63,325 nucleotides of DNA, from NCBI GenBank assembly GCA_027604185.1, contig JADGKB010000083.1, positions 1-63,325 of the forward strand, written 5' to 3'. Of this stretch, positions 1-63,325 are shown in pieces. Within the stretch, counting starts at the first letter, position 1, and each line of letters opens with the position of its first letter. Below the pieces are notes generated by a model that ran no database searches, had not been told where the DNA came from, and saw only the letters and a program-made list of their open reading frames with translations. The stretch is from Boothiomyces macroporosus. Taxonomy: Eukaryota > Chytridiomycota > Chytridiomycetes > Rhizophydiales > Terramycetaceae. The translations under genes and the position numbers were made by a program.

Positions 1-406
1 TTATTTGAGATTAATCAAGAGAGGACACTGTTTTTGAGAATTGATTTGATCCAACTACAAAAACTTGTGCACATAGAAATAGTTAGTACAATTGTTTTTC
101 TAAATCAGAATTAAAGAATGGTATATGAATGGGACTATTCCATATTTAGTTGTTACACAAACGGATCGCAATATAAAAGCCAGGGATGAATCGTCTTTTT
201 TCAAAAGTCTAACCAACTATAAGGTTCCTAGTAGATCACCACTATCAACAGCTTGAACAACGCATTACAATCCCAATCGAACAAACAAATAAAAGAGAGA
301 CAGAAAAGAAAGAAATCCGGTGTTTTTGAAAATGTCCTCATAATGCGTACCTCATATTCAAGTAAATAAAATTGGTTTAGTTTTTCAAATTTTCATTTTC
401 AAGATC
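1..406. other. No gene recognised; upstream region
   Basis: I see no ORF with a recognisable family, no tRNA-like fold and no repeat here. The AT-rich stretch just before 407 is the likely promoter and 5' UTR of the PUB-domain gene. A partial gene running off the left edge cannot be excluded. Confidence 0.5.
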
Positions 407-914
407 ATGAACGATTTGGCGTTTCGGAGATTACTCGATGGAATGGTAATATTCAAAAATACCAAATCTGAAGCGCTCGCATGTCTCCAAGTAACATTCC
501 CTAACGCAGACCATGTCACTAGTTCTAACCAATTTAAAGAATCATCCAGATGATCCAAAGTACAAGACAATTAAAGCATCAGGAAAAGTAATTAAAAAAG
601 TACTTGATTGTACGGGAGGCGAGGATTTATTGATTGCTTGTGGTGCTTTAAAATCAGTAGTAGAATTCCAACCTTCCTATAAATTCACCTTACATGACGA
701 AAATCAACTTGAAATTATAAATGAATATATTGCCAGGGTAGCGGAATCAATCGATTACTCTAAGCGGAACGATGTAAAGAAAGAAGAAGAAGAACGGAAA
801 CAAAAGGTGTTGAGAGATATCGAGAATGACAGGCTTGAACGACTGGAGAGAATGCAAAGGGAAAGAGAAAGACTTGCCCTCCATAAAGAATCTCAAAGGA
901 ATGAATTGCAATAA
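407..914 (+). CDS. PUB (PNGase/UBA/UBX) domain protein
   Basis: Two exons joined by a 19-nt intron (491-509) give 162 aa. The start at 407 opens a frame without stops into the intron, and splicing yields ...ALACLQTMSLVLTNL. Residues about 15-105 look like a PUB domain: a helix (LVLTNLKNHPDDPKYKTIK), then a conserved hydrophobic core (LLIACG) and the pattern YKFTLHDEN. PUB domains of the PNGase/UBXN6 group bind the C-terminus of the AAA ATPase p97/Cdc48, so a role in p97-linked protein quality control is inferred. The last 50 residues are a charged helix rich in R and E. No UBX or transglutaminase domain is present, so this is not a complete PNGase. The last 66 bp of the CDS lie in the 81-bp repeat that recurs beyond the CRN gene. 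Confidence 0.75.
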
Positions 915-929
915 ACCATATTTATTTTC
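849..929 (+). repeat. 81-bp direct repeat, left copy
   Basis: This is base-for-base identical to 3097-3177. It contains the last 66 bp of the PUB-domain CDS including its stop, an AATAAA-type signal for the plus strand, and a TTTATT that serves the minus strand. It forms the left border of the segment carrying the CRN gene. Confidence 0.95.
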
Positions 930-3096
930 CAGAGTAAATCAACTAATGAGAGCAAGGATATCGGAAAATACCCTTTCGTAACAATACCATCCCATGAGAC
1001 ATCCTTTTTGTTTATTCAGTCCCATTTAATTTCCCTGCGAGTCTTCAATTCCATTGTAAATCACACAAATATCATTCTAAATTGTTGAGGTGGTTCCGAG
1101 ACCACAAGGATACTCCCTCGCATAATCGACAAATCATTCCTATTCCATCATATGAATTTGTTCAATATTGAGCTAAAAGCGATGATCCTAATATTGGATA
1201 TCATATTCAAAAAAGTAAACTTTTTTCCAAGATGCCAAAACGATTCCTCAACATTGAATATTCTGGAATCAGAACTGAAGTCGATGTATCTGAAGCCGAA
1301 AGACTTGCTCAAGTGCAGCTGGCTGTTAAAGAAGCTCTTTCTATTGATGGCGGTTATGGTCTCATTCAGCTGTACACCAAGCAAGACCAACACATCACAG
1401 ACTTGAACGACATCCCTAAAGAATACTACAAGATGCTAAAGGACGGCGGTCTCTATCTCGTCATCCGCACCACACCACCACCATCAAGACTGCCAGTCAG
1501 AGAATCCAGCAAGAATGACCTGCTTGACATAGATTCTACCTCAATCTTATCAGCAGAGGAGGATCGTCCTCGCAAAAAACAGCGGGTCGAGATCAGTGAC
1601 TTGACAACCCAGCTAAAGTCGTTTGCAAACCTTCAGATGGTTGATGGGTGCATTCAGTCTCAAGACCAAGAGCTACTACCATATCCGCAAGACAAAATCA
1701 AAAAACTATACGTCAGAAAGTGCTATCAAGATGTCTTTGATTTGCTCTTGGAACACATTAATCGTGGCATGAAATCTTTTGCAATATCTGGGACACCAGG
1801 CATCGGAAAGTCTCTATTCTTCATCTACATCCTGTATCGCTTGATTAAGGACTTTCATACGAAAACTCTGTCTTTGAAGCCAAACAGAATTGTATATCAA
1901 ATGGGCTCTGGCTACAAATGCTTTCACTTGAATGAGCGAATCGTCACAGAAATTTCAAAATTGGAAGGTGCCCTTTGGGTAAGGAAGCAAGACACGTTCT
2001 ACGTTATTGATGGACGAACGTCTGAACCACTAAGTTCGTCTTGTCTTGTATTGTTCATTTCATCTCCCAGGTCGGAATGGTACAAGGAATTCGTGAAGCA
2101 GAAGATGGCCAAGGAGTGGTGCTTTCCTGTTTGGACGTTAAACGAGTTGCAGGATTGTCATCGCTATTGCTATCCTGGTTTATCCATCGAAATACTTAAT
2201 GAGAGGCATCGTATCTGTGGTGGTGTTGCTCGCTTTGTGTTTCACAAGGATTATTCTATTCCAGTGCCAAAAATAATGCAAAGTGCTTTGAATGACGTTA
2301 ATGCAGTTCGCGGGGTCAAATATGTCGGAGAGATAACATCCATTTTTCCAGCATCACATACGCTACTCCAAATACTGGTAGGAGATGATGAGTATGGAAA
2401 TGCTTACCAGTTTACTGGCTTGGATGTGGCATCAAAGTATGTCGGGGAACAATTGTGGATACGTCATGCCGCTCAAATGATGACCAACTTGAAAGAAATG
2501 TTCGGCGGTAGTCCCAACGAGATTTCAAGACATTTGTTTGAGATATATGGACATATGGTTTTTTCTGTTGGTGGACAAACTCTCAAATGCAGATGCTTGG
2601 AAAGTGAAATAGTTACCGAAATTACGTTAGATCCTCTTAATAGCCAACGAATTACATTTGGAAAAGATACCATCCCTACTGCTGCAGACCTTATAGGCAA
2701 GTACTATGAACCAACGGATGATGATACTTTTCCAGCAATTGATTCTCTGAGTCCTCAGGGAATGTTCCAATTCACAGTTGCAGCGGAACATCCAATTCGC
2801 GGCGTTCAAATTTTAGAGCGGTTGTGTAAACTATACAGCGAACCGAAACTCTACTTTGTAGTTCCTCCAAATCGGTTTGAAAAATTCAAGAAGCAGCGTT
2901 TCAAAACAAAGGGAAGTGATGACAAAACCGAAATTCTTGGATTGAAACAATACGTTTTAGAGCTACCTGTAAAATAAAAAAGCTCTTGAGGGTTTCTGAC
3001 CTTGACATCAAAATTTTGAATTACTCTGTTCTGTCAAGTCATTCACAGGACTCAAAACTCTTACTTGGAGACTATTCTCTATGCTGAGTGTTTTTA
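930..3096. mobile_element. Candidate inserted segment carrying the CRN gene, bounded by 81-bp direct repeats
   Basis: The 2,167-bp segment lies between two perfect 81-bp copies of a piece that joins the tail of the PUB gene to the tail of the first 7TM gene. Removing the segment and one repeat leaves a normal convergent gene pair with overlapping 3' ends, so insertion (or duplication with insertion) is the simplest history. No terminal inverted repeat, transposase or reverse transcriptase is visible, so the mechanism is unknown. The only gene inside is the intronless CRN gene at 1232-2977. Calling it mobile is inference; the repeat itself is seen directly. Confidence 0.45.
1232..2977 (+). CDS. 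Crinkler (CRN) family protein with P-loop NTPase and nuclease-like C-terminus
   Basis: Single exon, 581 aa. The first 85 residues resemble the ubiquitin-like header of CRN proteins and are followed by a low-complexity proline linker. The segment LYVRKCYQDVF precedes a Walker A motif, GTPGIGKS, at about residues 187-194, the arrangement typical of CRN proteins. The C-terminus has FPAID, FQFTVAAEHPI and LYFVVPPNRF, matching the PD-(D/E)XK-like nuclease end of the NTPase-nuclease CRN class. No secretion signal is visible. CRN proteins are known from oomycetes, Batrachochytrium, Rozella and other eukaryotes, as host-directed effectors or as factors in conflict between genomes; the role here is not established. 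The gene lacks the tiny introns common in its neighbours and lies inside the repeat-bounded segment, suggesting recent arrival. An AATAAA lies at the stop codon. Confidence 0.85.
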   Translation: MPKRFLNIEYSGIRTEVDVSEAERLAQVQLAVKEALSIDGGYGLIQLYTKQDQHITDLNDIPKEYYKMLKDGGLYLVIRTTPPPSRLPVRESSKNDLLDIDSTSILSAEEDRPRKKQRVEISDLTTQLKSFANLQMVDGCIQSQDQELLPYPQDKIKKLYVRKCYQDVFDLLLEHINRGMKSFAISGTPGIGKSLFFIYILYRLIKDFHTKTLSLKPNRIVYQMGSGYKCFHLNERIVTEISKLEGALWVRKQDTFYVIDGRTSEPLSSSCLVLFISSPRSEWYKEFVKQKMAKEWCFPVWTLNELQDCHRYCYPGLSIEILNERHRICGGVARFVFHKDYSIPVPKIMQSALNDVNAVRGVKYVGEITSIFPASHTLLQILVGDDEYGNAYQFTGLDVASKYVGEQLWIRHAAQMMTNLKEMFGGSPNEISRHLFEIYGHMVFSVGGQTLKCRCLESEIVTEITLDPLNSQRITFGKDTIPTAADLIGKYYEPTDDDTFPAIDSLSPQGMFQFTVAAEHPIRGVQILERLCKLYSEPKLYFVVPPNRFEKFKKQRFKTKGSDDKTEILGLKQYVLELPVK

Positions 3097-3177
3097 AGAA
3101 TGCAAAGGGAAAGAGAAAGACTTGCCCTCCATAAAGAATCTCAAAGGAATGAATTGCAATAAACCATATTTATTTTC
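3097..3177 (+). repeat. 81-bp direct repeat, right copy
   Basis: Identical to 849-929. Here it supplies the stop codon (minus strand, 3170-3172) and the 3' UTR of the first 7TM family gene. The PUB-derived coding part is a non-functional fragment in this copy. Confidence 0.95.
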
Positions 3178-4758
3178 GATGGTCTTTTGACACAAAAGAT
3201 TTCGCAGCAGAAGTGCTATCGTCGGCAACGCTCTGTGATTGTTTAGTAGAGATAGTTGATCCTTTAAACTTTGAAACAATCTTCATGGATTCGTTAATAC
3301 GCGCAGCAAGAGCGACGTGAATCATCATAAATAGTACTAGAAATCCCGTGCAGTCTTGATACGCAATGTCACTCTGCAGCCATGAAGTATTTCCTTGGAC
3401 CAAACTTGCGAATATATACCCACCAACAGCAAATAATTGTCCAACAAACAGATGAGGAAGATACTTGTCAGCTGCAAGCAGTGTATTTACCTTTTGCGAC
3501 GCAGAAGTGTTTTGCAAGAAAGCGGTAAGAAACTTCATCGAAATAAGTGTTGGAATGGAGCAGTTCCAGACAAATAAAAAAATTACCCACGCATATTGAT
3601 AACCCTCCCAATTATACAGGAAATTCACAAAGGAAGAAGTTGTTCCAGCACCATTAAAGTAGTAACAGAAATAATTAGCACCATTAGTGCCAATATGGAC
3701 TAATGCAAGAAAGACATAAATTACATACAACAATATCCTGTAGTTAATCCAACGTACTTGTTCTTGTTGAATAATCCCGTGTTACAGATAATTCCAGACA
3801 CAATTACAGAGAGAAAGGTTCCGAGATTAAAGAAAATCTCCCTTATTTCTGCAAAGATTGCCATGCTTTCATAGTCCTTGAAAATCGTGAGCCAAAATAT
3901 CATTTTCATAATCAACCAGATCACCATCAGCAATTGACTGGTAATTATCAAGTAATTCATAAATCTAAACGCCTTCTTTACTTTTCGCAAGGTAGTGATA
4001 GTGATGTAGGGGATGTACAGCCCAACAAGTATTGAAAGGGTAAAGGCAACTGCAGAAATATAGTCAAATGGCATATCAAATTGCGGAACAAGGAATATAC
4101 CCGGTGTAAATTGCCACCAATCGTAAAACATGCTTGCTGTATCAAAGGTTTTCATCACAACTGATATGTTTCCAAGGTTAGCGTCTTGCAATGACACTGC
4201 TTGACCAGTAATAGAAATTGCACTAAGAAGAGTCCCATTACAGTTTGTTCCTCCGTAATAACTAAAGTTTCCGGCAGTTCCACATTTGAAATGGCCATCA
4301 TAGCAAACAAAATCATTCACTTTTAGAAATATTGCCTTGTATCCCAACAGGGAAGTTGTGTCATTAAAGTTGCTGGCAAAAAGTTGGCAATATTCATGCC
4401 CATTTGCAGATATTGGAACAACTGTCTCTATATCACTCATAGTATCAAACCACGAGGTACTTCCGCTGTCATACGGAAAAGATGCTTGTAAATCCAACGA
4501 ACCAGTACATGCAGTTCCCGGAATAGGCACATAACAGTTATCTGTATCACCTACAGTAAAGTCTTGAAAGTGGAACCGAAAGAATGATGGCCAGGTTTCA
4601 TTTAGCGTGGGATCATACGCGTAAGGATCAGAAACGTTGAAAACGTAAATGGTGTCTGGAGACCCAGCGCATTTCTTTGAAAAGAACTGATTCTCTACCA
4701 ACAAAGTTGCTCCTATATTCCTGGCAATGGTCAATACTAAGATTGTTACAATAGTCAT
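3170..4758 (-). CDS. Receptor-like 7TM family protein, copy A
   Basis: Two exons with a 20-nt intron (3738-3757) give 522 aa. A signal peptide precedes the family motif LLVENQFF. About 200 extracellular residues follow, with conserved cysteines and the signatures NETWPSFFRFHF and GDTDNCYVPI plus N-glycosylation sites. Next come hydrophobic segments that I count as seven: three before the intron and four after it. The last helix is followed by a basic Ser/Thr-rich tail. Topology suggests a receptor or channel at the plasma membrane, but I recognise no named family. The stop codon lies in the right 81-bp repeat. Three more copies follow in the same direction and a fifth sits at 46072-47678 with the intron at the same place. 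Start chosen at 4758 because it opens the hydrophobic signal sequence. Confidence 0.8.
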
Positions 4759-5059
4759 AGTAAAGTGAACTTTGAGATGACGTAGATATTTAATATAAAC
4801 TACAAAAATAGGCAATTCAAATCCAATTTACTTTAAACTATCGTTTTTCCCTTAGAATTATTAGATTAGGATATCGCGGTAAAGATATCCCGGGTATCAT
4901 TGAGTATAATCCGATTGCAAAAAGTGCCCAGAGAATGAAACTTGAGATTCATGCATTCTGAATCAAATATTCAAATTCATTCTGGTAGCTCAACACACTA
5001 ATGAATATTTTTATCTGGCCTATTAAAATTTTCGATCAATATTTATTCCAAGGTAGACT
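4759..5059. other. Intergenic region between 7TM copies A and B
   Basis: About 300 bp holding the presumed promoter of copy A and the 3' end of copy B. No further gene or repeat is visible. Confidence 0.5.
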
Positions 5060-6616
5060 TCATTGCGATGTAATATTTGAAGATTTGTCAATGGTGGTGC
5101 CTCGGGATTTTTTGGATGTAAATGTGCTTTGTTTGAACTTGGACACGATCCTCATTGACTCATTTATTCTTGCAGCGATAGAAAGATGCGACATCATAAA
5201 GAAAACGTGGAATCCAGTAGCATCTTGAAAAGCAATATCACTCCTAAGTAGAGTAGTGTAATTCCTAATGGAGCTGTTGATGACATATCCCCCAATTGCA
5301 ATAATCTGCCCTGCAAATAGGTATGGCAGATATTTGTCTGCAGAGACTAACGTTTTGACTTTTTCAGAGTTGTTGGCGCCAACTGCAAATGCTGCGACGA
5401 ATTTCAGTGATATTAATAGAGGCACAAAGCAATTCCAAGCAAATAGGAATATGATCCATAGAAATTGGAATTTGTTCATCTTGGTCAAAAACTGTACAAT
5501 TGGAGTAACTAATCCGCTCCCGTTGAAATAGTAAGCAAAGTAATCTGCACCCGTTAGAATGATATGAATCACAGTAACAGAAGTAAATATAACATAGAAA
5601 GATGTTCTAATGTGAGAGATACGTACTTGTTATTGTTGAATAGGCCTGCGTTACAAATTATCCCTGTAGCTATTGTTGATGCATATGTTCCAAGACTAAA
5701 GAATATTTCCCTAACTTCGGCGAAAATGGCCATCGCTTCATAGTCAGGAAAGATTATCAACCAAAAAGCCATTTTCAAGATACTCCAAATAACAACCAAA
5801 ACCTGGCTGACGATTATGACATAGTTCATTGGACGGATATTCTTTTTATCTCTTCTAATAGCTTGGATTGTCATAAATGGCACAGGAATTCCAATCAAAA
5901 TTGCCATCACGAATACCACCACAGTAATGTAATCGAAAGCCATATCAAATTGCGGAACCAAAGCTATTGAAGGCGTATATTGCCACCAATCGTAATTAAG
6001 TGTAGCATCTGTAAATTGCTTGAAAACCACGGAAACGTTACCCACAATCAAGTCACTAACATTGGAAACAGTGCGACATATGAATTTGAGTTGCTGCAGT
6101 TCCGGAACAGTTTCCAAGAGCATAAAAAGAGAATACACCACCCATAGTACATTTGAAATGGTCATCGTAGCAAATGTTATCATTTGCTCGGAGAGTGATA
6201 GTCTTGAAACCAAGTAAGACTCTCGAATCAGTAAAGTTGTTTGACGTCAACTGACAGTATGAAATTCCATTTGCTCCTTTTGAAATAACTGAATCGAAAT
6301 CACTTAATGTGTCAAACCACGAGGTACTGCCACTGCTGTAAGGAAATGACATTGACGGACTAAGTGATGATGTACAAGCAATTCCATTCAGAGGCACAAA
6401 ACAGTCGTCTGTATCATCTACACTATAATCCGCGAAATGAAATCGAAAAAATGATGGCCAAGTTTCATTTAATGTAGGATCATACGCAAAAGGGTCAGAA
6501 ATGTCAAAGGTGTAAATAGTATCTGGCGCACCTTTACAATTCTTTGCAAAATATTGATTTTCCACCAAGTAGTCTGCCCACACAAGTTGAGATAAAATGA
6601 ATGCTATCGTAATCAT
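5060..6616 (-). CDS. Receptor-like 7TM family protein, copy B (frame interruption)
   Basis: Same layout as copy A: signal peptide ending before DYLVENQYF, cysteine-containing ectodomain, and seven predicted membrane segments, with the shared intron at 5609-5628. Unlike the other copies the ectodomain changes frame near 6056-6077. Either a copy-specific 22-nt intron (GTCGCA...GTTAG) is removed there, giving 504 aa, or the gene carries a frameshift. The unspliced length matches the sisters better than the spliced length, which favours a frameshift; the weak GTC donor also argues against an intron. It could therefore be an early pseudogene. The ATG at 6616 is preferred because it starts the signal peptide. 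Confidence 0.7.
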
Positions 6617-6701
6617 TTTCAAAGTTGCTTTTAAAAATAATGACGTTTCACTGTGAATTTTACTTGAGAAAAACCGAAAACTGATGCTTTATTCTAAAGT
6701 G

Positions 6702-8259
6702 TTAACTCCGGGTTCTTTTTGTTGCTATCGTCGTAAGGCCGTTTGATGACTTTGAATTCTTTATCGTAAATACTTTTTTGACCAAATCATTGATTCGAAG
6801 GGAAAACGCTAAATGGAGTATCATAAAAAATACCCCCACTCCCGTGCAATCTTGAAATGCCATATTACTGCCCAGCAAGGATGTGTCTAGCTGAACAAAC
6901 GAGGTAAACAGGTATCCCAAAACCCCAACTAGCTGCGAGATAAACAGATATGGTAACTGTGGGTCTGCTCCAACAACTAATCTAATTTTTTGGGTAAAAG
7001 TTGAATCTTCAAATTTTAATGACACGCACCAAAGGGAAATACAAACAGGTATGGAAAAATTCCAAACAAATAAAAATACTATCCACAAGTAAGACAAGTT
7101 TTCCCAAGCAGTGATGGACATTATAGTAGCGGGATTGCCTGAATAAAAAATATTGTTATCCCCTCCATTGAAGTAATACATGAGGTAATTCGGTCCATCC
7201 AACAGCAAATGGCAGACCACCAAGAATAGCATCACTGCCATATGATATTTCCTAAATTAGGTTTATTTACATATTTCCTTTGAAAATTGCTTTTACCAGT
7301 AGCACTCCTGCGGAGATGGCAGACATTAAAGTCCCAATGTTGAAAAATGATTCCCTACACTTTGCAAATATCGCCATAGTTTCCGCTTCCAAAAACACTG
7401 TTAGCCAAAATATCATGCCGAGCAATACCCATAAAAATAAAAGAATTTGGCTGATTATAACTATAGAGCGGGCTGGATTAACTGCTTTCTTTTTGTTCAA
7501 GAGCCGTCCAACTGTATTTACGGGTATATAAAACGCCAAAAATACTGCAAACAAAAAGAATACTAGTCCAATATAGTCCCATGCTATTGTAAAACGCGGT
7601 ACCAAATAGGTGGATGGCGTATATTGAAACCAGTCATAAATCATTGCAGCGTTAGTGAAATTTGTCAATTCGAAACTGATATTCCCAAAGTAGTTGATTT
7701 GTTGATCAACAAAAGTTTTGTTTAATGAAATGGCTGCAGCTCCTGAACAGTTATTTTCTTCATAGTAACTAAATTGCCCATTTTCTTTACACCTAAAGTG
7801 ATTGTCATAGCATTGCAATTCGTCTGCTAGAAAATATATAGCTTTGTAGCCAAACAAACTTGAGCTGTCATTGAAATTTGCGGCAGAGAGTTGACAATAC
7901 AAGTTACTATTTGCACTGGATGCTACAACTTTATCCATATTATCCATTCCTTGGTACCATGAAGTGCTCCCACTTTTATAAGGAAATGACATTGACGGAC
8001 TAAGTGATGATGTGCATGCTGTTCCTTTAATTGGAACATAACAATTATCTGTGTCTCCAACAGTCAAATCTGAAAAGTGAAATCTAAAGAATGACGGCCA
8101 AGTTTCATTTAATGTTGGATCATATGAGAACGGATTTGATACATCAAAAATATAAATTGTATTTGGCGGTCCTACACAAAGATCGCGAAAAAATTGATTT
8201 TCGACTAATAATGAACAGAATGTAGATCCAATTAGATATATACAAACAAATATCCGCAT
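6702..8259 (-). CDS. Receptor-like 7TM family protein, copy C
   Basis: Two exons with a 19-nt intron (7252-7270) give 512 aa. A short signal peptide leads into LLVENQFFRDLC, then the ectodomain with NETWPSFFRFHF and CYVPIKGTACTSSL, then seven predicted membrane segments. The second exon shares GPNYLMYYFNGGDNN with copy D, so C and D are closer to each other than to A and B. It ends in a lysine/arginine-rich cytoplasmic tail. Copy D begins upstream within 40 bp of its start region, so regulation must come from very short intergenic DNA. Function unknown; receptor-like by topology only. Confidence 0.8.
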
Positions 8260-8297
8260 AGACAAAAGTTGTGAAGAATGACGTGATTTTTTTAGAG

Positions 8298-9880
8298 TTA
8301 GTTGGAGGTGAAATCAGAAATGTCAGCATGCCGCGTACCACCAAATTTCCTTTGAGTAATGGAAGAAGTTTCGCTTGCCTTTGTTGCGATTTTTACCTGA
8401 AAAACTCTTTGCACAGATTCATTAATTCTTAGTGAGAACGACACATTTAGGATCATAAAAAATATTCCAACCGCTTTACCATCTTGAAATCCCATATTAC
8501 TGCCTAACCACGAGGTACTAAACAGAACATAGGACATGAAGCTATACCCTATTACTGAAAATAGCTGGATCGCAAAAAGGTAGGGTAATTGCGGATTTGC
8601 CGATAGAATTACGCCAAATCTTTTGATGTATGTTAAATGTTCAGATTTTAACTCCAAACATTTCAAACATACAATCATAGGAACCGCAAAATTCCACGCA
8701 AATAGAAAGATCACCCATAAGTATCCCAAGTTTTCCCACGTTGTAACCAAAGAGACAATTGACGAATCTCCTGAATAAAAGATATTATTGTCTCCTCCAT
8801 TGTAAAAATATAGTAGATAGTTTGGGCCGTCAAGGGCAACATGAATTGTAATTAAACTGAGCGTCACAAGATAGTAGTATTTTCAATGTTAATAATTGAT
8901 TACCTTTGGCAATTACATATAGCAGTGACATACAATATCCCTGTTGATATTGATGACAGTAGCGTGCCAATATTGAGAAAGATGTCTCGAAATTCTGCAA
9001 ATATTGCTAGTTGCTCGTTGTCTTCAAAAATTAACAACCAAAATATCAATGACATGGCAATCCACAGGAACATACATAACTGACTTGATATCACAATATA
9101 GTGCATTACCTTTAGCTCTAGTTTTTTGATTCTTAGGCGATATATAGTATGAATCGGAATGTACAATGCTAAAATTAAAGATATGCAGTAAAGAAAGGCA
9201 GAAATATAATCCCATGGCATGTCAAATCGAGGAACAAGATCTGCGGTCGGTGAAAATTGTATCCAATCATAAAACATTGTCGCATTGGAGAAAGTTTCCA
9301 TTCTAAGAGTAACATTTCCGAAATATACAGAATCAACAGAGATTTCTTTATGTATGTCAACAGCAATAGCCGGGATTTCATTACAACCACTGGATTCGTA
9401 AAATGAAAAGGTGCCATTGCTTCCACACTTGAAATGCTCATCATAGCAGTTGTCATCAGAACGAAATAAAATCGCTTTGAATCCAAAAAGATCTTTTGGC
9501 GAATCAAGGTCATTTGCATAAATCATACAATAAGTGTACCCGTTCGCTGCTTGAGATACTACTGTCGAGATATTTTGCAGGTTTGGAAACCACGATGTGC
9601 TGCCACTTGAATAAGGAAAGGAGAGATCCTGTCTCAGTGATGAAGTGCACGCTGTTCCTGCGATAGGAGTATAGCAGTTATCTGTATCACCCACTGAAAA
9701 CTCTTCAAAATGAAATCGAAAAAATGATGGCCAGGTTTCATTTAGGGAAGGGTCGTACGCAAAAGGATTAGATACGCTGAATGCATATATAGTATTGGGT
9801 GGTCCTGCACATTTCTTTTCGAAATATTGATTCTCTACCAGCAACGCGCCAGCTACTAGCCGGGTTAGCAAAAAGGGCAT
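8298..9880 (-). CDS. Receptor-like 7TM family protein, copy D (non-AG intron end)
   Basis: Signal peptide, LLVENQYF, cysteine ectodomain and seven predicted membrane segments as in its sisters. The intron at the conserved position (8884-8903) has the usual 20-nt size and a TTAAC branch-like site, but ends in TTG. Splicing there gives 520 aa and restores the first helix of exon 2 (KYYYLVTLSLITIHVALDG), which aligns without gaps to copies A, B, C and E. The next AG lies 27 nt further on and would delete nine residues of that helix. So the gene uses a TG acceptor, uses the downstream AG, or is damaged. ATG at 9880 chosen because the signal peptide begins there. It starts 62 bp after the N-acetylglutamate synthase stop on the same strand. 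Confidence 0.75.
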
Positions 9881-9942
9881 GAAAATTGTAGTATGACGTA
9901 ACCTGATAATAATGCGAATCAAATCGTGTGAATATGGCCGCT

Positions 9943-11235
9943 TTATTCAGGTTTAGCAAATGAAGCAGGAATATCCAGCGCTATGTCTATATTAGTTTCA
10001 ATATTTGGTTGCCCATACCAGAACATTGTCCACTGTGCTGATATATGAAGGTGGCCGTCCGAGCGGTCAAAGTACCTAGGATTAACCACATCCTACCATT
10101 TATTAACGGGGTTATCCACTCTAGATCTCCAGCACATGTTTACATAATTGGTTTTCAGGGACTTCCATAAGATATCCGCTACACCAGACCCTTGACTGTC
10201 AGGGTCAACAGCAAATTTATCCAAATATATGACACCTTTTTCATTTGTCACTATAATAGCACCGCTGTAGTCTCCAGCAATCATTATTGAATGCCAAACG
10301 TTTTCCAATCTTTTCCAATACTCTGGCCTAAGCTTCTTGCCAAAGGACTTTTCTAATAGTGCTTGTAGCTTTTTCTTGTCTATTTCATTAAACTTGATTT
10401 GTTTAATTGAAACGCCTTTTCTAAATAGTGTTGGGGAGTTCAGATTTTCGAAAGAGTGTATAGGCTTGTCTGTGATAAGGTTTGAAATCAACTGACTCGA
10501 AGAATTCGCAGATGCAAGAATTGCAGATGATGTTGGAGGCAAGATATCGAGAATGGAACTAATGGTCAGAATATCTTCTATTATCGGCTGCCCTGCTTCT
10601 AATGATGGTAAATCGCTATTCACCAGTGTTGGTAATTCTTCGGAAAGATTAATCAATCCGTGGTGTTTTTTATCAAAAATCACACCTCCATATTTGTTGA
10701 TTAATATAAACTTCCTGGGAGTAGGTAATTCCTGATCTTGAACTATTGCTCTGCACAAATCTGTTATAGTTGAAGATCGCAGCTTCACTTTGGAATCAGC
10801 AATAACTAATGGAACTAAAATTGGAATTTTGCCCGTTGCGAGTGAATCTTTGATTGGATCCAGAGATATTTCCAGTCCTGATTTAAAATCCTCCAGCTCA
10901 TCCATGGACTTGCGGTGGTATATATGATTGTAGAGAGTCTTTCCATATCCGTTATTTTGATCAATAGCTTCGCACAAGTGAAAGGCGGTCTCCAATTCAT
11001 CCCAATGAGCTTTTCGTTTATGTGTATCAACCCTAGTGTTGCACAGCACGATTGGGTTAACTCCCAGCTTTTGAATTTGCACCAAATTTCGTCCCAAAGA
11101 CTCAATTTCACTCCTAGATAGTCCCGGCGAAACCGACACAAGTCCCGTCTTGAATGGATTCCTGAGGAAAGCTTGCGCTTCTCTTTTCGTAGGGTAAGAG
11201 CCTAAAATATTGAATATTAGCTCGCGAGAAAACAT
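9943..11235 (-). CDS. ARG2: N-acetylglutamate synthase, mitochondrial
   Basis: Two exons joined by a 21-nt intron give 423 aa. It makes N-acetylglutamate from glutamate and acetyl-CoA, the first step of fungal arginine synthesis. The N-terminal two thirds follow the fungal pattern of a degenerate amino-acid-kinase-like domain (LVSVSPGLSRSEIESLGRNL near the start, PRKFILINKYGG in the middle). The C-terminus is the GNAT-like NAT domain: YLDKFAVDPDSQGSGVADILW, then after the intron YFDRSDGHLHI and QWTMFWYG, which are hallmark blocks of this enzyme. The start ATG opens an amphipathic segment (MFSRELIFNILGSY) compatible with mitochondrial import. Its presence shows that the organism makes arginine, which argues against an extremely reduced parasite. 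Confidence 0.92.
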
Positions 11236-11833
11236 GAAAAAATTTACACAATAGTATTTATTACATATAATTAGTGATTATCAGTTCTTCATGTCAGATT
11301 CCTCGGCTCTTGCCTTTAAATACTCCCCCTTCCTTCTGGTGTCTATCCTATCCTTTACTAAGCTGAATGTGAATGTTCCTAGCACTGCCGTTCCAGCCCT
11401 TTGATTAATTCAACTGTACCATCCTAAAAATACTTTTTGAATCGGAAGTAACTTTTTGAACATTGTTTTTTATCAAAGAATTTTTCCACTACAGACAACA
11501 AATATGACTCATACCTGCTACCAGATGGTCCACCCTGAGTGTCTATCATTATTTTATTGGAATAAAACTTTTCTCTGAAATTGCAGTTGAGCATTGCCAC
11601 TCACCCAACTTGAACTGATATGCATTGCATCATAGCAGCGAAATGAATCACTCGACTCGTCGTTGATCTAGCATTGCAGATTGACTCATCTCGTTGGTTG
11701 GATAGGAGACAAGTTCAACGCCACAATCTGAAACATGATTGGCCGGAAAATTTTGATTGGCTCTCGTGAATTCTTTTTTTCTTTTCATAAAAAGGTTGCC
11801 TTCAATTCCTCTTTACTTTTTTAAACCACAGAA
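11236..11833. promoter_or_regulatory. Divergent promoter region between ARG2 and eL19
   Basis: About 600 bp between two genes transcribed away from each other. It is AT-rich with pyrimidine runs near 11760-11830, just before the eL19 start. No ORF or RNA gene is recognisable. Confidence 0.5.
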
Positions 11834-12595
11834 ATGTAACTCAGCTTTTAACGACAGGGCAAACCTTTCAACCCAAAAACGTCTTGCCGCAGCAGTATTG
11901 AAATGTGGAAAACGTAAGGTCTGGTTAGACCCTAACGAAATTACTGAAATCTCCAATGCAAACTCTCGTATTTACACCTTTAACCTCAGGCAAAAACATT
12001 CGCAAACTTGCAAAGGACGGTCTTATCATCAGAAAGCCAGAAGCTTCCCAATCCCGTTTCAGAGTTCGTGAAATGGCTGCTGCCAAGCGCCTTGGACGTC
12101 ACACCGGTACTGGTAAACGCCGTGGTACTGCAGATGCCCGTATGCCAACTCAAGTTTTGTGGATGCGCCGTATGCGTGTTCTCCGTCGTTTATTGAGAAA
12201 GTACCGTGAATCAGGAAAAATCGATAAGCACTTGTACGTATTTAAAATTGCAGATTGAATCATGGAAATTCGAAAAGGATGGATGTGCACCAATTGCAAT
12301 TTATTTGACATTCAGTTTCTAACAGCTAGGTATCACGAACTTTATATGAAATCTAAGGGTAACGTCTTCAAAAACAAGAGAGTTCTTATGGAATACATTC
12401 ACAAGGCAAAGGCTGAACAAGCCCGTGCTAAACTTTTGGCGTAATTTGTCTATTAACAATAGTGACCAAGCTGAAGCTCACCGTGCCAAGAACCGTGCTA
12501 CCCGTGAACGTCGTGCTGTTAGAATCGCTGCTAAGCGTGATGCTTTACTCGGCATTGAAACCCCAGCTGCTGAACCTGTTAAGGCCCAAAAGTAA
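11834..12595 (+). CDS. RPL19: 60S ribosomal protein eL19
   Basis: Five exons give 199 aa that match eL19 throughout: [104 protein letters not shown]. Introns: 22 nt (11836-11857), 22 nt (11968-11989), 96 nt (12234-12329) and 22 nt (12441-12462). The first intron splits the start codon: exon 1 contributes only A and T (11834-11835) and exon 2 supplies G (11858), so ATG exists only in spliced mRNA. The third intron is the only long one found in the window. Start chosen because [10 protein letters not shown] matches the family N-terminus exactly. Confidence 0.97.
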
Positions 12596-12700
12596 AGTTT
12601 CTCTCGACTGTAATATTTTATGGATTTCAATAAAGCACTGGATCAATATAACAGATTTATGCAAAACAATTTTGGTTTCTAGTTTCATTTTTTACGCGTA

Positions 12701-13654
12701 ATGTCTTCAGCAAAACTTGGCAAGGACAAGAGGTAGAATACAACTAAATTTTGAAAAACTCTGGTCTCAAGCCCAAACCTAGACGAAAAGAGACCGCATC
12801 CTAGGAGAGTTGACACAACTAAAAAGCGCGATGAAGATAACATGCTTTGGTTTTACTTGACGAGCGAAATCTTGGAGGATTTGGACAGGTTGCAAGACCC
12901 AGGAGCAGAAATATTGTACTTGTCGCTCATTTAGATATTTTTCAGAGATATTTGATTTGCAGAGTTTCAAAGAAGATATACAGCTGGGTGTAAAGCTGTC
13001 AACTTTACATTCCGTCTATGCTCACGGAAAAGCCCATGGCTTCACAAAAGAACAAATCAGCTTATTCTTTACAATTCAAAAATTTACGCTTGATAAATGG
13101 ATTGAAACAGGGTTTAAGGATGAGAAAAAATGTCTTGAGGATTATCAAAACTTGGTGTTTAAGCAATTCAGGGCGGATATGGAAAATAATCACGAATCAG
13201 GCTTGACTTTTGATTCATGCAAAGTTATACTAGAATACGGAATCTTGACGTTAAACTTTGCTAATTTAGGTTGATTCAACATTTTCATGTAATCAAATAC
13301 CTTTTCACTGTGGAGCAACAAATTGAGCAAAAATTAAAATCACGATGGCTTGAATTGCCGCCATATTATCCGCCATTGAGTGAGGCAAGAACTGCCGAAA
13401 GCGTTGCGGAGGAAGAAAGGCTGGCGCAACTTGAGCGAGAAAAGGAGGATACATTCAATTCAAATCTCGGTAGGCTATTTCTTAGATTAGATATATTCGA
13501 GGCCTTAGATCCCGTTGAAATCAAAGAAATTGCTTATCAGACTGTAACAGGACTGGTGGATACTATCCAAGAAGAATGTGAAAAGCTACTCTCCGAGCAA
13601 CGACAAAAGACACTTGAAAGGAACGCAAAGTTTCCAAAAGAATTTGCTCAGTAA
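12701..13654 (+). CDS. CFAP119: CFAP119-like (CCDC189) ciliary protein
   Basis: Four exons give 297 aa. The core, AEILYFSEIFDLQSFKEDIQLG...GFTKEQISLFF followed by HFHVIKYLFT, matches my recollection of the CFAP119/CCDC189 family of axonemal proteins; the C-terminus is a charged coiled coil ending KFPKEFAQ. The last two introns are 19 and 20 nt with AG ends. The first (12733-12753) is 21 nt and ends TTTG; it gives DKRKTLVSSPNLDEKRP. An alternative 39-nt intron ending in AG is also in frame and would give 291 aa. It is convergent with SPAG6, another flagellar gene, 95 bp away. The assignment rests on motif resemblance rather than a computed alignment. Confidence 0.75.
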
Positions 13655-13749
13655 TGTTAATAAATTATTGAAAACAATTTATTCTCTTACGCAGTAATAT
13701 TTCACATTTTCTCAAGCAGGGATACTCTGGGAGATTGGTTTTTGACCTT

Positions 13750-15477
13750 CTATTGACTGGGAATTATTCGCGATGGAAGGTTTTTGTTTTCCAGAGTTGA
13801 AATCCTGCATTCTACCGTATTCATCAATCTAATATTAGGATAAAGTACCTTCTCCAACAATGTAGCAGAATATCCTGGAGAAAAGTATCTCACAATTTCT
13901 TCTGGATAGCATTCATTGATGGTACGGATGGCTTCACCTAGTTTTGTTCCTGTAAGAGCATTGTTTTCACTGTATGTTGCAGCAATATCCTGAACCCGTT
14001 GTAATCCCCCACAAGTTACAAAAGCTCTTCTAGCGACAACATCGTGAGGCAGAATCTTTGCAAATTGGGCCACTACATATTTCAAAATAGCTGCAGGGGT
14101 AGAGGTTTGTAGAAGTGGTTCCAAAGCTTCCATTTGAAGAGTTTTTTCAAGGACGCACTTGATTGCTCTCTTTGTTTTAGTCTTCAAATCAGCGCCTGCT
14201 TCTTCACTATCATCTGTAGTAGTTGATAAAACATTCAATAGTTTTGGAAGCACAGAGTTGTCTGCAAGGGTTTTTGCGTGATCTGGTGAGTGTCTTCCAA
14301 TTTGGCCCAGAGCCCATGCGCAAGCAGCCTAAGTCTAAGTAAGGATTACCTTGATATGCTCTTCGGTTTCAACTTCTAGGGCTTTTGCTAAAGGTGGAAC
14401 TCCTTTTGCTACAATAACAGACAGAGCCAGAGTTTCAGAGAATGCAGCAATGTAGCCCAAGGTCATTACACCAGGAAGACGTGCAGATCCGGTAGATTCA
14501 TTTACATAATCCACAACAGCAGCTACACCTCCAGAGTTGACAATAAGTTGGGCAAGTTCTGGAGTGTGTTTGGCAATTTCGCAAATTAAAGTAGCAGCAT
14601 TCTTTCTGACATACGTGTCTTCATCTTTCAAGCAAGTCAATACATTTGGGAAAATGTCTCCATCAACCACTGTTTCTGCAAGATCAATAGTATGCTTTGC
14701 GATTTGAGAAAGGGCAGAACACACTTGTCTTCTAAGCTTGGCATCTGGGTTTGATAGCAATGGAGCGATAAACGAAATTGTGTTTGCATCTACAACTGAT
14801 TGGGCAAGCTGCGGTTAAAGTAGAATACCTCTGGAGAGTGCTTGGACACATCGCTCAAAGCTGATGCCGCAATTCTTCTAAGGGACAACTCTGGTTCCTG
14901 TACACACAAGACAAGTAATGGGATGGCTCCAGCATCTACAACTGCCTGAGACAAATCACCGTTATGTCTTGCAATGTAACCTAAAGCCCAAGATGCAGAT
15001 TCCTTGACACCAGGATCAAATTCTTCCAAGCAACTTACAAGAGCAGTCAAAGCGCCGGAATCAACGACTGCTTGAGACAATTCGGCAGAGTGCTTCGCAA
15101 CCGCTCGCAATACAAATGCGGCTGCTTTCTTGTAAAATCGCTAAAATCTTAATCAATACATACAATACGTTTTGTTCGCTCAGTGAAAAGACTAGCTGTG
15201 GCAGTATATCCGACTCTACCACAGCTTCAGCCAATTCCTCGTTATAGTTTGCTAATCTTCCTAACGCTAGTGCTGCAGCTTGTTGAATTGCTGGAACAGT
15301 GTCTAGTAAAAGCGGTCGCAAGAGTAGTAGTACTCCAGCGGATTGAAGAGCTTCAATGTTACTTTCGCGCGAAGCCAAATCTGCAATGGTTTGAACAAAG
15401 AGTAAGCGTTCTTTCTGGTACTTTTCGAATACCGACATTACAACTCTAGTGCTGGACACTGTAGGATTAGTCGCCAT
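13750..15477 (-). CDS. SPAG6: Sperm-associated antigen 6 / PF16, axoneme central pair
   Basis: Four exons give 552 aa made almost wholly of armadillo repeats. Diagnostic blocks include FEKYQKERLLFVQTIADLA, NRFYKKAAAFVLRAVAKHS, DPGVKESASWALGYIARHN, LSNPDAKLRRQ, and NECYPEEIVRYFSPGYS near the end. SPAG6/PF16 stabilises the C1 microtubule of the central pair, so a 9+2 motile flagellum is implied. Introns are 28 nt (the second longest in the window), 20 and 21 nt. The C-terminus extends about 40 residues beyond the human protein with no clear domain. The gene is convergent with the CFAP119-like gene, so two axonemal genes are adjacent. Confidence 0.96.
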
Positions 15478-15585
15478 TTTGCTGAGGAAAGTTAAAATTC
15501 AGAGAGACGTCATTCTTTAAATCACGCGTTTTGATTGACATTGTTAGATAACACTATTGTCGATGATGAATTAAAAAAGTAAGAT

Positions 15586-18500
15586 TTATTGCTCCAGCGC
15601 CGCTGCAAAGTAGGAATCCAGGTCCTTCTTTGTAAAATCAAGTCTTATAGCTAATTCTGGATAACACTTGGTAATCAAGTCTTCGTATTTCTTTACTTGG
15701 TTTCCGCAATCGATTTGAATTTGCGCCCATACAACCTGCAATAGACTGGCGTTATCAGAATAGTGCTTTTCGACTTTCTTGTACAGAACTTCAAGACTTT
15801 TTTTCAACTACTGTAAGAGATAAAGTACCTCTTTTCCAGGATATTTCTTGATAACATCCTTGAGGGCGGATTTGCTGTATTGCACATGATAGGCAACTTC
15901 ATCTGGAGGTCCTGTTTTTAAAAGACCTTCCACTCCCTCAAAGAATTCCTGAGATTAATGACATCCATACCAGTAGCTTCCCTAGCGGTTTCCTAATGAC
16001 AACTTTGCAGTAGGCTTCCAAATTTACATCATATAATATTTTGGCTTGCTTTGCAAAGGAATCCAAACTAGGGATCCTTCTAGTTTTAAGCTCAGAGTAT
16101 AGGTGGTGCATATTTTCAACTGATAGAATGTGCATGTTCAAGAATTCTTTTTCATCACTAGCATTTTTAGAATCAGCTCCTGCTTGTTGAGCCTCGGCTT
16201 CAAAAGTCTCGAATATGCATTTCAATATTTTGGCGTATGCCTTATCAATTTGTTTTCGAGCGGTGCCGTCCCAATTCGATAGCATCTTCTCCATTCTATC
16301 TACAAAATACTACAATTAGATATCCAAAGTACTGGAACAGTTTTGATAAACGGCAAGATACCACTCCTCTTTTTTGAGGCAACTCTTGATTCCTCAATCG
16401 CTTTCAATTGATCCGCCTATGTTTAGCAATATTTACCACAAACTTTTCAAATAATATGTTCACTTTGCGCGAAAGCGAATCAAGCAAGTTTAAAATATAC
16501 GTATGGCAAGTATTTTGATTCTCTCGGAGGTGATATTCAATATTGACCATCATACCAACAGAGTATGATTGATCGTGCTTCAATCCCGCGTCAATGTTGG
16601 CCATAACCAAATCTCTTACTTCCTGGAATACGATATCAAGCAATTCACTATTTTTAGCCAAGCTTACATTATCCTCTTTTCTGCTTTGGGATCTTTAAAC
16701 GTTTGGCGAGGCTGAGACAAGCCTGACTGCCATTTTTGTAGTGACTCTGCTTCATCTTCAGTAGCTTGGTCATCGGGAGCCGCCCCTGTCGCTGGAGAAG
16801 ACGAAAGTATTGCTACATTCTTTACAATTCCGAAAAAGTCCATCAAAAAGTTTTGCTCTCTAATCATAATGTTGGTGAGTTTTAACAAAGCATGGCCTAG
16901 TGCTTCATCTGGACTCATTCTGTCGTCATCAAGCCCAGTGGCCCCACTAGCAATGGAGTCAGAGCGCTTTAGCCCTCTCTTTGCATCAGGCTCGCTTTCA
17001 TCGTCGTCATCTTCTTCCTTAAACCCATTTCCTTTCTTGACTTTTTTGATTCTCCAGTTTTCAAACTTTTGCTTTATTCCCCCTGTTCCTTTATCGCTGA
17101 TACCAACCGCACTTTTCAAAACGTTGGTTGCAGCAGAAGACACAGATACGTGACCGATAAACACTAGATAAGCAAGCAATTACAAAAGTCCAACTCTTCC
17201 TGCCCAGTCCTCTTCGACAAGTGTTGTGTTTTTATTGCTTCGAGAAACTCTCCGATTTCCTTTCTGTAAGCCCTAGCAACTTCTTTAACATAGCTCTACC
17301 ATTACAACGAGTTACCATCTGTAAATCATAGTGCTTTCGAGCATCAATCTCTTTTACCCAAGTTAGAATCTTTTTGAATTTGAATAACTTTGCTTCCAAG
17401 TTTTCATGCCCATGCAGTTTGAGATTCTGTCGATGTGCGGCCCTTGCTTTGTCTTGAAGATAAATTTCAGCCAAAATTTAAGAATGATGTACCTGTGCGG
17501 CAAATAATTGAGTAAGAAAGTCGCAAATCCTCCCTGTAAATTGATTTGCATGTCCTTGTAAAAACGAGACTCTTTCGTGTGTAGCATCCATCTCACCATA
17601 ATCTGTCATTAGGTAATATAACCATCGTTTCTGGACCTAATAATATTCATGACTTTTTCGATCGCAGTTTCGCACTCTCTTATTCCATCAGCAGAATCAA
17701 GTGGTTCATTTTGTAACACCTCCAATAGATATCCGGGAACTTTAAGGCTGCTAATAAACGAATCTAGTTCTTGCAAGAGAGCTTTTTGATTGCTGGCAGT
17801 CTGCTGCATTCCTTTGTTTTGTGCTTCGATCTGATGTACATCGTTTCCCATTTTCTGTATTAATCGCGGATACCTCTAGCAGTCCGGTGTAGTAAGAGAG
17901 CCAGTTTTCTATTTGAGTCAACCCCTGCAGAGTGGTATCTATTTGGCTAACAACTTTATTTGCTTGTTCTTCACTTTGTATAATGTCATGTACGTTTGCC
18001 TCTATGAAAAAACAATTACTGCTTCCAAAGCTTGCAGCTCTGTTACTAATTTTGCCTCTAATGCTGCCGCATCTCCTTTGGCATTCCAATTGAAATCCGA
18101 AAGGATTACATCCAAGTCAACATGAGGCAATTCAATTTCAAATTGGGCATCCAAGTCATCTATAATTTCGTCTTCCAATTCTTCCATGTACTCTCCCTTT
18201 TCTTCAGTCGCGTCTCCTTGAGCATCAATTGCTGCGTTTTGTTCATTCACAATTGTCATTTGTTCCTGAATCAACTCCTCATCAAAATTGACTAGTTTCA
18301 TTTGAGCCTTTTTCGCATTGTACTTTTCAGACAGCTAAGTTAGCCACATTTACCTTGATTAAAGTATATATCAGTTCTACTTTTTTGCCCATAGAGTTGA
18401 ATAGCCAAGTGTAGGGCTTTCCTATTTGAATCGTAATCTGGCATTCGTTCTGCTTTAGTAATATCTTACACTGCCGAATTCAACCGATTTGACATCATCC

Positions 18501-18830
18501 AAATTCCAAGATTTAATAATACTGAAACTGTTTGTTCCAGTTTGTTTAACTTTGGTCAATCGCACTTTGGTTCCCTTTTTTACTATATTAGGGAAATGTA
18601 CTGGAAATGCAGATAATCCTAACTTTGCCACGTCCTTTTCCCTCTTCTTCATCGTCATCTTCAGCTTGAAAGGTCTTGAACATATCCAACATGCGATTAA
18701 CATCCTTTTCCTTTCCACCTTCTATTACTCTGGCAGAGTATAGTAAGCGCTCTGCATCAGAGTCTGATTTCGATGGAAAGAGGTTTGCTGTTAGCTGCTG
18801 TCGAAGTTGTCTGTCCTGCGCTCTAGACAT
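15586..18830 (-). CDS. SEC3: Exocyst complex subunit Sec3 (EXOC1)
   Basis: Fifteen exons give 987 aa, the most fragmented gene here. The N-terminus (MSRAQDRQLRQQL..., then KKGTKVRLTKVKQTGTNSFS) corresponds to the PH-like PI(4,5)P2-binding domain. It is followed by an acidic coiled region and the Sec3-C domain: ANVHDIIQSEEQANKVVSQI, IENWLSYYTGLLE, DVHQIEAQNKGMQQTASNQK. Sec3 marks sites of vesicle tethering at the plasma membrane. Introns are 17-23 nt. One is only 17 nt (17283-17299). Another (17472-17492, 21 nt) ends TTTG; no nearby AG restores the frame, and the first in-frame AG would enlarge the intron to 66 nt and remove 15 residues. The summed exon length is an exact multiple of three. 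Confidence 0.93.
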
Positions 18831-19027
18831 GTCGCGTTTAATGAAAACATTTTACTCTAGTACATAGCGATAATAACCATCCTGTGCCTGGATCTATAAG
18901 ACATTTTTTTGAATTTCAAAAGTATGAAGCGGTCCATACTAGTTGCACACATAAAGTCCCGCATATGGATTCTACAAGTTGTGACAGTTATTTTATCCTC
19001 GTTTTTTGACTGAATTTTTCCATTTCA

Positions 19028-19864
19028 ATGACAAGACATTCCAAAAACAACACTGCTCTAGGATTCTTTACAAATGCAGAGAGGAGCAAATTAACATATG
19101 GAACACAATCGCAAAGGCTGGGAAGAGACTCTATGCGCCCGATCGACAGTTGTGTGTTGTGTCTGCAAACAGCCAGAAATCCTGTATGTTGCGTCAAAGG
19201 ACACTTGTACTGCAAAGAGTGTGTGGTAGAAAATATTATCACTCAGAAAAAAGAGATAGAAAGAGAAGAAAAGGCAGTTTTAATCCATAATCAAACTGTA
19301 GAAGTAATTCCAGTTAACATAGACAGAAGAAGAACGAAAGGCACGGTTAGAACATGAACGCAAAGTCCAAGAATTCATTTCACAGGAAACGCAAGTCAAA
19401 TCTACACTTGAAACGGGAAAGAAAGAGCGAGAACTGAAATCCTTTTGGATACCTCAGTTACAGCCAGAAGCTAATCCGGAACTAGCCAAAGTATCAAAAT
19501 CTACACCGCAGTGCGTTGCAGGAAAGGCTGCGCACAACTTGTCTCTAAAAAAACTTATAACTGTCAAATTCACTGAAAAGGGTGAAGGTGATGAAATGCA
19601 AAAAATATGCCCAGTGTGTGTGAAATCAGTCAAACTAGGAATGGAAATGTCAGGTAACCAAGCTTTAAAGTAGTCATCAAACCTTGCGGACATGTCTTGT
19701 GCAACAAATGTATTGACCAATTCATCAAAAAAACGGCAAAATGTCCTACTTGTGATACAAAGTGCAAGGAAAAGGACGTGCTGCAGATAGCAAGCGAAGG
19801 CACTGGATTCTCTAGCGCTGGGCACATTGATGCAAAGAAAGTAACGCCTGCATTTACACTCTAA
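19028..19864 (+). CDS. NOSIP: NOSIP-type U-box ubiquitin ligase
   Basis: Three exons give 266 aa. The N-terminus MTRHSKNNTALGFFTNAERSK and the following CVLCLQTARNPVCCVKGHLYC (U-box-like) are typical of nitric-oxide-synthase-interacting protein, a nuclear ubiquitin ligase found with the spliceosome. The coiled linker ends in FWIPQL, matching the family WIPE(L) block. A second C-rich module, CPVCVK...PCGHVLCNKCI...CPTC, is a full RING-like set. Introns are 19 nt and 17 nt (19654-19670), the latter among the shortest in the window. Confidence 0.93.
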
Positions 19865-19876
19865 TACAAAATAGTT

Positions 19877-20363
19877 TTAATTTATTGATTTTTCCATGCT
19901 CTCTACTAATTTTCCGTGTAGATAGTCTGTCAATTGAAACATCCCATGGCTGGATACCAAGCGGTGGGTAGGCATGATTTCAAAAGTGCTCTTGTCAATC
20001 TTTCCATCTTTAATCAACACTGACCCAAAAATATCTTCAGGATCGTTCACTCTTCCAAAAATAGCTCCAACACGTAAATCGTTAATATTCAAGTATCCGC
20101 TCTTTTGATTCAACGCAAGCGCCTTAGTGTACTCGCACTGATCCAGATTTTCTTTAATTGTACTGTAGAGCAATTCTAAATTAGAAATTCTTACTGCTGA
20201 ATTTCGAGTTTTCTTTGAAATCTTTCAATGATTCATTCTCGGCTGTCCCTATTGTGATTTGGGAAGGTTTGAATGATTGCGGTTTGACGAATGAAACCAA
20301 GAATTTGTTTCCAGTAGGGTAAAAATACAAGCCCTTTGGATAGTTTGATTTCAAAAACTGCAT
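19877..20363 (-). CDS. Conserved-looking small protein, possibly Abitram-like
   Basis: Two exons with a 19-nt intron give 155 aa. The sequence starts MQFLKSNYPKGLYFYPTGNK and ends SSHGMFQLTDYLHGKLVES. The last block and the FYPTGNK block faintly resemble the Abitram/Simiate (FAM206A) family, whose members share a late G-x-L-x-E block, but I cannot make a firm match. It lies 13 bp from the NOSIP stop (convergent) and 29 bp downstream of the first Ndt80-like gene on the same strand. The tight fit and intact splicing support a real gene; the function is unknown. Confidence 0.55.
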
Positions 20364-20391
20364 TCGGAAAATTGAAAGAAAAATTAAATAT

Positions 20392-21351
20392 TTATAGTAG
20401 TAATTGTGGTAATGGAAGAGAGTCCTTATTCTCCTCAAACAGCAAATCAAAGTCAGACATTGGAGCGTAGGTAGATGAAGGCGAGGTCCAAGAATCAAGT
20501 GTCAAGGTTGACTGAGCAGTGCTGAATGGATCAACAACAAGCATGTCATACGGAGAGAGTAGTCCGGGATATAATGTTGGAGAATTCTGCAATGTGTTTG
20601 GAGACCCAAAAAAACTTTCAGGCGACTTTATCGTATCAGGGACATCTCTTTCCATAGATAGTGCGACAGCAATACGATCTACAATTGCAAATTCTTGGGG
20701 GTCCTTCACCTTGTAGATTTTTTTCGGTTGTTTGGCTTTGCCATCAGGACCGACTTTAGAGTAATATTTTGGTGACATACCACGAATCAAAAATGGTTCC
20801 GATATACTGATCGCCACCAATTCTTCTTCGCCGCTATCCAGCACAGCAAGCAATTTCACTGCAAACTCGATATACTTTTTGGCTCCTTTGCTGCCAGATG
20901 GAGTAGAAGATTGGAATTGCATTCTTCTAAAGCTGACATCTTTTACCTCACCAGAAGCGTGCGCATTGATATCAACTTTAGTCATAAGGTGATCATCCTC
21001 GAGTCTTTCTCTGGCAGTGTTGAAAAACGAGATCAGTATCGGGTCTCTTTCAGAGGAAGCTTCGATTTCCAGCTTGAACTTATTGACTAAATACCGCTGC
21101 CCATTCAGCGCAATGCTATATACAGAATATTGGAAATCAGAATGAAAAGTGACAGACGTAGTCACAGAAAAGTAGTTGCGGCGATAGCATATAATATCAG
21201 AACCTTCTTTGGAGAACCCTTGATCGAACGATGGATTGATGGTTACTTCACTATGGTTAATAAAATCGTACATTTGCTTTCCATCTGCAAAAACAGGCAA
21301 GAAATCCGTGGTAAAAAATGTTGGATTGTAAGTGCTAAGGTTTTTCTTCAT
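20392..21351 (-). CDS. Ndt80/PhoG-like DNA-binding transcription factor 1
   Basis: Single exon, 319 aa. The N-terminal ~215 residues form an Ndt80/PhoG-fold domain: DQGFSKEGSDIICYRRNYFSVTTSV, RRMQFQSSTPSGSKGAKKYIEF, SISEPFLIRGMSPKYY. The family includes yeast Ndt80, Aspergillus XprG/PhoG and animal MYRF, which bind DNA through an s-type Ig fold. The remaining ~100 residues are Ser/Pro/Asp-rich (SPESFFGSPNTLQNSPT), like an activation region. A paralogue with a diverged C-terminus lies about 1.1 kb away in the same direction. Targets are unknown; in other fungi this family controls meiosis or nutrient-stress responses. Confidence 0.9.
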   Translation of the reverse strand: MKKNLSTYNPTFFTTDFLPVFADGKQMYDFINHSEVTINPSFDQGFSKEGSDIICYRRNYFSVTTSVTFHSDFQYSVYSIALNGQRYLVNKFKLEIEASSERDPILISFFNTARERLEDDHLMTKVDINAHASGEVKDVSFRRMQFQSSTPSGSKGAKKYIEFAVKLLAVLDSGEEELVAISISEPFLIRGMSPKYYSKVGPDGKAKQPKKIYKVKDPQEFAIVDRIAVALSMERDVPDTIKSPESFFGSPNTLQNSPTLYPGLLSPYDMLVVDPFSTAQSTLTLDSWTSPSSTYAPMSDFDLLFEENKDSLPLPQLLL

Positions 21352-22488
21352 TGGAAAGCATAACCATGGTAGGCTATTTAAACAAAAAGCACTTCCATTA
21401 TAGGCATTCCCCGGAAATCCTTGAAAAAGTTTGTGTTTTTTGAGGGGGTACCCTAACTTAAAAGCAGTTAGTGTGGCTAAAGTCGGTTAGTGGTACAAAA
21501 TTCCTTTCAATCTACAAGCCCAAGAAAGTATTTGGAAAACTCTTATAGTAGAATAGATATATTGGTAGTAATTGTTTCCAAGTATTTTCATTAGTATTGA
21601 TCAAAGATTGGAGATTTTACCAACCTGCGGCTTTTGTGTAACAACGCGGCTATTTCCTAAACAGGAGTACAATTGACGTTCGGTAATTTTAACGGATCAC
21701 ACCAGCGAAAAAAAATATAAATGATGATGAGCGAAAGCAATTGAATAATCTCACTTTTGAAATCCGATATTATGGGTATTTTGCCGCAACCAATTGCAGG
21801 AACATGTAAAAGTAATGCTTGTGATTAGTTTAGATGGCTGTATTCCTTTGGCTGTGCTTTTTCGAAATTCTTTCAAACCTTTGGGTTGTACAGGTGTGAG
21901 TCAGTGCGCTCGACACTGTCTGCAATCATCATCACAATTAGCCCCCCAAAATTGATGAGTCCCTAGAAGGATCGAAAACCGAAATCTAAATATTCAGCTT
22001 TGCTTCTCGTCGTCCCCAGGCGCAGTTGCCATAAACTATAGCATTGACCCCGGAAAATCTCCTTGTTTCCATAGCAAGTCAGTGATCAACACTTTCTTAT
22101 TATCCTTGGTCGGTAAATGTCCAGTTTGTGATTTTAAAAGCACAGTGATCCAAACATACAAACGGCAACGTACAACAAAGATCTTAAGATGAATTGGGAG
22201 ACTTGTAAACCAGAATTATAACTATAATTCGGAATGGAGATTAACGTGCACTAAACAATCAAACCATCTCCAATTAAAGCAGCCAATGCCATTCACAGAG
22301 ATTAAACTTGACGGTAGTTGCATAAAGTAATTCAGCATTATCACTTTTAATAGTAGCACTGAGGCTCATCCTATAGACCGTAATTGCGCCCCATTGATTA
22401 CAACCGTGGTACAAGAAACACAATGATGTACCACGTATCACTAACCTATGACTCACATCATTCACAATAGCTAGCTAAATCCAACAAA
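21352..22488. promoter_or_regulatory. Long intergenic region between the two Ndt80-like genes
   Basis: At about 1.1 kb this is among the longest gaps in a very compact window. It is upstream of the first Ndt80-like gene and so probably holds an extended promoter. No ORF matches a family. Small inverted motifs occur, but none repeats often enough for me to call an operator. Confidence 0.4.
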
Positions 22489-23539
22489 TTAGAAATCTTT
22501 AATATATTCCATGAAATCAGTGTTTTGATTATTCGCCAAATCGCTGTGTTCAAAAAGGCCGTGATCCCAGTTCAATGGAGGCAGTGAAGGAACACTGTTA
22601 TTGAATTGAGGCAAGGGTATTGGAGGCAAGAAATATTCATAATTTATAGCTTCGATTGTGTTTTTATGACACTTTTGGTATGGTTTAAATAATGTAGGTT
22701 GCATTAGTTTAGGAATCGCATTAGGATAAATTTTTGGGGTGTTGCGATACTCGTTAGAATTATCATAAAGCGCTGTATGCAAATGCAAATCGGTCAAATC
22801 ATATGGAGAGACTGGTGTGAGAGTTACCTGATCCATCATATCTAATGTTAATCGCACGTACCATCACTGTGGGTTTCGCACCCTATATCATTTTTCCTTT
22901 GTTTAGCGGATTCTAGCTCTCTTAATCTTCTTTCCTTAATGTAATGCTTTGGCGACATTCCTCTGATGATGAACGGCTCAGAAGTGCTTGTTGCAATAAG
23001 CACTCTGTGACCATTTTCAAGGTGACCATACAGCTTGGCTGACAATTCAACGTACCTTTTCACTCCTTTGCTGCCAGCAGGAGTTGATGATCTAAATTGC
23101 ATTCGTTCAAAGTAAGTACTAGTAGGTACTCCAGGCATTGGCGAGTCTATGCCAACCAGAGAAAGTTTTGGATGTTCAGGTAGTCTTTTTCTTTTGGAGG
23201 TATAAAATGAGATATGTATAGGTTGTTTGCCAGATTTCGCTTCTATCTCCACCATAAAGTTACGGATTTCTTCGCGTACATTGTACTGAACTGTATAATA
23301 TTTGTCACAGTTTTCTTGAAATCCATTGGCAGAAAGGTCAATGGACACATTGGCCGTAAAGTAGTTTCTTCTGTAACAAAAAATTTCGCCGTCCTCCTCA
23401 GCAAATCCATGGTCAAGACTGGGTGTAACTGTAAGCTTCCTATGGTCAAATTGAATTACATTAGAGAGTCATTAATGAATATTGGAAGGCTGTGTTTTGT
23501 ATGGAACCTTGTATCATAGGTACTAGGTACTTTCTTCAT
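22489..23539 (-). CDS. Ndt80/PhoG-like DNA-binding transcription factor 2
   Basis: Three exons with two 20-nt introns give 336 aa. The fold blocks parallel its neighbour: DHGFAEEDGEIFCYRRNYFTANVS, RMQFRSSTPAGSKGVKRYVEL, TSEPFIIRGMSPKHY. The C-terminal third differs, being Pro/Asn/Leu-rich with DLTDLHLHTALYDNS and a FMEYIKDF end. The ATG at 23539 (MKKVPSTYDTRF) parallels MKKNLSTYNPTFF in the first gene, confirming the start. The shared N-termini and adjacent position point to tandem duplication; the intron present here but absent from the sister shows gain or loss since then. Confidence 0.9.
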
Positions 23540-23748
23540 GAATTTCCACCAATAATTTACGTTTATTAACCAACCACATCGCTGAATATCGTTTGCTTTT
23601 ATTCAGAGATTCAAATTTTCTGTGTTTTGTAGAACCCTGGCCAATACGAGTCGGAACTGTCACACAAGCACGAATATGAGTGAAATTTGGAACTTTCAAA
23701 CTCTCGTTAAACCGCTAATCTAGTTCAACTCAAGTATAGAACTATAAA

Positions 23749-24159
23749 ATGTATCTGAATTGCATGGATTTCATACAGTTGTATCAGGTATACTACCGTG
23801 ATTTCCCACAATCGTTTTGTCAAACCTGTGGCGTAGTCTGGCGTTCTTTGTGGTTGGAAAATCGATCACACCATGAACAAAGCAGATGTAAATCATTTGA
23901 ATCAAACACATCAAGAATAAAAAGAAATGTAGTATTGATATACATATTTACAAGCGCTAATTGTTTGGAAATACGTGGTTTGAATCCTCAAGGCAATGCA
24001 AACTTTTTCAATGTCTGTGGACAAGAACGGATTCGTCCAAGAATTGATAGGTACACTGACCTCCTTTCCTCATTCAAAATAGAAGAAAACGTGGAAGCCA
24101 TCTTCAACTGTTACTGTGATTTATCTAATGAATTGACACTCGATGTATTGAAAGAGTAA
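23749..24159 (+). CDS. Hypothetical ORF, uncertain
   Basis: An open frame of 136 codons, rich in Cys and Asn, that ends 11 bp before the convergent RFC gene. I see no family, signal peptide or membrane segment. The N-terminal C-x2-C (FCQTCGVVW) is the only motif-like feature. Spliced forms are possible given the intron style of this genome, so the true product may differ. Reported because it fills an otherwise empty gap. Confidence 0.3.
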   Translation: MYLNCMDFIQLYQVYYRDFPQSFCQTCGVVWRSLWLENRSHHEQSRCKSFESNTSRIKRNVVLIYIFTSANCLEIRGLNPQGNANFFNVCGQERIRPRIDRYTDLLSSFKIEENVEAIFNCYCDLSNELTLDVLKE

Positions 24160-24170
24160 CAGTACCATGT

Positions 24171-25192
24171 TTATTTGGAACAAAGCAGAGAAAGTAATTG
24201 AAGATGCTCATCAGCGCCATCAACAATTTTTCTTTCAACTTTACCTAGCGCGACTGCTAATCGTTGTTTTTCTACTTTGCTGAACAGAATACCTTCTGTT
24301 ATTTCTTGGTGAAGTTGCGAGATTATCTGTAATCCAGAATACCCCTCCTGCAGTATCGATTTTAGCCCAGTGCTGATTTCATCAAAGTTACCAGCTTGCC
24401 ATTTAGTTATTAATGGATTAAGCACAGAGCTGGGAATCATTCCTGTTAGCTCATATATATCATCTTGAGTGACTCTGTTTGATTTGAACAACTGTTTGGC
24501 AGTTTGTAATAATGTTATTGCTTGACGAAGATCCCCGTCAGACACGTCAACCAATGCTTCAAGAGTCTTTGATTAATTTTGCTTACCTCTCTATTGCAAT
24601 ATAAAGACTCCATCTCGCTAATGTGATTTAGTCTATCAACCATTTGCTCCTTTGGTAAAGGTTTAAATCTAAACTTTGCACATCTACTAGCAAGCGGTTC
24701 GATTATTCTGGATACATAGTTACATATAATACAGAATCTAGATTAGTAATTATTACCTAGTGACCTTTGAATAAGTTTCCATCGTTCTACGCAGGGCAGC
24801 TTGTGCATCTGCAGTCAAAGAATCCGCTTCATCCAGAATAATAAGTTTGTATGGAGGAGAGTTTCCATCGTTAGAAACAGCCAATTTAGCAAAGTCCTTG
24901 ATCTTTGTTCTTACAACATTGATACCACGTTCATCAGATGCATTCATTTCCAGAACCCTTGATTTGTAATTAGATTTGTAAATCTCCTTTGCCAGTGCAA
25001 TGATTGTACTGGTCTTTCCTGTGCCAGCTGGACCATAGAATAATAGATGAGGCAACTAGAGTTAATCAAATCGACATTTTTAGATTCAATTGAGGACTGT
25101 AATGCCTGAACACTTGCTTCTTGAGAGACGACTTCCCCAAGTGACTTTGGTCGGTATTTCTCAACCCACAGCATTTCCTTTTGATCAGACAT
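24171..25192 (-). CDS. RFC4: Replication factor C small subunit (human RFC4 / yeast Rfc2 type)
   Basis: Four exons give 320 aa. It is a clamp-loader AAA+ subunit that opens PCNA for DNA replication. Seen in order: [17 protein letters not shown], Walker [18 protein letters not shown], Walker B LIILDEAD, the arginine-finger block SRC with FRFKPL, then the collar domain ending [13 protein letters not shown]. The last block is diagnostic for the RFC4/Rfc2 subunit. Introns are 20, 19 and 20 nt; the first has a GTCGAT donor, one of the few departures from GTA. Length is close to the family norm. Confidence 0.95.
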
Positions 25193-25580
25193 TTTAGAGA
25201 TTGAAAAATATTTCGGACAAGAAAAATACAGCAAACGGCTGTTCTCCAATATTAATAGTTTCGGTGATATTCATCAAGTAATCCGGTATTTCGAAAATAG
25301 TTTTACACAAGAAATTATACATGTGTAGGGTATATCTTCCAGGAACTGCTACACACGAATCAAGATCTATTTACTCTATAGGTTATTCCCTATTCACCAA
25401 GTTGAAGCTCAATACTCGTCTTTCCACCAATAGCCCAAGAAATTATTGCTTTAATATTTGTTCGACTATGAAACCCCAATTATTATGTAACATTTCATCA
25501 TGGTGAAACAAATATTTAGTGTGGCTTGCTTGCCGCTAAAAAAGCTCACCTGAGCGCTATTTTCGCTGAAAAAAAAAGTA
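25193..25580. promoter_or_regulatory. Divergent promoter between RFC4 and the BIM1-like gene
   Basis: Nearly 390 bp between two divergently transcribed genes. AT-rich; no coding or RNA feature recognised. Confidence 0.45.
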
Positions 25581-26063
25581 ATGTTCAAAGCTATTCTTGT
25601 TACTACCGCTCTAGCTCACTTTAAATTAACTAATCCTCCAACAAGAGGATTCGACGATTTAAAAGAATTCACCGCTCCTTGCTCCGGTTTCCCCCTTTCT
25701 ACCAGAACACCTTTCCAATTTGTCTCTACCCTCTCTATTACTTCCTACCACAGCACTGCCTCGTACAATACCTCAATATCATTTTCACAAGACCCCCAAA
25801 CACAAAGTGATTTTGTACCATGGGGTGGTGTAGTGCAGTGCACCCTTGGTAACTGCCCAGATGTTCCATTCGATTTCCAAAAGGCATTTCCTGATAAAGT
25901 GAAAACCGGAGTGAACGCTACTCTTCAAGTTATTTTCAATTCTCCTGACGGAATACTGTACAACTGCGGTGACATTACCTTTACTGATAGCGCTAGTTCT
26001 CTAACTAATTCAGCACTGAAGCATTTTTCACTCTTGCCGTTGGTTTTACTTTTTGTTCAATAA
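25581..26063 (+). CDS. BIM1/X325-type copper-binding, GPI-anchored surface protein
   Basis: Single exon, 160 aa. A short signal peptide should be cleaved after LAHF's alanine, leaving an N-terminal histidine (HFKLTNPPTRGF), the copper-brace arrangement of the LPMO-like X325/BIM1 family. Further family marks are FTAPCSGF, spaced cysteines and NCGDITF near the end. The C-terminus is a hydrophobic tail after a Ser-rich stretch, as expected for a GPI anchor. Cryptococcus Bim1 helps copper import; other members act at the cell surface without cellulose cleavage. A role in copper binding at the surface is therefore inferred. The family is essentially fungal, which supports the assignment of the organism. 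Confidence 0.85.
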   Translation: MFKAILVTTALAHFKLTNPPTRGFDDLKEFTAPCSGFPLSTRTPFQFVSTLSITSYHSTASYNTSISFSQDPQTQSDFVPWGGVVQCTLGNCPDVPFDFQKAFPDKVKTGVNATLQVIFNSPDGILYNCGDITFTDSASSLTNSALKHFSLLPLVLLFVQ

Positions 26064-26078
26064 AGTTTTCCTAATCTA

Positions 26079-26255
26079 ATGTCAACTATTGAGGAACGAA
26101 TACAGAACGAAAGCTCTGCAGAGTATAGCGATGATGAAGATCAGGAAATAGATACAACTAAAGTAATGTTACTGCTAACACCAATGCTGTCGAAAGCACT
26201 CGGCAAGTTGTGTATGATTATGCTATTACGATACATGTACAACAAAATGAAATAA
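26079..26255 (+). CDS. Possible 58-residue membrane micro-protein
   Basis: An ORF of 58 codons starts 16 bp after the BIM1-like stop and ends before AATAAA-like sequence. It has an acidic first half (SSAEYSDDEDQEID) and a hydrophobic second half (LGKLCMIMLLRYMY) ending in lysines, resembling a small tail-anchored protein. No family recognised. It may instead be 3' UTR. Confidence 0.3.
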   Translation: MSTIEERIQNESSAEYSDDEDQEIDTTKVMLLLTPMLSKALGKLCMIMLLRYMYNKMK

Positions 26256-26259
26256 AAAG

Positions 26260-29200
26260 TTATATTAAAATACGATCAGGAGGACCGAAAATTGAATCTA
26301 CTACTTGGTAATAGTGGTCTTCGTATTCAAAGGAGAGATTGTAAGCGACTGCAATCAAGAACAGGAGCAGGAATATCACAAAGTTGCGCATATTGATTTG
26401 GGTGAATTTCCTTGTTTTCTTTTGTTCAAATACTCCTGGGGTTGCGATTGACATTTGGGATTCGTTAACTAATTGGTATTGCTCTTGTTGGAGAATAGAG
26501 TACTGTTCATTCTTTGTTTGTTCATCATCAAACACGTTTGCTACAACACTTGATACGTGGCTCCTTGATTGCTCATTTTTAGTTTTGCAATTAAGACATT
26601 CTGGGATTGCGGATTTCTTTTGGTCAACCATTTCAAAAAAGATATCCTTCATTTGCTTTGCTCTTTCGACTTCATGTTCAAAATCTATATCAGATTCAAT
26701 TACCACTATTTACATCTGATACGTTATTTGTACAGTGTCTGAGATCGGTTTTTACTTCGTTTACCCAATCTTTAGCTTCAGCCATAAACAACTTGCGTTG
26801 ATAGAGCTCATGTCTTGTATCACATAAAATATGTTCAAGATTCTGAATTTGCAATTGTAAGGAATTCAACGTTAGCATTAAATTACTTTTTCTTCTTCAT
26901 ATAAGCGACAAACCTGCTTGATTCTATTTTCAACCCATTTTTCATCCACTTGGACTTCATATACTTCAGTAGATCTAATTTCATTGATTTCCTGTTCAAG
27001 ACTGCTGTTCAAATGTTGCAGTTTTTCATTTTCTCTTTGAGCGTTCTAGTTTAATTATCATAATACCTTTAATTGATTCATAATACCTTCTAATTCAACT
27101 TCATTGTTATGCTTTTCAACTAGTTTATCATATTGTTCAAAATACAGATTGATTTGCCTGTCCTTTTGCGATATATCATATTCCAAGTCTTTAATAGTTT
27201 GAGTGAGCTTGTTGATGGACTGATTAAAGGTTCGCTCTTCTTCATTTTTAAGCTTATTCAATTCACGTATCTCTTCTTTCAAGTTGGAAATTTCCAAAGA
27301 GTCTTTCTTTTTTTGGTCTTCCAGTTCAACAACCTTTTGTTCCAACTACGTTAATATGCATTACTGTTTTAATTGAATATGCTAGTTCATTTGCTCCTAA
27401 TTTTAGGGAGCCCAGTTCTTTTCTGGTGGCTATTAGTGTGCTCGATACATCATCCTTATCATCGCAAACTGTCTTGTAAGCCTTTTCCATTGATTCTAGC
27501 TGTTTGTGACTCTTCTTTAGTTGTTTCTTTAGCTTTCTATTTTCAAGTTCCAAATGATTGTCAGGATCAATTGCACCAACCATACCGCCAATTTGCGATT
27601 CAGAGTCGTGGATTGAGCTAGTTTCGATGGAAATTGAGGATTGGGAAAGATTGTCTGGAACTGCTTCTTGCTCAGTTTGCTTCCAATACTCTATTTTGTC
27701 TTTGAATTGCTGAGAATGATTTTCACCAAACGATTTTGAATCTCTACGGTTTTCCTTCTTTAATTGATCAATCGGACTTTCGGGAGAGATATCGATATCA
27801 CCGCTGTATTTTCTTCGGAAAGCAGTCATATGTCTTGGTGAAATTGGTTTGCTGACTTGATATACCAGTTTCTTTGGGTCTTTAGATTCCTCCAGTTGAC
27901 CTTGTTCTTCAAAAATACTCTTATCATCAAGTTTCAACAGATTCTTTTCATCTTCAAATGGGTTGGTTGGCACAATATCTGGCTTCATACTTGGTGGAAT
28001 TGGATCTTGACTCTTTTTAGATTCGTTCAATTCCCCAATGTTCATTGATGTATCATGATCTAGCAGCTCTGCATTAGAAATCTTTTCAAAATCTTCTTGT
28101 TCTTCGTGTTCTATTTGAGGCTCTTTGCTTTTCATTGGCGAAAGAGTAAATTCCTTGAAATTCTCTATTTCTGTCAAAGCTTCCTTTTTTATCCTTGGAG
28201 AAAGAACAGGCAAATTGCTTTTAAACGCCTTGTCCTTCTTTGATGGAGTAGGAAATTGTTCCAAATTGCTGATATCCAACAAATTTACGTTTTCTTTAGT
28301 TTCTACTGCCCCAGCATACTTGGTGTTGGCATCGTTAATTGGCGACCCAATTAGGTTACTGCTGTCAATTTTTAGCAAAGGGGAGCCGATTAAATTGCTG
28401 GTATTTCTGTAAGCAAGGGGGGAAATCAAGTCTTTTTCAGCCTTCATTGTTGCAGGAGATTCATTTACATCATTTGGTTCCTTTTTGATACTATTTTCCA
28501 TCAAGTTTCCATTTTCTTTCAACAGTGGGGATTTATGGGAAACCTGCTCCTTTGGATGAACTGGTGAAGTGAGATTGCTTGGTGAAGGTATTTTCGATGG
28601 TCGATCTGCAAACTTTTCACTTTCAAGAATAGACTTGTATTCATTCTTTAACGGACTACCACTGTAATCTGTCTTTTTCAGCATTGATATTCTAGAGTGG
28701 CTTTTAAATCCTCCAAGATTTCCAATCGATTCATTTTCCAACAAAGACATGGTGTCATTTTGTTTCACTGGGATCTTTGATTGCAACTTTTCAAGACTCT
28801 TTTCAAAAGTTCCTGGGGAATCCAATATATTTACATAATGCTTTTTGATTTCCCATTCGTTTTCTTTAATAGGTGAGTTGAGATAGTTCAAATATTCATC
28901 ATTTGATGCTTTCGACAAATCTTTCTTTACCGGTGTGGTATTGAATCCAAAAGTGGAACCAAACTCTTTAACTTCAGTGTTTGCAATATAATAGCTTGCG
29001 TCAAGACCTTTCTTGATATTCTTTTTTTGGAAGAAACTGTCTGATTCCAGCTCTTTCTGAAAAGAAACCCTTGATTCCAATTCTCTTGCAGTAGAACCAA
29101 CTTCAATATTTCTACCAAATGCACTTTCAAATTTTTCATGGACAGGGGAATCTTTGGGAATATCATTTCCAAAGCTAAAGTCAAAGGATTTCTTTGAATT

Positions 29201-30029
29201 ATGAGTTCCAGTAACTTCATACTTGTTTGAAACAAGATCTGACTGGTTTTCTTCTGTTATTGTTTGCCTGGCCGTAAAGCCAAACGAAAACGCACTTGTT
29301 TCTTTCGTTTTTACTGGGGAATCTTGTGGTATATCAATGTTAAAAGTAATTTTTGCTGGTGAATCCTCGTTTTTAGTTTTGTCGCTGTTGATCTTTGAAT
29401 CATCCTTTGTAGTCGCTTTAAAACTAAATTTAACAGGGGATTCCTGCGGGACATCATTTCCAAAGCTAATCTTGGCTGGCGAATCTTGAGGGGCGTCTTG
29501 GCCAAAACTGATATTACCTCGACTTTCTAGTGGATCATCCTCAGGAACATCTTGTCCAAAGCTGATTTTTCCGCTCAACTTTTCTTCTACCTTAAACTCA
29601 TCATCCAAGCTGAATCTCTTGGTTTTAAATTCCTGGAGGATTGAGCTACGTGGAAAATCATCCTTTTCTTCTGCAAAAGTATTTGACGGTAAATATCCCA
29701 ACCTTCCTTCCAGTTGGAGAGACTCCTGAAATGGATCGTTGCTCTCTGCAAATAACCCTCTGCTCTTATTGATGCTTTCATTGATACTGTTGAACAGAAA
29801 TGATCCGTCAAGTATTTCATCCGCAGAAGCATTCTTTTTATCAAGATTGTCTGTATTAGAATAAAATACCTAGATATTCACTGTACAGTTCCAGCAGCTG
29901 AATAACAGGGAACTTCATTTCAATATCTGCGGGAAACGTTTTTGGGTCTATGGGAGTGAGCTTTAGAAATTCTCCTATCGTAATTTCTTCCCTATCTCCT
30001 ATTTTTTCTGCTAGCTCCTCCAAGTTCAT
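26260..30029 (-). CDS. Large tail-anchored coiled-coil protein with SFGxDxPxDSP repeats
   Basis: Six exons give 1,223 aa. After a conserved-looking first exon (EELAEKIGDREEITIGEFLKLTPIDPK) comes a repeat region (about 29130-29700) with at least six degenerate copies of [IF]SFGxDxPx[DE]SP[AV]K, then further SP-rich text with repeated NLIGSP. The C-terminal third is heptad-rich coiled coil. A single membrane helix, VIFLLLFLIAVAY, sits near the end with a short lumenal tail. Many Ser-Pro sites suggest control by proline-directed (cell-cycle) kinases. The layout fits a nuclear-envelope, spindle-pole or Golgi tether, but I cannot name it. Introns are 19-21 nt; the one at 26867-26886 (20 nt) ends GTTG. 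An in-frame AG alternative of 44 nt exists there. Confidence 0.75.
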
Positions 30030-30060
30030 TTGATTTTTGTTTCGGACAGAAGAAAAAATC
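30030..30060. promoter_or_regulatory. 31-bp divergent intergenic space
   Basis: Only 31 bp separate the start codons of the coiled-coil gene (minus) and ZFAND1 (plus). Promoter elements must overlap the coding regions or each other. Confidence 0.6.
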
Positions 30061-30699
30061 ATGGAATTACAAAAGGAATGTTCTCTTTGCAGGAGCGCTG
30101 ATTTCCTCCCATTTACCTGTTTGCAATGTTCTAAATTATTCTGCACTGATCACCGATTCAATCACGGCTGTAAGGATAGCATCAATGAAATAATACCAAT
30201 CCAGGAATCTTTAAAAAAGGGATGTGATTTCACAGATTGCAAAACAGTGGATATAATTTCTAGCTCTTGCCAGATTTGCTCAAAGTCCTTTTGCTTGAAG
30301 CATCGCCATTCAGTAGATCATGACTGCATCAAGCAAGAAGCGGTAATTAAACCAGAGAAAAAGATTGTCAAGATTAAAACCAAACCAAACCCCAAGATTG
30401 ATCTTATGAGGCTGAAACAGTCAGCGAAAGGCAATGGCGATATACCAATGGAACAAAGGGCTTACTTTAAAGTGAATGAAAAGAACTTGTTCTTCAAAAG
30501 GGAAATTGTGGTTGGAAAATTGCTGGATCTCTGTCTAAAGGAATTGGGAATGCTGTTCAATGAAAACCTGGGTTTGTACGGAGTAGACACCAGTGGAAAT
30601 GAAACGCTGCTGAACACCAGTGATAAAATTGAAGACTTGTTTACTAGAAACGTTCTTTATAACGGGTGTACTTTGCTTTTGAAAAACTCTGGAAATTAG
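30061..30699 (+). CDS. ZFAND1: AN1-type zinc finger protein, ZFAND1-like
   Basis: Single exon, 212 aa. Two AN1 fingers are visible: CSLC...CLQCSKLFCTDHRFNHGC and CDFTDC...CQICSKSFCLKHRHSVDHDC. A basic linker (KPEKKIVKIKTKPNP) and a ubiquitin-like C-terminal domain with FKREIVVGKLLDLCLKELG follow. ZFAND1 (yeast Cuz1) brings Cdc48/p97 and the proteasome to arsenite-induced stress granules, so a proteotoxic-stress role is likely. The ATG at 30061 is chosen because it places MELQKECSLC at the N-terminus as in the family. Confidence 0.88.
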   Translation: MELQKECSLCRSADFLPFTCLQCSKLFCTDHRFNHGCKDSINEIIPIQESLKKGCDFTDCKTVDIISSSCQICSKSFCLKHRHSVDHDCIKQEAVIKPEKKIVKIKTKPNPKIDLMRLKQSAKGNGDIPMEQRAYFKVNEKNLFFKREIVVGKLLDLCLKELGMLFNENLGLYGVDTSGNETLLNTSDKIEDLFTRNVLYNGCTLLLKNSGN

Positions 30700-30789
30700 T
30701 CTTGATTAGTATCTGCTTATTTCTCGAAAATAAATTTTCAGCTCGAGTTTGTAAACAAAGAATTAAACTTTTTTTCGCGCAAGATCAGC

Positions 30790-33700
30790 ATGCAAGTGAG
30801 TTTCAGACAACTGGATGGACTTGTTAGCGATATCAAACCAGAGATACCGATTAGACAAAGGACAATCGTGCCAGCAAAGCGTATTCATTTGCATATCTCA
30901 CCAACTCCACCACCGCCTCCCGCCCAAAAGAGGAAACTGGTAAGGAAAAGTTGTGTAGTTGCAAACGTTCAAGTAAAGACACCGACCATACCTCACAAGA
31001 AAAAGACGCGAAAGGTACATAATTACTTACAAGACTGCTCATATTGAGTCACCAATATTTCGAGATTACAAGGACAACAAGACTAGTATTCTTGGATTAG
31101 AACGAGTTCAACTCTCTGAGCCATCTTTAATCTTGGAGAAAGACAGAGGAATCCCTGGGACTCCAAAAAAAATAGTTCACGACAAAAAGATTGACCTTAA
31201 TTTACCCGAACAAAAGATTAACCTTCAAGATGTAAAGATCAGTGTAGCGCCTGTGATAGAGAAACCAAAGACGGATATCTTGTTGGCTAAAACCGAAATT
31301 CTTCCAAAGGTTGATTTGACTACTCCTCCACTAGAACCAGTGGAACTACCAAAAAAGAGTCATCTGGGATTGATGGGAGTAGAGAAAAAAGCACCTGTTG
31401 AAAAAATAGAATTGGCGGCAAAGCTACTTCTTGATAGACAAACAATCCCAAAGAAAATCAAAAAAAGACCAAAATCTCCAGAGTTGATCACAGAGTCTCC
31501 AAAGCCAAAGAGATTAAATCCAAATGAACGAAAAGAAATCAGAGAGTTTATCAAATCTAAAAAACTGCAAGAAAAGGACAAGGAAATGGAAAAGGAAATC
31601 AAGTCCAAGCAAGAATTAGAAAGAAGAAAAAAGAATTTGGAAATATTAAACTTGAAAAGAAAGTTGAGGTTGGATATGAATGTCAAACGCAAAATCGAAA
31701 TTGACAAGAAAGTTAAAGATGAAGAAATACAAACTGAAATCAAAAAAGAAGAACCGAAAGAGCCAATAGTTCAACCCGTACCTATTCCTGACAATAAGCA
31801 AGAAACTGTTGAAAGAAAAGTAGAATCTATAAACGAACCTACAGATAAACCAAAATCAGATATTAAAATTGGCAGTAATGCTTTGCCAGAATCCTTAAAG
31901 ATTGACAAGCAGGATATTTCTGTTGGTAATCGGCTTCCCGATCCTAAAGCAATTCTTTCATCAAGTGCTATCGAACAGACAACTTTACAAGCAGCACCTC
32001 AAGCAACTGATCCGATCGAAGCCAAACAAGCCGGCCAAAATAGGACCGATTCCATTACCACTGAAATTCAAGCTGTTCATCAAAAAACTGATGCCAAAGA
32101 TATCGCGTCAGTTGTAGTCAGTAATCCAATCGAAAGTGCTAAAGAGCATTCAGCACCATCGCCATTTATAGGATCGCTGGTTATTCCGGTTGAAACCCCA
32201 TCAAAAGATCCGAGATTCGAAAAGGTTGCACAACAAATCAAACTACTAGAGAAAAGAGTACAAGACAAATTGAATAAAGAAGAACTGGATAAATTAAAAG
32301 AAACTGAGAAGAAGGCGTCAGATATGGACTCAGTTACAGGGTTGATTGAAAAAATGAATTATTTGGCTAGTATAATAATTGAAAAAAAGGCAGAAGGAAA
32401 AAAGGAAGATGCAATAGTTATCAAGCATGAAGAAAGTAAATTAGCTGACTCCAAAGAAAAACTGCATTTGGATCCACAAGTAGATGCAACAAATACATTA
32501 GAAGGTATTAAAGAGAAGAGCGTGTCTAAGAATTCGACTGATGTGGGAATACCAAAGATTTTTGAGTCTGAATCTTTCTTGCAAAAAGAACATGTAGAGG
32601 ACCTTTCAACGGCAGCAATCAACAATCCTTCCCTGTCATTTGAACAAAAGGAAAAAATGGTTGATGTTAAACCTCTCATTCCATTAAATTCAACTCCTAA
32701 ACTAAATTTTGAAATCTCCAAGCCTGCTGTAATCCCTTCTGTACAGAATACTGGTGACTCGCAAATCGGAGTTGGATCATTACGCAAATTTGATTACATG
32801 CTGCATCATAACAAACAAAGACAGATTGCAGCTCTGAAAATCCAAGCGTTTTACAAAAGAAGACTCAAAAAAAGAGTTAATAGCCTGATTTTGAAATCAG
32901 ATTTGGTGGATGTTGAACAGAGTGATGTTGTAGTGTCTTTTAAGCACACTTTACCAATGCCATCAATACAGCCAACAAAGCTAGATTTTGCAGATAAAAC
33001 AAGTAAAGTGCCTTTGAAAGGTACTCAATCTAACACAGCTGAAATCAAACACTCAGAAATTCCATTTGGTGTTCCGAAAGAGTTGGTAGAAAAAAATACT
33101 CTGCAGGAAAACTCAACTAAAGCCAATTCAGGTACTTGGCCGAAACACGAATCGAAAAGCATCCCAGACAATTCTTTAAAGGCTATATTTGAACCTGACC
33201 AAAACTCAATGTTTAATATATTTGCAAGAAGAATGGTTGTGGAAGATGATTCATTGGCAAAACATCTAAAAATGAAAGAGGACACTACCAATCTATCTGT
33301 TGATACCAAGCCACCTATGGTTGATGAAAAAGGTGCAAAGAAAGAAAATCAAACTAACAGCGTATCTGGAGAAACTAACGATAATATCAAGGCGGATGTT
33401 AATGAGGTGCCAAAAGTTGTGGGTAATGCCAAGTCTGTAATCGAAAAACAACCTGAAGTAGCAATTATCACAGATGAAAAGGTAAATTTCCTCTAAAATA
33501 GCAAAAGATCAGAACCGAGGGAATTGTACAAAGTACGGAACCGGTAAATGCTGCAAAAATACCTCAACCAGTAAAAGCTGTAGAATTTTCAAACTCTATA
33601 CATTACAATTTCCCATCTGGTGGAAATATCTCATTCAAGGATGACATCTCGTCAATAACTTCGGATTACAGTGAATACAGCGACAACTTTGAGCAAATAT

Positions 33701-36700
33701 CTGATTTGAATGTAAGTCAATCCATTCAGTCGGTACCACCCATTAATGAAAAAGAAAAGCAAAAACAGATGGCCGAAGCTTCAAATACAACCAAATCAGA
33801 TTCCTTTGAAAATGAAGAGTCTTCCTATTCATCTACCTCCGATAAATCAAGCCCTCCTGTCAGAAACTATACTTATCGAAATTCCCAGACAGCTCCAATA
33901 AAAGATAACTTGATGGGGACCACTGGCTATGGAAAGCTAGACCCTGCGAGTATCGGTTTAAAGTATGAAATAACTAACTCAGGCTTGAAATGGAACTGAA
34001 TTATTTCGAAGTTGTTGGGGATAATATCCTTCAAGTAACTGAATTGCAAAACAATAGGGAAAAAGCTCGATATGAGCAAGAGATTCAAGGTTTGGCACAG
34101 ATGTATATGGAAGAGCTGGCTAAAGCCAAAAGTGAAAGAATAGAGAATTCAAAATTCAGTGTTCCGCCAGAAAATGAATACGCTGAATCGTTTGACTCTA
34201 TATCTGATATTCCAGTTGAATTACCTGCTCCTTTGGAAAGACCAACACCCATAAATGTGGTGCAAAAGATAGAAGAGCAGATGTTAAACAAACCACCAGC
34301 AGCTGGATTCACTGAAAACTTTATTGATCCGTTTGAAAGCAGTTTGCCAGAGCAGATTAAAAGCGATGTATATCAATCTTCAAGACCATACACGCCGATA
34401 TTCGAGAATATCCCAGTTTCTTATCCGATTGACAACATAATTTCGAGAAACTCTAAAAATAGTCAAATATCTGAAATCGAAGAGAAAATCGAAGAAAGAA
34501 TCCGTCAAAAGACCCCTTCAATTGAAGAAAATATTGTATCAGACATCGTTCCAGTTATCGAACCAGCTTTGCCAAAGAAGGATGAAATTAAAATTCAACA
34601 GCTTGCTAAAAAGTTGGAGCATGTTCGAACTCATTATACCGATGACTCTGAATCGTCAATTTCTGAAATTATTTCAAAATCTGTTTCAGCAGAAACAAAC
34701 TCGGACCTTGGCATCTGTTCAGAAGATTCCATTATTGAATACCTTGCAAGGCGCAAACAGAGGAACGGCCAGGCTGTTACCAATAGGGATGGATCAAAAA
34801 CTCCAACCCAACGATCTCCAAAGAAAAAAAGACAAGTAGTTGTGGATTCAGATTCAAGTTGCTCAGATTCTCAAGATAGCATGTTTGAGTTGGATGAATT
34901 AAGCAAACTGCTTGCAAAAGCAAGAAGATCAGCTCAAAGAGATATTATCAAAAGCAAAAAAATATCCGCTTTAGAAGATCAAATGCGAGAGATTGAGGCA
35001 ATGAAGAAATCAGTTTCACGAAATAATATTGAATCACTCCGAAATATCCTTACTAAATGGAATCAACCGGTGAAAGGCAGGAAAGGATCAGATGTAGGGA
35101 AATATAGTTACGCTCAGGAGGAAAAGGCAAATATACAAGAGTTTGTTAAGAAAGTTAAGACTGTCCAAAAAAGCGATGATGAATCTAGTATCGAGGAAGA
35201 TTTCGAATCGTACAAGAGTGAAGATTCTATAAAAGAAGATATATATGAAGATTCTTTTGAATCCATCTCTGAAATTATGTCTAATGTCCAGAAAAACGAA
35301 GATGATATCTCTGAAACTTTTGAAAGCATCCAAGATGATTTGTCGTCTCTGCACACCGACTTAAAATTGAAAGCTATGTCCCATACTCTGGTAAAAACAG
35401 AGCCATTGCAAGAGCCATCTAGGAAGGATGTGTCAAAAGTGGGTGTTGGGAAATCTGCAAATGTACCAATTTCAGGTTTAGACTGGCCATCAATAGTCCA
35501 CGCATTTACAGATATATTGCACAATATGCTGGAACCTCCAACAAAGAAAAATGAAGGTACTCTTCTCTAATATAGCACAACTAATGGAATTGCTTAAAGA
35601 ATACACCCAAGCTACTAAAAATTTGGAGATAATGTTAAAAATGAAGGATGAAAAGGAGAATCTAGTTTTCCAAGAGCAAGCTAAACTAATCTCTGAAGGG
35701 ATAAAAATAGTTCAAAGCAAAACAGCTGTATAACAAGATTAACCATAGGAATTAACTAAAGCTGATGTGATTCACACAGAAGTATTAGAGGCTACCAAAG
35801 TGAGCTATGATAAACTGAAATCAACAGATATTGCAGCCCGAAATACTGCATTATCTGTTTCCGCTCCTGTGGAACCTCAACCGAGTATGCTAAAGAAAAG
35901 TGATACAGCTCCAATTCCTACTAAAACAGATCAAGTCGGCGCTAGTGCTGCACCAATCAGAGCGGACTTGAAAGATGTTAAATCCAAACTGAAAATTGTT
36001 GATGATATAACTGAAGAAATCGTGGAGGAATATGACGACGACTTTGATGATATCTCTAGTATATCAAAATTATCAAGTATTGTTATAGACAAAGACATTT
36101 CGCTCGTCAAGGAAACAATACTAAACAACCAGCCATCTCCTAAAGTTGATTTAGGAAACATTCTGCAACCAACTCAAAATGCTTTGGGCTCTACTTTGAA
36201 GAGTCCAACAGAAAGCTTAAAAACACCAAATGAAGGTTATGCCGTTATTGAAAGTGTTCAAAAGGAAACAGTTGTAAAGCCAACTCCTGAAACCACCGCA
36301 AAGACAGGTGAGACAATGCACTAATCACAGATTCTTTTGAAAAGATTCAAAAAGAAACCTCAGTAATGCCAACGTCAGAAGCTACAACGAGGAAAGAAGA
36401 GACAGCTCCCCAAATCGTGCCTTCTGTAGAAAATATTCAAAAGGAATCATTGAAGCAAGATGAACCTTCTATCAGAGGTGATGTTCAACCTCAACCAAAA
36501 AAAATTGATGAAAATGCCCCTAAGCATGAATCTGCAGTGGAGGAGAAATCTTTACAACCTCAGACTGGTAAAATAGTACCAACCCTAGTCAAAGATGCTG
36601 TTCCGACGAGCAATATAGCTATCGATGTATTTAATCGGCCTGATATGCCTTCTACCAGTGTTTCAAAGGCAGTTGCAGTGGATGATGCAAAAACTACACC

Positions 36701-38016
36701 ACAGGCAACTGTCGAGAATGTAATTAAACCTCCTGGGCAGCCAGCACTATTAGTGGAAAAAATCGAGGAGGATATCGAATACGAAGATGATTTTGACGAT
36801 GTTTCTAGCATTTTAGAAAAACAGCCGACCAAGGGTGGTGGTACTTAAGTTTAAACGTAGAAATGAATGTTTATGAAGAAATCAAAGAGAAGCAAGATAT
36901 AATACTGAACCAGAAAAATTATCCAGATAAAGGTAGCATTGTGTTGATAAAGAAGAAATAAGACCAAAACCTGATTTACCTTTGGCAAATGACTCTTCAC
37001 AAAAAGAACAAGCATCTATTGCATCTGCAGTAGAAAAACCTATCAAAGACATTTCCTCTAAATCTGCTGAACTGTCGGATTCAGAAATGGTGGAGAGGAT
37101 CACAGAAGAATTAATCTCAAGCTGTTTGGAAGAGGTTGTTGAACTTTACTTGCATTCAAAGAACCAAATAGCAGTGAATGTCCCAACCTCAATAACCACA
37201 CCTGTAAGAGTTGAAACAGCCCAGTTTGAAGTTACAAAACCAAAAACCACAGAGAACAAAGAAAAATCCGAAGCGAATACTCAAAAAACTCTAGCTCCAG
37301 TGAAACCCAATATTCCAAAAATGTCGCTCAACATTCCCGCGGAAATCAATAAAGTCACGGACGTACTGGGGCAGACTTCACTCGCAAATATCCAAACACC
37401 AGTATCAAACATAGACAAAGCAATTGTTTTGACGCCTTTGCCTGATCAGCAGTTATCAGACGCAAAACTAAAATCTGAAAAGACCAAGACTTCTAATCCT
37501 GACCTGTCAGTGATTCCACTCGATATGCAAATGATGTTTGCTCTGGAATCGATATTGGATGCCTTCAAAGCTTCCTTTCCGCCAACCAAAGCATTTTCAG
37601 AATCTCCAAGTTTACCACAAAAGTACTTGAATGAATTTTCGGATATTTCAAGGGATATTCTACCTTTGATATTTGACGCAATTAATGAATCCTTCTATTC
37701 TCAATTCCAAGCGCATAGGGAATTTGCGGACCCGCTTCGACATTACTTTAAAAAAGTTCCATTGAAACCAAAACCGGTCCTCATCAACAGCCTAATTTCA
37801 AATACCAGAAATGAGGTTTTGAGCTGGATTAACTGCCACTCTCAGTACAACAATATCCCTGTTGCTAATACACTTACAAACAATTTTGTAAAGCTCAACG
37901 CTCCAAACTTTTGTAACAGGGAACAGGATGATATCGCCATCAACCTTCAAATAGGGGACGAACTGATGGAGGAGCTCCTTGATGATCTAACTGCCTTACT
38001 ATTATTGAATCAATAA
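30790..38016 (+). CDS. Giant IQ-motif, acidic-repeat protein, tentatively CEP350-like
   Basis: Nine exons with introns of 19-23 nt give 2,354 aa. The N-terminus has a poly-proline basic patch and a long lysine/glutamate helix. One IQ motif lies at AALKIQAFYKRRLKKR (about 32828-32875). At least seven acidic-aromatic modules recur later: DYSEYSDNFEQISDL, EYAESFDSISDI, IYEDSFESISEI, EEYDDDFDDISSI, EYEDDFDDVSSI and others. The last 200 residues are globular and end DELMEELLDDLTALLLL. Acidic E-Y-x-x-x-F-E/D repeats in a very long protein with a helical C-terminal module recall centrosomal CEP350, which would fit a cell that builds basal bodies. This is inference; no domain proves it. The exons could in principle belong to two genes, but every junction is in frame. 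Confidence 0.7.
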
Positions 38017-38098
38017 TTTGTGTTCATAATAAAGCTTAGCGTTATATTTTTCATTGGACAATTTAAAACGCGAATCGCGTATTCTTTTCAAGTTTGCT

Positions 38099-41000
38099 AT
38101 GTTCTCTGGAGAGGATGAAAGCAAGTACGCCAGACACAGGATTATCCACATTAACGACCCAATAAAAAATCAACAACAAAAGTTTCTACACAATGGAATC
38201 ACGACCGGAAAATATCAATTTTACTCGTTCATCCCAAAGTTTCTTTACGAACAGTTTTCCAAATATGCCAACTTGTTCTTCTTGTTTATCGCGATTATTA
38301 TGGTTCATATATCGTTAACTTAGCAAATCGGCGATCTTTCACCAACCAACAAGTTTGGTACGGTAATACCACTTGCAATTGTTACTGCGGTATCTGCTGC
38401 AAAAGAAATTCTGGAAGATTTGAAAAGACACTCTCAAGACAAAATGGTAAATAATAGGAGTGTAAACACACTGTTTGGTACTTCCTTTGTTCCAAAGAAA
38501 TGGTGCGAGGTGGTTGTAGGCGACATTGTCAGAATCGACAACTCTGCCTATTTCCCGGCAGATTTAGTTTTAATTAGCTCTAGTGAGCCTGATGGATTAG
38601 TATACATTGAAACCAGTAACTTGGATGGGTAATCTTGGAATTGACCATTAGGGAAACCAATTTGAAAATCAGACAAGCCTTGAAAGAAACCAACGAAATC
38701 TTAACGCCGGAAATGGTTGCGAATATGGATGGTGTGATTAAATGTGAATTGCCAAATAACAGTTTGTACACCTTTGAAGGCACCCTTAGACTTGGCGCAA
38801 AAGAAATACCTTTGAACCCAGATCAGCTTCTACTTCGAGTAAGCTACAATTTAAAAGTAGGGAGCCATGCTTCGCAACACTAGTTGGGCATACGGTATTG
38901 TCGTCTTTACTGGACATGAAAGCAAATTGATGAAGAATGCCACCAAAACCCCAATCAAAAGCACTCAGCTGGACACGCTTGTTAACAAGCATATTATTTA
39001 TCTGTTCTTTATTCTGGTAGCAATGTCAATTGTGTGTGCGTTTGGGACATTGAGAAGACAACTAGGATCTCATTTCGAATCCAATATTCTGATGATCAAC
39101 CCAAGTAATGCTTGGCTACTGTTTCCTGGAAACATTATCACCTATGTTATTCTATACAACAACTTGATTCCTATGAGGTAAATTGGGAAATAACAAAGTT
39201 TAATTGTAACATTGGACATGGTGAAATTCTTGATAGGTACCCTTATTAGTTCCGACGAGGATCTATACTATGAAGTAAATGATACTCCAGCCACTGCTAG
39301 AACTTCTTCTTTGGTAGAAGAACTTGGTCAGATTGATTACGTATTTTCAGACAAAACTGGAACTTTGACTTGCAACATGATGGAATTCAGACTGCTCACC
39401 ATTGGTGGTATTGCATATGCAGACATCGTTCCTGACAACAAAAAGCTGCAAAAAGACTCTGAAGGTAAAATGACTGGTTGGTATGACTATAACAGACTTA
39501 TAGACCATGAGCAGAATGGTCAAACTTCCTCTGTAATTAAAGAGTTTCTCCAACTACTAGCCGTTTGCCATACCGTTATTCCTGAGGTTAGTGAAGAAGA
39601 TCCAAAAAAGATTATTTTCCAGGCGTCCTCTCCTGATGAAGCTGCTCTAGTTAAAGGTGCCCAAATGCTCGGCTACACATTCCACACCAGAAAACCAAAG
39701 TCAGTCATCTTTAGCAGAAAGGGAGTCGATCAGGAATGGGAGATATTGCAGATCAATGAATTCAACTCTACAAGAAAAAGAATGTCTGCTTTGGTACGAA
39801 CCCCCGAAGGCAAAATCAAATTATACATCAAAGGTGCAGACACTGTTATTTTGGAACGGTTGGCAAAGGAAAACAATCCATATGTTGATCCAACTTGCGT
39901 TTTGCTAGAGGAATACGCTTGCGAAGGGCTGAGAACTTTATGCATCGCCTATAGAGATATCTCTGAGGAAGAATACAGAGAGTGGTCCCAAGTGTATGAC
40001 AAAGCAGCAACCACAATCAACAATAGAGGAGAGGAGTTGATGAAAGCAGCAGAATTGATCGAAAAGGATTTGATTTTGCTAGGAGCTACTGCTATAGAAG
40101 ATAAATTGCAAGATGGTGTCCCTGATACCATTCATACGTTGTCACAAGCAGGTGTACGAGTATGGGTGTTGACTGGGGATAGACAAGAAACTGCCATCAA
40201 TATTGGTTTCTCTTGCAAGCTAATTACCGACGAAATGTCCTTGATTATTTGCAACGAACCTACTCATTTTGAAACTAAAGAGTTTCTTGAAAGTAAACTG
40301 CAGGCATTAAGAACTGGTATGGGACTGCAAGCACCGGAAGAAGACTTGGCCGGTAAAATTTTAAAGTATTTCAATGGCGTACCGTATATGAATTATTTGA
40401 TCCCAAAGACCAAGATCAAGAAGAGTAATGATATGAATTTGGAAGTAACTTGTTATTAATTCAGCCAATTGCTTTGATTATTGATGGCAAGTCTTTGGAG
40501 TTTGCATTAGAGGATGATGTTAAAATGTACTTTTTAGAACTGGCAGTGATGTGCAAAGCAGTAATCTGTTGCCGTGTATCACCGCTTCAAAAGGCGCTAG
40601 TGGTCCGTTTAGTAAGGAATAATGTCAAAGGTGCGGTTACTTTAGCGATTGGTGATGGTGCCAATGATGTCAGCATGATTCAAGCTGCTCATGTTGGTGT
40701 TGGTATTAGCGGTCTAGAAGGATTACAAGCTGCAAGAAGTGCCGATTTCGCTATTGCTCAATTCCGTTTCTTGAAAAAGTTATTGCTAGTCCATGGAAAC
40801 TGGGCCTATTCTAGATGCTGCAAAGTTGCTCTGTATTCATTCTACAAGAACATCACCCTCTATTTGATTCAGTTCTGGTTTGCTTTTGATAATGGATTTT
40901 CTGGTCAAACATTATTTGAAACTTGGACTCAATCTTCGTACAATATCGCCTTTGCGTTCTTCCAGCCACTGTCTATTGGTGTATTTGATCAATTCGTCAA

Positions 41001-41699
41001 TGCAAGAATGTTGGACAAGTACCCACAACTTTACAGAAACGGCCAAACTAATGAATTCTACAACACACTGACTTTTTGGTCTTGGATATTTACTTCATTT
41101 TTCCACTCATTGGTAATGTACTATGCATTCGCAGGAATGTTCAATGAAGGAGAAATGATGGCAAATGGAAGCTCTGCTAATATCTGGGTATTTGGTGAAA
41201 TGGTGTTCACTGCCGATTTAATCACTATTACGCTCAAAGCTGCCTTGGTTGCTGATACATGGGCGAACTTTACCTTCTTTGCCATTTTTGGCAGTATTTT
41301 GCTCTGGTTCATTTTATATCCTATTTATGCAACAGTCGGTCCAATGCTAGGTGTCGGTACGGAATTGTTGGGAACAGTTAGCCCAATGTACGCCAGTTTA
41401 GCGTTTTGGATGGCAATCTTGATTATTCCATTTTTGACAAACATGAGAGACTTTATCTGGAAATTGTAATTACTGTTTAACATAGCTTCAAGAGACTAGC
41501 TTACCCTCGAAACTATCATATCATTCAGGAAATGTACAAGTACAACATTCCAGATTACACTCCTAGAGCAGAATTATTCCGCAAGCAAGTTCAAAAAGTC
41601 CGATTGACCCAAAGAACCAAGCGCAACAGAGGATTTGCATTTTCCCAAAGTGAGGATGGGCAAGCGCACCTTATTAGAATTTATGACACTACGCGGTAA
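38099..41699 (+). CDS. DRS2: P4-ATPase phospholipid flippase, Drs2/ATP8A type
   Basis: Seven exons give 1,157 aa. It moves aminophospholipids to the cytosolic leaflet of Golgi and plasma membranes. Motifs seen: DGET (NLDGETNLK), with its codons interrupted by a 23-nt intron at 38629-38651; DKTGTLT phosphorylation site; SPDEAALVKGA and KGAD in the nucleotide domain; TGDRQETA; GDGANDVSMIQ. Ten membrane segments are expected and seen in clusters. The last exon, after a 20-nt intron (41466-41485), ends with RNRGFAFSQ, the C-terminal motif of the Drs2 autoinhibitory tail. Introns at 38303-38323, 38839-38860, 39178-39198 and 40445-40464 complete the frame. ATG at 38099 is the first in frame. Confidence 0.97.
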
Positions 41700-42120
41700 T
41701 TAATTGCTAATTATAGTCGCAAGCCAAAGGGTTAACCTTTTAATAAATATTTTCTTTCTTTCAAAATAATGGTTTATCGTGCGATTACAGATTTCGGGCC
41801 ATTATACGAGATAAATCCGTCAAACACGACAGAAACTCTAGTCAATTTGCCCTGGAATGGGCACTTGGATTAAAAAATAGTTTCCAATTGAGGTGGACTG
41901 GTGATCACACTGCAAGTTGATTACAATTGATTTTCTGTACTTCTAAGAAAGATCAGGTTCATTTATTCGCGGCTCTATGCTCTTATCTATGGCTGGGCTG
42001 TAATCTAGCTTTGGGTTCTAATTGTATTCCTTTTATCAATTTTGATTGGCTCAGAATTTGTGTATCCGAAACAACAAAAAGTGTGGCACATTGATGAAAG
42101 TTATCTCTGCAAAATAAAAA
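41700..42120. other. Intergenic, no gene recognised
   Basis: About 420 bp. A 34-codon ORF near 41769 has no family match. AATAAA-like sequences just after 41700 probably end the flippase transcript, and the remainder is likely the promoter of the next gene. Confidence 0.45.
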
Positions 42121-42676
42121 ATGGGCTGCTGCTACTCGACTAGCGCAATAGAGGAAGAACAGCAACCAATCCCAATGACGTTCAGAACAAAATTTTATCC
42201 GCCAGAACTGACAGACCAACTCGGTGGAACGAGTACAGATAATTTCCTAGAGAACAATGAAATCAAACGCAAGTATACCATAGAAGAAGGCATAGCGAGT
42301 GCTGGACACTGGACAGCAGCAAAATGTAAACGGAACCACGACAGGAAACCAGTAATTCCATTTAACGTAGGTGATTATAAAGAAAATCGCAAAGAGCAAA
42401 TTACCAATAGCAGAGCAATACTTTCAAGCCTGCATCAATACCCCCAACTGTAAATGTAACAAATGCGCACCTGAATTTATGATGCCTTTGGAATTGGTTC
42501 TCTTACAATCAAAAGACAGCGGTTTACCAGCCCTAGTAGAATATTTGGAAGATGAACAGCACTTTTATCTAGTGACAAAGACTCATGGAGTGAGTAACAA
42601 GCAGCCCAACAAATTTTGGACTTGGTTTGGTTCTGGCAAATGGAACCGAGTTTATTGGAATGAATATTTTACTTGA
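42121..42676 (+). CDS. Lipid-anchored protein with kinase N-lobe only (pseudokinase-like)
   Basis: Two exons with a 19-nt intron give 178 aa. MGCCYS at the start is a classic N-myristoylation plus palmitoylation signal, so membrane attachment is likely. The middle resembles a protein kinase N-lobe: KYTIEEGIASAGHW as a poor glycine loop, PVIIKKI with the ATP-site lysine, and YLEDEQHFYLVTKTHG, close to strand 5 and hinge of PAS-kinase-type enzymes (FEDxxxFYLVMEKHG). The protein then stops; there is no HRD, DFG or C-lobe, and I could not find these in the DNA downstream before the cyclophilin gene. It is therefore a truncated pseudokinase or a decaying gene. Confidence 0.6.
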
Positions 42677-42747
42677 ACAGCATATTAATATGATTATAAT
42701 ATGAATAATGATAATAGAATTTTTCCCTTTTGGTTTTCCAAATCTAA

Positions 42748-43498
42748 ATGCAACTCAGAGCAAGAATTTATTTCATTGGATTTGTGATCATCCTATGTAT
42801 ATTTGCCTATTTGTCGATGGACAAGCCAGTTGAATCAACTTACAAGTTCGATACGCATGCGGAAAAGGAAGAGAGCCGCAATGATAATACAGTAAAGCAA
42901 GACATTCCGGGAAAGCAAGTCACTCCAGTAAAGCAAGATACTGTGAAACAGGACTCTTCTGTGAAACCATTCAAAGGTGATTTCAAAGAAACAGAATTCT
43001 CACATTTGGTTTATTTCGATATTGAACATGGGGACCAGGAAATGGGAAGAATTGTCTTAGGGTTGTACGGTCAATACGTTCCTAAAACTGTGGAAAACTT
43101 TTACAATCTGACCACTGGTTATAATGGATTTGGGTACAAGGGGTCTGTATTTCATCGAGTTATCAAGAATTTTATGGTTCAAGGGGGCGATATTGGCAAA
43201 GGGTCGATTTATGGACCCAGGTTCCCGGATGAAAACTTTAAGCTAAAGCACGAAGGGCCAGGGATATTGTCCAGTACTATTTATTAATATAGTGGCGAAT
43301 GCGGGGAAGGATACCAATGGAAGCCAGTTCTTTATTACTACTGTGAAAACTCATTGGCTGGATGGGCATCATGTGGTATTTGGAAAGGTTGTTGAAGGAA
43401 TGGACGTAGTGTATCAAATGCATGCAGTAAAAACCGGTGAACGAGATAAGCCGGTATTACCATTGACAATCAAGGACTGTGGAGCAATAAACTATTGA
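42748..43498 (+). CDS. Membrane-anchored cyclophilin, peptidyl-prolyl isomerase
   Basis: Two exons with a 19-nt intron give 243 aa. A signal-anchor ([14 protein letters not shown]) is followed by a lumenal linker containing degenerate VKQD repeats, then a complete cyclophilin domain. Catalytic and binding residues are present: [42 protein letters not shown]. The type II topology suggests work on secretory proteins in the ER or Golgi. The sequence looks fully active. Confidence 0.93.
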
Positions 43499-43665
43499 AT
43501 CTAGTGCAACTATCAATTTATCATGTTTGAATTGGATTTCGTTGGACGTGGGTGGTAGATTCAGCGGGCTAGTATTCATTTTCATCTCACCTTGCTCAAC
43601 TAAAGATATTTACCAACATTGACGAATCGGTTAAAATTCTTGAGATCATAAAGATCAACTGTAAG

Positions 43666-45708
43666 CTAAACAATGTATTTATCAAGATATTCTTTGGTAT
43701 TGATTCCCTTTATACCAATTTCGTACAACGGCTCTATGTTTTTACCTTTCAAGATCCTCTTCAAATACAATCTCTCGTCTCGTTCAATTAGACAAGTTAC
43801 AACAGTAGATAAAACAACTTGGCTATCAAAGTGTTTACATTCATTGTATGCTTGCAAGATATCTTGAGTTGTGCCATGCAAATGGTTGAATAGTATAAGA
43901 ACAGAGTGTAAATACTGATCTTTTCCAAATGCGTTTTGTTCGAGAATCTGTTTGAATTTGTGAGGGTTAGATAGGTTTGCTTTTAGGAGCATCGTGAATG
44001 AAAACAGAGATTCTTCTTTTTCAGGGTAATCGTATATTTGATTGATTCTAGCCCAGTCATTTTTGTTGCTGTAGTACAATAAGATATCGTGATAAGTTTT
44101 TTGATGTAGTTCAGCATTATTTTGCATTAGGATTGATAAATAATCTTTGAAATTTCTATTTTGTTCGGCAAGGGAGCTAATCAAGATATTTAGAATAGGA
44201 ATTGTTGATAGATTAAGGTTTTGCATTTGTCTGTAAAACACCAACAAGATATCCGGGTTATCTTTGTATAACTGACACATTCTTATGAATAGACCTACAG
44301 TGTGCTGATTTACATTACGCAAGCTATCTTCATATAGTTGGATAATTTTCTTTTCCTTTCCAAAATGATGGAGGGCCATAATCAAGTATCTTCTAGTAAC
44401 GTCATCGTCTCCAATTTCGTACAGCTGATTGTAGAGCTCCACTACTTTATTGTACTGTTTATCTTTAATTAATCCATTCATTAATATTCCTTGCACTATC
44501 CTGTTTGGCTGATAATGCTTGTATTCATTAAATATATTCCAAGCTTCTTTGAGATCTCCTTGTTTTACATACATTTGGATTATCACCGACCATAGCTCTA
44601 ATGAGATATGTATATTAAGCAGGCATAGTTGATGATAAATTCCAAAACAAGTTCTGTACAACTTTTTAACTGTGCAGTAATGTAATATGATTGTAAACGT
44701 AATAGAATCAGGTTGGATGTTGAAATCAGAGTATCGGTGAAAGAGATTTAGTCCTTCTCTAACCCGATCGTTTTCAAAATAACCTTGAACCATGATGTTT
44801 AGTAAAAAGGTTGTTGGCTGCTGATGTTTTAATATTTCGTTAAATAGTATGGTAATTTGATCCAAATTCTTTTTGTAGAAATGATACTTTAACATGATCG
44901 AGTACATGACTAGATTGAATTCATCCCTCTTGAACTGAACCGATTCTGGGTTTTTCATCAATTTGCCATTAAGCACAGTTGATCTGTGATGGATATTTTC
45001 TGGATTTGACAGCTTAATTGCAGATTGCAGATCATTGTGTTTTATCATTGAAATCATTAATGCATGTTTAATATAATCGTTGTAGTCCTGTTGCACTGCT
45101 TCCAGGCCTAATATATTCCCTAAATCGTCATATTCAGCAATTGTTGTTTGCTCTATTCCAAAGACTTTAATTTGCATTATTTGTATCCATTCCAGAACTT
45201 CCTCAATTGGACGCTTCTTTGCCAAGTTGAATAATATTCTATAGTACAATTTCTGCTGAGGTTTGATTTCTACTTTTCGGTATAATTCCAAGATTTTCTT
45301 GGATTCTTGTAAATCAATCTCTCTTTTAGCCAACTGGAAAACAAAATTTTGGAACAAGGAAATGTTTTCCGATTTCGAAACCATTTCCAGTACATTAAAG
45401 TAAAACAAGTTGATTTTGTCCAGCTTTTTTTGAATTTTGAATGGGTATAATTTCAACATTTCATCAAGATTACTTTCCAAGTTGGACGCTGAATTGGAAT
45501 TCATGCTGCTTATTGAATCTTGTTGAACTGAATCAAGGGGAAACTTTCCATTTTCCACAAGATAATTGAGCTTCTGGATTTGATCATATCCGAGATTCGC
45601 CTTCTTTTTTATACATAGGCTCTGAAATATTTCCCAGATTTCATTTGAATGCTGTTCAAAGTCTGTCTTTGAAAGCAGCAACCTGATTGTCTTGATTCCT
45701 TTTTTCAT
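43666..45708 (-). CDS. Pentatricopeptide repeat (PPR) protein, probably mitochondrial
   Basis: Single exon, 680 aa, composed of helical pairs. PPR-like units include FLLNIMVQGYFENDRVREGLNLF, DSITFTIILHYCTVKKLYRTC and LWSVIIQMYVKQGDLKEAWNIF. PPR proteins bind organellar RNA and act in its processing or translation. The basic N-terminus (MKKGIKTIRLLLSK) could be a mitochondrial presequence. The absence of introns in a 2-kb gene is unusual here but not unique. Confidence 0.85.
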   Translation of the reverse strand: MKKGIKTIRLLLSKTDFEQHSNEIWEIFQSLCIKKKANLGYDQIQKLNYLVENGKFPLDSVQQDSISSMNSNSASNLESNLDEMLKLYPFKIQKKLDKINLFYFNVLEMVSKSENISLFQNFVFQLAKREIDLQESKKILELYRKVEIKPQQKLYYRILFNLAKKRPIEEVLEWIQIMQIKVFGIEQTTIAEYDDLGNILGLEAVQQDYNDYIKHALMISMIKHNDLQSAIKLSNPENIHHRSTVLNGKLMKNPESVQFKRDEFNLVMYSIMLKYHFYKKNLDQITILFNEILKHQQPTTFLLNIMVQGYFENDRVREGLNLFHRYSDFNIQPDSITFTIILHYCTVKKLYRTCFGIYHQLCLLNIHISLELWSVIIQMYVKQGDLKEAWNIFNEYKHYQPNRIVQGILMNGLIKDKQYNKVVELYNQLYEIGDDDVTRRYLIMALHHFGKEKKIIQLYEDSLRNVNQHTVGLFIRMCQLYKDNPDILLVFYRQMQNLNLSTIPILNILISSLAEQNRNFKDYLSILMQNNAELHQKTYHDILLYYSNKNDWARINQIYDYPEKEESLFSFTMLLKANLSNPHKFKQILEQNAFGKDQYLHSVLILFNHLHGTTQDILQAYNECKHFDSQVVLSTVVTCLIERDERLYLKRILKGKNIEPLYEIGIKGINTKEYLDKYIV

Positions 45709-46071
45709 TTGGAAAAAAAATATATCACTTTGCCTGAATTATATTTTGGTTAAAATTTCATGGCTTGAATTATTCTTGCATTTGCTAGTGAGCTGTAAAT
45801 ATACAGAAAAATTGATTTAAATTTTCTCGCGTTTTGTACCCAACAATACTGTTGCAATCACTGTTGTATGATAATTTGGCAAAGAGATTCCCACACGCAA
45901 CAAAGTTATCGGTATACTAGAATATCCTAGTTATTACATGGAAGAGGGCATACACCCTGAAAGAAGATAAAGCCAGTATAAATGAAATTTTAATAAACTA
46001 AATATTATTTTTGTTAGGGCACTTATGGTGCTGACAGAGAACTGACGTAATACCTATTATATTTGTATGCA
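45709..46071. promoter_or_regulatory. Divergent intergenic region between PPR gene and 7TM copy E
   Basis: About 360 bp of AT-rich DNA. It presumably contains both promoters. No coding or RNA feature recognised. Confidence 0.4.
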
Positions 46072-47678
46072 ATGTCACCCGCGCTTTCTAAATTTCTCCG
46101 AATGTCGGCTCTGCTGGTTGAAAATCAATTCTTTTCTCCATACTGTCAAACTGCTCCAGATACAATATACGTCTTTAACGTGTCAGATCCATTTGCGTAC
46201 GATCCTACATTGCCTGGCGTTTGGCCATCCTTTTTTAGGTTCCATTTTGAAGATTTTACTGTTGGCGATGTAGATAATTGCTATGTACCTATTGCAGGAA
46301 CAGCATGTACAAGTTCTCTGGATACAGCTCGGTCTGCTCCTTATCAAAGTGGTAGTACAAACTGGTTTGACACGCTCAGCGATATTGAATCGGTGGTACC
46401 CAAATCAGCAAACGGTAAATCTTATTGCATGCTATCTGCTACTAATATGCAAGATCAATCAGCGCTGCTGGGATACAAGGCAGTATTTTTACAAGCAGTA
46501 GATGGTGTTTGCTATGATGGTAAATTCAACTGCAACCATGCAGGGCTATTCACATATTTTGAATCTTCTGGCTGCAAAGGAGCTTTTGAAAGTATTCAAA
46601 TGCCTTCTAGTTCATCAAACATTACTTTGCCAAGCTTAGGAAACTTGACTGTTCAACTGAAAACCTTTAAGTCTGCTTCAATGTTTTATGATTGGCAGCA
46701 GAACTCTCCGGTTACACGTTTGGTTCCACAATGGAATATTCCCTTTGATTACATTGCCGCAGCTTTCTTTATCTTTGCAGTCTTGATTGGATTATATCCG
46801 CCAGCTATTACTGTCTATGGAGCAATAGTAAAGAAAAAGAAGCTGCTTTTCCTGAATTACGTGGTAGTTTTTTCACAGATATGCATTGTGCTTTGGACAC
46901 TTCTCTCAATGATATTCTGGCTCACTGTGTTCCCAAACAATGAAATTATGGCGCGCTTTGCTGAAGCCAGAACCCTATTCTTTAACCTTGGAAGTGTAAT
47001 ATCTACTTTTGTCACAAGCAACCTCTATGTAATCATCTTTTTCAAGTCAAAGTATATTTTATTAACAGCAGAAAGTATATGATTTACCCCATTCAATTAT
47101 TTGTGGCATGTATGCACATCTTTCTCGATGGCGGCAACTATATCGATTACTACATTAATGGAGGTGATAACAATTACATGTACTCTGCTATGCCAGTAAG
47201 CTACCAAAAGTTTCTCAATTACTGGTTTCGTTTCGCAAATTTCTGGATCATTTTCATGTTTATTTGGAACTGTATTCCACCCATCCTCATTTCTTTAATG
47301 TTTATTAATGCGATCGCAGGAGACAAGACTATTATGGAAAAACTCAAATTACTAATCCTATGCGATCCATATCTACCATTCTTGTTTATAGGACAGTTTA
47401 TCGCTATATCTGGGTTTGAAATAATCCGATACATTCGACGAAGTACCACCATTCTCGGAGGCGACATGGTCTTCCAAGACACAACTTGTTTCAACGTCTT
47501 TTTCGTCGCTCTCCACATTTCTCTAACAACCAGGATCAACGAAACCATGAAAATAGTATCTAAACCTAACAGCAGAATTTCAAAGGAACGCTTTTCGAAA
47601 ACACAAGAAAGCGATACTGGTCCATCAAAGATTGATAAATTACCAAGACGAACAATGTCGGAAGCAGAGTACCAGTAG
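46072..47678 (+). CDS. Receptor-like 7TM family protein, copy E (dispersed)
   Basis: Two exons with a 20-nt intron (47052-47071) at the same site as in the cluster give 528 aa. It has the family marks LLVENQFF, DPFAYDPTL, WPSFFRFHF, GDVDNCYVPIAGTACTSSL and seven predicted membrane segments, then a long Ser/Lys-rich tail. It is 36 kb from copies A-D and on the other strand. The N-terminus (MSPALSKFLRMSALLVENQ) is a poor signal peptide compared with the others, so an upstream exon may be missing from this model. The sister motif NETWPSFF reads PGVWPSFF here, losing that glycosylation site. Confidence 0.8.
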
Positions 47679-47716
47679 TAATATATTTTTTTTTTCATAA
47701 TCAAATCTTGTTCAAA

Positions 47717-48097
47717 ATGGCAATGCGATTTGGAAAGAATATGGCCAATAATTGGATACTGAAAACAATCACATTCCCACCGCCAAAGGAGTATTTCTTG
47801 CCTTTCAAGACGGCGGAAGGGAGGATCTTACCTCCAAGAATTTCACTCAAAAAACAACAAGAAATCAGGAATACATGTTTGTTTGCCGGAATAGACCCTA
47901 GTTCAGTTGGATTGCCTCCTTTCGTGGAGGAAAAGGAACCAAAGCTAATCCTGAAGGGTAACAAGAGACCAGTTGAAAAGAAGAACAGGGAAGAAAAGAT
48001 TATTGAAAACATGAAAGCAATGCCAAAGAGAATCGAACAGTACAGGCTGGAAAGAAGGAAAGGAAAGGAAGCAAGAAAACCAGATATGCCATTTTAA
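47717..48097 (+). CDS. Probable mitochondrial ribosomal protein mL59 (MRPL25-like)
   Basis: Single exon, 126 aa, very basic. The pattern FAGIDPSSVGLPPFVEEK, then KLILKGNKR, then a long basic helix (RIEQYRLERRKGKEARKP) ending MPF resembles fungal mL59. It is convergent with bS16m at 33 bp, so two mitoribosome genes are neighbours. The match is by pattern only. Confidence 0.55.
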   Translation: MAMRFGKNMANNWILKTITFPPPKEYFLPFKTAEGRILPPRISLKKQQEIRNTCLFAGIDPSSVGLPPFVEEKEPKLILKGNKRPVEKKNREEKIIENMKAMPKRIEQYRLERRKGKEARKPDMPF

Positions 48098-48130
48098 TAC
48101 ATTATTCCATGCCATTTCAATTGATAATAA

Positions 48131-48656
48131 TTATATTCCTAAATATTGCTTCATTGCAGCCAAAGACTCTTCTGGACTTAGCACAACATCTCGCTTCTTT
48201 TCGAAATGAATTTTTTCTCTGTCCAACTTGTTGAGTTGCACTTTAATTTCCTGCTTGTATTTTCTAGCTTCTTCGCTGGTGACAATACCCAATTCTTTCC
48301 CATTCTCATCAGTTAGCCGTACGCTCCAAGTATCACTGTCGTTCAAATCAAGCATTCCCAAGTCCTGGAGTCTCTTTGGAAGAACTGGCATGATATTTGC
48401 CTGCGTTAGTGATAATTACTTTGGATAATAGCCATGCGGCCCTGTCTGATGGTTGCGCTCCTACCCCAAGCCAATATTTTATCCTGTCTGTTGCCAATTC
48501 TAAATGTTTGTGCCCATTTTCATCCTTCATTGGATTATAAGTTCCCAATCGTTCCAGATGCTTTCCATCCCTAGGCGCTCTTGCATTCGCAGCTACGATT
48601 CCATAAAATGGATTATTTCTTGCTCCCCATCTTGCCAACCTGATTCTCACAACCAT
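48131..48656 (-). CDS. MRPS16: Mitochondrial ribosomal protein bS16m
   Basis: Two exons with a 19-nt intron give 168 aa. MVVRIRLARWGARNNPFYGIVAANARAPRDG and LERLGTYNP are diagnostic of bS16; after the intron LPKRLQDLGML is also seen in eukaryotic homologues. The C-terminal ~70 residues are an extension beyond bacterial S16. Confidence 0.95.
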
Positions 48657-48710
48657 TGAAAATTTTTTTGATTGAGAAACAATTTAAAAAAGCAGTTTAT
48701 TTCTACATAC

Positions 48711-50346
48711 TTATTTCGCCATACTAAAGAAATGCTTGTTGGTCATATGAACTTGACGTTCAATCTCGGAACAGTATTTTTCAGGAACTCCCATACTGCG
48801 CAATTCCTAGTGTTAATTATTATAACTTGAATCTTGCGGTTTTTAATAAGTTCAATCTTGTGCTTCTTTTCAGCTCTCTCCTGGCCAAGCTTGACTCCTT
48901 CCAAAAAGAACTCGTCTCTGCTCTTTTGTTTTGCCAATTCCTTTTCCTTGATTTGGGCTTTAACTTCCAACGCATAAGCTCTATTCTTTTGGGCTCTGAT
49001 TTCCTCTTCTTGCTTAATGCGAGCTTCGATTTCTTTTTGCTGTTGAAGTGAAGCCAAAAATTCTTCTTTAAGTTTGTGAGATTCAATAGCAATAGCTTTT
49101 TCTCTGGCTTGCTGCTGTCTTAGACGTTCTTCGCGAAGCTCTTTTTCTTGTTGCAATTGCTTTTCAGCAGCCTCCTTTTCTTTACGTCTCCATTCCCTTT
49201 CATAAGCTTCATAGGCCCGTTGAGCGCGTAATGCATCTTGCTGTGCTTGCTTATCAGACATCTACCATTAGATTTGCATACTTTTTCTTGGGCTGCTCTC
49301 AATCTAGCCAGTTCTTGCTCTCTTTCTGCTTTCTTTTGAGCTTGAATACGATCGTTTTCTAAATCTCTCTTTTCTTTTTCCAAAATGTATTGCAAGACTT
49401 TACGGTCTTCTTCTTCTTCCAAAAGCTTTTCCTTCTTTTTCAATTCAATAGATTCTTGATTTGCAGAAGTTACTCCTTGCATTAGTTTTCTTTGGGCTTG
49501 TATTTTGGCTGCTTTTTCCCTCTTTTCTTGTTCAGCATTTTCTGCGATTGTCTTTAGAATTTGCTTTGTTTCCTGGTCCTTTCTTTCTTGCTCCAACAGC
49601 GCCGCTTCTCTACGTTCCTCGATTTGTTGTCTGATTTTGGCAGCCCCTCTTCGCAACTCTTCCATTCGCTTTCTCTCTTTTTCTTCCAATTTTGCCAATT
49701 CATTGACTCTTTCTCTTTCCATAATTGCATCTAATCTCAAATCTTCTTCCTTTCGCTGTTGCTGTATGTATTTCTGAGTTAGAAAAAATCACCTTTTGCT
49801 CTACTTGATTGTCTCTGATAGACACGCATTTCGCATACAGCATCAATTCATTAAGATGTTTAATTTCATCTTCTTGCTCTTCGATTTGCATTTGGGCTTT
49901 TGCTAATAGATGGTTCGCTTTTTCCAGTGTCTCCCTATCTAAATCTGACAGTTTGGCGTTCTTTGCGCGCATAACATCATACTTTTCCATGGCGAGCTAT
50001 CGTTAATATAAATCTACCTTTCTATTAGCAGCGATGGCTAATTGCTCGTTTTTATGGCCATTCAAAAGCTTCTCACGCTCTTGTATTTCAGATGGTGTAA
50101 GGAATTTCGCCGCATTCTATATTACCACTCGCTTACTCTGATTTTATCCAATTCATCAGCGCCTATCAATATCGCACGCTTATTCTTCTTTAATTCAGCT
50201 TCATTGTTTAGATGAGGGCGAAGTTTGCGGATGTTGTCTCTCGTAATCACCGTAATTGGTTTCTATCATATTAGCCAAATTAATACTTCAAGCTTTATCG
50301 CATTATCGGATTTTTGCTTCTATAGTTAAGCACTCATTACTATCAT
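48711..50346 (-). CDS. CFAP45: CFAP45 (CCDC19), axonemal microtubule inner protein
   Basis: Eight exons give 496 aa, nearly all charged helix. Family blocks: ITVITRDNIRKL near the start, LNELMLYAKCVSIRDNQ, EYREWRRKEKE-type text (YEREWRRKEKEAAEKQ) and GVPEKYCSEIERQ at the C-terminus. CFAP45 lies inside doublet microtubules of motile cilia. Exon 1 is only six bases (ATG ATA, 50346-50341), followed by introns of 21 and 24 nt; the remaining introns are 19-21 nt. The gene is divergent from the GH18 gene with 63 bp between starts. Confidence 0.94.
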
Positions 50347-50409
50347 TTCGCAAAAGAGTAAAAGCAAGATACGTCATTATTTTCAATTTTACTTTTTGAA
50401 TATTTTGTT

Positions 50410-51653
50410 ATGCAATCGCTGCAGGAAAATTGGAGTACAGTTTACTAATACCAGATTCAGGAAAGAAGCTGATTGTGTACCATACGAATTGGGCCTGCTA
50501 TGGGAGGAACTTTCAAGTCAAGGACCTGCCAGTCAACTATATCAGCGACATCAATTATTCATTCCTGGATTTAAAGCCGAATGCACAAGGGTTTTATGTT
50601 CCTGCGTTTTCGGACCCTTGGTCTGATGTCGATAAACGCTATGGCGATCCCAAAGAGTCTGTTCAACCACTGGATCACCAACAACCGGCTAATCCTGGTG
50701 AATACTTTGGCAATCTTGGGCAGTTTATGAAATTAAAGAGAGCGGGATATAAATTCAACTTGGGTTTAAGCATTGGTGGCTGGAGTTTCTCTACACACTT
50801 TTCTGAAGCAGTTGCAACTCCAGAAAGCAGACTGGCTTTTGTCAACGCGTGTATGGAAATTTTAAATAGATTTCCTGGGTTGATTAGTAGATTGGATTTT
50901 GACTGGGAGCATATTAGTCCTCCTGGTGCCAACTATGGAAAGGAAGGAAATTCTACATCGCCCAACGATGGTAATAGCTTATTTAGATTAGGACCAAATT
51001 TTGGGATGCTGTTGGAATTGCTAAGAAATCATCTTGATCATTCGCCCTTCAGCAATGTAACCATAACTGCATGCGTAACTGGTGACCCTAATGCCATGAG
51101 CGCATTACCCATAAGTGTTATGGGAAGAGTTTTGGAATCTATAAACATCATGTCTTACGATATGGCCTGTTCCTCGTACGGACAATGTTTGGCTGGACAT
51201 CACACTAACCTGTATTCTACTCATTACAGCCAAATGTCTATTGACCAAGCAGTAAAGAAATATATATCCCTGGGGATTCCAAGAGAAAAGATTGTAATAG
51301 GTGCCGCATTGTACTCCAGAGGATTTGCTAATACAGATGGTCTTGGCAAACCCTCGTTTGGAATAGTAGATGACAGGTCTTGGGAGGACGGTGTTTGCGA
51401 TTACAAAACGCTTCCAAGGCCAGGTGCGGCAGAATATTATGATGAAGCAGCCCAAGCACACTACTCATATGATCCTAATAGGAGAATCTTGAATTCTTAT
51501 GATTCTGTTAGATCAATTAAAGCAAAATGTGATTATGTATGGAAAGAAGGACTGAAGGGTGTGATCGTTTGGGAATCTGCTGGAGATTATCCCATTTCAG
51601 ACCCAAGATCATTACTTGCAACTCTGTATCATGGACTGGTCAATAAACCTTAG
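50410..51653 (+). CDS. GH18 chitinase-like protein
   Basis: Two exons with a 20-nt intron (50435-50454) give 407 aa. The TIM-barrel blocks are KKLIVYHTNWACYGRNF, INYSFLDL, NLGLSIGGWSFSTHF, LDFDWEH, INIMSYDM and KGVIVWESAGDYP. The usual catalytic string DGxDxDxE reads SRLDFDWE, so the last three acidic residues are kept but the first aspartate is serine. The model begins MQSLQENWNSGKK with no signal peptide; a frame upstream lacks an ATG. It may be cytosolic, or the signal exon was missed. Related to cell-wall remodelling or chitin degradation by family, but activity may be reduced. Confidence 0.85.
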
Positions 51654-51866
51654 GTCGTTTGTAAGTCTGCTTGTTTGTTCTACTCTTTTTGGTATTTATC
51701 AGCGGATTTTTGATACATCTGTCAAATCCCAAAAATTCCATTCGATCGCGTATGCATTACTGCCCAACGGAAGTACATTCAATAACAAAAAGTTACTGTG
51801 GCCCATCTAATCATTATTGTGTTTCAAACGTTTGAGTTTATACCTGAAAAATTTCGCGTCCAAGTA

Positions 51867-54338
51867 ATGAATGAGCGTCTCGTAGACTTTAGAGATTTGC
51901 GATTTAATCACCGAACGCTTTCATTCATTGATAAAATAGCAGACTTTATATCAAAAGAGATCACCACCGAAGCAGAAGAATCAAAGGAAGACCAAACACC
52001 ACAGCTTCCACCAAAAATAAATCAAACAGATTTGTATACACATACAGTACCAATACCACTAGCAAAACCAGTGTTGGTAATCTCATCCCCGAAAGCGGCA
52101 ATATTGTTAGGCGTAGAGCCATCGACGTTGGAGTTCTCTCAAAACCTGGACCTGCTTAACGCTGCAGAATTTCAAACAAATTCGTCTCATTTTGCATTCA
52201 ACTATGGAGGATATCAAAACGGAATATATAATATCTTGGGAGATGGACGAACCATGACCGTTGGCGAGGTAGAAAACTCTTCAAAGTTTGTATTACAGTA
52301 TAAAGGGATCGGGCCAACTCCATATGCGCAAAACCAAGATGGATTGATGAAGTTAACCACTTGCTTGTATGAGTTTTTCATATCCGAAACTTTGGCGCAA
52401 TTGAATATTCCAACTAGTAGAAGTTTAACAGTTATTGGATCATCTTCGGTTTGTTACCGAGGCACACAGGAAAAAATGTACACCACGGGAATTCTATCTA
52501 AATATGCTCGAACTTGGATTAGATTTGGGACATTAGAATATCTGTATTTTAAAGGGGACACGACTGGTTTGAAAACTCTGGTTGATTATGTTATACAAGA
52601 ATTTTATCCGGATTGTATTGATTTTGAATTTGGGGAATCCGTTGTCACAAACAAATTGATATCGGGAGATTTTTTTGACAAGAATCAAGATATTTTGGAT
52701 GGAGGGATCTTGGCACCAGAAAAGGATATTGCGGATAAACTCGATACTGCTGGCAATCCAATAACTATTCGTTTGAATAGATATGGGTTACTATTCCGAC
52801 GAATCATAGAGAAAACTGCTGTATTAGTGGCAAATTGGCAAGCAGTAGGTTTCGTTCATGGATGTTTAAATACTGAAAACTTTTCTGTAATTGGAGATAC
52901 AATTCATTTTGAATGCAGTGTAATTCCGATTTAAAGTAGGGGTTTATGGATTCCTACGATCCCGAATGGACGCCAAACAAAAAAGATACCAAAGGAAGGT
53001 ATTCCTTTGAAAAGCAGCCAGAAATGGCCAAATGGGCTTTATCAAGATTGGGTCAAACTTTGGCAATGCTAGTGGGAGATACATATACGTCTTCGCCTGT
53101 TAGACCCTATACTAGAGGTTCAAACGATCCACCTAGACAAGAAAACAGACCAGCTACTACGCCATCTATACCCACTCAGAGGAAACTACCGTTAGGGTTT
53201 TTGTTTGATGCTTCAAAATCTGAAAACATACTGAGAGAACTATTGAAAGAATACGACTCCAAGTTTTTGAATACCTATGGAAAGTTAATGTGTAATGTAG
53301 GTTGAGAATTAACATAGAAACTGGGAATAAAGACTTTTGAACACGCTGACTATGACCAAATAATCAATCCGCTGCTTGAAATGTTGGCTGCAACAGGTGC
53401 GGATTATACCGCTTTCTTTAGATTCATAAGCACCTTTGGGTGTAGTGACGCGAAATATTCCCAAGAGATATCATACCTTCCAGAGGGTGTACATAGTGAA
53501 GAGGCTCTGTTGAACTCTGAGCCTGTAAATACATTAGGTTTACTACTGAAATCATTGGCAACACTTCGAAAGGAAGATGCAGATTATGTGGCAGCAGAGA
53601 ATGAACGAATTAACCGCGAAAGCTTTGTTGTGCCAACATCCCCGACCAAAGAAACCAACACTTCTCAACTTGCAGCGATTGCCGAGGATGAAACCATGGA
53701 TGAAGCAGATCAGGCCGCTACATCTCCGCAAATACCCCAAATCCAAGTTCCCACGCCACAGATGGTTGAACCTCTGCCATTGCCAACACTAGATGAAGTT
53801 GCAAGCCAGTGGAAATACTGGGCACACATGTATCGCACAAGATTGATTTCACAATTACCAAACGAAAGAAAGTCTGGACAAGCATTAATAGAAGAAGATC
53901 AAATTAGGCAAAGGAAATTAAAGACAGTCAATCCTCGCTACATAATGAGAGGTTACATGTTGAGAGATATGATGAATTCAGTAAACAAAATCATGCCCCC
54001 TTTTGTGTTTAATAGGAGGGCATCTGTTCAATCAAAGTAAAAGATGTTAACATAGACAATCTAATAAAGGAAAGAGAAGGGGAAAGAAAGATGAAGACGT
54101 GGTAGAAAAGATTGAGTTCCCACAAACGAATGTTCAAACCAGTTCATTTAAAGATGTGCAAAAACTACTGAAGATAGTTGTGAACGATATTTATGGCGAC
54201 GTTTCCGAATCAAAAACAGGCTGGAAAACGGATGAAGATAAAGTATATGCACAAAAATGGGGTGAGCTTCCCTCCACGGTAAGTTTCATTTTATTTCAGG
54301 AAAATTCCAACTTGAAATTTAATAATGAAGGTGAATAA
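51867..54338 (+). CDS. SELENOO: Divergent selenoprotein-O-like (SelO/YdiU) pseudokinase-fold protein
   Basis: Five exons give 796 aa. SelO proteins have a kinase fold and transfer AMP to proteins, usually in mitochondria. Retained blocks include GDGRTMTVGEV, LQYKGIGPTPYAQNQDG, HGCLNTENFSV and FMDSYDPEWTPN. Several key positions differ from the family: HGxxNTDN has glutamate for the catalytic aspartate, TIDYGP reads TIHFEC with loss of the metal-binding aspartate, and DGRAVLRSS reads DGLMKLTTC. The C-terminal Cys/Sec-Ser-Ser motif is absent. The last intron (21 nt, in frame) is optional. Introns are 19-21 nt. It is probably a non-catalytic or re-purposed member. Start at 51867 is chosen because MNERLVDFRDLRFNH fits the family N-terminus. 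Confidence 0.85.
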
Positions 54339-54354
54339 ATCAATTGTAATGCAT

Positions 54355-54892
54355 TTAATCGTCCTTGGCCTTTTTGTTATTGAACCAGATCCAAATATTA
54401 AGACTTGAAGCCAAGGAAATCCAAGATAGCAGTGGTAACATTAATATTCCGGCTGTTTCGTCAATCTTCCAGAATTCTTTGATTGTCAACGCGGTTAATG
54501 CCCAGTACCCAACTATTTCTACTGCCGCAAGCCCGATCTGATGGCAATTAAAGAACAAGATAGACCATGCAGAATTTAGGATCAACCCAAGTCCATAAAG
54601 CTTAAGGGCGTGCGACTCAAGAATATTTCCATGCAGAGATTCCAGCTTGTATATTCTGTACGACGCGTAACCCATTAGTAAGTACAATATCGTCCACACT
54701 GGACCGAATGCATGGTTTGGTGGGGTCCAACTTGGTTTCTTCAATGTAGTGTACCAGGTTTTCACTTGCTTACGAGTCTGGTAAGCTCGTTAGTGTACAG
54801 TTACCTCCTAGGAATCCAATTGAAAGGGGTGCAATAACGGAAACGAAAAGTGGAATTTCAAGATTGAACATTTTTCGGAAAAACTGTGGCAT
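54355..54892 (-). CDS. TSPO: TSPO/MBR translocator protein
   Basis: Two exons with a 19-nt intron give 172 aa with five membrane segments. VKTWYTTLKKPSWTPPNHAFGPVWTILYLLMGYASY is the diagnostic block. TSPO sits in the outer mitochondrial or ER membrane and binds porphyrins and sterols. Its stop is 16 bp from that of the SelO-like gene (convergent). Confidence 0.95.
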
Positions 54893-55068
54893 TGTGGGGA
54901 GAAATTGAGGGTTGCAGATGTTACAACAGCAGGGTCAAGATTGATCATTATAGGCGGTCCCGAATATTATTAAGCGGAACTTGATAATAATCAAGCGAAT
55001 CCATTCTTTTTTATGAAACGGTTACTAATCCGCAAATAAACAATTCAAAGCAAAAACTATAGATTTAT

Positions 55069-55947
55069 TCAGTCATCTCCAGCTTTACCAGCAGTAGCAG
55101 GTCTAGTAGAAAGTTTTGTACCTTTTGATCCACTCTTGCTGGATTTCTTTTGGTAGTAGTTTGCAATTTCAGCTGATACACAGCTTTGGACTGATACAAT
55201 AGGATAAATTACTGAAGCGAGATTCCAGTAAGCGTTAGAGTAAAAGGTTGCTTGGTCTGCAGAATACATTTCTGTTCCAGAGATATACATTAACGCGGTG
55301 GAGATGGTCCAAACCAAAGGTAGCAGGATCGTCAATTCAGCTCTTGTCAATTTGTTACCACGTAATAGAACCTGGATAACTCTAAAGAGGTAGTAGCAAT
55401 CAAAATACAGCAGATTGACCCAAATTTCAGCAGAAATGCAATTGGACGCGATATTCCAAATATTAGCCGGGGCATTAGTCTAGATTAAACATAGAATACC
55501 ATAAATGAAGGAATTACACTGGCTACATCCAAGCAAAAGCAAACTGCCAAAATAATCTCGTCGATATAGTAGTTTTCCTTTACTACTGACTTTTTCCGAG
55601 TGTAAAAGGCCAAATTGGAGCAAAAGTAGATAAAGAATTGGAGGATAGAATAGGCTTTGTACTAGAGTCAGAAGCAGGATACAATAGGGTCTGCGGCAGT
55701 CCAGTCATTATTGAGCCACCCAATTTGAAGGTAATCAACTAGAAGAAAGATCTTTATGACATTTACAGCACATGCAATTGCAACGAAATACCACAAGTAA
55801 GCAAATTTGAAACGTAAAACCGTCTCGAATATCAAATTACCCAAAAAAATAGCACCAAATATAACTAGAGTTACTGAATGAAATACCTGACGCTAACCAA
55901 GTAGCGTTGTCAGAATCTGTCCAAGGACCTGATCTTATTTCCAACAT
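55069..55947 (-). CDS. Uncharacterised seven-TM membrane protein
   Basis: Four exons with introns of 22, 21 and 20 nt give 271 aa. Seven hydrophobic segments are visible: SVIFGAIFLGNLIFETV, YFVAIACAVNVIKIFLLV, LQFFIYFCSNLAFY, EIILAVCFCLDVASV, IWVNLLYFDCYYLF, LTILLPLVWTISTAL and NLASVIYPIVSV. A short glycosylatable N-terminus and basic C-terminal tail fit a GPCR-like topology. I recognise no named family, and it is not related to copies A-E. A decayed second copy lies upstream at about 56945-57450. Confidence 0.75.
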
Positions 55948-56944
55948 TTTTAATGAAGAATTGACAATTAGTATTTGCAATAACGTCAATGTCATTACGT
56001 AACGCGGGGCAGCGGCTTTAAGCTCTACAGCCTTTATTCAAATCCAAATGCCAGCAACACTAGTGCGATTGTTTGATAGAGTGGAATAGAGTCCAATTAG
56101 GTGTATACTTTGCAAAGTTTGTTTCTTTTAAAAATTGATGTGATTTCAACTTGAAGCGAGTCACTATTTCAGCCTCATATTCACAGTAAATAAAGTCATA
56201 ATATTAATTAATTTACTCTATGGCACATTTTTAACATGGCCTGCTGTTAATTTGCCTAATAGCCACTTTAATGCGCTTGTCCTGTTTCTAATATCGTGGT
56301 GCTACTCATATTAGACCCATAGATATTCCAAATCTAGTAGGTGGTTATACTTGTCTTTGTTCCTAGGTCGTGATTTCAAAAACGTGTTTTTGAAGCATAA
56401 CTTTCATAGTAAAAATATATTTGTTGACCGAAAAATCAAAGAATAACAGCCTTATGAGTTGTACCCATCGATAAAAAGTGTACGTTGAATATAGCTTTGA
56501 GATAATGTATTCCTTTCAGATATGATTATCTAAACCAAATTAAATAATTTCCCCAGAAATAACAATATAAACTACTATAGATTCGCATATTGTAATGATC
56601 TATAAATTAGGAGGTGGTTCTAACAAGATGTTAAAATCCAGAAAGCGGAATGATGAATTTCTTGGTGTTAGTACTAGTCTGTATCTATCATATCTTGATT
56701 TAAATTCCATTATTTTAGAGGCGTTTACCAGATATTCATATTGGTTGGTTGGCCTTTTGAAATTAGTTTCAAAAAATTGGGTGGCAAAGTCCCACTTTAG
56801 CCTATTTTTTTCATTTAATCAAAGCACAAGTAGAATGAATAGAATTCAAGGATAACTGTTTATGAGATCAAAAAAGTCAATATTAAGGTGATTATGCTGA
56901 ATTCCAGTTATCTGATCTTAATGCCCTTTTGATTATGGTTTATA
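55948..56944. other. Intergenic, no gene recognised
   Basis: About 1 kb of AT-rich DNA. An 86-codon ORF at 56595 shows no family, and its composition follows the surrounding non-coding DNA. It may hold the promoter of the 7TM gene. Confidence 0.4.
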
Positions 56945-57450
56945 ACTTGGGTGAAATGCAAGATTGGACTGCTACTATAGGATAAATGATAGATAAATGA
57001 GCAATAGCAATCAAAGTAAAGAAAGTTGGTCCAAGTTTCTGCCAAAATACAATCAGAAGCAATTGTCAAATAAATAGGCGGTTAATCTACAGTCATTTGA
57101 CAATTACCAAGAAACTATGACCAACCGAAACTACATCCAAGCACATGCAGATCACGAGTGTGACTTTAGAATCTCTCCTTTGCAATATTATGATATGACG
57201 CCCAATCACCGTTCAACCATCCAATTTGCAGAAAGTCCACCAAAGGATTATTTTTGCAATATTAATCGCACATGCCAACAAAATACCACAAGAAAGAATT
57301 CCTTTAAACCTTAGTGTGGTTTCAAGTATATCACGGATATTGCTCCAAAAATTACAAAATTAGTAAATGATTACCTGATGCCAACAAAGAGGCATTATCT
57401 GCTTCAGTCCAGTTGCCAAAACGCTATTCCATAGAAAATATCGTGTCAAT
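56945..57450 (-). pseudogene. Decayed copy of the seven-TM gene at 55069-55947
   Basis: The minus strand shows patches of clear similarity to the functional gene in the same order: the SVQSC region (near 56970), the YFDCYYL exon (near 57010), ACATCCAAGCA (near 57135), the DWTAADP/AIACAVN region (57200-57300) and the start exon reading NWTEADNASLLAS (near 57400). It has in-frame stops (one two codons after the putative ATG), frameshifts and internal deletions of over 100 bp. A former intron is visible at 57355-57374; it is 20 nt and ends TTG. Clearly non-functional. Confidence 0.75.
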
Positions 57451-57801
57451 TTCATCAACACACGTAAGAAATTTCATTCCTCTTAAGGTTTACAGGATTT
57501 GTTTTCCATTGTGCTTGCTTATAAACCACATCTCTCCAATTTATTGTAAATACCAGGAATAATTTCAAGGATAGAGTTCATATGAATACTTCATTCATTC
57601 ATGTGTGCAGCATCTAGATAAGCATATACAAGAGGGAGCGGAATGCAGATGTCAGTTAGAACTTTTAATCTACTAAAAATGCAACCTCTATCGCTATTTC
57701 AACGAGGATCCTAAATGATACTTGAATTTTCAAGTGATATCTTTGGGAAACTTGATTGCCCATATGTAGGTCTCGTGGCAAAATTTTGTTGCTTTTTTCT
57801 C

Positions 57802-60616
57802 ATGACTTCATTCCCAAACGCTGGTTTTGCTTTGATCAAATCAATCATTTCAGGAGATTCAGTAATTCTAAGAGGAAAGGCAACCAATGGTCCGCCTCCA
57901 GAATTGATCTTGTCATTAAGCAACATTAATGCCCCAAGATTAGGCAATAAATCTGTTGAAGAAGAAGTACCCACTACTAATGTAGGCATACGCTTATGAA
58001 TCTAGGGAATACCTGCGCAATCTGTTAGTTGGAAAGCAAGTAAAGTACAAGCTGGAATATGCTTCTCCAAATAGGCAATTTGGATCTCTGGAAATCCAAC
58101 ACCCAATTGATGGGGAAACTGATATCGCAAGAATATTGGCTAAAAATGGATTTGCTAAAGTCAAGCAAGCAGATGGAAAGCGCATTCCATCCGAGTACTA
58201 TTTATATCTTACTTAGGGAACAGGAATACCTGTTGGGGTTGGAAGAGTATGCCAAAGCAAAAAGACTAGGAATCTGGTCTGACGAGCCTTACACATTGGT
58301 AAGCACTACATGTAACTTAGCGACAAATTGCTTACAACTTTGAAAGGGATCCTCGTCAGTTGCTCGATAAATACAAAAATGCCCCTATCGATGGTAACCA
58401 ATAGTTAAATTAGCGATCGTTGAACAAGTACGGGATGGCTCTACTCTTCGGGTTGTTGCATACATTGACTCTGTTCATCAATATTTAACCGTTCAAATTT
58501 CAGGAATCAAAGCCCCTGTTTATCGCAAGGACATCCCTGGTGTTCCTGATTTAATTGAGCCATTAGCAGAAGAAGCTAAATATTTCACAGAAGTTCGTCT
58601 CTTGCAACGAAGTGTAAAGATTCTTTTGGAATCTTATTCTGGACAAGGACAAGGGTTGGCATTCTTTGCTACCATATTGCACCCTGCTGGAAATATTGCT
58701 GAATTGTTGTTATCTGAAGGCTACGCTAAAATATTGGACTGGAATTTGGCCTCTGTTACTAATCCAGAAAAATACAAGGCATGTGAGGCAGCTGCGAAAG
58801 CTAAACAACTCAGATTATGGAAAGGCTTTGTTAAAACTGCTACAAATACAAATAACTTTCAGGCAGTGGTCACGAAAATTATTGGACCTGATCTTATCAA
58901 TGTCGAAGTTGGAGGAAAAGAACGTAAAATTGGATTTTCAAGTATCCGTGGACCAAAGAGACAAAAGAATGAACAAGACTTTGACATTGGCTATTATCTT
59001 GATGCTGTAGAGTACCTTCGTGCAAGACTCATTGGACAAAAAGTTACAGTTAAAATTGATTATGTGAAGCCTGCCGAAGGAGAATATGAAAAGAGAGATT
59101 GCGCAACTGTATTAAAAGGCGAAGTTAATATTGCAGAAATGTTGGTAACTAGGGGTTACGCGTCTGTAATTAAACACAAAAAGGATGACCACAATAGGTC
59201 CTCTGCGTACGACAAGCTATTGGAAGCTGAAGAAAAGGCGATTGCTGCTTCAAAAGGAATTCATTCAACAAAGGATGCTCCAGTCCATCGAATTATTGAT
59301 GCTTCTGAAAATGCAGCCAAAGCTAAAAACTACCTTGCCCAATTGCAACGTGGGGGTAAATTAAAGTGTGTAGTTGAATATGTAGCATCTGGTTCAAGAT
59401 TTAGAATATACGTGCCATCACAAAATCTTCGATTAACCCTTGTGCTTTCTGGAATTAGAACCCCAAAAGCCGGAAAAGCAGAAAATCAAAAGTCTGAACC
59501 ATATGGCAATGAAGCTGCTGCATTTGCAAACAGCAGATTATTCCAAAGGGATGTAGAAGTAGCTATTGAAGGAGTTGATAAAGTTGGTGGGTTCATTGGT
59601 ACATTGTTTGTTCCTGCGCACAGCGGGCCGTCCGCAAACTATGCTCAATTGATCCTTGAGCAAGGTTTGGCCACTGTTCACGAATATTCAGCTTCTCAAT
59701 CTCCTTTTGCTAATCAATTGATGGATGCAGAATCTTCAGCAAAGGCTGCAAGAAAGAACATCTGGACAGACTATGATCCTGCATCCGAAGCTGCAGAGGA
59801 AGTTTCAACATTGCAAGTGACTGAAGCAAAGATCACTGAGGTTATGGTAACTGAAGTATCTTCTACCGGCAACTTCTTTGTGCAGCTTAGTGGCCCAGGT
59901 ATATTAATCTTAACGAATTAGAACTGAAAAAATTGGAAAGCTTAATGACAGAGTTTGCACACTATCACAGCGGTGCTGGCCAGCAACTAATTGCGCCATT
60001 TACCCCAAAGGTGGGAGAGTACTGTAGTGCTCAATTCACTGCAGACAAGCAATGGTACAGAGCTAGAGTGCGTAAAATCAACGGAGCAAACTCTTACAAC
60101 ATTTGGTACATTGATTATGGAAACTCTGAAACTGTTCCTGGATCTAGATTAAGACCTCTCCCAAGCCAATTCTCTGTTACTTTGTTAAAGCCTCAAGCTG
60201 TTGAAGCGCAGCTGGCCTACATCGACTTTCCAACTGAAGAATCTGATTACCTTCAAGATGCAGTTTCTGAATTTTGCTCTATTATCAGTGGCCAAACTTT
60301 GTTTGCAAAGATAATTGCGGTCAACAATACCCCAACTGGTCCAGTCCAATCGGTGTTGTTGTACGTCAAGAAACCAGCTGGTTCTAAAATAACTTCAGTC
60401 AACCAGCAGTTGATTGAATGTAGCTTGGCGTATGTATCCAAAGTACACTCAAAGCGCTATTTGAGGGAGCAAAGAGAAAAGTTGAAGAACAAGGCAGCAT
60501 TGCTATCCAAAACTGCACCAACTGATTTGGACTTGCTAATGGACGCTCAAGAATTAGCAAAGAAATCAAGATCGAATATCTGGAGATATGGCGATTTCAC
60601 CGAGGACGATGATTGA
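57802..60616 (+). CDS. SND1: Tudor-SN / SND1, staphylococcal-nuclease and Tudor domain protein
   Basis: Six exons give 902 aa. Four SNase-like domains are followed by a Tudor domain with a split fifth SNase. Marks include ISGDSVILRGKATNGPPPELILSLSNI, REYLRNLLVGKQVKYKLEY, AIVEQVRDGSTLRVV, WYRARVRKINGANSYNIWYIDYGNSETV and the closing NIWRYGDFTEDDD. It is a broadly conserved RNA-binding protein of stress granules, RNA processing and small-RNA-linked decay. Introns are 19, 22, 22, 20 and 23 nt. The start ATG at 57802 precedes the first conserved block directly. Confidence 0.95.
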
Positions 60617-60740
60617 TAATAAACGACAATCGTATTAATGTGTTCATTTGGTTCCCAGCCAATAGCGTGACTCCAACGCCAAAAATTTGAAACATTTCCC
60701 AAAAACCAAAAATGCCTGATGTAATACAAAACTAACAAAG

Positions 60741-61843
60741 ATGAACAAACCAATAAACTATCCCTTTTCGGATACAGAGGATTCAGATGACGTATTAGAG
60801 GATGATCATGATTCTGACGAAAAGGAAGAAGTAACAAAGCTCGAACAGTTCAACGAACAACCAGTATTAAGTGATTATTTAAAAAAGAAAGGAGAGCGCA
60901 GCAGAGTAAGTTTTTTTAATCCTAGTCATGGAAACGCAGATGGTTCGTGCTTCGTCCAACCAGGCTTTGCTACTACCAGAATGATAAAGTACGATATTCT
61001 TAACCAAGGAATACGAAATACTGAATATTATACCTACCAACAAGATTCACTCTGTTGCACCAATTGAATTGAAGAAGAAGCAGTTTGTTTTTGGAATTGT
61101 AACCAGGGAGAGGGTGTTTTATTTGCAAGCAGTAGATCAAGTGCAGATGGAGAAGTGGATTAGTCATATAAAACAATTTATAGAGCAGCCTTTATCCAGG
61201 AACCCTTCGCATCACGATGAAGGACAGATTAGTAGAAAGCCATCCACTACAACTCAGGTGTCAGTTCTCACAGTCGCTTCATCTGCATCTGTTTCTCAAC
61301 CATCTCCAATTGCTGTAGAAGAGCCTGTAGGAATCCCAATAGTAAAGAAGAATGAATCTCATGTAAAATTTGTAGAAAAATTGCCCCCAGTAGTTGAAAT
61401 TAAAGTTACTAGTCCTCTATCAAAATCATGGGGATCCAATCCTAGTGTAGATTCATCGGATGAAGAGTGTCCAATGTCTCCGACGTCTCCAGAAACCGAT
61501 ACAATCGCCCGTCAAGGATATTTGCTAAAATTGAAGAATATTGGAGGAGTAAAGAGCTGGAAAAAGAGATGGTTTGTACTGCGCAAAGGCAAGCTGCTGT
61601 ATTATAAAGATCAACAAGTAATATCTGCTAATATAGGAATATGAAGTCCGTAGAATATTGCCGCTGACAACTGTAATTGATATATTGGACATAGACCCTA
61701 TTCTAAGTAAGCACAAAGAAGATCAGCATTGTATAAAACTAGTCCTGGCCAAGCGCAGTTGGATATTATGTGCAGACTCTGTGGAAGACCAGAGCAGATG
61801 GCTGGAAGCGTTGCGCAAAGCCCATGAAGAATGCAAAACTTGA
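60741..61843 (+). CDS. Tandem PH-domain protein
   Basis: Four exons with introns of 20, 20 and 19 nt give 347 aa. PH domain 1 spans about residues 45-150 (LKKKGERSRSWKRRWFVLRPTRLCYY ... MEKWISHI), and PH domain 2 spans about 240-345 (QGYLLKLKNIGGVKSWKKRWFVLRKGKLLYYK ... DQSRWLEALRKAH); both have the terminal tryptophan. A Ser/Pro-rich linker joins them and the N-terminus is acidic. It presumably binds phosphoinositides at a membrane; the partner is unknown. Layout recalls pleckstrin/TAPP-type adaptors or yeast-like tandem PH proteins. Confidence 0.88.
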
Positions 61844-61884
61844 TTATTTTTAAATATTTTTATCCTTTCATTTTTCCTTTTTAA

Positions 61885-62583
61885 ATGAATTCAGTTTTTC
61901 AAAATCAAGACAGCACCTGCTCCCAGCCTTTGAAATCCATATCCTTGACCCATGTAGAATACGACCCAAACGACATATTGGGCAAGCCGCTGGCGTACAT
62001 TTCCCTAATACCAATTGGATTAATAGTATCGTTTGTTACACTGATTATAATGAAGAGAAACCTGGTAGTCATGTACTTTTTTGCTGGACAGCTGCTGAAT
62101 GAATTACTGAATTACTTTTTAAAGCAATATTTCAAGCAACCCCGGTATTTGGTGATTTACCTAGACCATCGCAGAAAATGAAGGGATATGGAATGCCCTC
62201 TTCGCACTCGCAGTTTATTTGGTTTTTCAGTGTGTTTGGGATTTTGTATACAGTAAACCAGTTGCAGTTTAGATTCAAAGCAATGAAGCCCTTTTTAATA
62301 TTGGGGTTGCTTACTGCTGCATCGCTAGTGTCCTATTCTAGGTTGGTGTTGCTAATTCAGAGTTCATTTACTGTACCACACTTATGAACAGGTTCTCATT
62401 GGTGGTCTTATCGGTTGTTTCACGGGGTCGGTATGGTATCTATGTACCGGCATTTTAGATTTTATATCTCCGCTAATTGTCAATTCTTACATTGGGCATT
62501 TCTTCTTGATAAGAGACACCCGCCATATTGGTAATATAATGGTGTTTGATCATATGGTCCTAAAGAAATCAAAGAAGGAATAA
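61885..62583 (+). CDS. CAX4: Dolichyl-diphosphate phosphatase
   Basis: Three exons with introns of 20 and 19 nt give 219 aa. The PAP2 active-site blocks are KQPRPSQK, GYGMPSSHSQF and SYSRVHLLYHTYEQVLIGG, with four to five membrane helices. The enzyme recycles dolichyl diphosphate in the ER lumen for N-glycosylation. All catalytic motifs appear intact. Confidence 0.94.
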
Positions 62584-62725
62584 AAGCAGACTGTTTTTCC
62601 ATTTAGGTGGCGATGTTGAAACCTGTGCATGAAGATGACTCAAAATTACGATAAAAAACTCATGTTGATAACATTCCATTTCTGGACTATAAATAGCTCA
62701 GTATTCCCCACCACCATCAAAAATA

Positions 62726-63166
62726 ATGACTGGTGAAATTAAAAGAAAAGTTCTAATCGCTGTTGACGGCTCAGAATCTTCCCAACGTGCTTTGGAATGG
62801 GCAAAAACTAATATGGTCAGCCCTACAGATCGTATAATAATTGTTACTGTTCGTGCTTCACACCAAGTACCATCTATACGTCGTCATGACTTGGAAGAAC
62901 ACTGGAAAGCGATCGAAGCAGATAGCTTATTGGCTGCACAAAACTTGTTGGCAGTTTCTAAAGCGCAGTTCCCAGATAACGAAGTAGACACATATACTCT
63001 TGTTGGTGATGCCAGAATTGAATTGGAAGCTAAAATTGCTCAAGTTACTCCTGCACTAGTTATTGTGGGATCTAGAGGAATGGGAAGCATCAAGAAATTG
63101 ATTGTTGGCTCTGTTTCAAAGTATCTGTTGGACCATGTGCAAGCTCCTGTCTTGGTTGTCCGTTAA
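62726..63166 (+). CDS. Universal stress protein (UspA family)
   Basis: Single exon, 146 aa. It begins KRKVLIAVDGSESSQRALEWA and ends with the ATP-binding motif GSRGMGSIKKLIVGSVSKYLLDH followed by APVLVVR, typical of ATP-binding USPs. Expected role is in stress tolerance. Followed by AATAAA-type sequence at 63180. Confidence 0.95.
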   Translation: MTGEIKRKVLIAVDGSESSQRALEWAKTNMVSPTDRIIIVTVRASHQVPSIRRHDLEEHWKAIEADSLLAAQNLLAVSKAQFPDNEVDTYTLVGDARIELEAKIAQVTPALVIVGSRGMGSIKKLIVGSVSKYLLDHVQAPVLVVR

Positions 63167-63325
63167 GTGTAATATTTTCAAATAAATGCAATTCATTAGG
63201 AATCATACGCTATCTCGGTCCAGTTTGAAGTCTACTTCTTGATATATGTCTCTTAATATATTAGTTATACACCCATCGACTGATTCATTGTTTACACTGG
63301 CTGCTTTTACATAGCTATTTGATGG

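Follow-up and report, generated by a model that had tools for sequence, protein, structure and literature searches.

We studied a window of 63,325 nucleotides, the whole stretch of Boothiomyces macroporosus contig JADGKB010000083.1 that was analysed. The predicted genes and their putative introns, here called micro-introns, are distributed over both strands as follows:

407..914, plus strand: gene model with one micro-intron, 491-509
3170..4758, minus strand: gene judged by eye to encode a membrane protein (its first-exon ORF matched no Pfam family), micro-intron 3738-3757
5060..6123, minus strand: related gene, micro-intron 5607-5626
9943..11235, minus strand: NAT-domain gene (N-acetylglutamate synthase type), micro-intron 10076-10096
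11834..12595, plus strand: gene similar by eye to that of ribosomal protein eL19, micro-introns 11836-11857, 11968-11989, 12441-12462, with 12238-12253 (16 nt) and 12296-12315 (GC-AG) as weak candidates
12701..13654, plus strand: gene with GT-TG intron 12733-12753 (21 nt), which supersedes a spurious 180-nt intron (12592-12771), and micro-introns 12916-12934, 13250-13269, 13470-13490
13712..15477, minus strand: SPAG6/PF16 gene, micro-introns 15141-15159 (first), 14809-14828, 14329-14349, 13829-13848
15586..18830, minus strand: exocyst SEC3 gene, 14 micro-introns, the first seven 18583-18601, 18450-18469, 18335-18353, 18000-18019, 17855-17873, 17603-17622, 17472-17492 (GT-TG), and the last seven 17296-17315, 17164-17183, 16648-16667, 16417-16436, 16310-16332, 15949-15970, 15808-15828
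19028..19864, plus strand: gene, micro-introns 19304-19322, 19654-19673
19877..20363, minus strand: gene, micro-intron 20176-20194
20392..21351, minus strand: NDT80-like gene, candidate intron 21251-21271, proposed from the motif only because its length is divisible by three and it can be read through
22489..23461, minus strand: second NDT80-like gene (by eye), micro-introns 23440-23459, 22842-22861
24171..25192, minus strand: replication factor C subunit gene, micro-introns 25056-25075, 24738-24756, 24567-24586
26260..30029, minus strand: coiled-coil-like gene (by eye), micro-introns 29851-29869, 27346-27364, 27046-27066, 26867-26886 (GT-TG), 26685-26703
30790..38016, plus strand: large gene, 11 micro-introns, 31015-31033, 32436-32456, 33021-33038, 33482-33501, 33963-33982, 35557-35575, 35728-35748, 36308-36330, 36568-36588, 36841-36860, 36933-36952
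38099..41735, plus strand: P4-ATPase flippase gene, micro-introns 38303-38323, 38629-38651, 38839-38860, 39178-39198, 40445-40464, 41466-41485, 41696-41716
42817..43498, plus strand: cyclophilin gene, 19-nt intron 43274-43292
46102..47678, plus strand: membrane-protein gene (by eye), micro-intron 47052-47071
48131..48656, minus strand: gene, micro-intron 48401-48419
48711..50346, minus strand: coiled-coil gene (CFAP45-like by eye), micro-introns 50320-50340, 50263-50286, 50117-50136, 49997-50017, 49774-49792, 49262-49281, 48807-48826
50410..51653, plus strand: GH18 (chitinase family) gene, micro-intron 50435-50454, and 50971-50991, uncertain as it can be read through
51867..54338, plus strand: gene, micro-introns 52920-52939, 53297-53317, 54037-54055, 54279-54299
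55069..55947, minus strand: gene, micro-introns 55865-55886, 55662-55682, 55480-55499
57802..60616, plus strand: staphylococcal-nuclease-domain gene (SND1-like by eye), micro-introns 57967-57985, 58195-58216, 58299-58320, 58394-58413, 59899-59921
60712..61843, plus strand: PH-domain-like gene (by eye), micro-introns 60721-60740, 60906-60925, 60989-61008, 61618-61636

A model in which all introns end in AG contained 29 genes and 85 introns, and one that also allowed TG ends and GC starts contained 29 genes and 91 introns, compared with the 29 genes and about 88 introns of an earlier sequence-only reading. In the AG-only model 83 of the 85 introns were 18-24 nt long and the starts were GTA (78), GTT (4), GTG (2) and GTC (1), matching the predominance of GTA described by that reading. 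Its size class of 17-24 nt also held, but not its two long exceptions, presumably the same 66- and 180-nt introns that stand out in the AG-only model: both disappear in the second model, where 91 of 91 introns measure 16-24 nt, and on the sequence both are artefacts of TG-ending micro-introns. Keeping the intron in the transcript would bring a frame shift or a stop for 84 of the 91, the other seven being predicted from the motif alone. Exon lengths do sum to multiples of three, as had been claimed, but any model of this kind guarantees as much, which makes it weak evidence. The 29-gene model is incomplete, a TspO gene at 54355-54765 having been left out. Predicted intron boundaries can be off, as in SPAG6, whose first intron, judged by homology, is more likely 15141-15168 (28 nt) than the 19-nt segment given above. 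The SPAG6/PF16 axoneme gene and the placement of B. macroporosus in Chytridiomycota accord with the flagellated fungus recognised from the letters. An Rfam search of the window gave no matches, and ARAGORN, run on it with the bacterial code, reported no tRNA.

Length class and genome-wide distribution

A neutral gene finder, supplied with codon statistics and GT..AG ends, with intron lengths left flat and no length or motif prior, assigned 17-24 nt to 63 of its 94 introns. The eight control end pairs, run with codon tables that had been re-learned from gene models of the GT-AG type, yielded 4-14 each; GT-AG was the sole pair with an excess in this class among the nine tested. The TRAY branch motif, unseen by this finder, was present in 46 of the 63 short introns compared with 1352 of 14283 (9.5%) of all GT..AG pairs, in support of the previously noted branch-like site near the 3' end. 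At locus C4 and 12 small loci, with codon tables trained partly on C4, the finder put 23 of 35 introns in the short class, against 1-6 in four controls. The pattern GTA-N8-9-TAAY-N2-3-AG occurred 43 times on the two strands of the window versus 3.3 +/- 1.8 times in 200 dinucleotide shuffles (maximum 9); 39 matches were sense, one antisense and three intergenic, and 38 of the 39 sense matches coincide with introns of the model, whose own scoring includes motifs of this kind. Over the whole 15.2 Mb assembly the consensus pattern had 423 matches, versus 57 for the pattern reversed.

In a refined model covering 303 kb, 463 of 468 introns were 15-25 nt long (median 20 nt; 101 of the 463 were 19 nt), and introns were present in 131 of 161 genes, about 2.9 per gene. 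This model scores length and branch motif itself, and the length and branch statistics of its introns are partly circular because both are built in; at 12 loci on which it had not been trained, 61 of the 62 introns were 19-24 nt long. Intron density was about 2 per kb of coding sequence, and the genome total extrapolates to roughly 20,000. The length distribution is narrow, with almost every intron shorter than about 30 nt, and the spread is genome-wide; as judged from these predictions, micro-introns hold well beyond the window.

Five introns of the AG-only model exceeded 28 nt (45, 66, 122, 123 and 180 nt), and those of 66, 123 and 180 nt resolve into TG-ending micro-introns. With TG and GC allowed, 3 of 568 introns were still over 28 nt. 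The former 45-nt intron reached 57 nt there, its end having moved to TG, and its true length is probably about 45 nt. An intron of a uL30-like gene was given a GC start 15 bases later (107 nt), although its GTAAG start (122 nt) looks better; the 122-nt form carries box C/D snoRNA-like motifs, and an Rfam search of this intron gave no match. A 278-nt intron with a GC start at locus L006 was taken as a model error.

Alignment of predicted exons with homologues placed many junctions without gaps: three of three for replication factor C against a solved structure, and three of four for SPAG6. For the P4-ATPase the first four of seven junctions were gap-free in an alignment with Drs2, with a 2-residue gap right at the fifth, and all seven were gap-free against deposited Globomyces and Batrachochytrium proteins.

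Intron layout and putative TG acceptors

The introns share the layout GTA(A/T)-TT, a branch site YTRAY and then 5-6 bases ending in YAG, the branch A lying mostly at base 14-15. The usual G at position +5 of the 5' splice site is lost (17% G, 42% T), and no compensatory change was seen in U1 or U6. By their ends, 565 micro-introns comprised 541 GT-AG, 14 GT-TG, nine GC-AG and one GC-TG.

About 2% of the introns seem to end in TG instead of AG, four of them with support from homology. In a scan of 15 acceptors TG gave the largest score gain, 122 versus at most 70 for any other. The TG junctions of UBC13, SEC23 and POLG were gap-free against solved structures and that of SEC3 against the Terramyces model, and the exon restored by the SEC3 TG intron is also present in Kappamyces and Batrachochytrium. 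We consider it unlikely, on balance, that these acceptors are A to T base errors or misplaced boundaries, although some observations lean that way: one of the 14 GT-TG candidates is an exon by eye (in a mitochondrial GluRS-like gene, C1) and about three more look weak, acceptors other than TG also yield 2-11 candidates, a neutral TG-only run had no excess (nine introns at 17-24 nt, within controls), and the deposited models of B. macroporosus and JEL0866 both disagree with the present one at the SEC3 TG junction.

Spliceosomal components

Eight parts were sought (U1, U2, U6, SF1, U2AF65, U2AF35, Slu7 and Prp18) and seven were found. U2 has two copies with the branch-binding sequence GUAGUA, U6 has an ordinary ACAGAGA box, and the 5' end of U1 is ordinary (AUACUUACCUG), with an Rfam score of 68.8 against a cut-off of 69.5 bits. 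SF1 scored above its cut-off, whereas U2AF65 reached 230.7 against an NCBIfam cut-off of 310.3 in an intron-blind search and is complete by eye once spliced. Of the genes that the sequence-only reading proposed to inspect, U2 snRNA, SF1 and U2AF65 are present; U2AF35 was not found, none of the 7 of 12 CCCH places read being U2AF35. Slu7 and Prp18 are dispensable at short branch-to-3' distances; their predicted loss was ruled out here, as both genes are present. The splicing-factor genes themselves contain putative micro-introns: three in SF1, five in U2AF65, three in Slu7 and two in Prp18, of which one has a GC donor as an alternative.

Comparison with other tiny-intron genomes

In size the introns of B. 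macroporosus come near the lower end of what any organism is known to have. Tiny-intron genomes are otherwise described in ciliates, mikrocytids and nucleomorphs (PMC9505925, PMC10245619). Stentor coeruleus has introns of 15-16 nt, those of 15 nt with the branch A at base 10 and five bases after it (PMC9505925). It resembles B. macroporosus in its near-uniform tiny GT-AG introns, the five bases after the branch A, the canonical pairing sequences of U1, U2 and U6, and GUAAUU as the commonest intron start, but it is a ciliate whose introns are 5 nt shorter and show no strong branch consensus, while the fungus has a strong branch motif. The earlier objection that a branch so close to the acceptor sits uneasily with spliceosome geometry fails because the Stentor introns are tighter; the U1, U2 and U6 recognition sequences of B. 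macroporosus are also ordinary.

Chlorarachniophyte nucleomorph introns, at 18-21 nt and with many kept, belong to almost the same size class (PMC10245619), but nucleomorphs are remnants of endosymbiont nuclei whose genomes are extremely reduced, in contrast to a 15.2 Mb fungal nuclear assembly. Mikrocytid introns (16-17 nt) are likewise tiny and uniform with a conserved layout, yet they are reported as 224 introns with a reduced spliceosome in an intracellular parasite (PMC10245619), compared with about 20,000 by extrapolation and U2AF35 as the one part not found of eight in B. macroporosus. Paramecium has genome-wide short introns at a similar frequency (2.7 per gene versus about 2.9), although longer and broader in range, with a median of 24-25 nt (PMC12862383). 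Among fungi, Batrachochytrium has 4.7 exons per gene (PMC5364385), short Cryptococcus introns average 63 bp, and two Chytridiomycota have a mean of 3.93 introns per kb (PMC8476143), versus about 2.0 in B. macroporosus. The titles, abstracts and passages searched, among which most subscription literature was missing, gave no chytrid intron length and described tiny introns neither for Boothiomyces or Terramyces nor for any other chytrid.

Proposed explanation

The segments are, with a probability of about 0.94, ordinary U2-type spliceosomal introns that have shrunk to about 20 nt across the nuclear genome of B. macroporosus and are still numerous. The major spliceosome would remove them, recognising each as one compact unit in which the 5' splice site and the branch site are read almost back to back. 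A pyrimidine tract would not fit behind the branch, and the first suitable site ending in G immediately downstream of the branch would serve as the 3' splice site. Fitting the U1/U6 and U2 pairing and the lariat loop may set a lower limit near 18-19 nt, at which deletion pressure would hold nearly all introns; a few exceptions, such as the 122-nt uL30-like intron, may carry other functions.

Two other accounts of the segments appear very improbable. Assembly or sequencing errors could break reading frames that short GT..AG segments then patch, since some GT..AG pair can patch any frame break, and the 66- and 180-nt introns of the AG-only model are such patches; but errors would not prefer GT-AG to the eight control pairs, bring with them a branch motif at a constant distance or show a sense-to-antisense ratio of 39 to 1, and deposited models of three species share many of these junctions. 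Equally slight is the chance of a non-spliceosomal route, be it translational bypassing, ciliate-like internal DNA excision or a tRNA-type splicing endonuclease. Its sole argument is that the spliceosome seems oversized for such short segments, against which stand the spliceosomal signature (GT..AG with a YTRAY branch) and the finding of U1, U2, U6, SF1, U2AF65, Slu7 and Prp18.

Beyond shrunken U2-type introns as such, we give roughly even odds to a wider proposal: that a free-living, culturable fungus has brought all of its roughly 20,000 introns down to the physical minimum without spliceosome reduction, and that the near-universal 3' AG rule is relaxed, the branch position 5-6 bases away defining the 3' site, with UG in about 2%. 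The lost +5 G would fit a U1-to-U6 hand-over that does not rely on that pair. B. macroporosus is a free-living saprotroph, and about 20,000 tiny introns with ordinary snRNA pairing sequences in such a fungus would show that introns can shrink independently of any reduction of the spliceosome, and would offer a tractable system for the minimum size of a spliceosomal intron. UG 3' splice sites, if confirmed, would bear directly on the spliceosome's choice of 3' site. New in this analysis are the putative TG-ending introns and the apparently mis-joined junctions of deposited models.

Deposited gene models

Deposited models of the same species agree with the present junctions at 6 of 7 and 7 of 14 positions, and those of relatives at 12 of 14, 11 of 14 and 2 of 3. 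In the two B. macroporosus proteins compared 8 of 21 junctions differ: all three that fall at 19-nt introns, and 5 of the 18 at longer introns. Each of the five deposited family proteins compared in this way has at least one disagreeing junction. Taking the predicted junctions as the reference, deposited gene models mis-join several junctions and tiny introns are partly missed; if such disagreements are general, public proteomes of the family would be without conserved protein pieces. The deposited cyclophilin protein ends as though reading into the 19-nt intron at 43274-43292.

Tiny introns as a genome trait

Boothiomyces macroporosus (Chytridiomycota, Rhizophydiales, Terramycetaceae) is a free-living saprotroph. 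Its assembly comprises 15.2 Mb in 216 contigs; the window has 63,325 bases with a GC content of 38%. The deposited protein HK103_007103 of this species matched the P4-ATPase of the window, and its deposited SEC3 protein matched the SEC3 of the window. The window also encodes SPAG6/PF16, an axoneme protein, so the host is rightly called a flagellated fungus, as the sequence-only reading had it.

That reading had further proposed introns of about 20 nt as a trait of the genome. We inspected the window, together with 200 kb of contig C1, using a gene finder that took codon statistics from long ORFs, re-learned them from its own gene models, forced GT..AG ends and used a flat prior over intron lengths of 12-120, the branch motif having no role. 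Of its 94 introns, 63 fell within 17-24 nt, with 3 below that range and 28 above it. With eight control end pairs the same program gave 4-14 introns in the 17-24 nt class and 58-70 in the 25-120 nt class; the 28 longer GT-AG introns are therefore within noise. The branch motif TRAY was rightly placed in 46 of the 63 micro-introns, against 1,352 of all 14,283 GT..AG pairs of the same size. A replication that took 40 kb from contig C4 together with 12 small loci, with codon tables trained partly on C4 and not on the 12 loci, placed 23 of 35 introns at 17-24 nt (1-6 in four controls). Across the genome a consensus pattern had 423 matches, and its reversal 57. The length excess, the TRAY enrichment and the pattern hits bear out the proposal, and most of the sequence tests made support tiny introns throughout this genome.

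Intron anatomy

A refined model, requiring AG acceptors, learned donor, branch and length from the 63 motif-blind introns; what it gives for motif and length is in part circular, as both features were built into it. In 303 kb it gave 161 genes, 131 of them with introns, and 468 introns, of which 463 were of 15-25 nt (median 20, mean 20.25) and 400 of 19, 20 or 21 nt. In 12 loci outside its training set, 61 of 62 introns were of 19-24 nt. The donor was GTA in 408 of the 463 micro-introns, with T at +5 in 42% and G in 17%. The branch A fell at base 14 in 176 introns, base 15 in 210 and base 16 in 50, followed by five bases in 216 and six in 193. GC content was 30% in introns versus 40% in coding sequence. 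Scaling by sampled length gave a genome-wide total of about 23,000 introns; scaling by the consensus pattern gave about 21,000, a rough figure since the pattern fits only 8 of the 463 modelled micro-introns.

One longer intron we believe to be real; its sequence resembles a box C/D snoRNA:

C1:49769-50662 of the assembly G000 (L016/L017): uL30-like gene, identified by eye; intron 49892-50013, 122 nt

It carries the boxes TGATGA and CTGA, with GGCGG/CCGTC as a short closing stem; an Rfam search of L016 returned no match to it. When GC donors were allowed, the model began this intron 15 bases later.

TG acceptors and GC donors

The two long exceptions recorded in the window, of 66 and 180 nt, arose from the AG requirement and dissolved once TG acceptors were allowed: the 66-nt SEC3 intron, within which relatives retain an exon, was reduced to a GT-TG intron of 21 nt, and the 180-nt intron resolved into a gene boundary and a second GT-TG intron, likewise 21 nt long. 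Across 349 kb of the assembly there were 14 TG candidates, and TG had the highest score gain of 15 alternative acceptors (122; runner-up 70). The TG junctions of UBC13, SEC23 and POLG aligned ungapped with solved structures, and that of SEC3 with the Terramyces model; the deposited SEC3 models of B. macroporosus and Boothiomyces JEL0866 disagree with our placement. A motif-blind run with TG only placed 9 introns at 17-24 nt, a count inside the control range and hence no excess. One candidate, in a mitochondrial glutamyl-tRNA synthetase-like gene, was rejected by eye as exon, and about three others were weak. We estimate that about 10 of 565 introns, near 2%, may be real TG introns, a possible new variant of tiny introns. 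GC donors were about as frequent (9): in the same 349 kb nine micro-intron candidates were GC-AG, and one further candidate was GC-TG.

Homology at the junctions and deposited gene models

Residues 6-318 of 320 of the spliced RFC subunit aligned to the solved chain 8tw7_2, and none of its three junctions showed a gap. The P4-ATPase had no gap at any of its seven junctions against deposited Globomyces and Batrachochytrium proteins; against solved DRS2, where the first five junctions were compared, four were ungapped and the fifth had a 2-residue gap. The SPAG6 alignment fitted three of four junctions, and three extra residues at the first suggest that its donor lies 9 bases farther upstream, giving a 28-nt intron.

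The deposited models of B. macroporosus agreed with ours at 6 of 7 P4-ATPase junctions (one only loosely, the deposited model continuing into the cyclophilin gene) and at 7 of 14 in SEC3. By length, none of three 19-nt introns agreed, and 13 of 18 longer ones did. The failure of the 19-nt introns, the termination of the deposited P4-ATPase inside a 19-nt cyclophilin intron, and a Terramyces RFC model without 23 residues, present in the solved chain, at a junction that is a 19-nt intron in B. macroporosus, suggest from these few cases an annotation program whose lower limit on intron length lies near 20 nt. However, five longer introns also disagree, and some models from relatives are correct at junctions where B. 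macroporosus has 19 nt. Agreement of the SEC3 models of Terramyces (12 of 14 junctions) and JEL0866 (11 of 14) suggests that these relatives share the micro-intron state.

Splicing machinery

The snRNA genes found were two for U2, both with the standard branch-binding sequence, one for U6 with ACAGAGA, and one for U1 with the 5' end AUACUUACCUG, the U1 gene scoring slightly below the Rfam cut-off. SF1, Slu7 and Prp18 were above their cut-offs; the U2AF large subunit was below its own in an intron-blind search and complete by eye after splicing. These four protein genes themselves contain micro-introns. No U2AF small subunit turned up in the 7 of 12 CCCH places read, and it may have escaped detection, since introns can split the domain.

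From these signals and parts, the major spliceosome most likely removes the micro-introns by its usual chemistry, and each would be read as one compact unit. The earlier doubt that such geometry suits the spliceosome did not stand: the 15-nt introns of Stentor place the branch at base 10 (PMC9505925), whereas B. macroporosus has it mostly at base 14-15. B. macroporosus joins the known tiny-intron genomes and appears new among chytrids, no report of tiny introns in a chytrid having been found in the literature searched.

Other loci

In contigs C2, C10, C18, C20 and C36, matches to the same contig recur at a constant spacing of ~42-54 kb; these are large direct duplications, perhaps assembly artefacts. 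The window holds a family of repeated membrane-protein-like genes sharing the stretch PSFFRFHF (3170-9922 and 46063-47678; one member tested, no Pfam match) and, at 1232-2977, an intronless gene for a 581-aa protein, also with no Pfam match, with a P-loop by eye and a resemblance to Crinkler-type proteins. One gene was missed by the gene model:

Window 54355-54765, minus strand: a member of the TspO/MBR family (PF03073)

At 20392-23461 of the window an NDT80-family gene adjoins a second NDT80-like gene, and a third lies at C1:164416-165957, the latter two recognized by eye.
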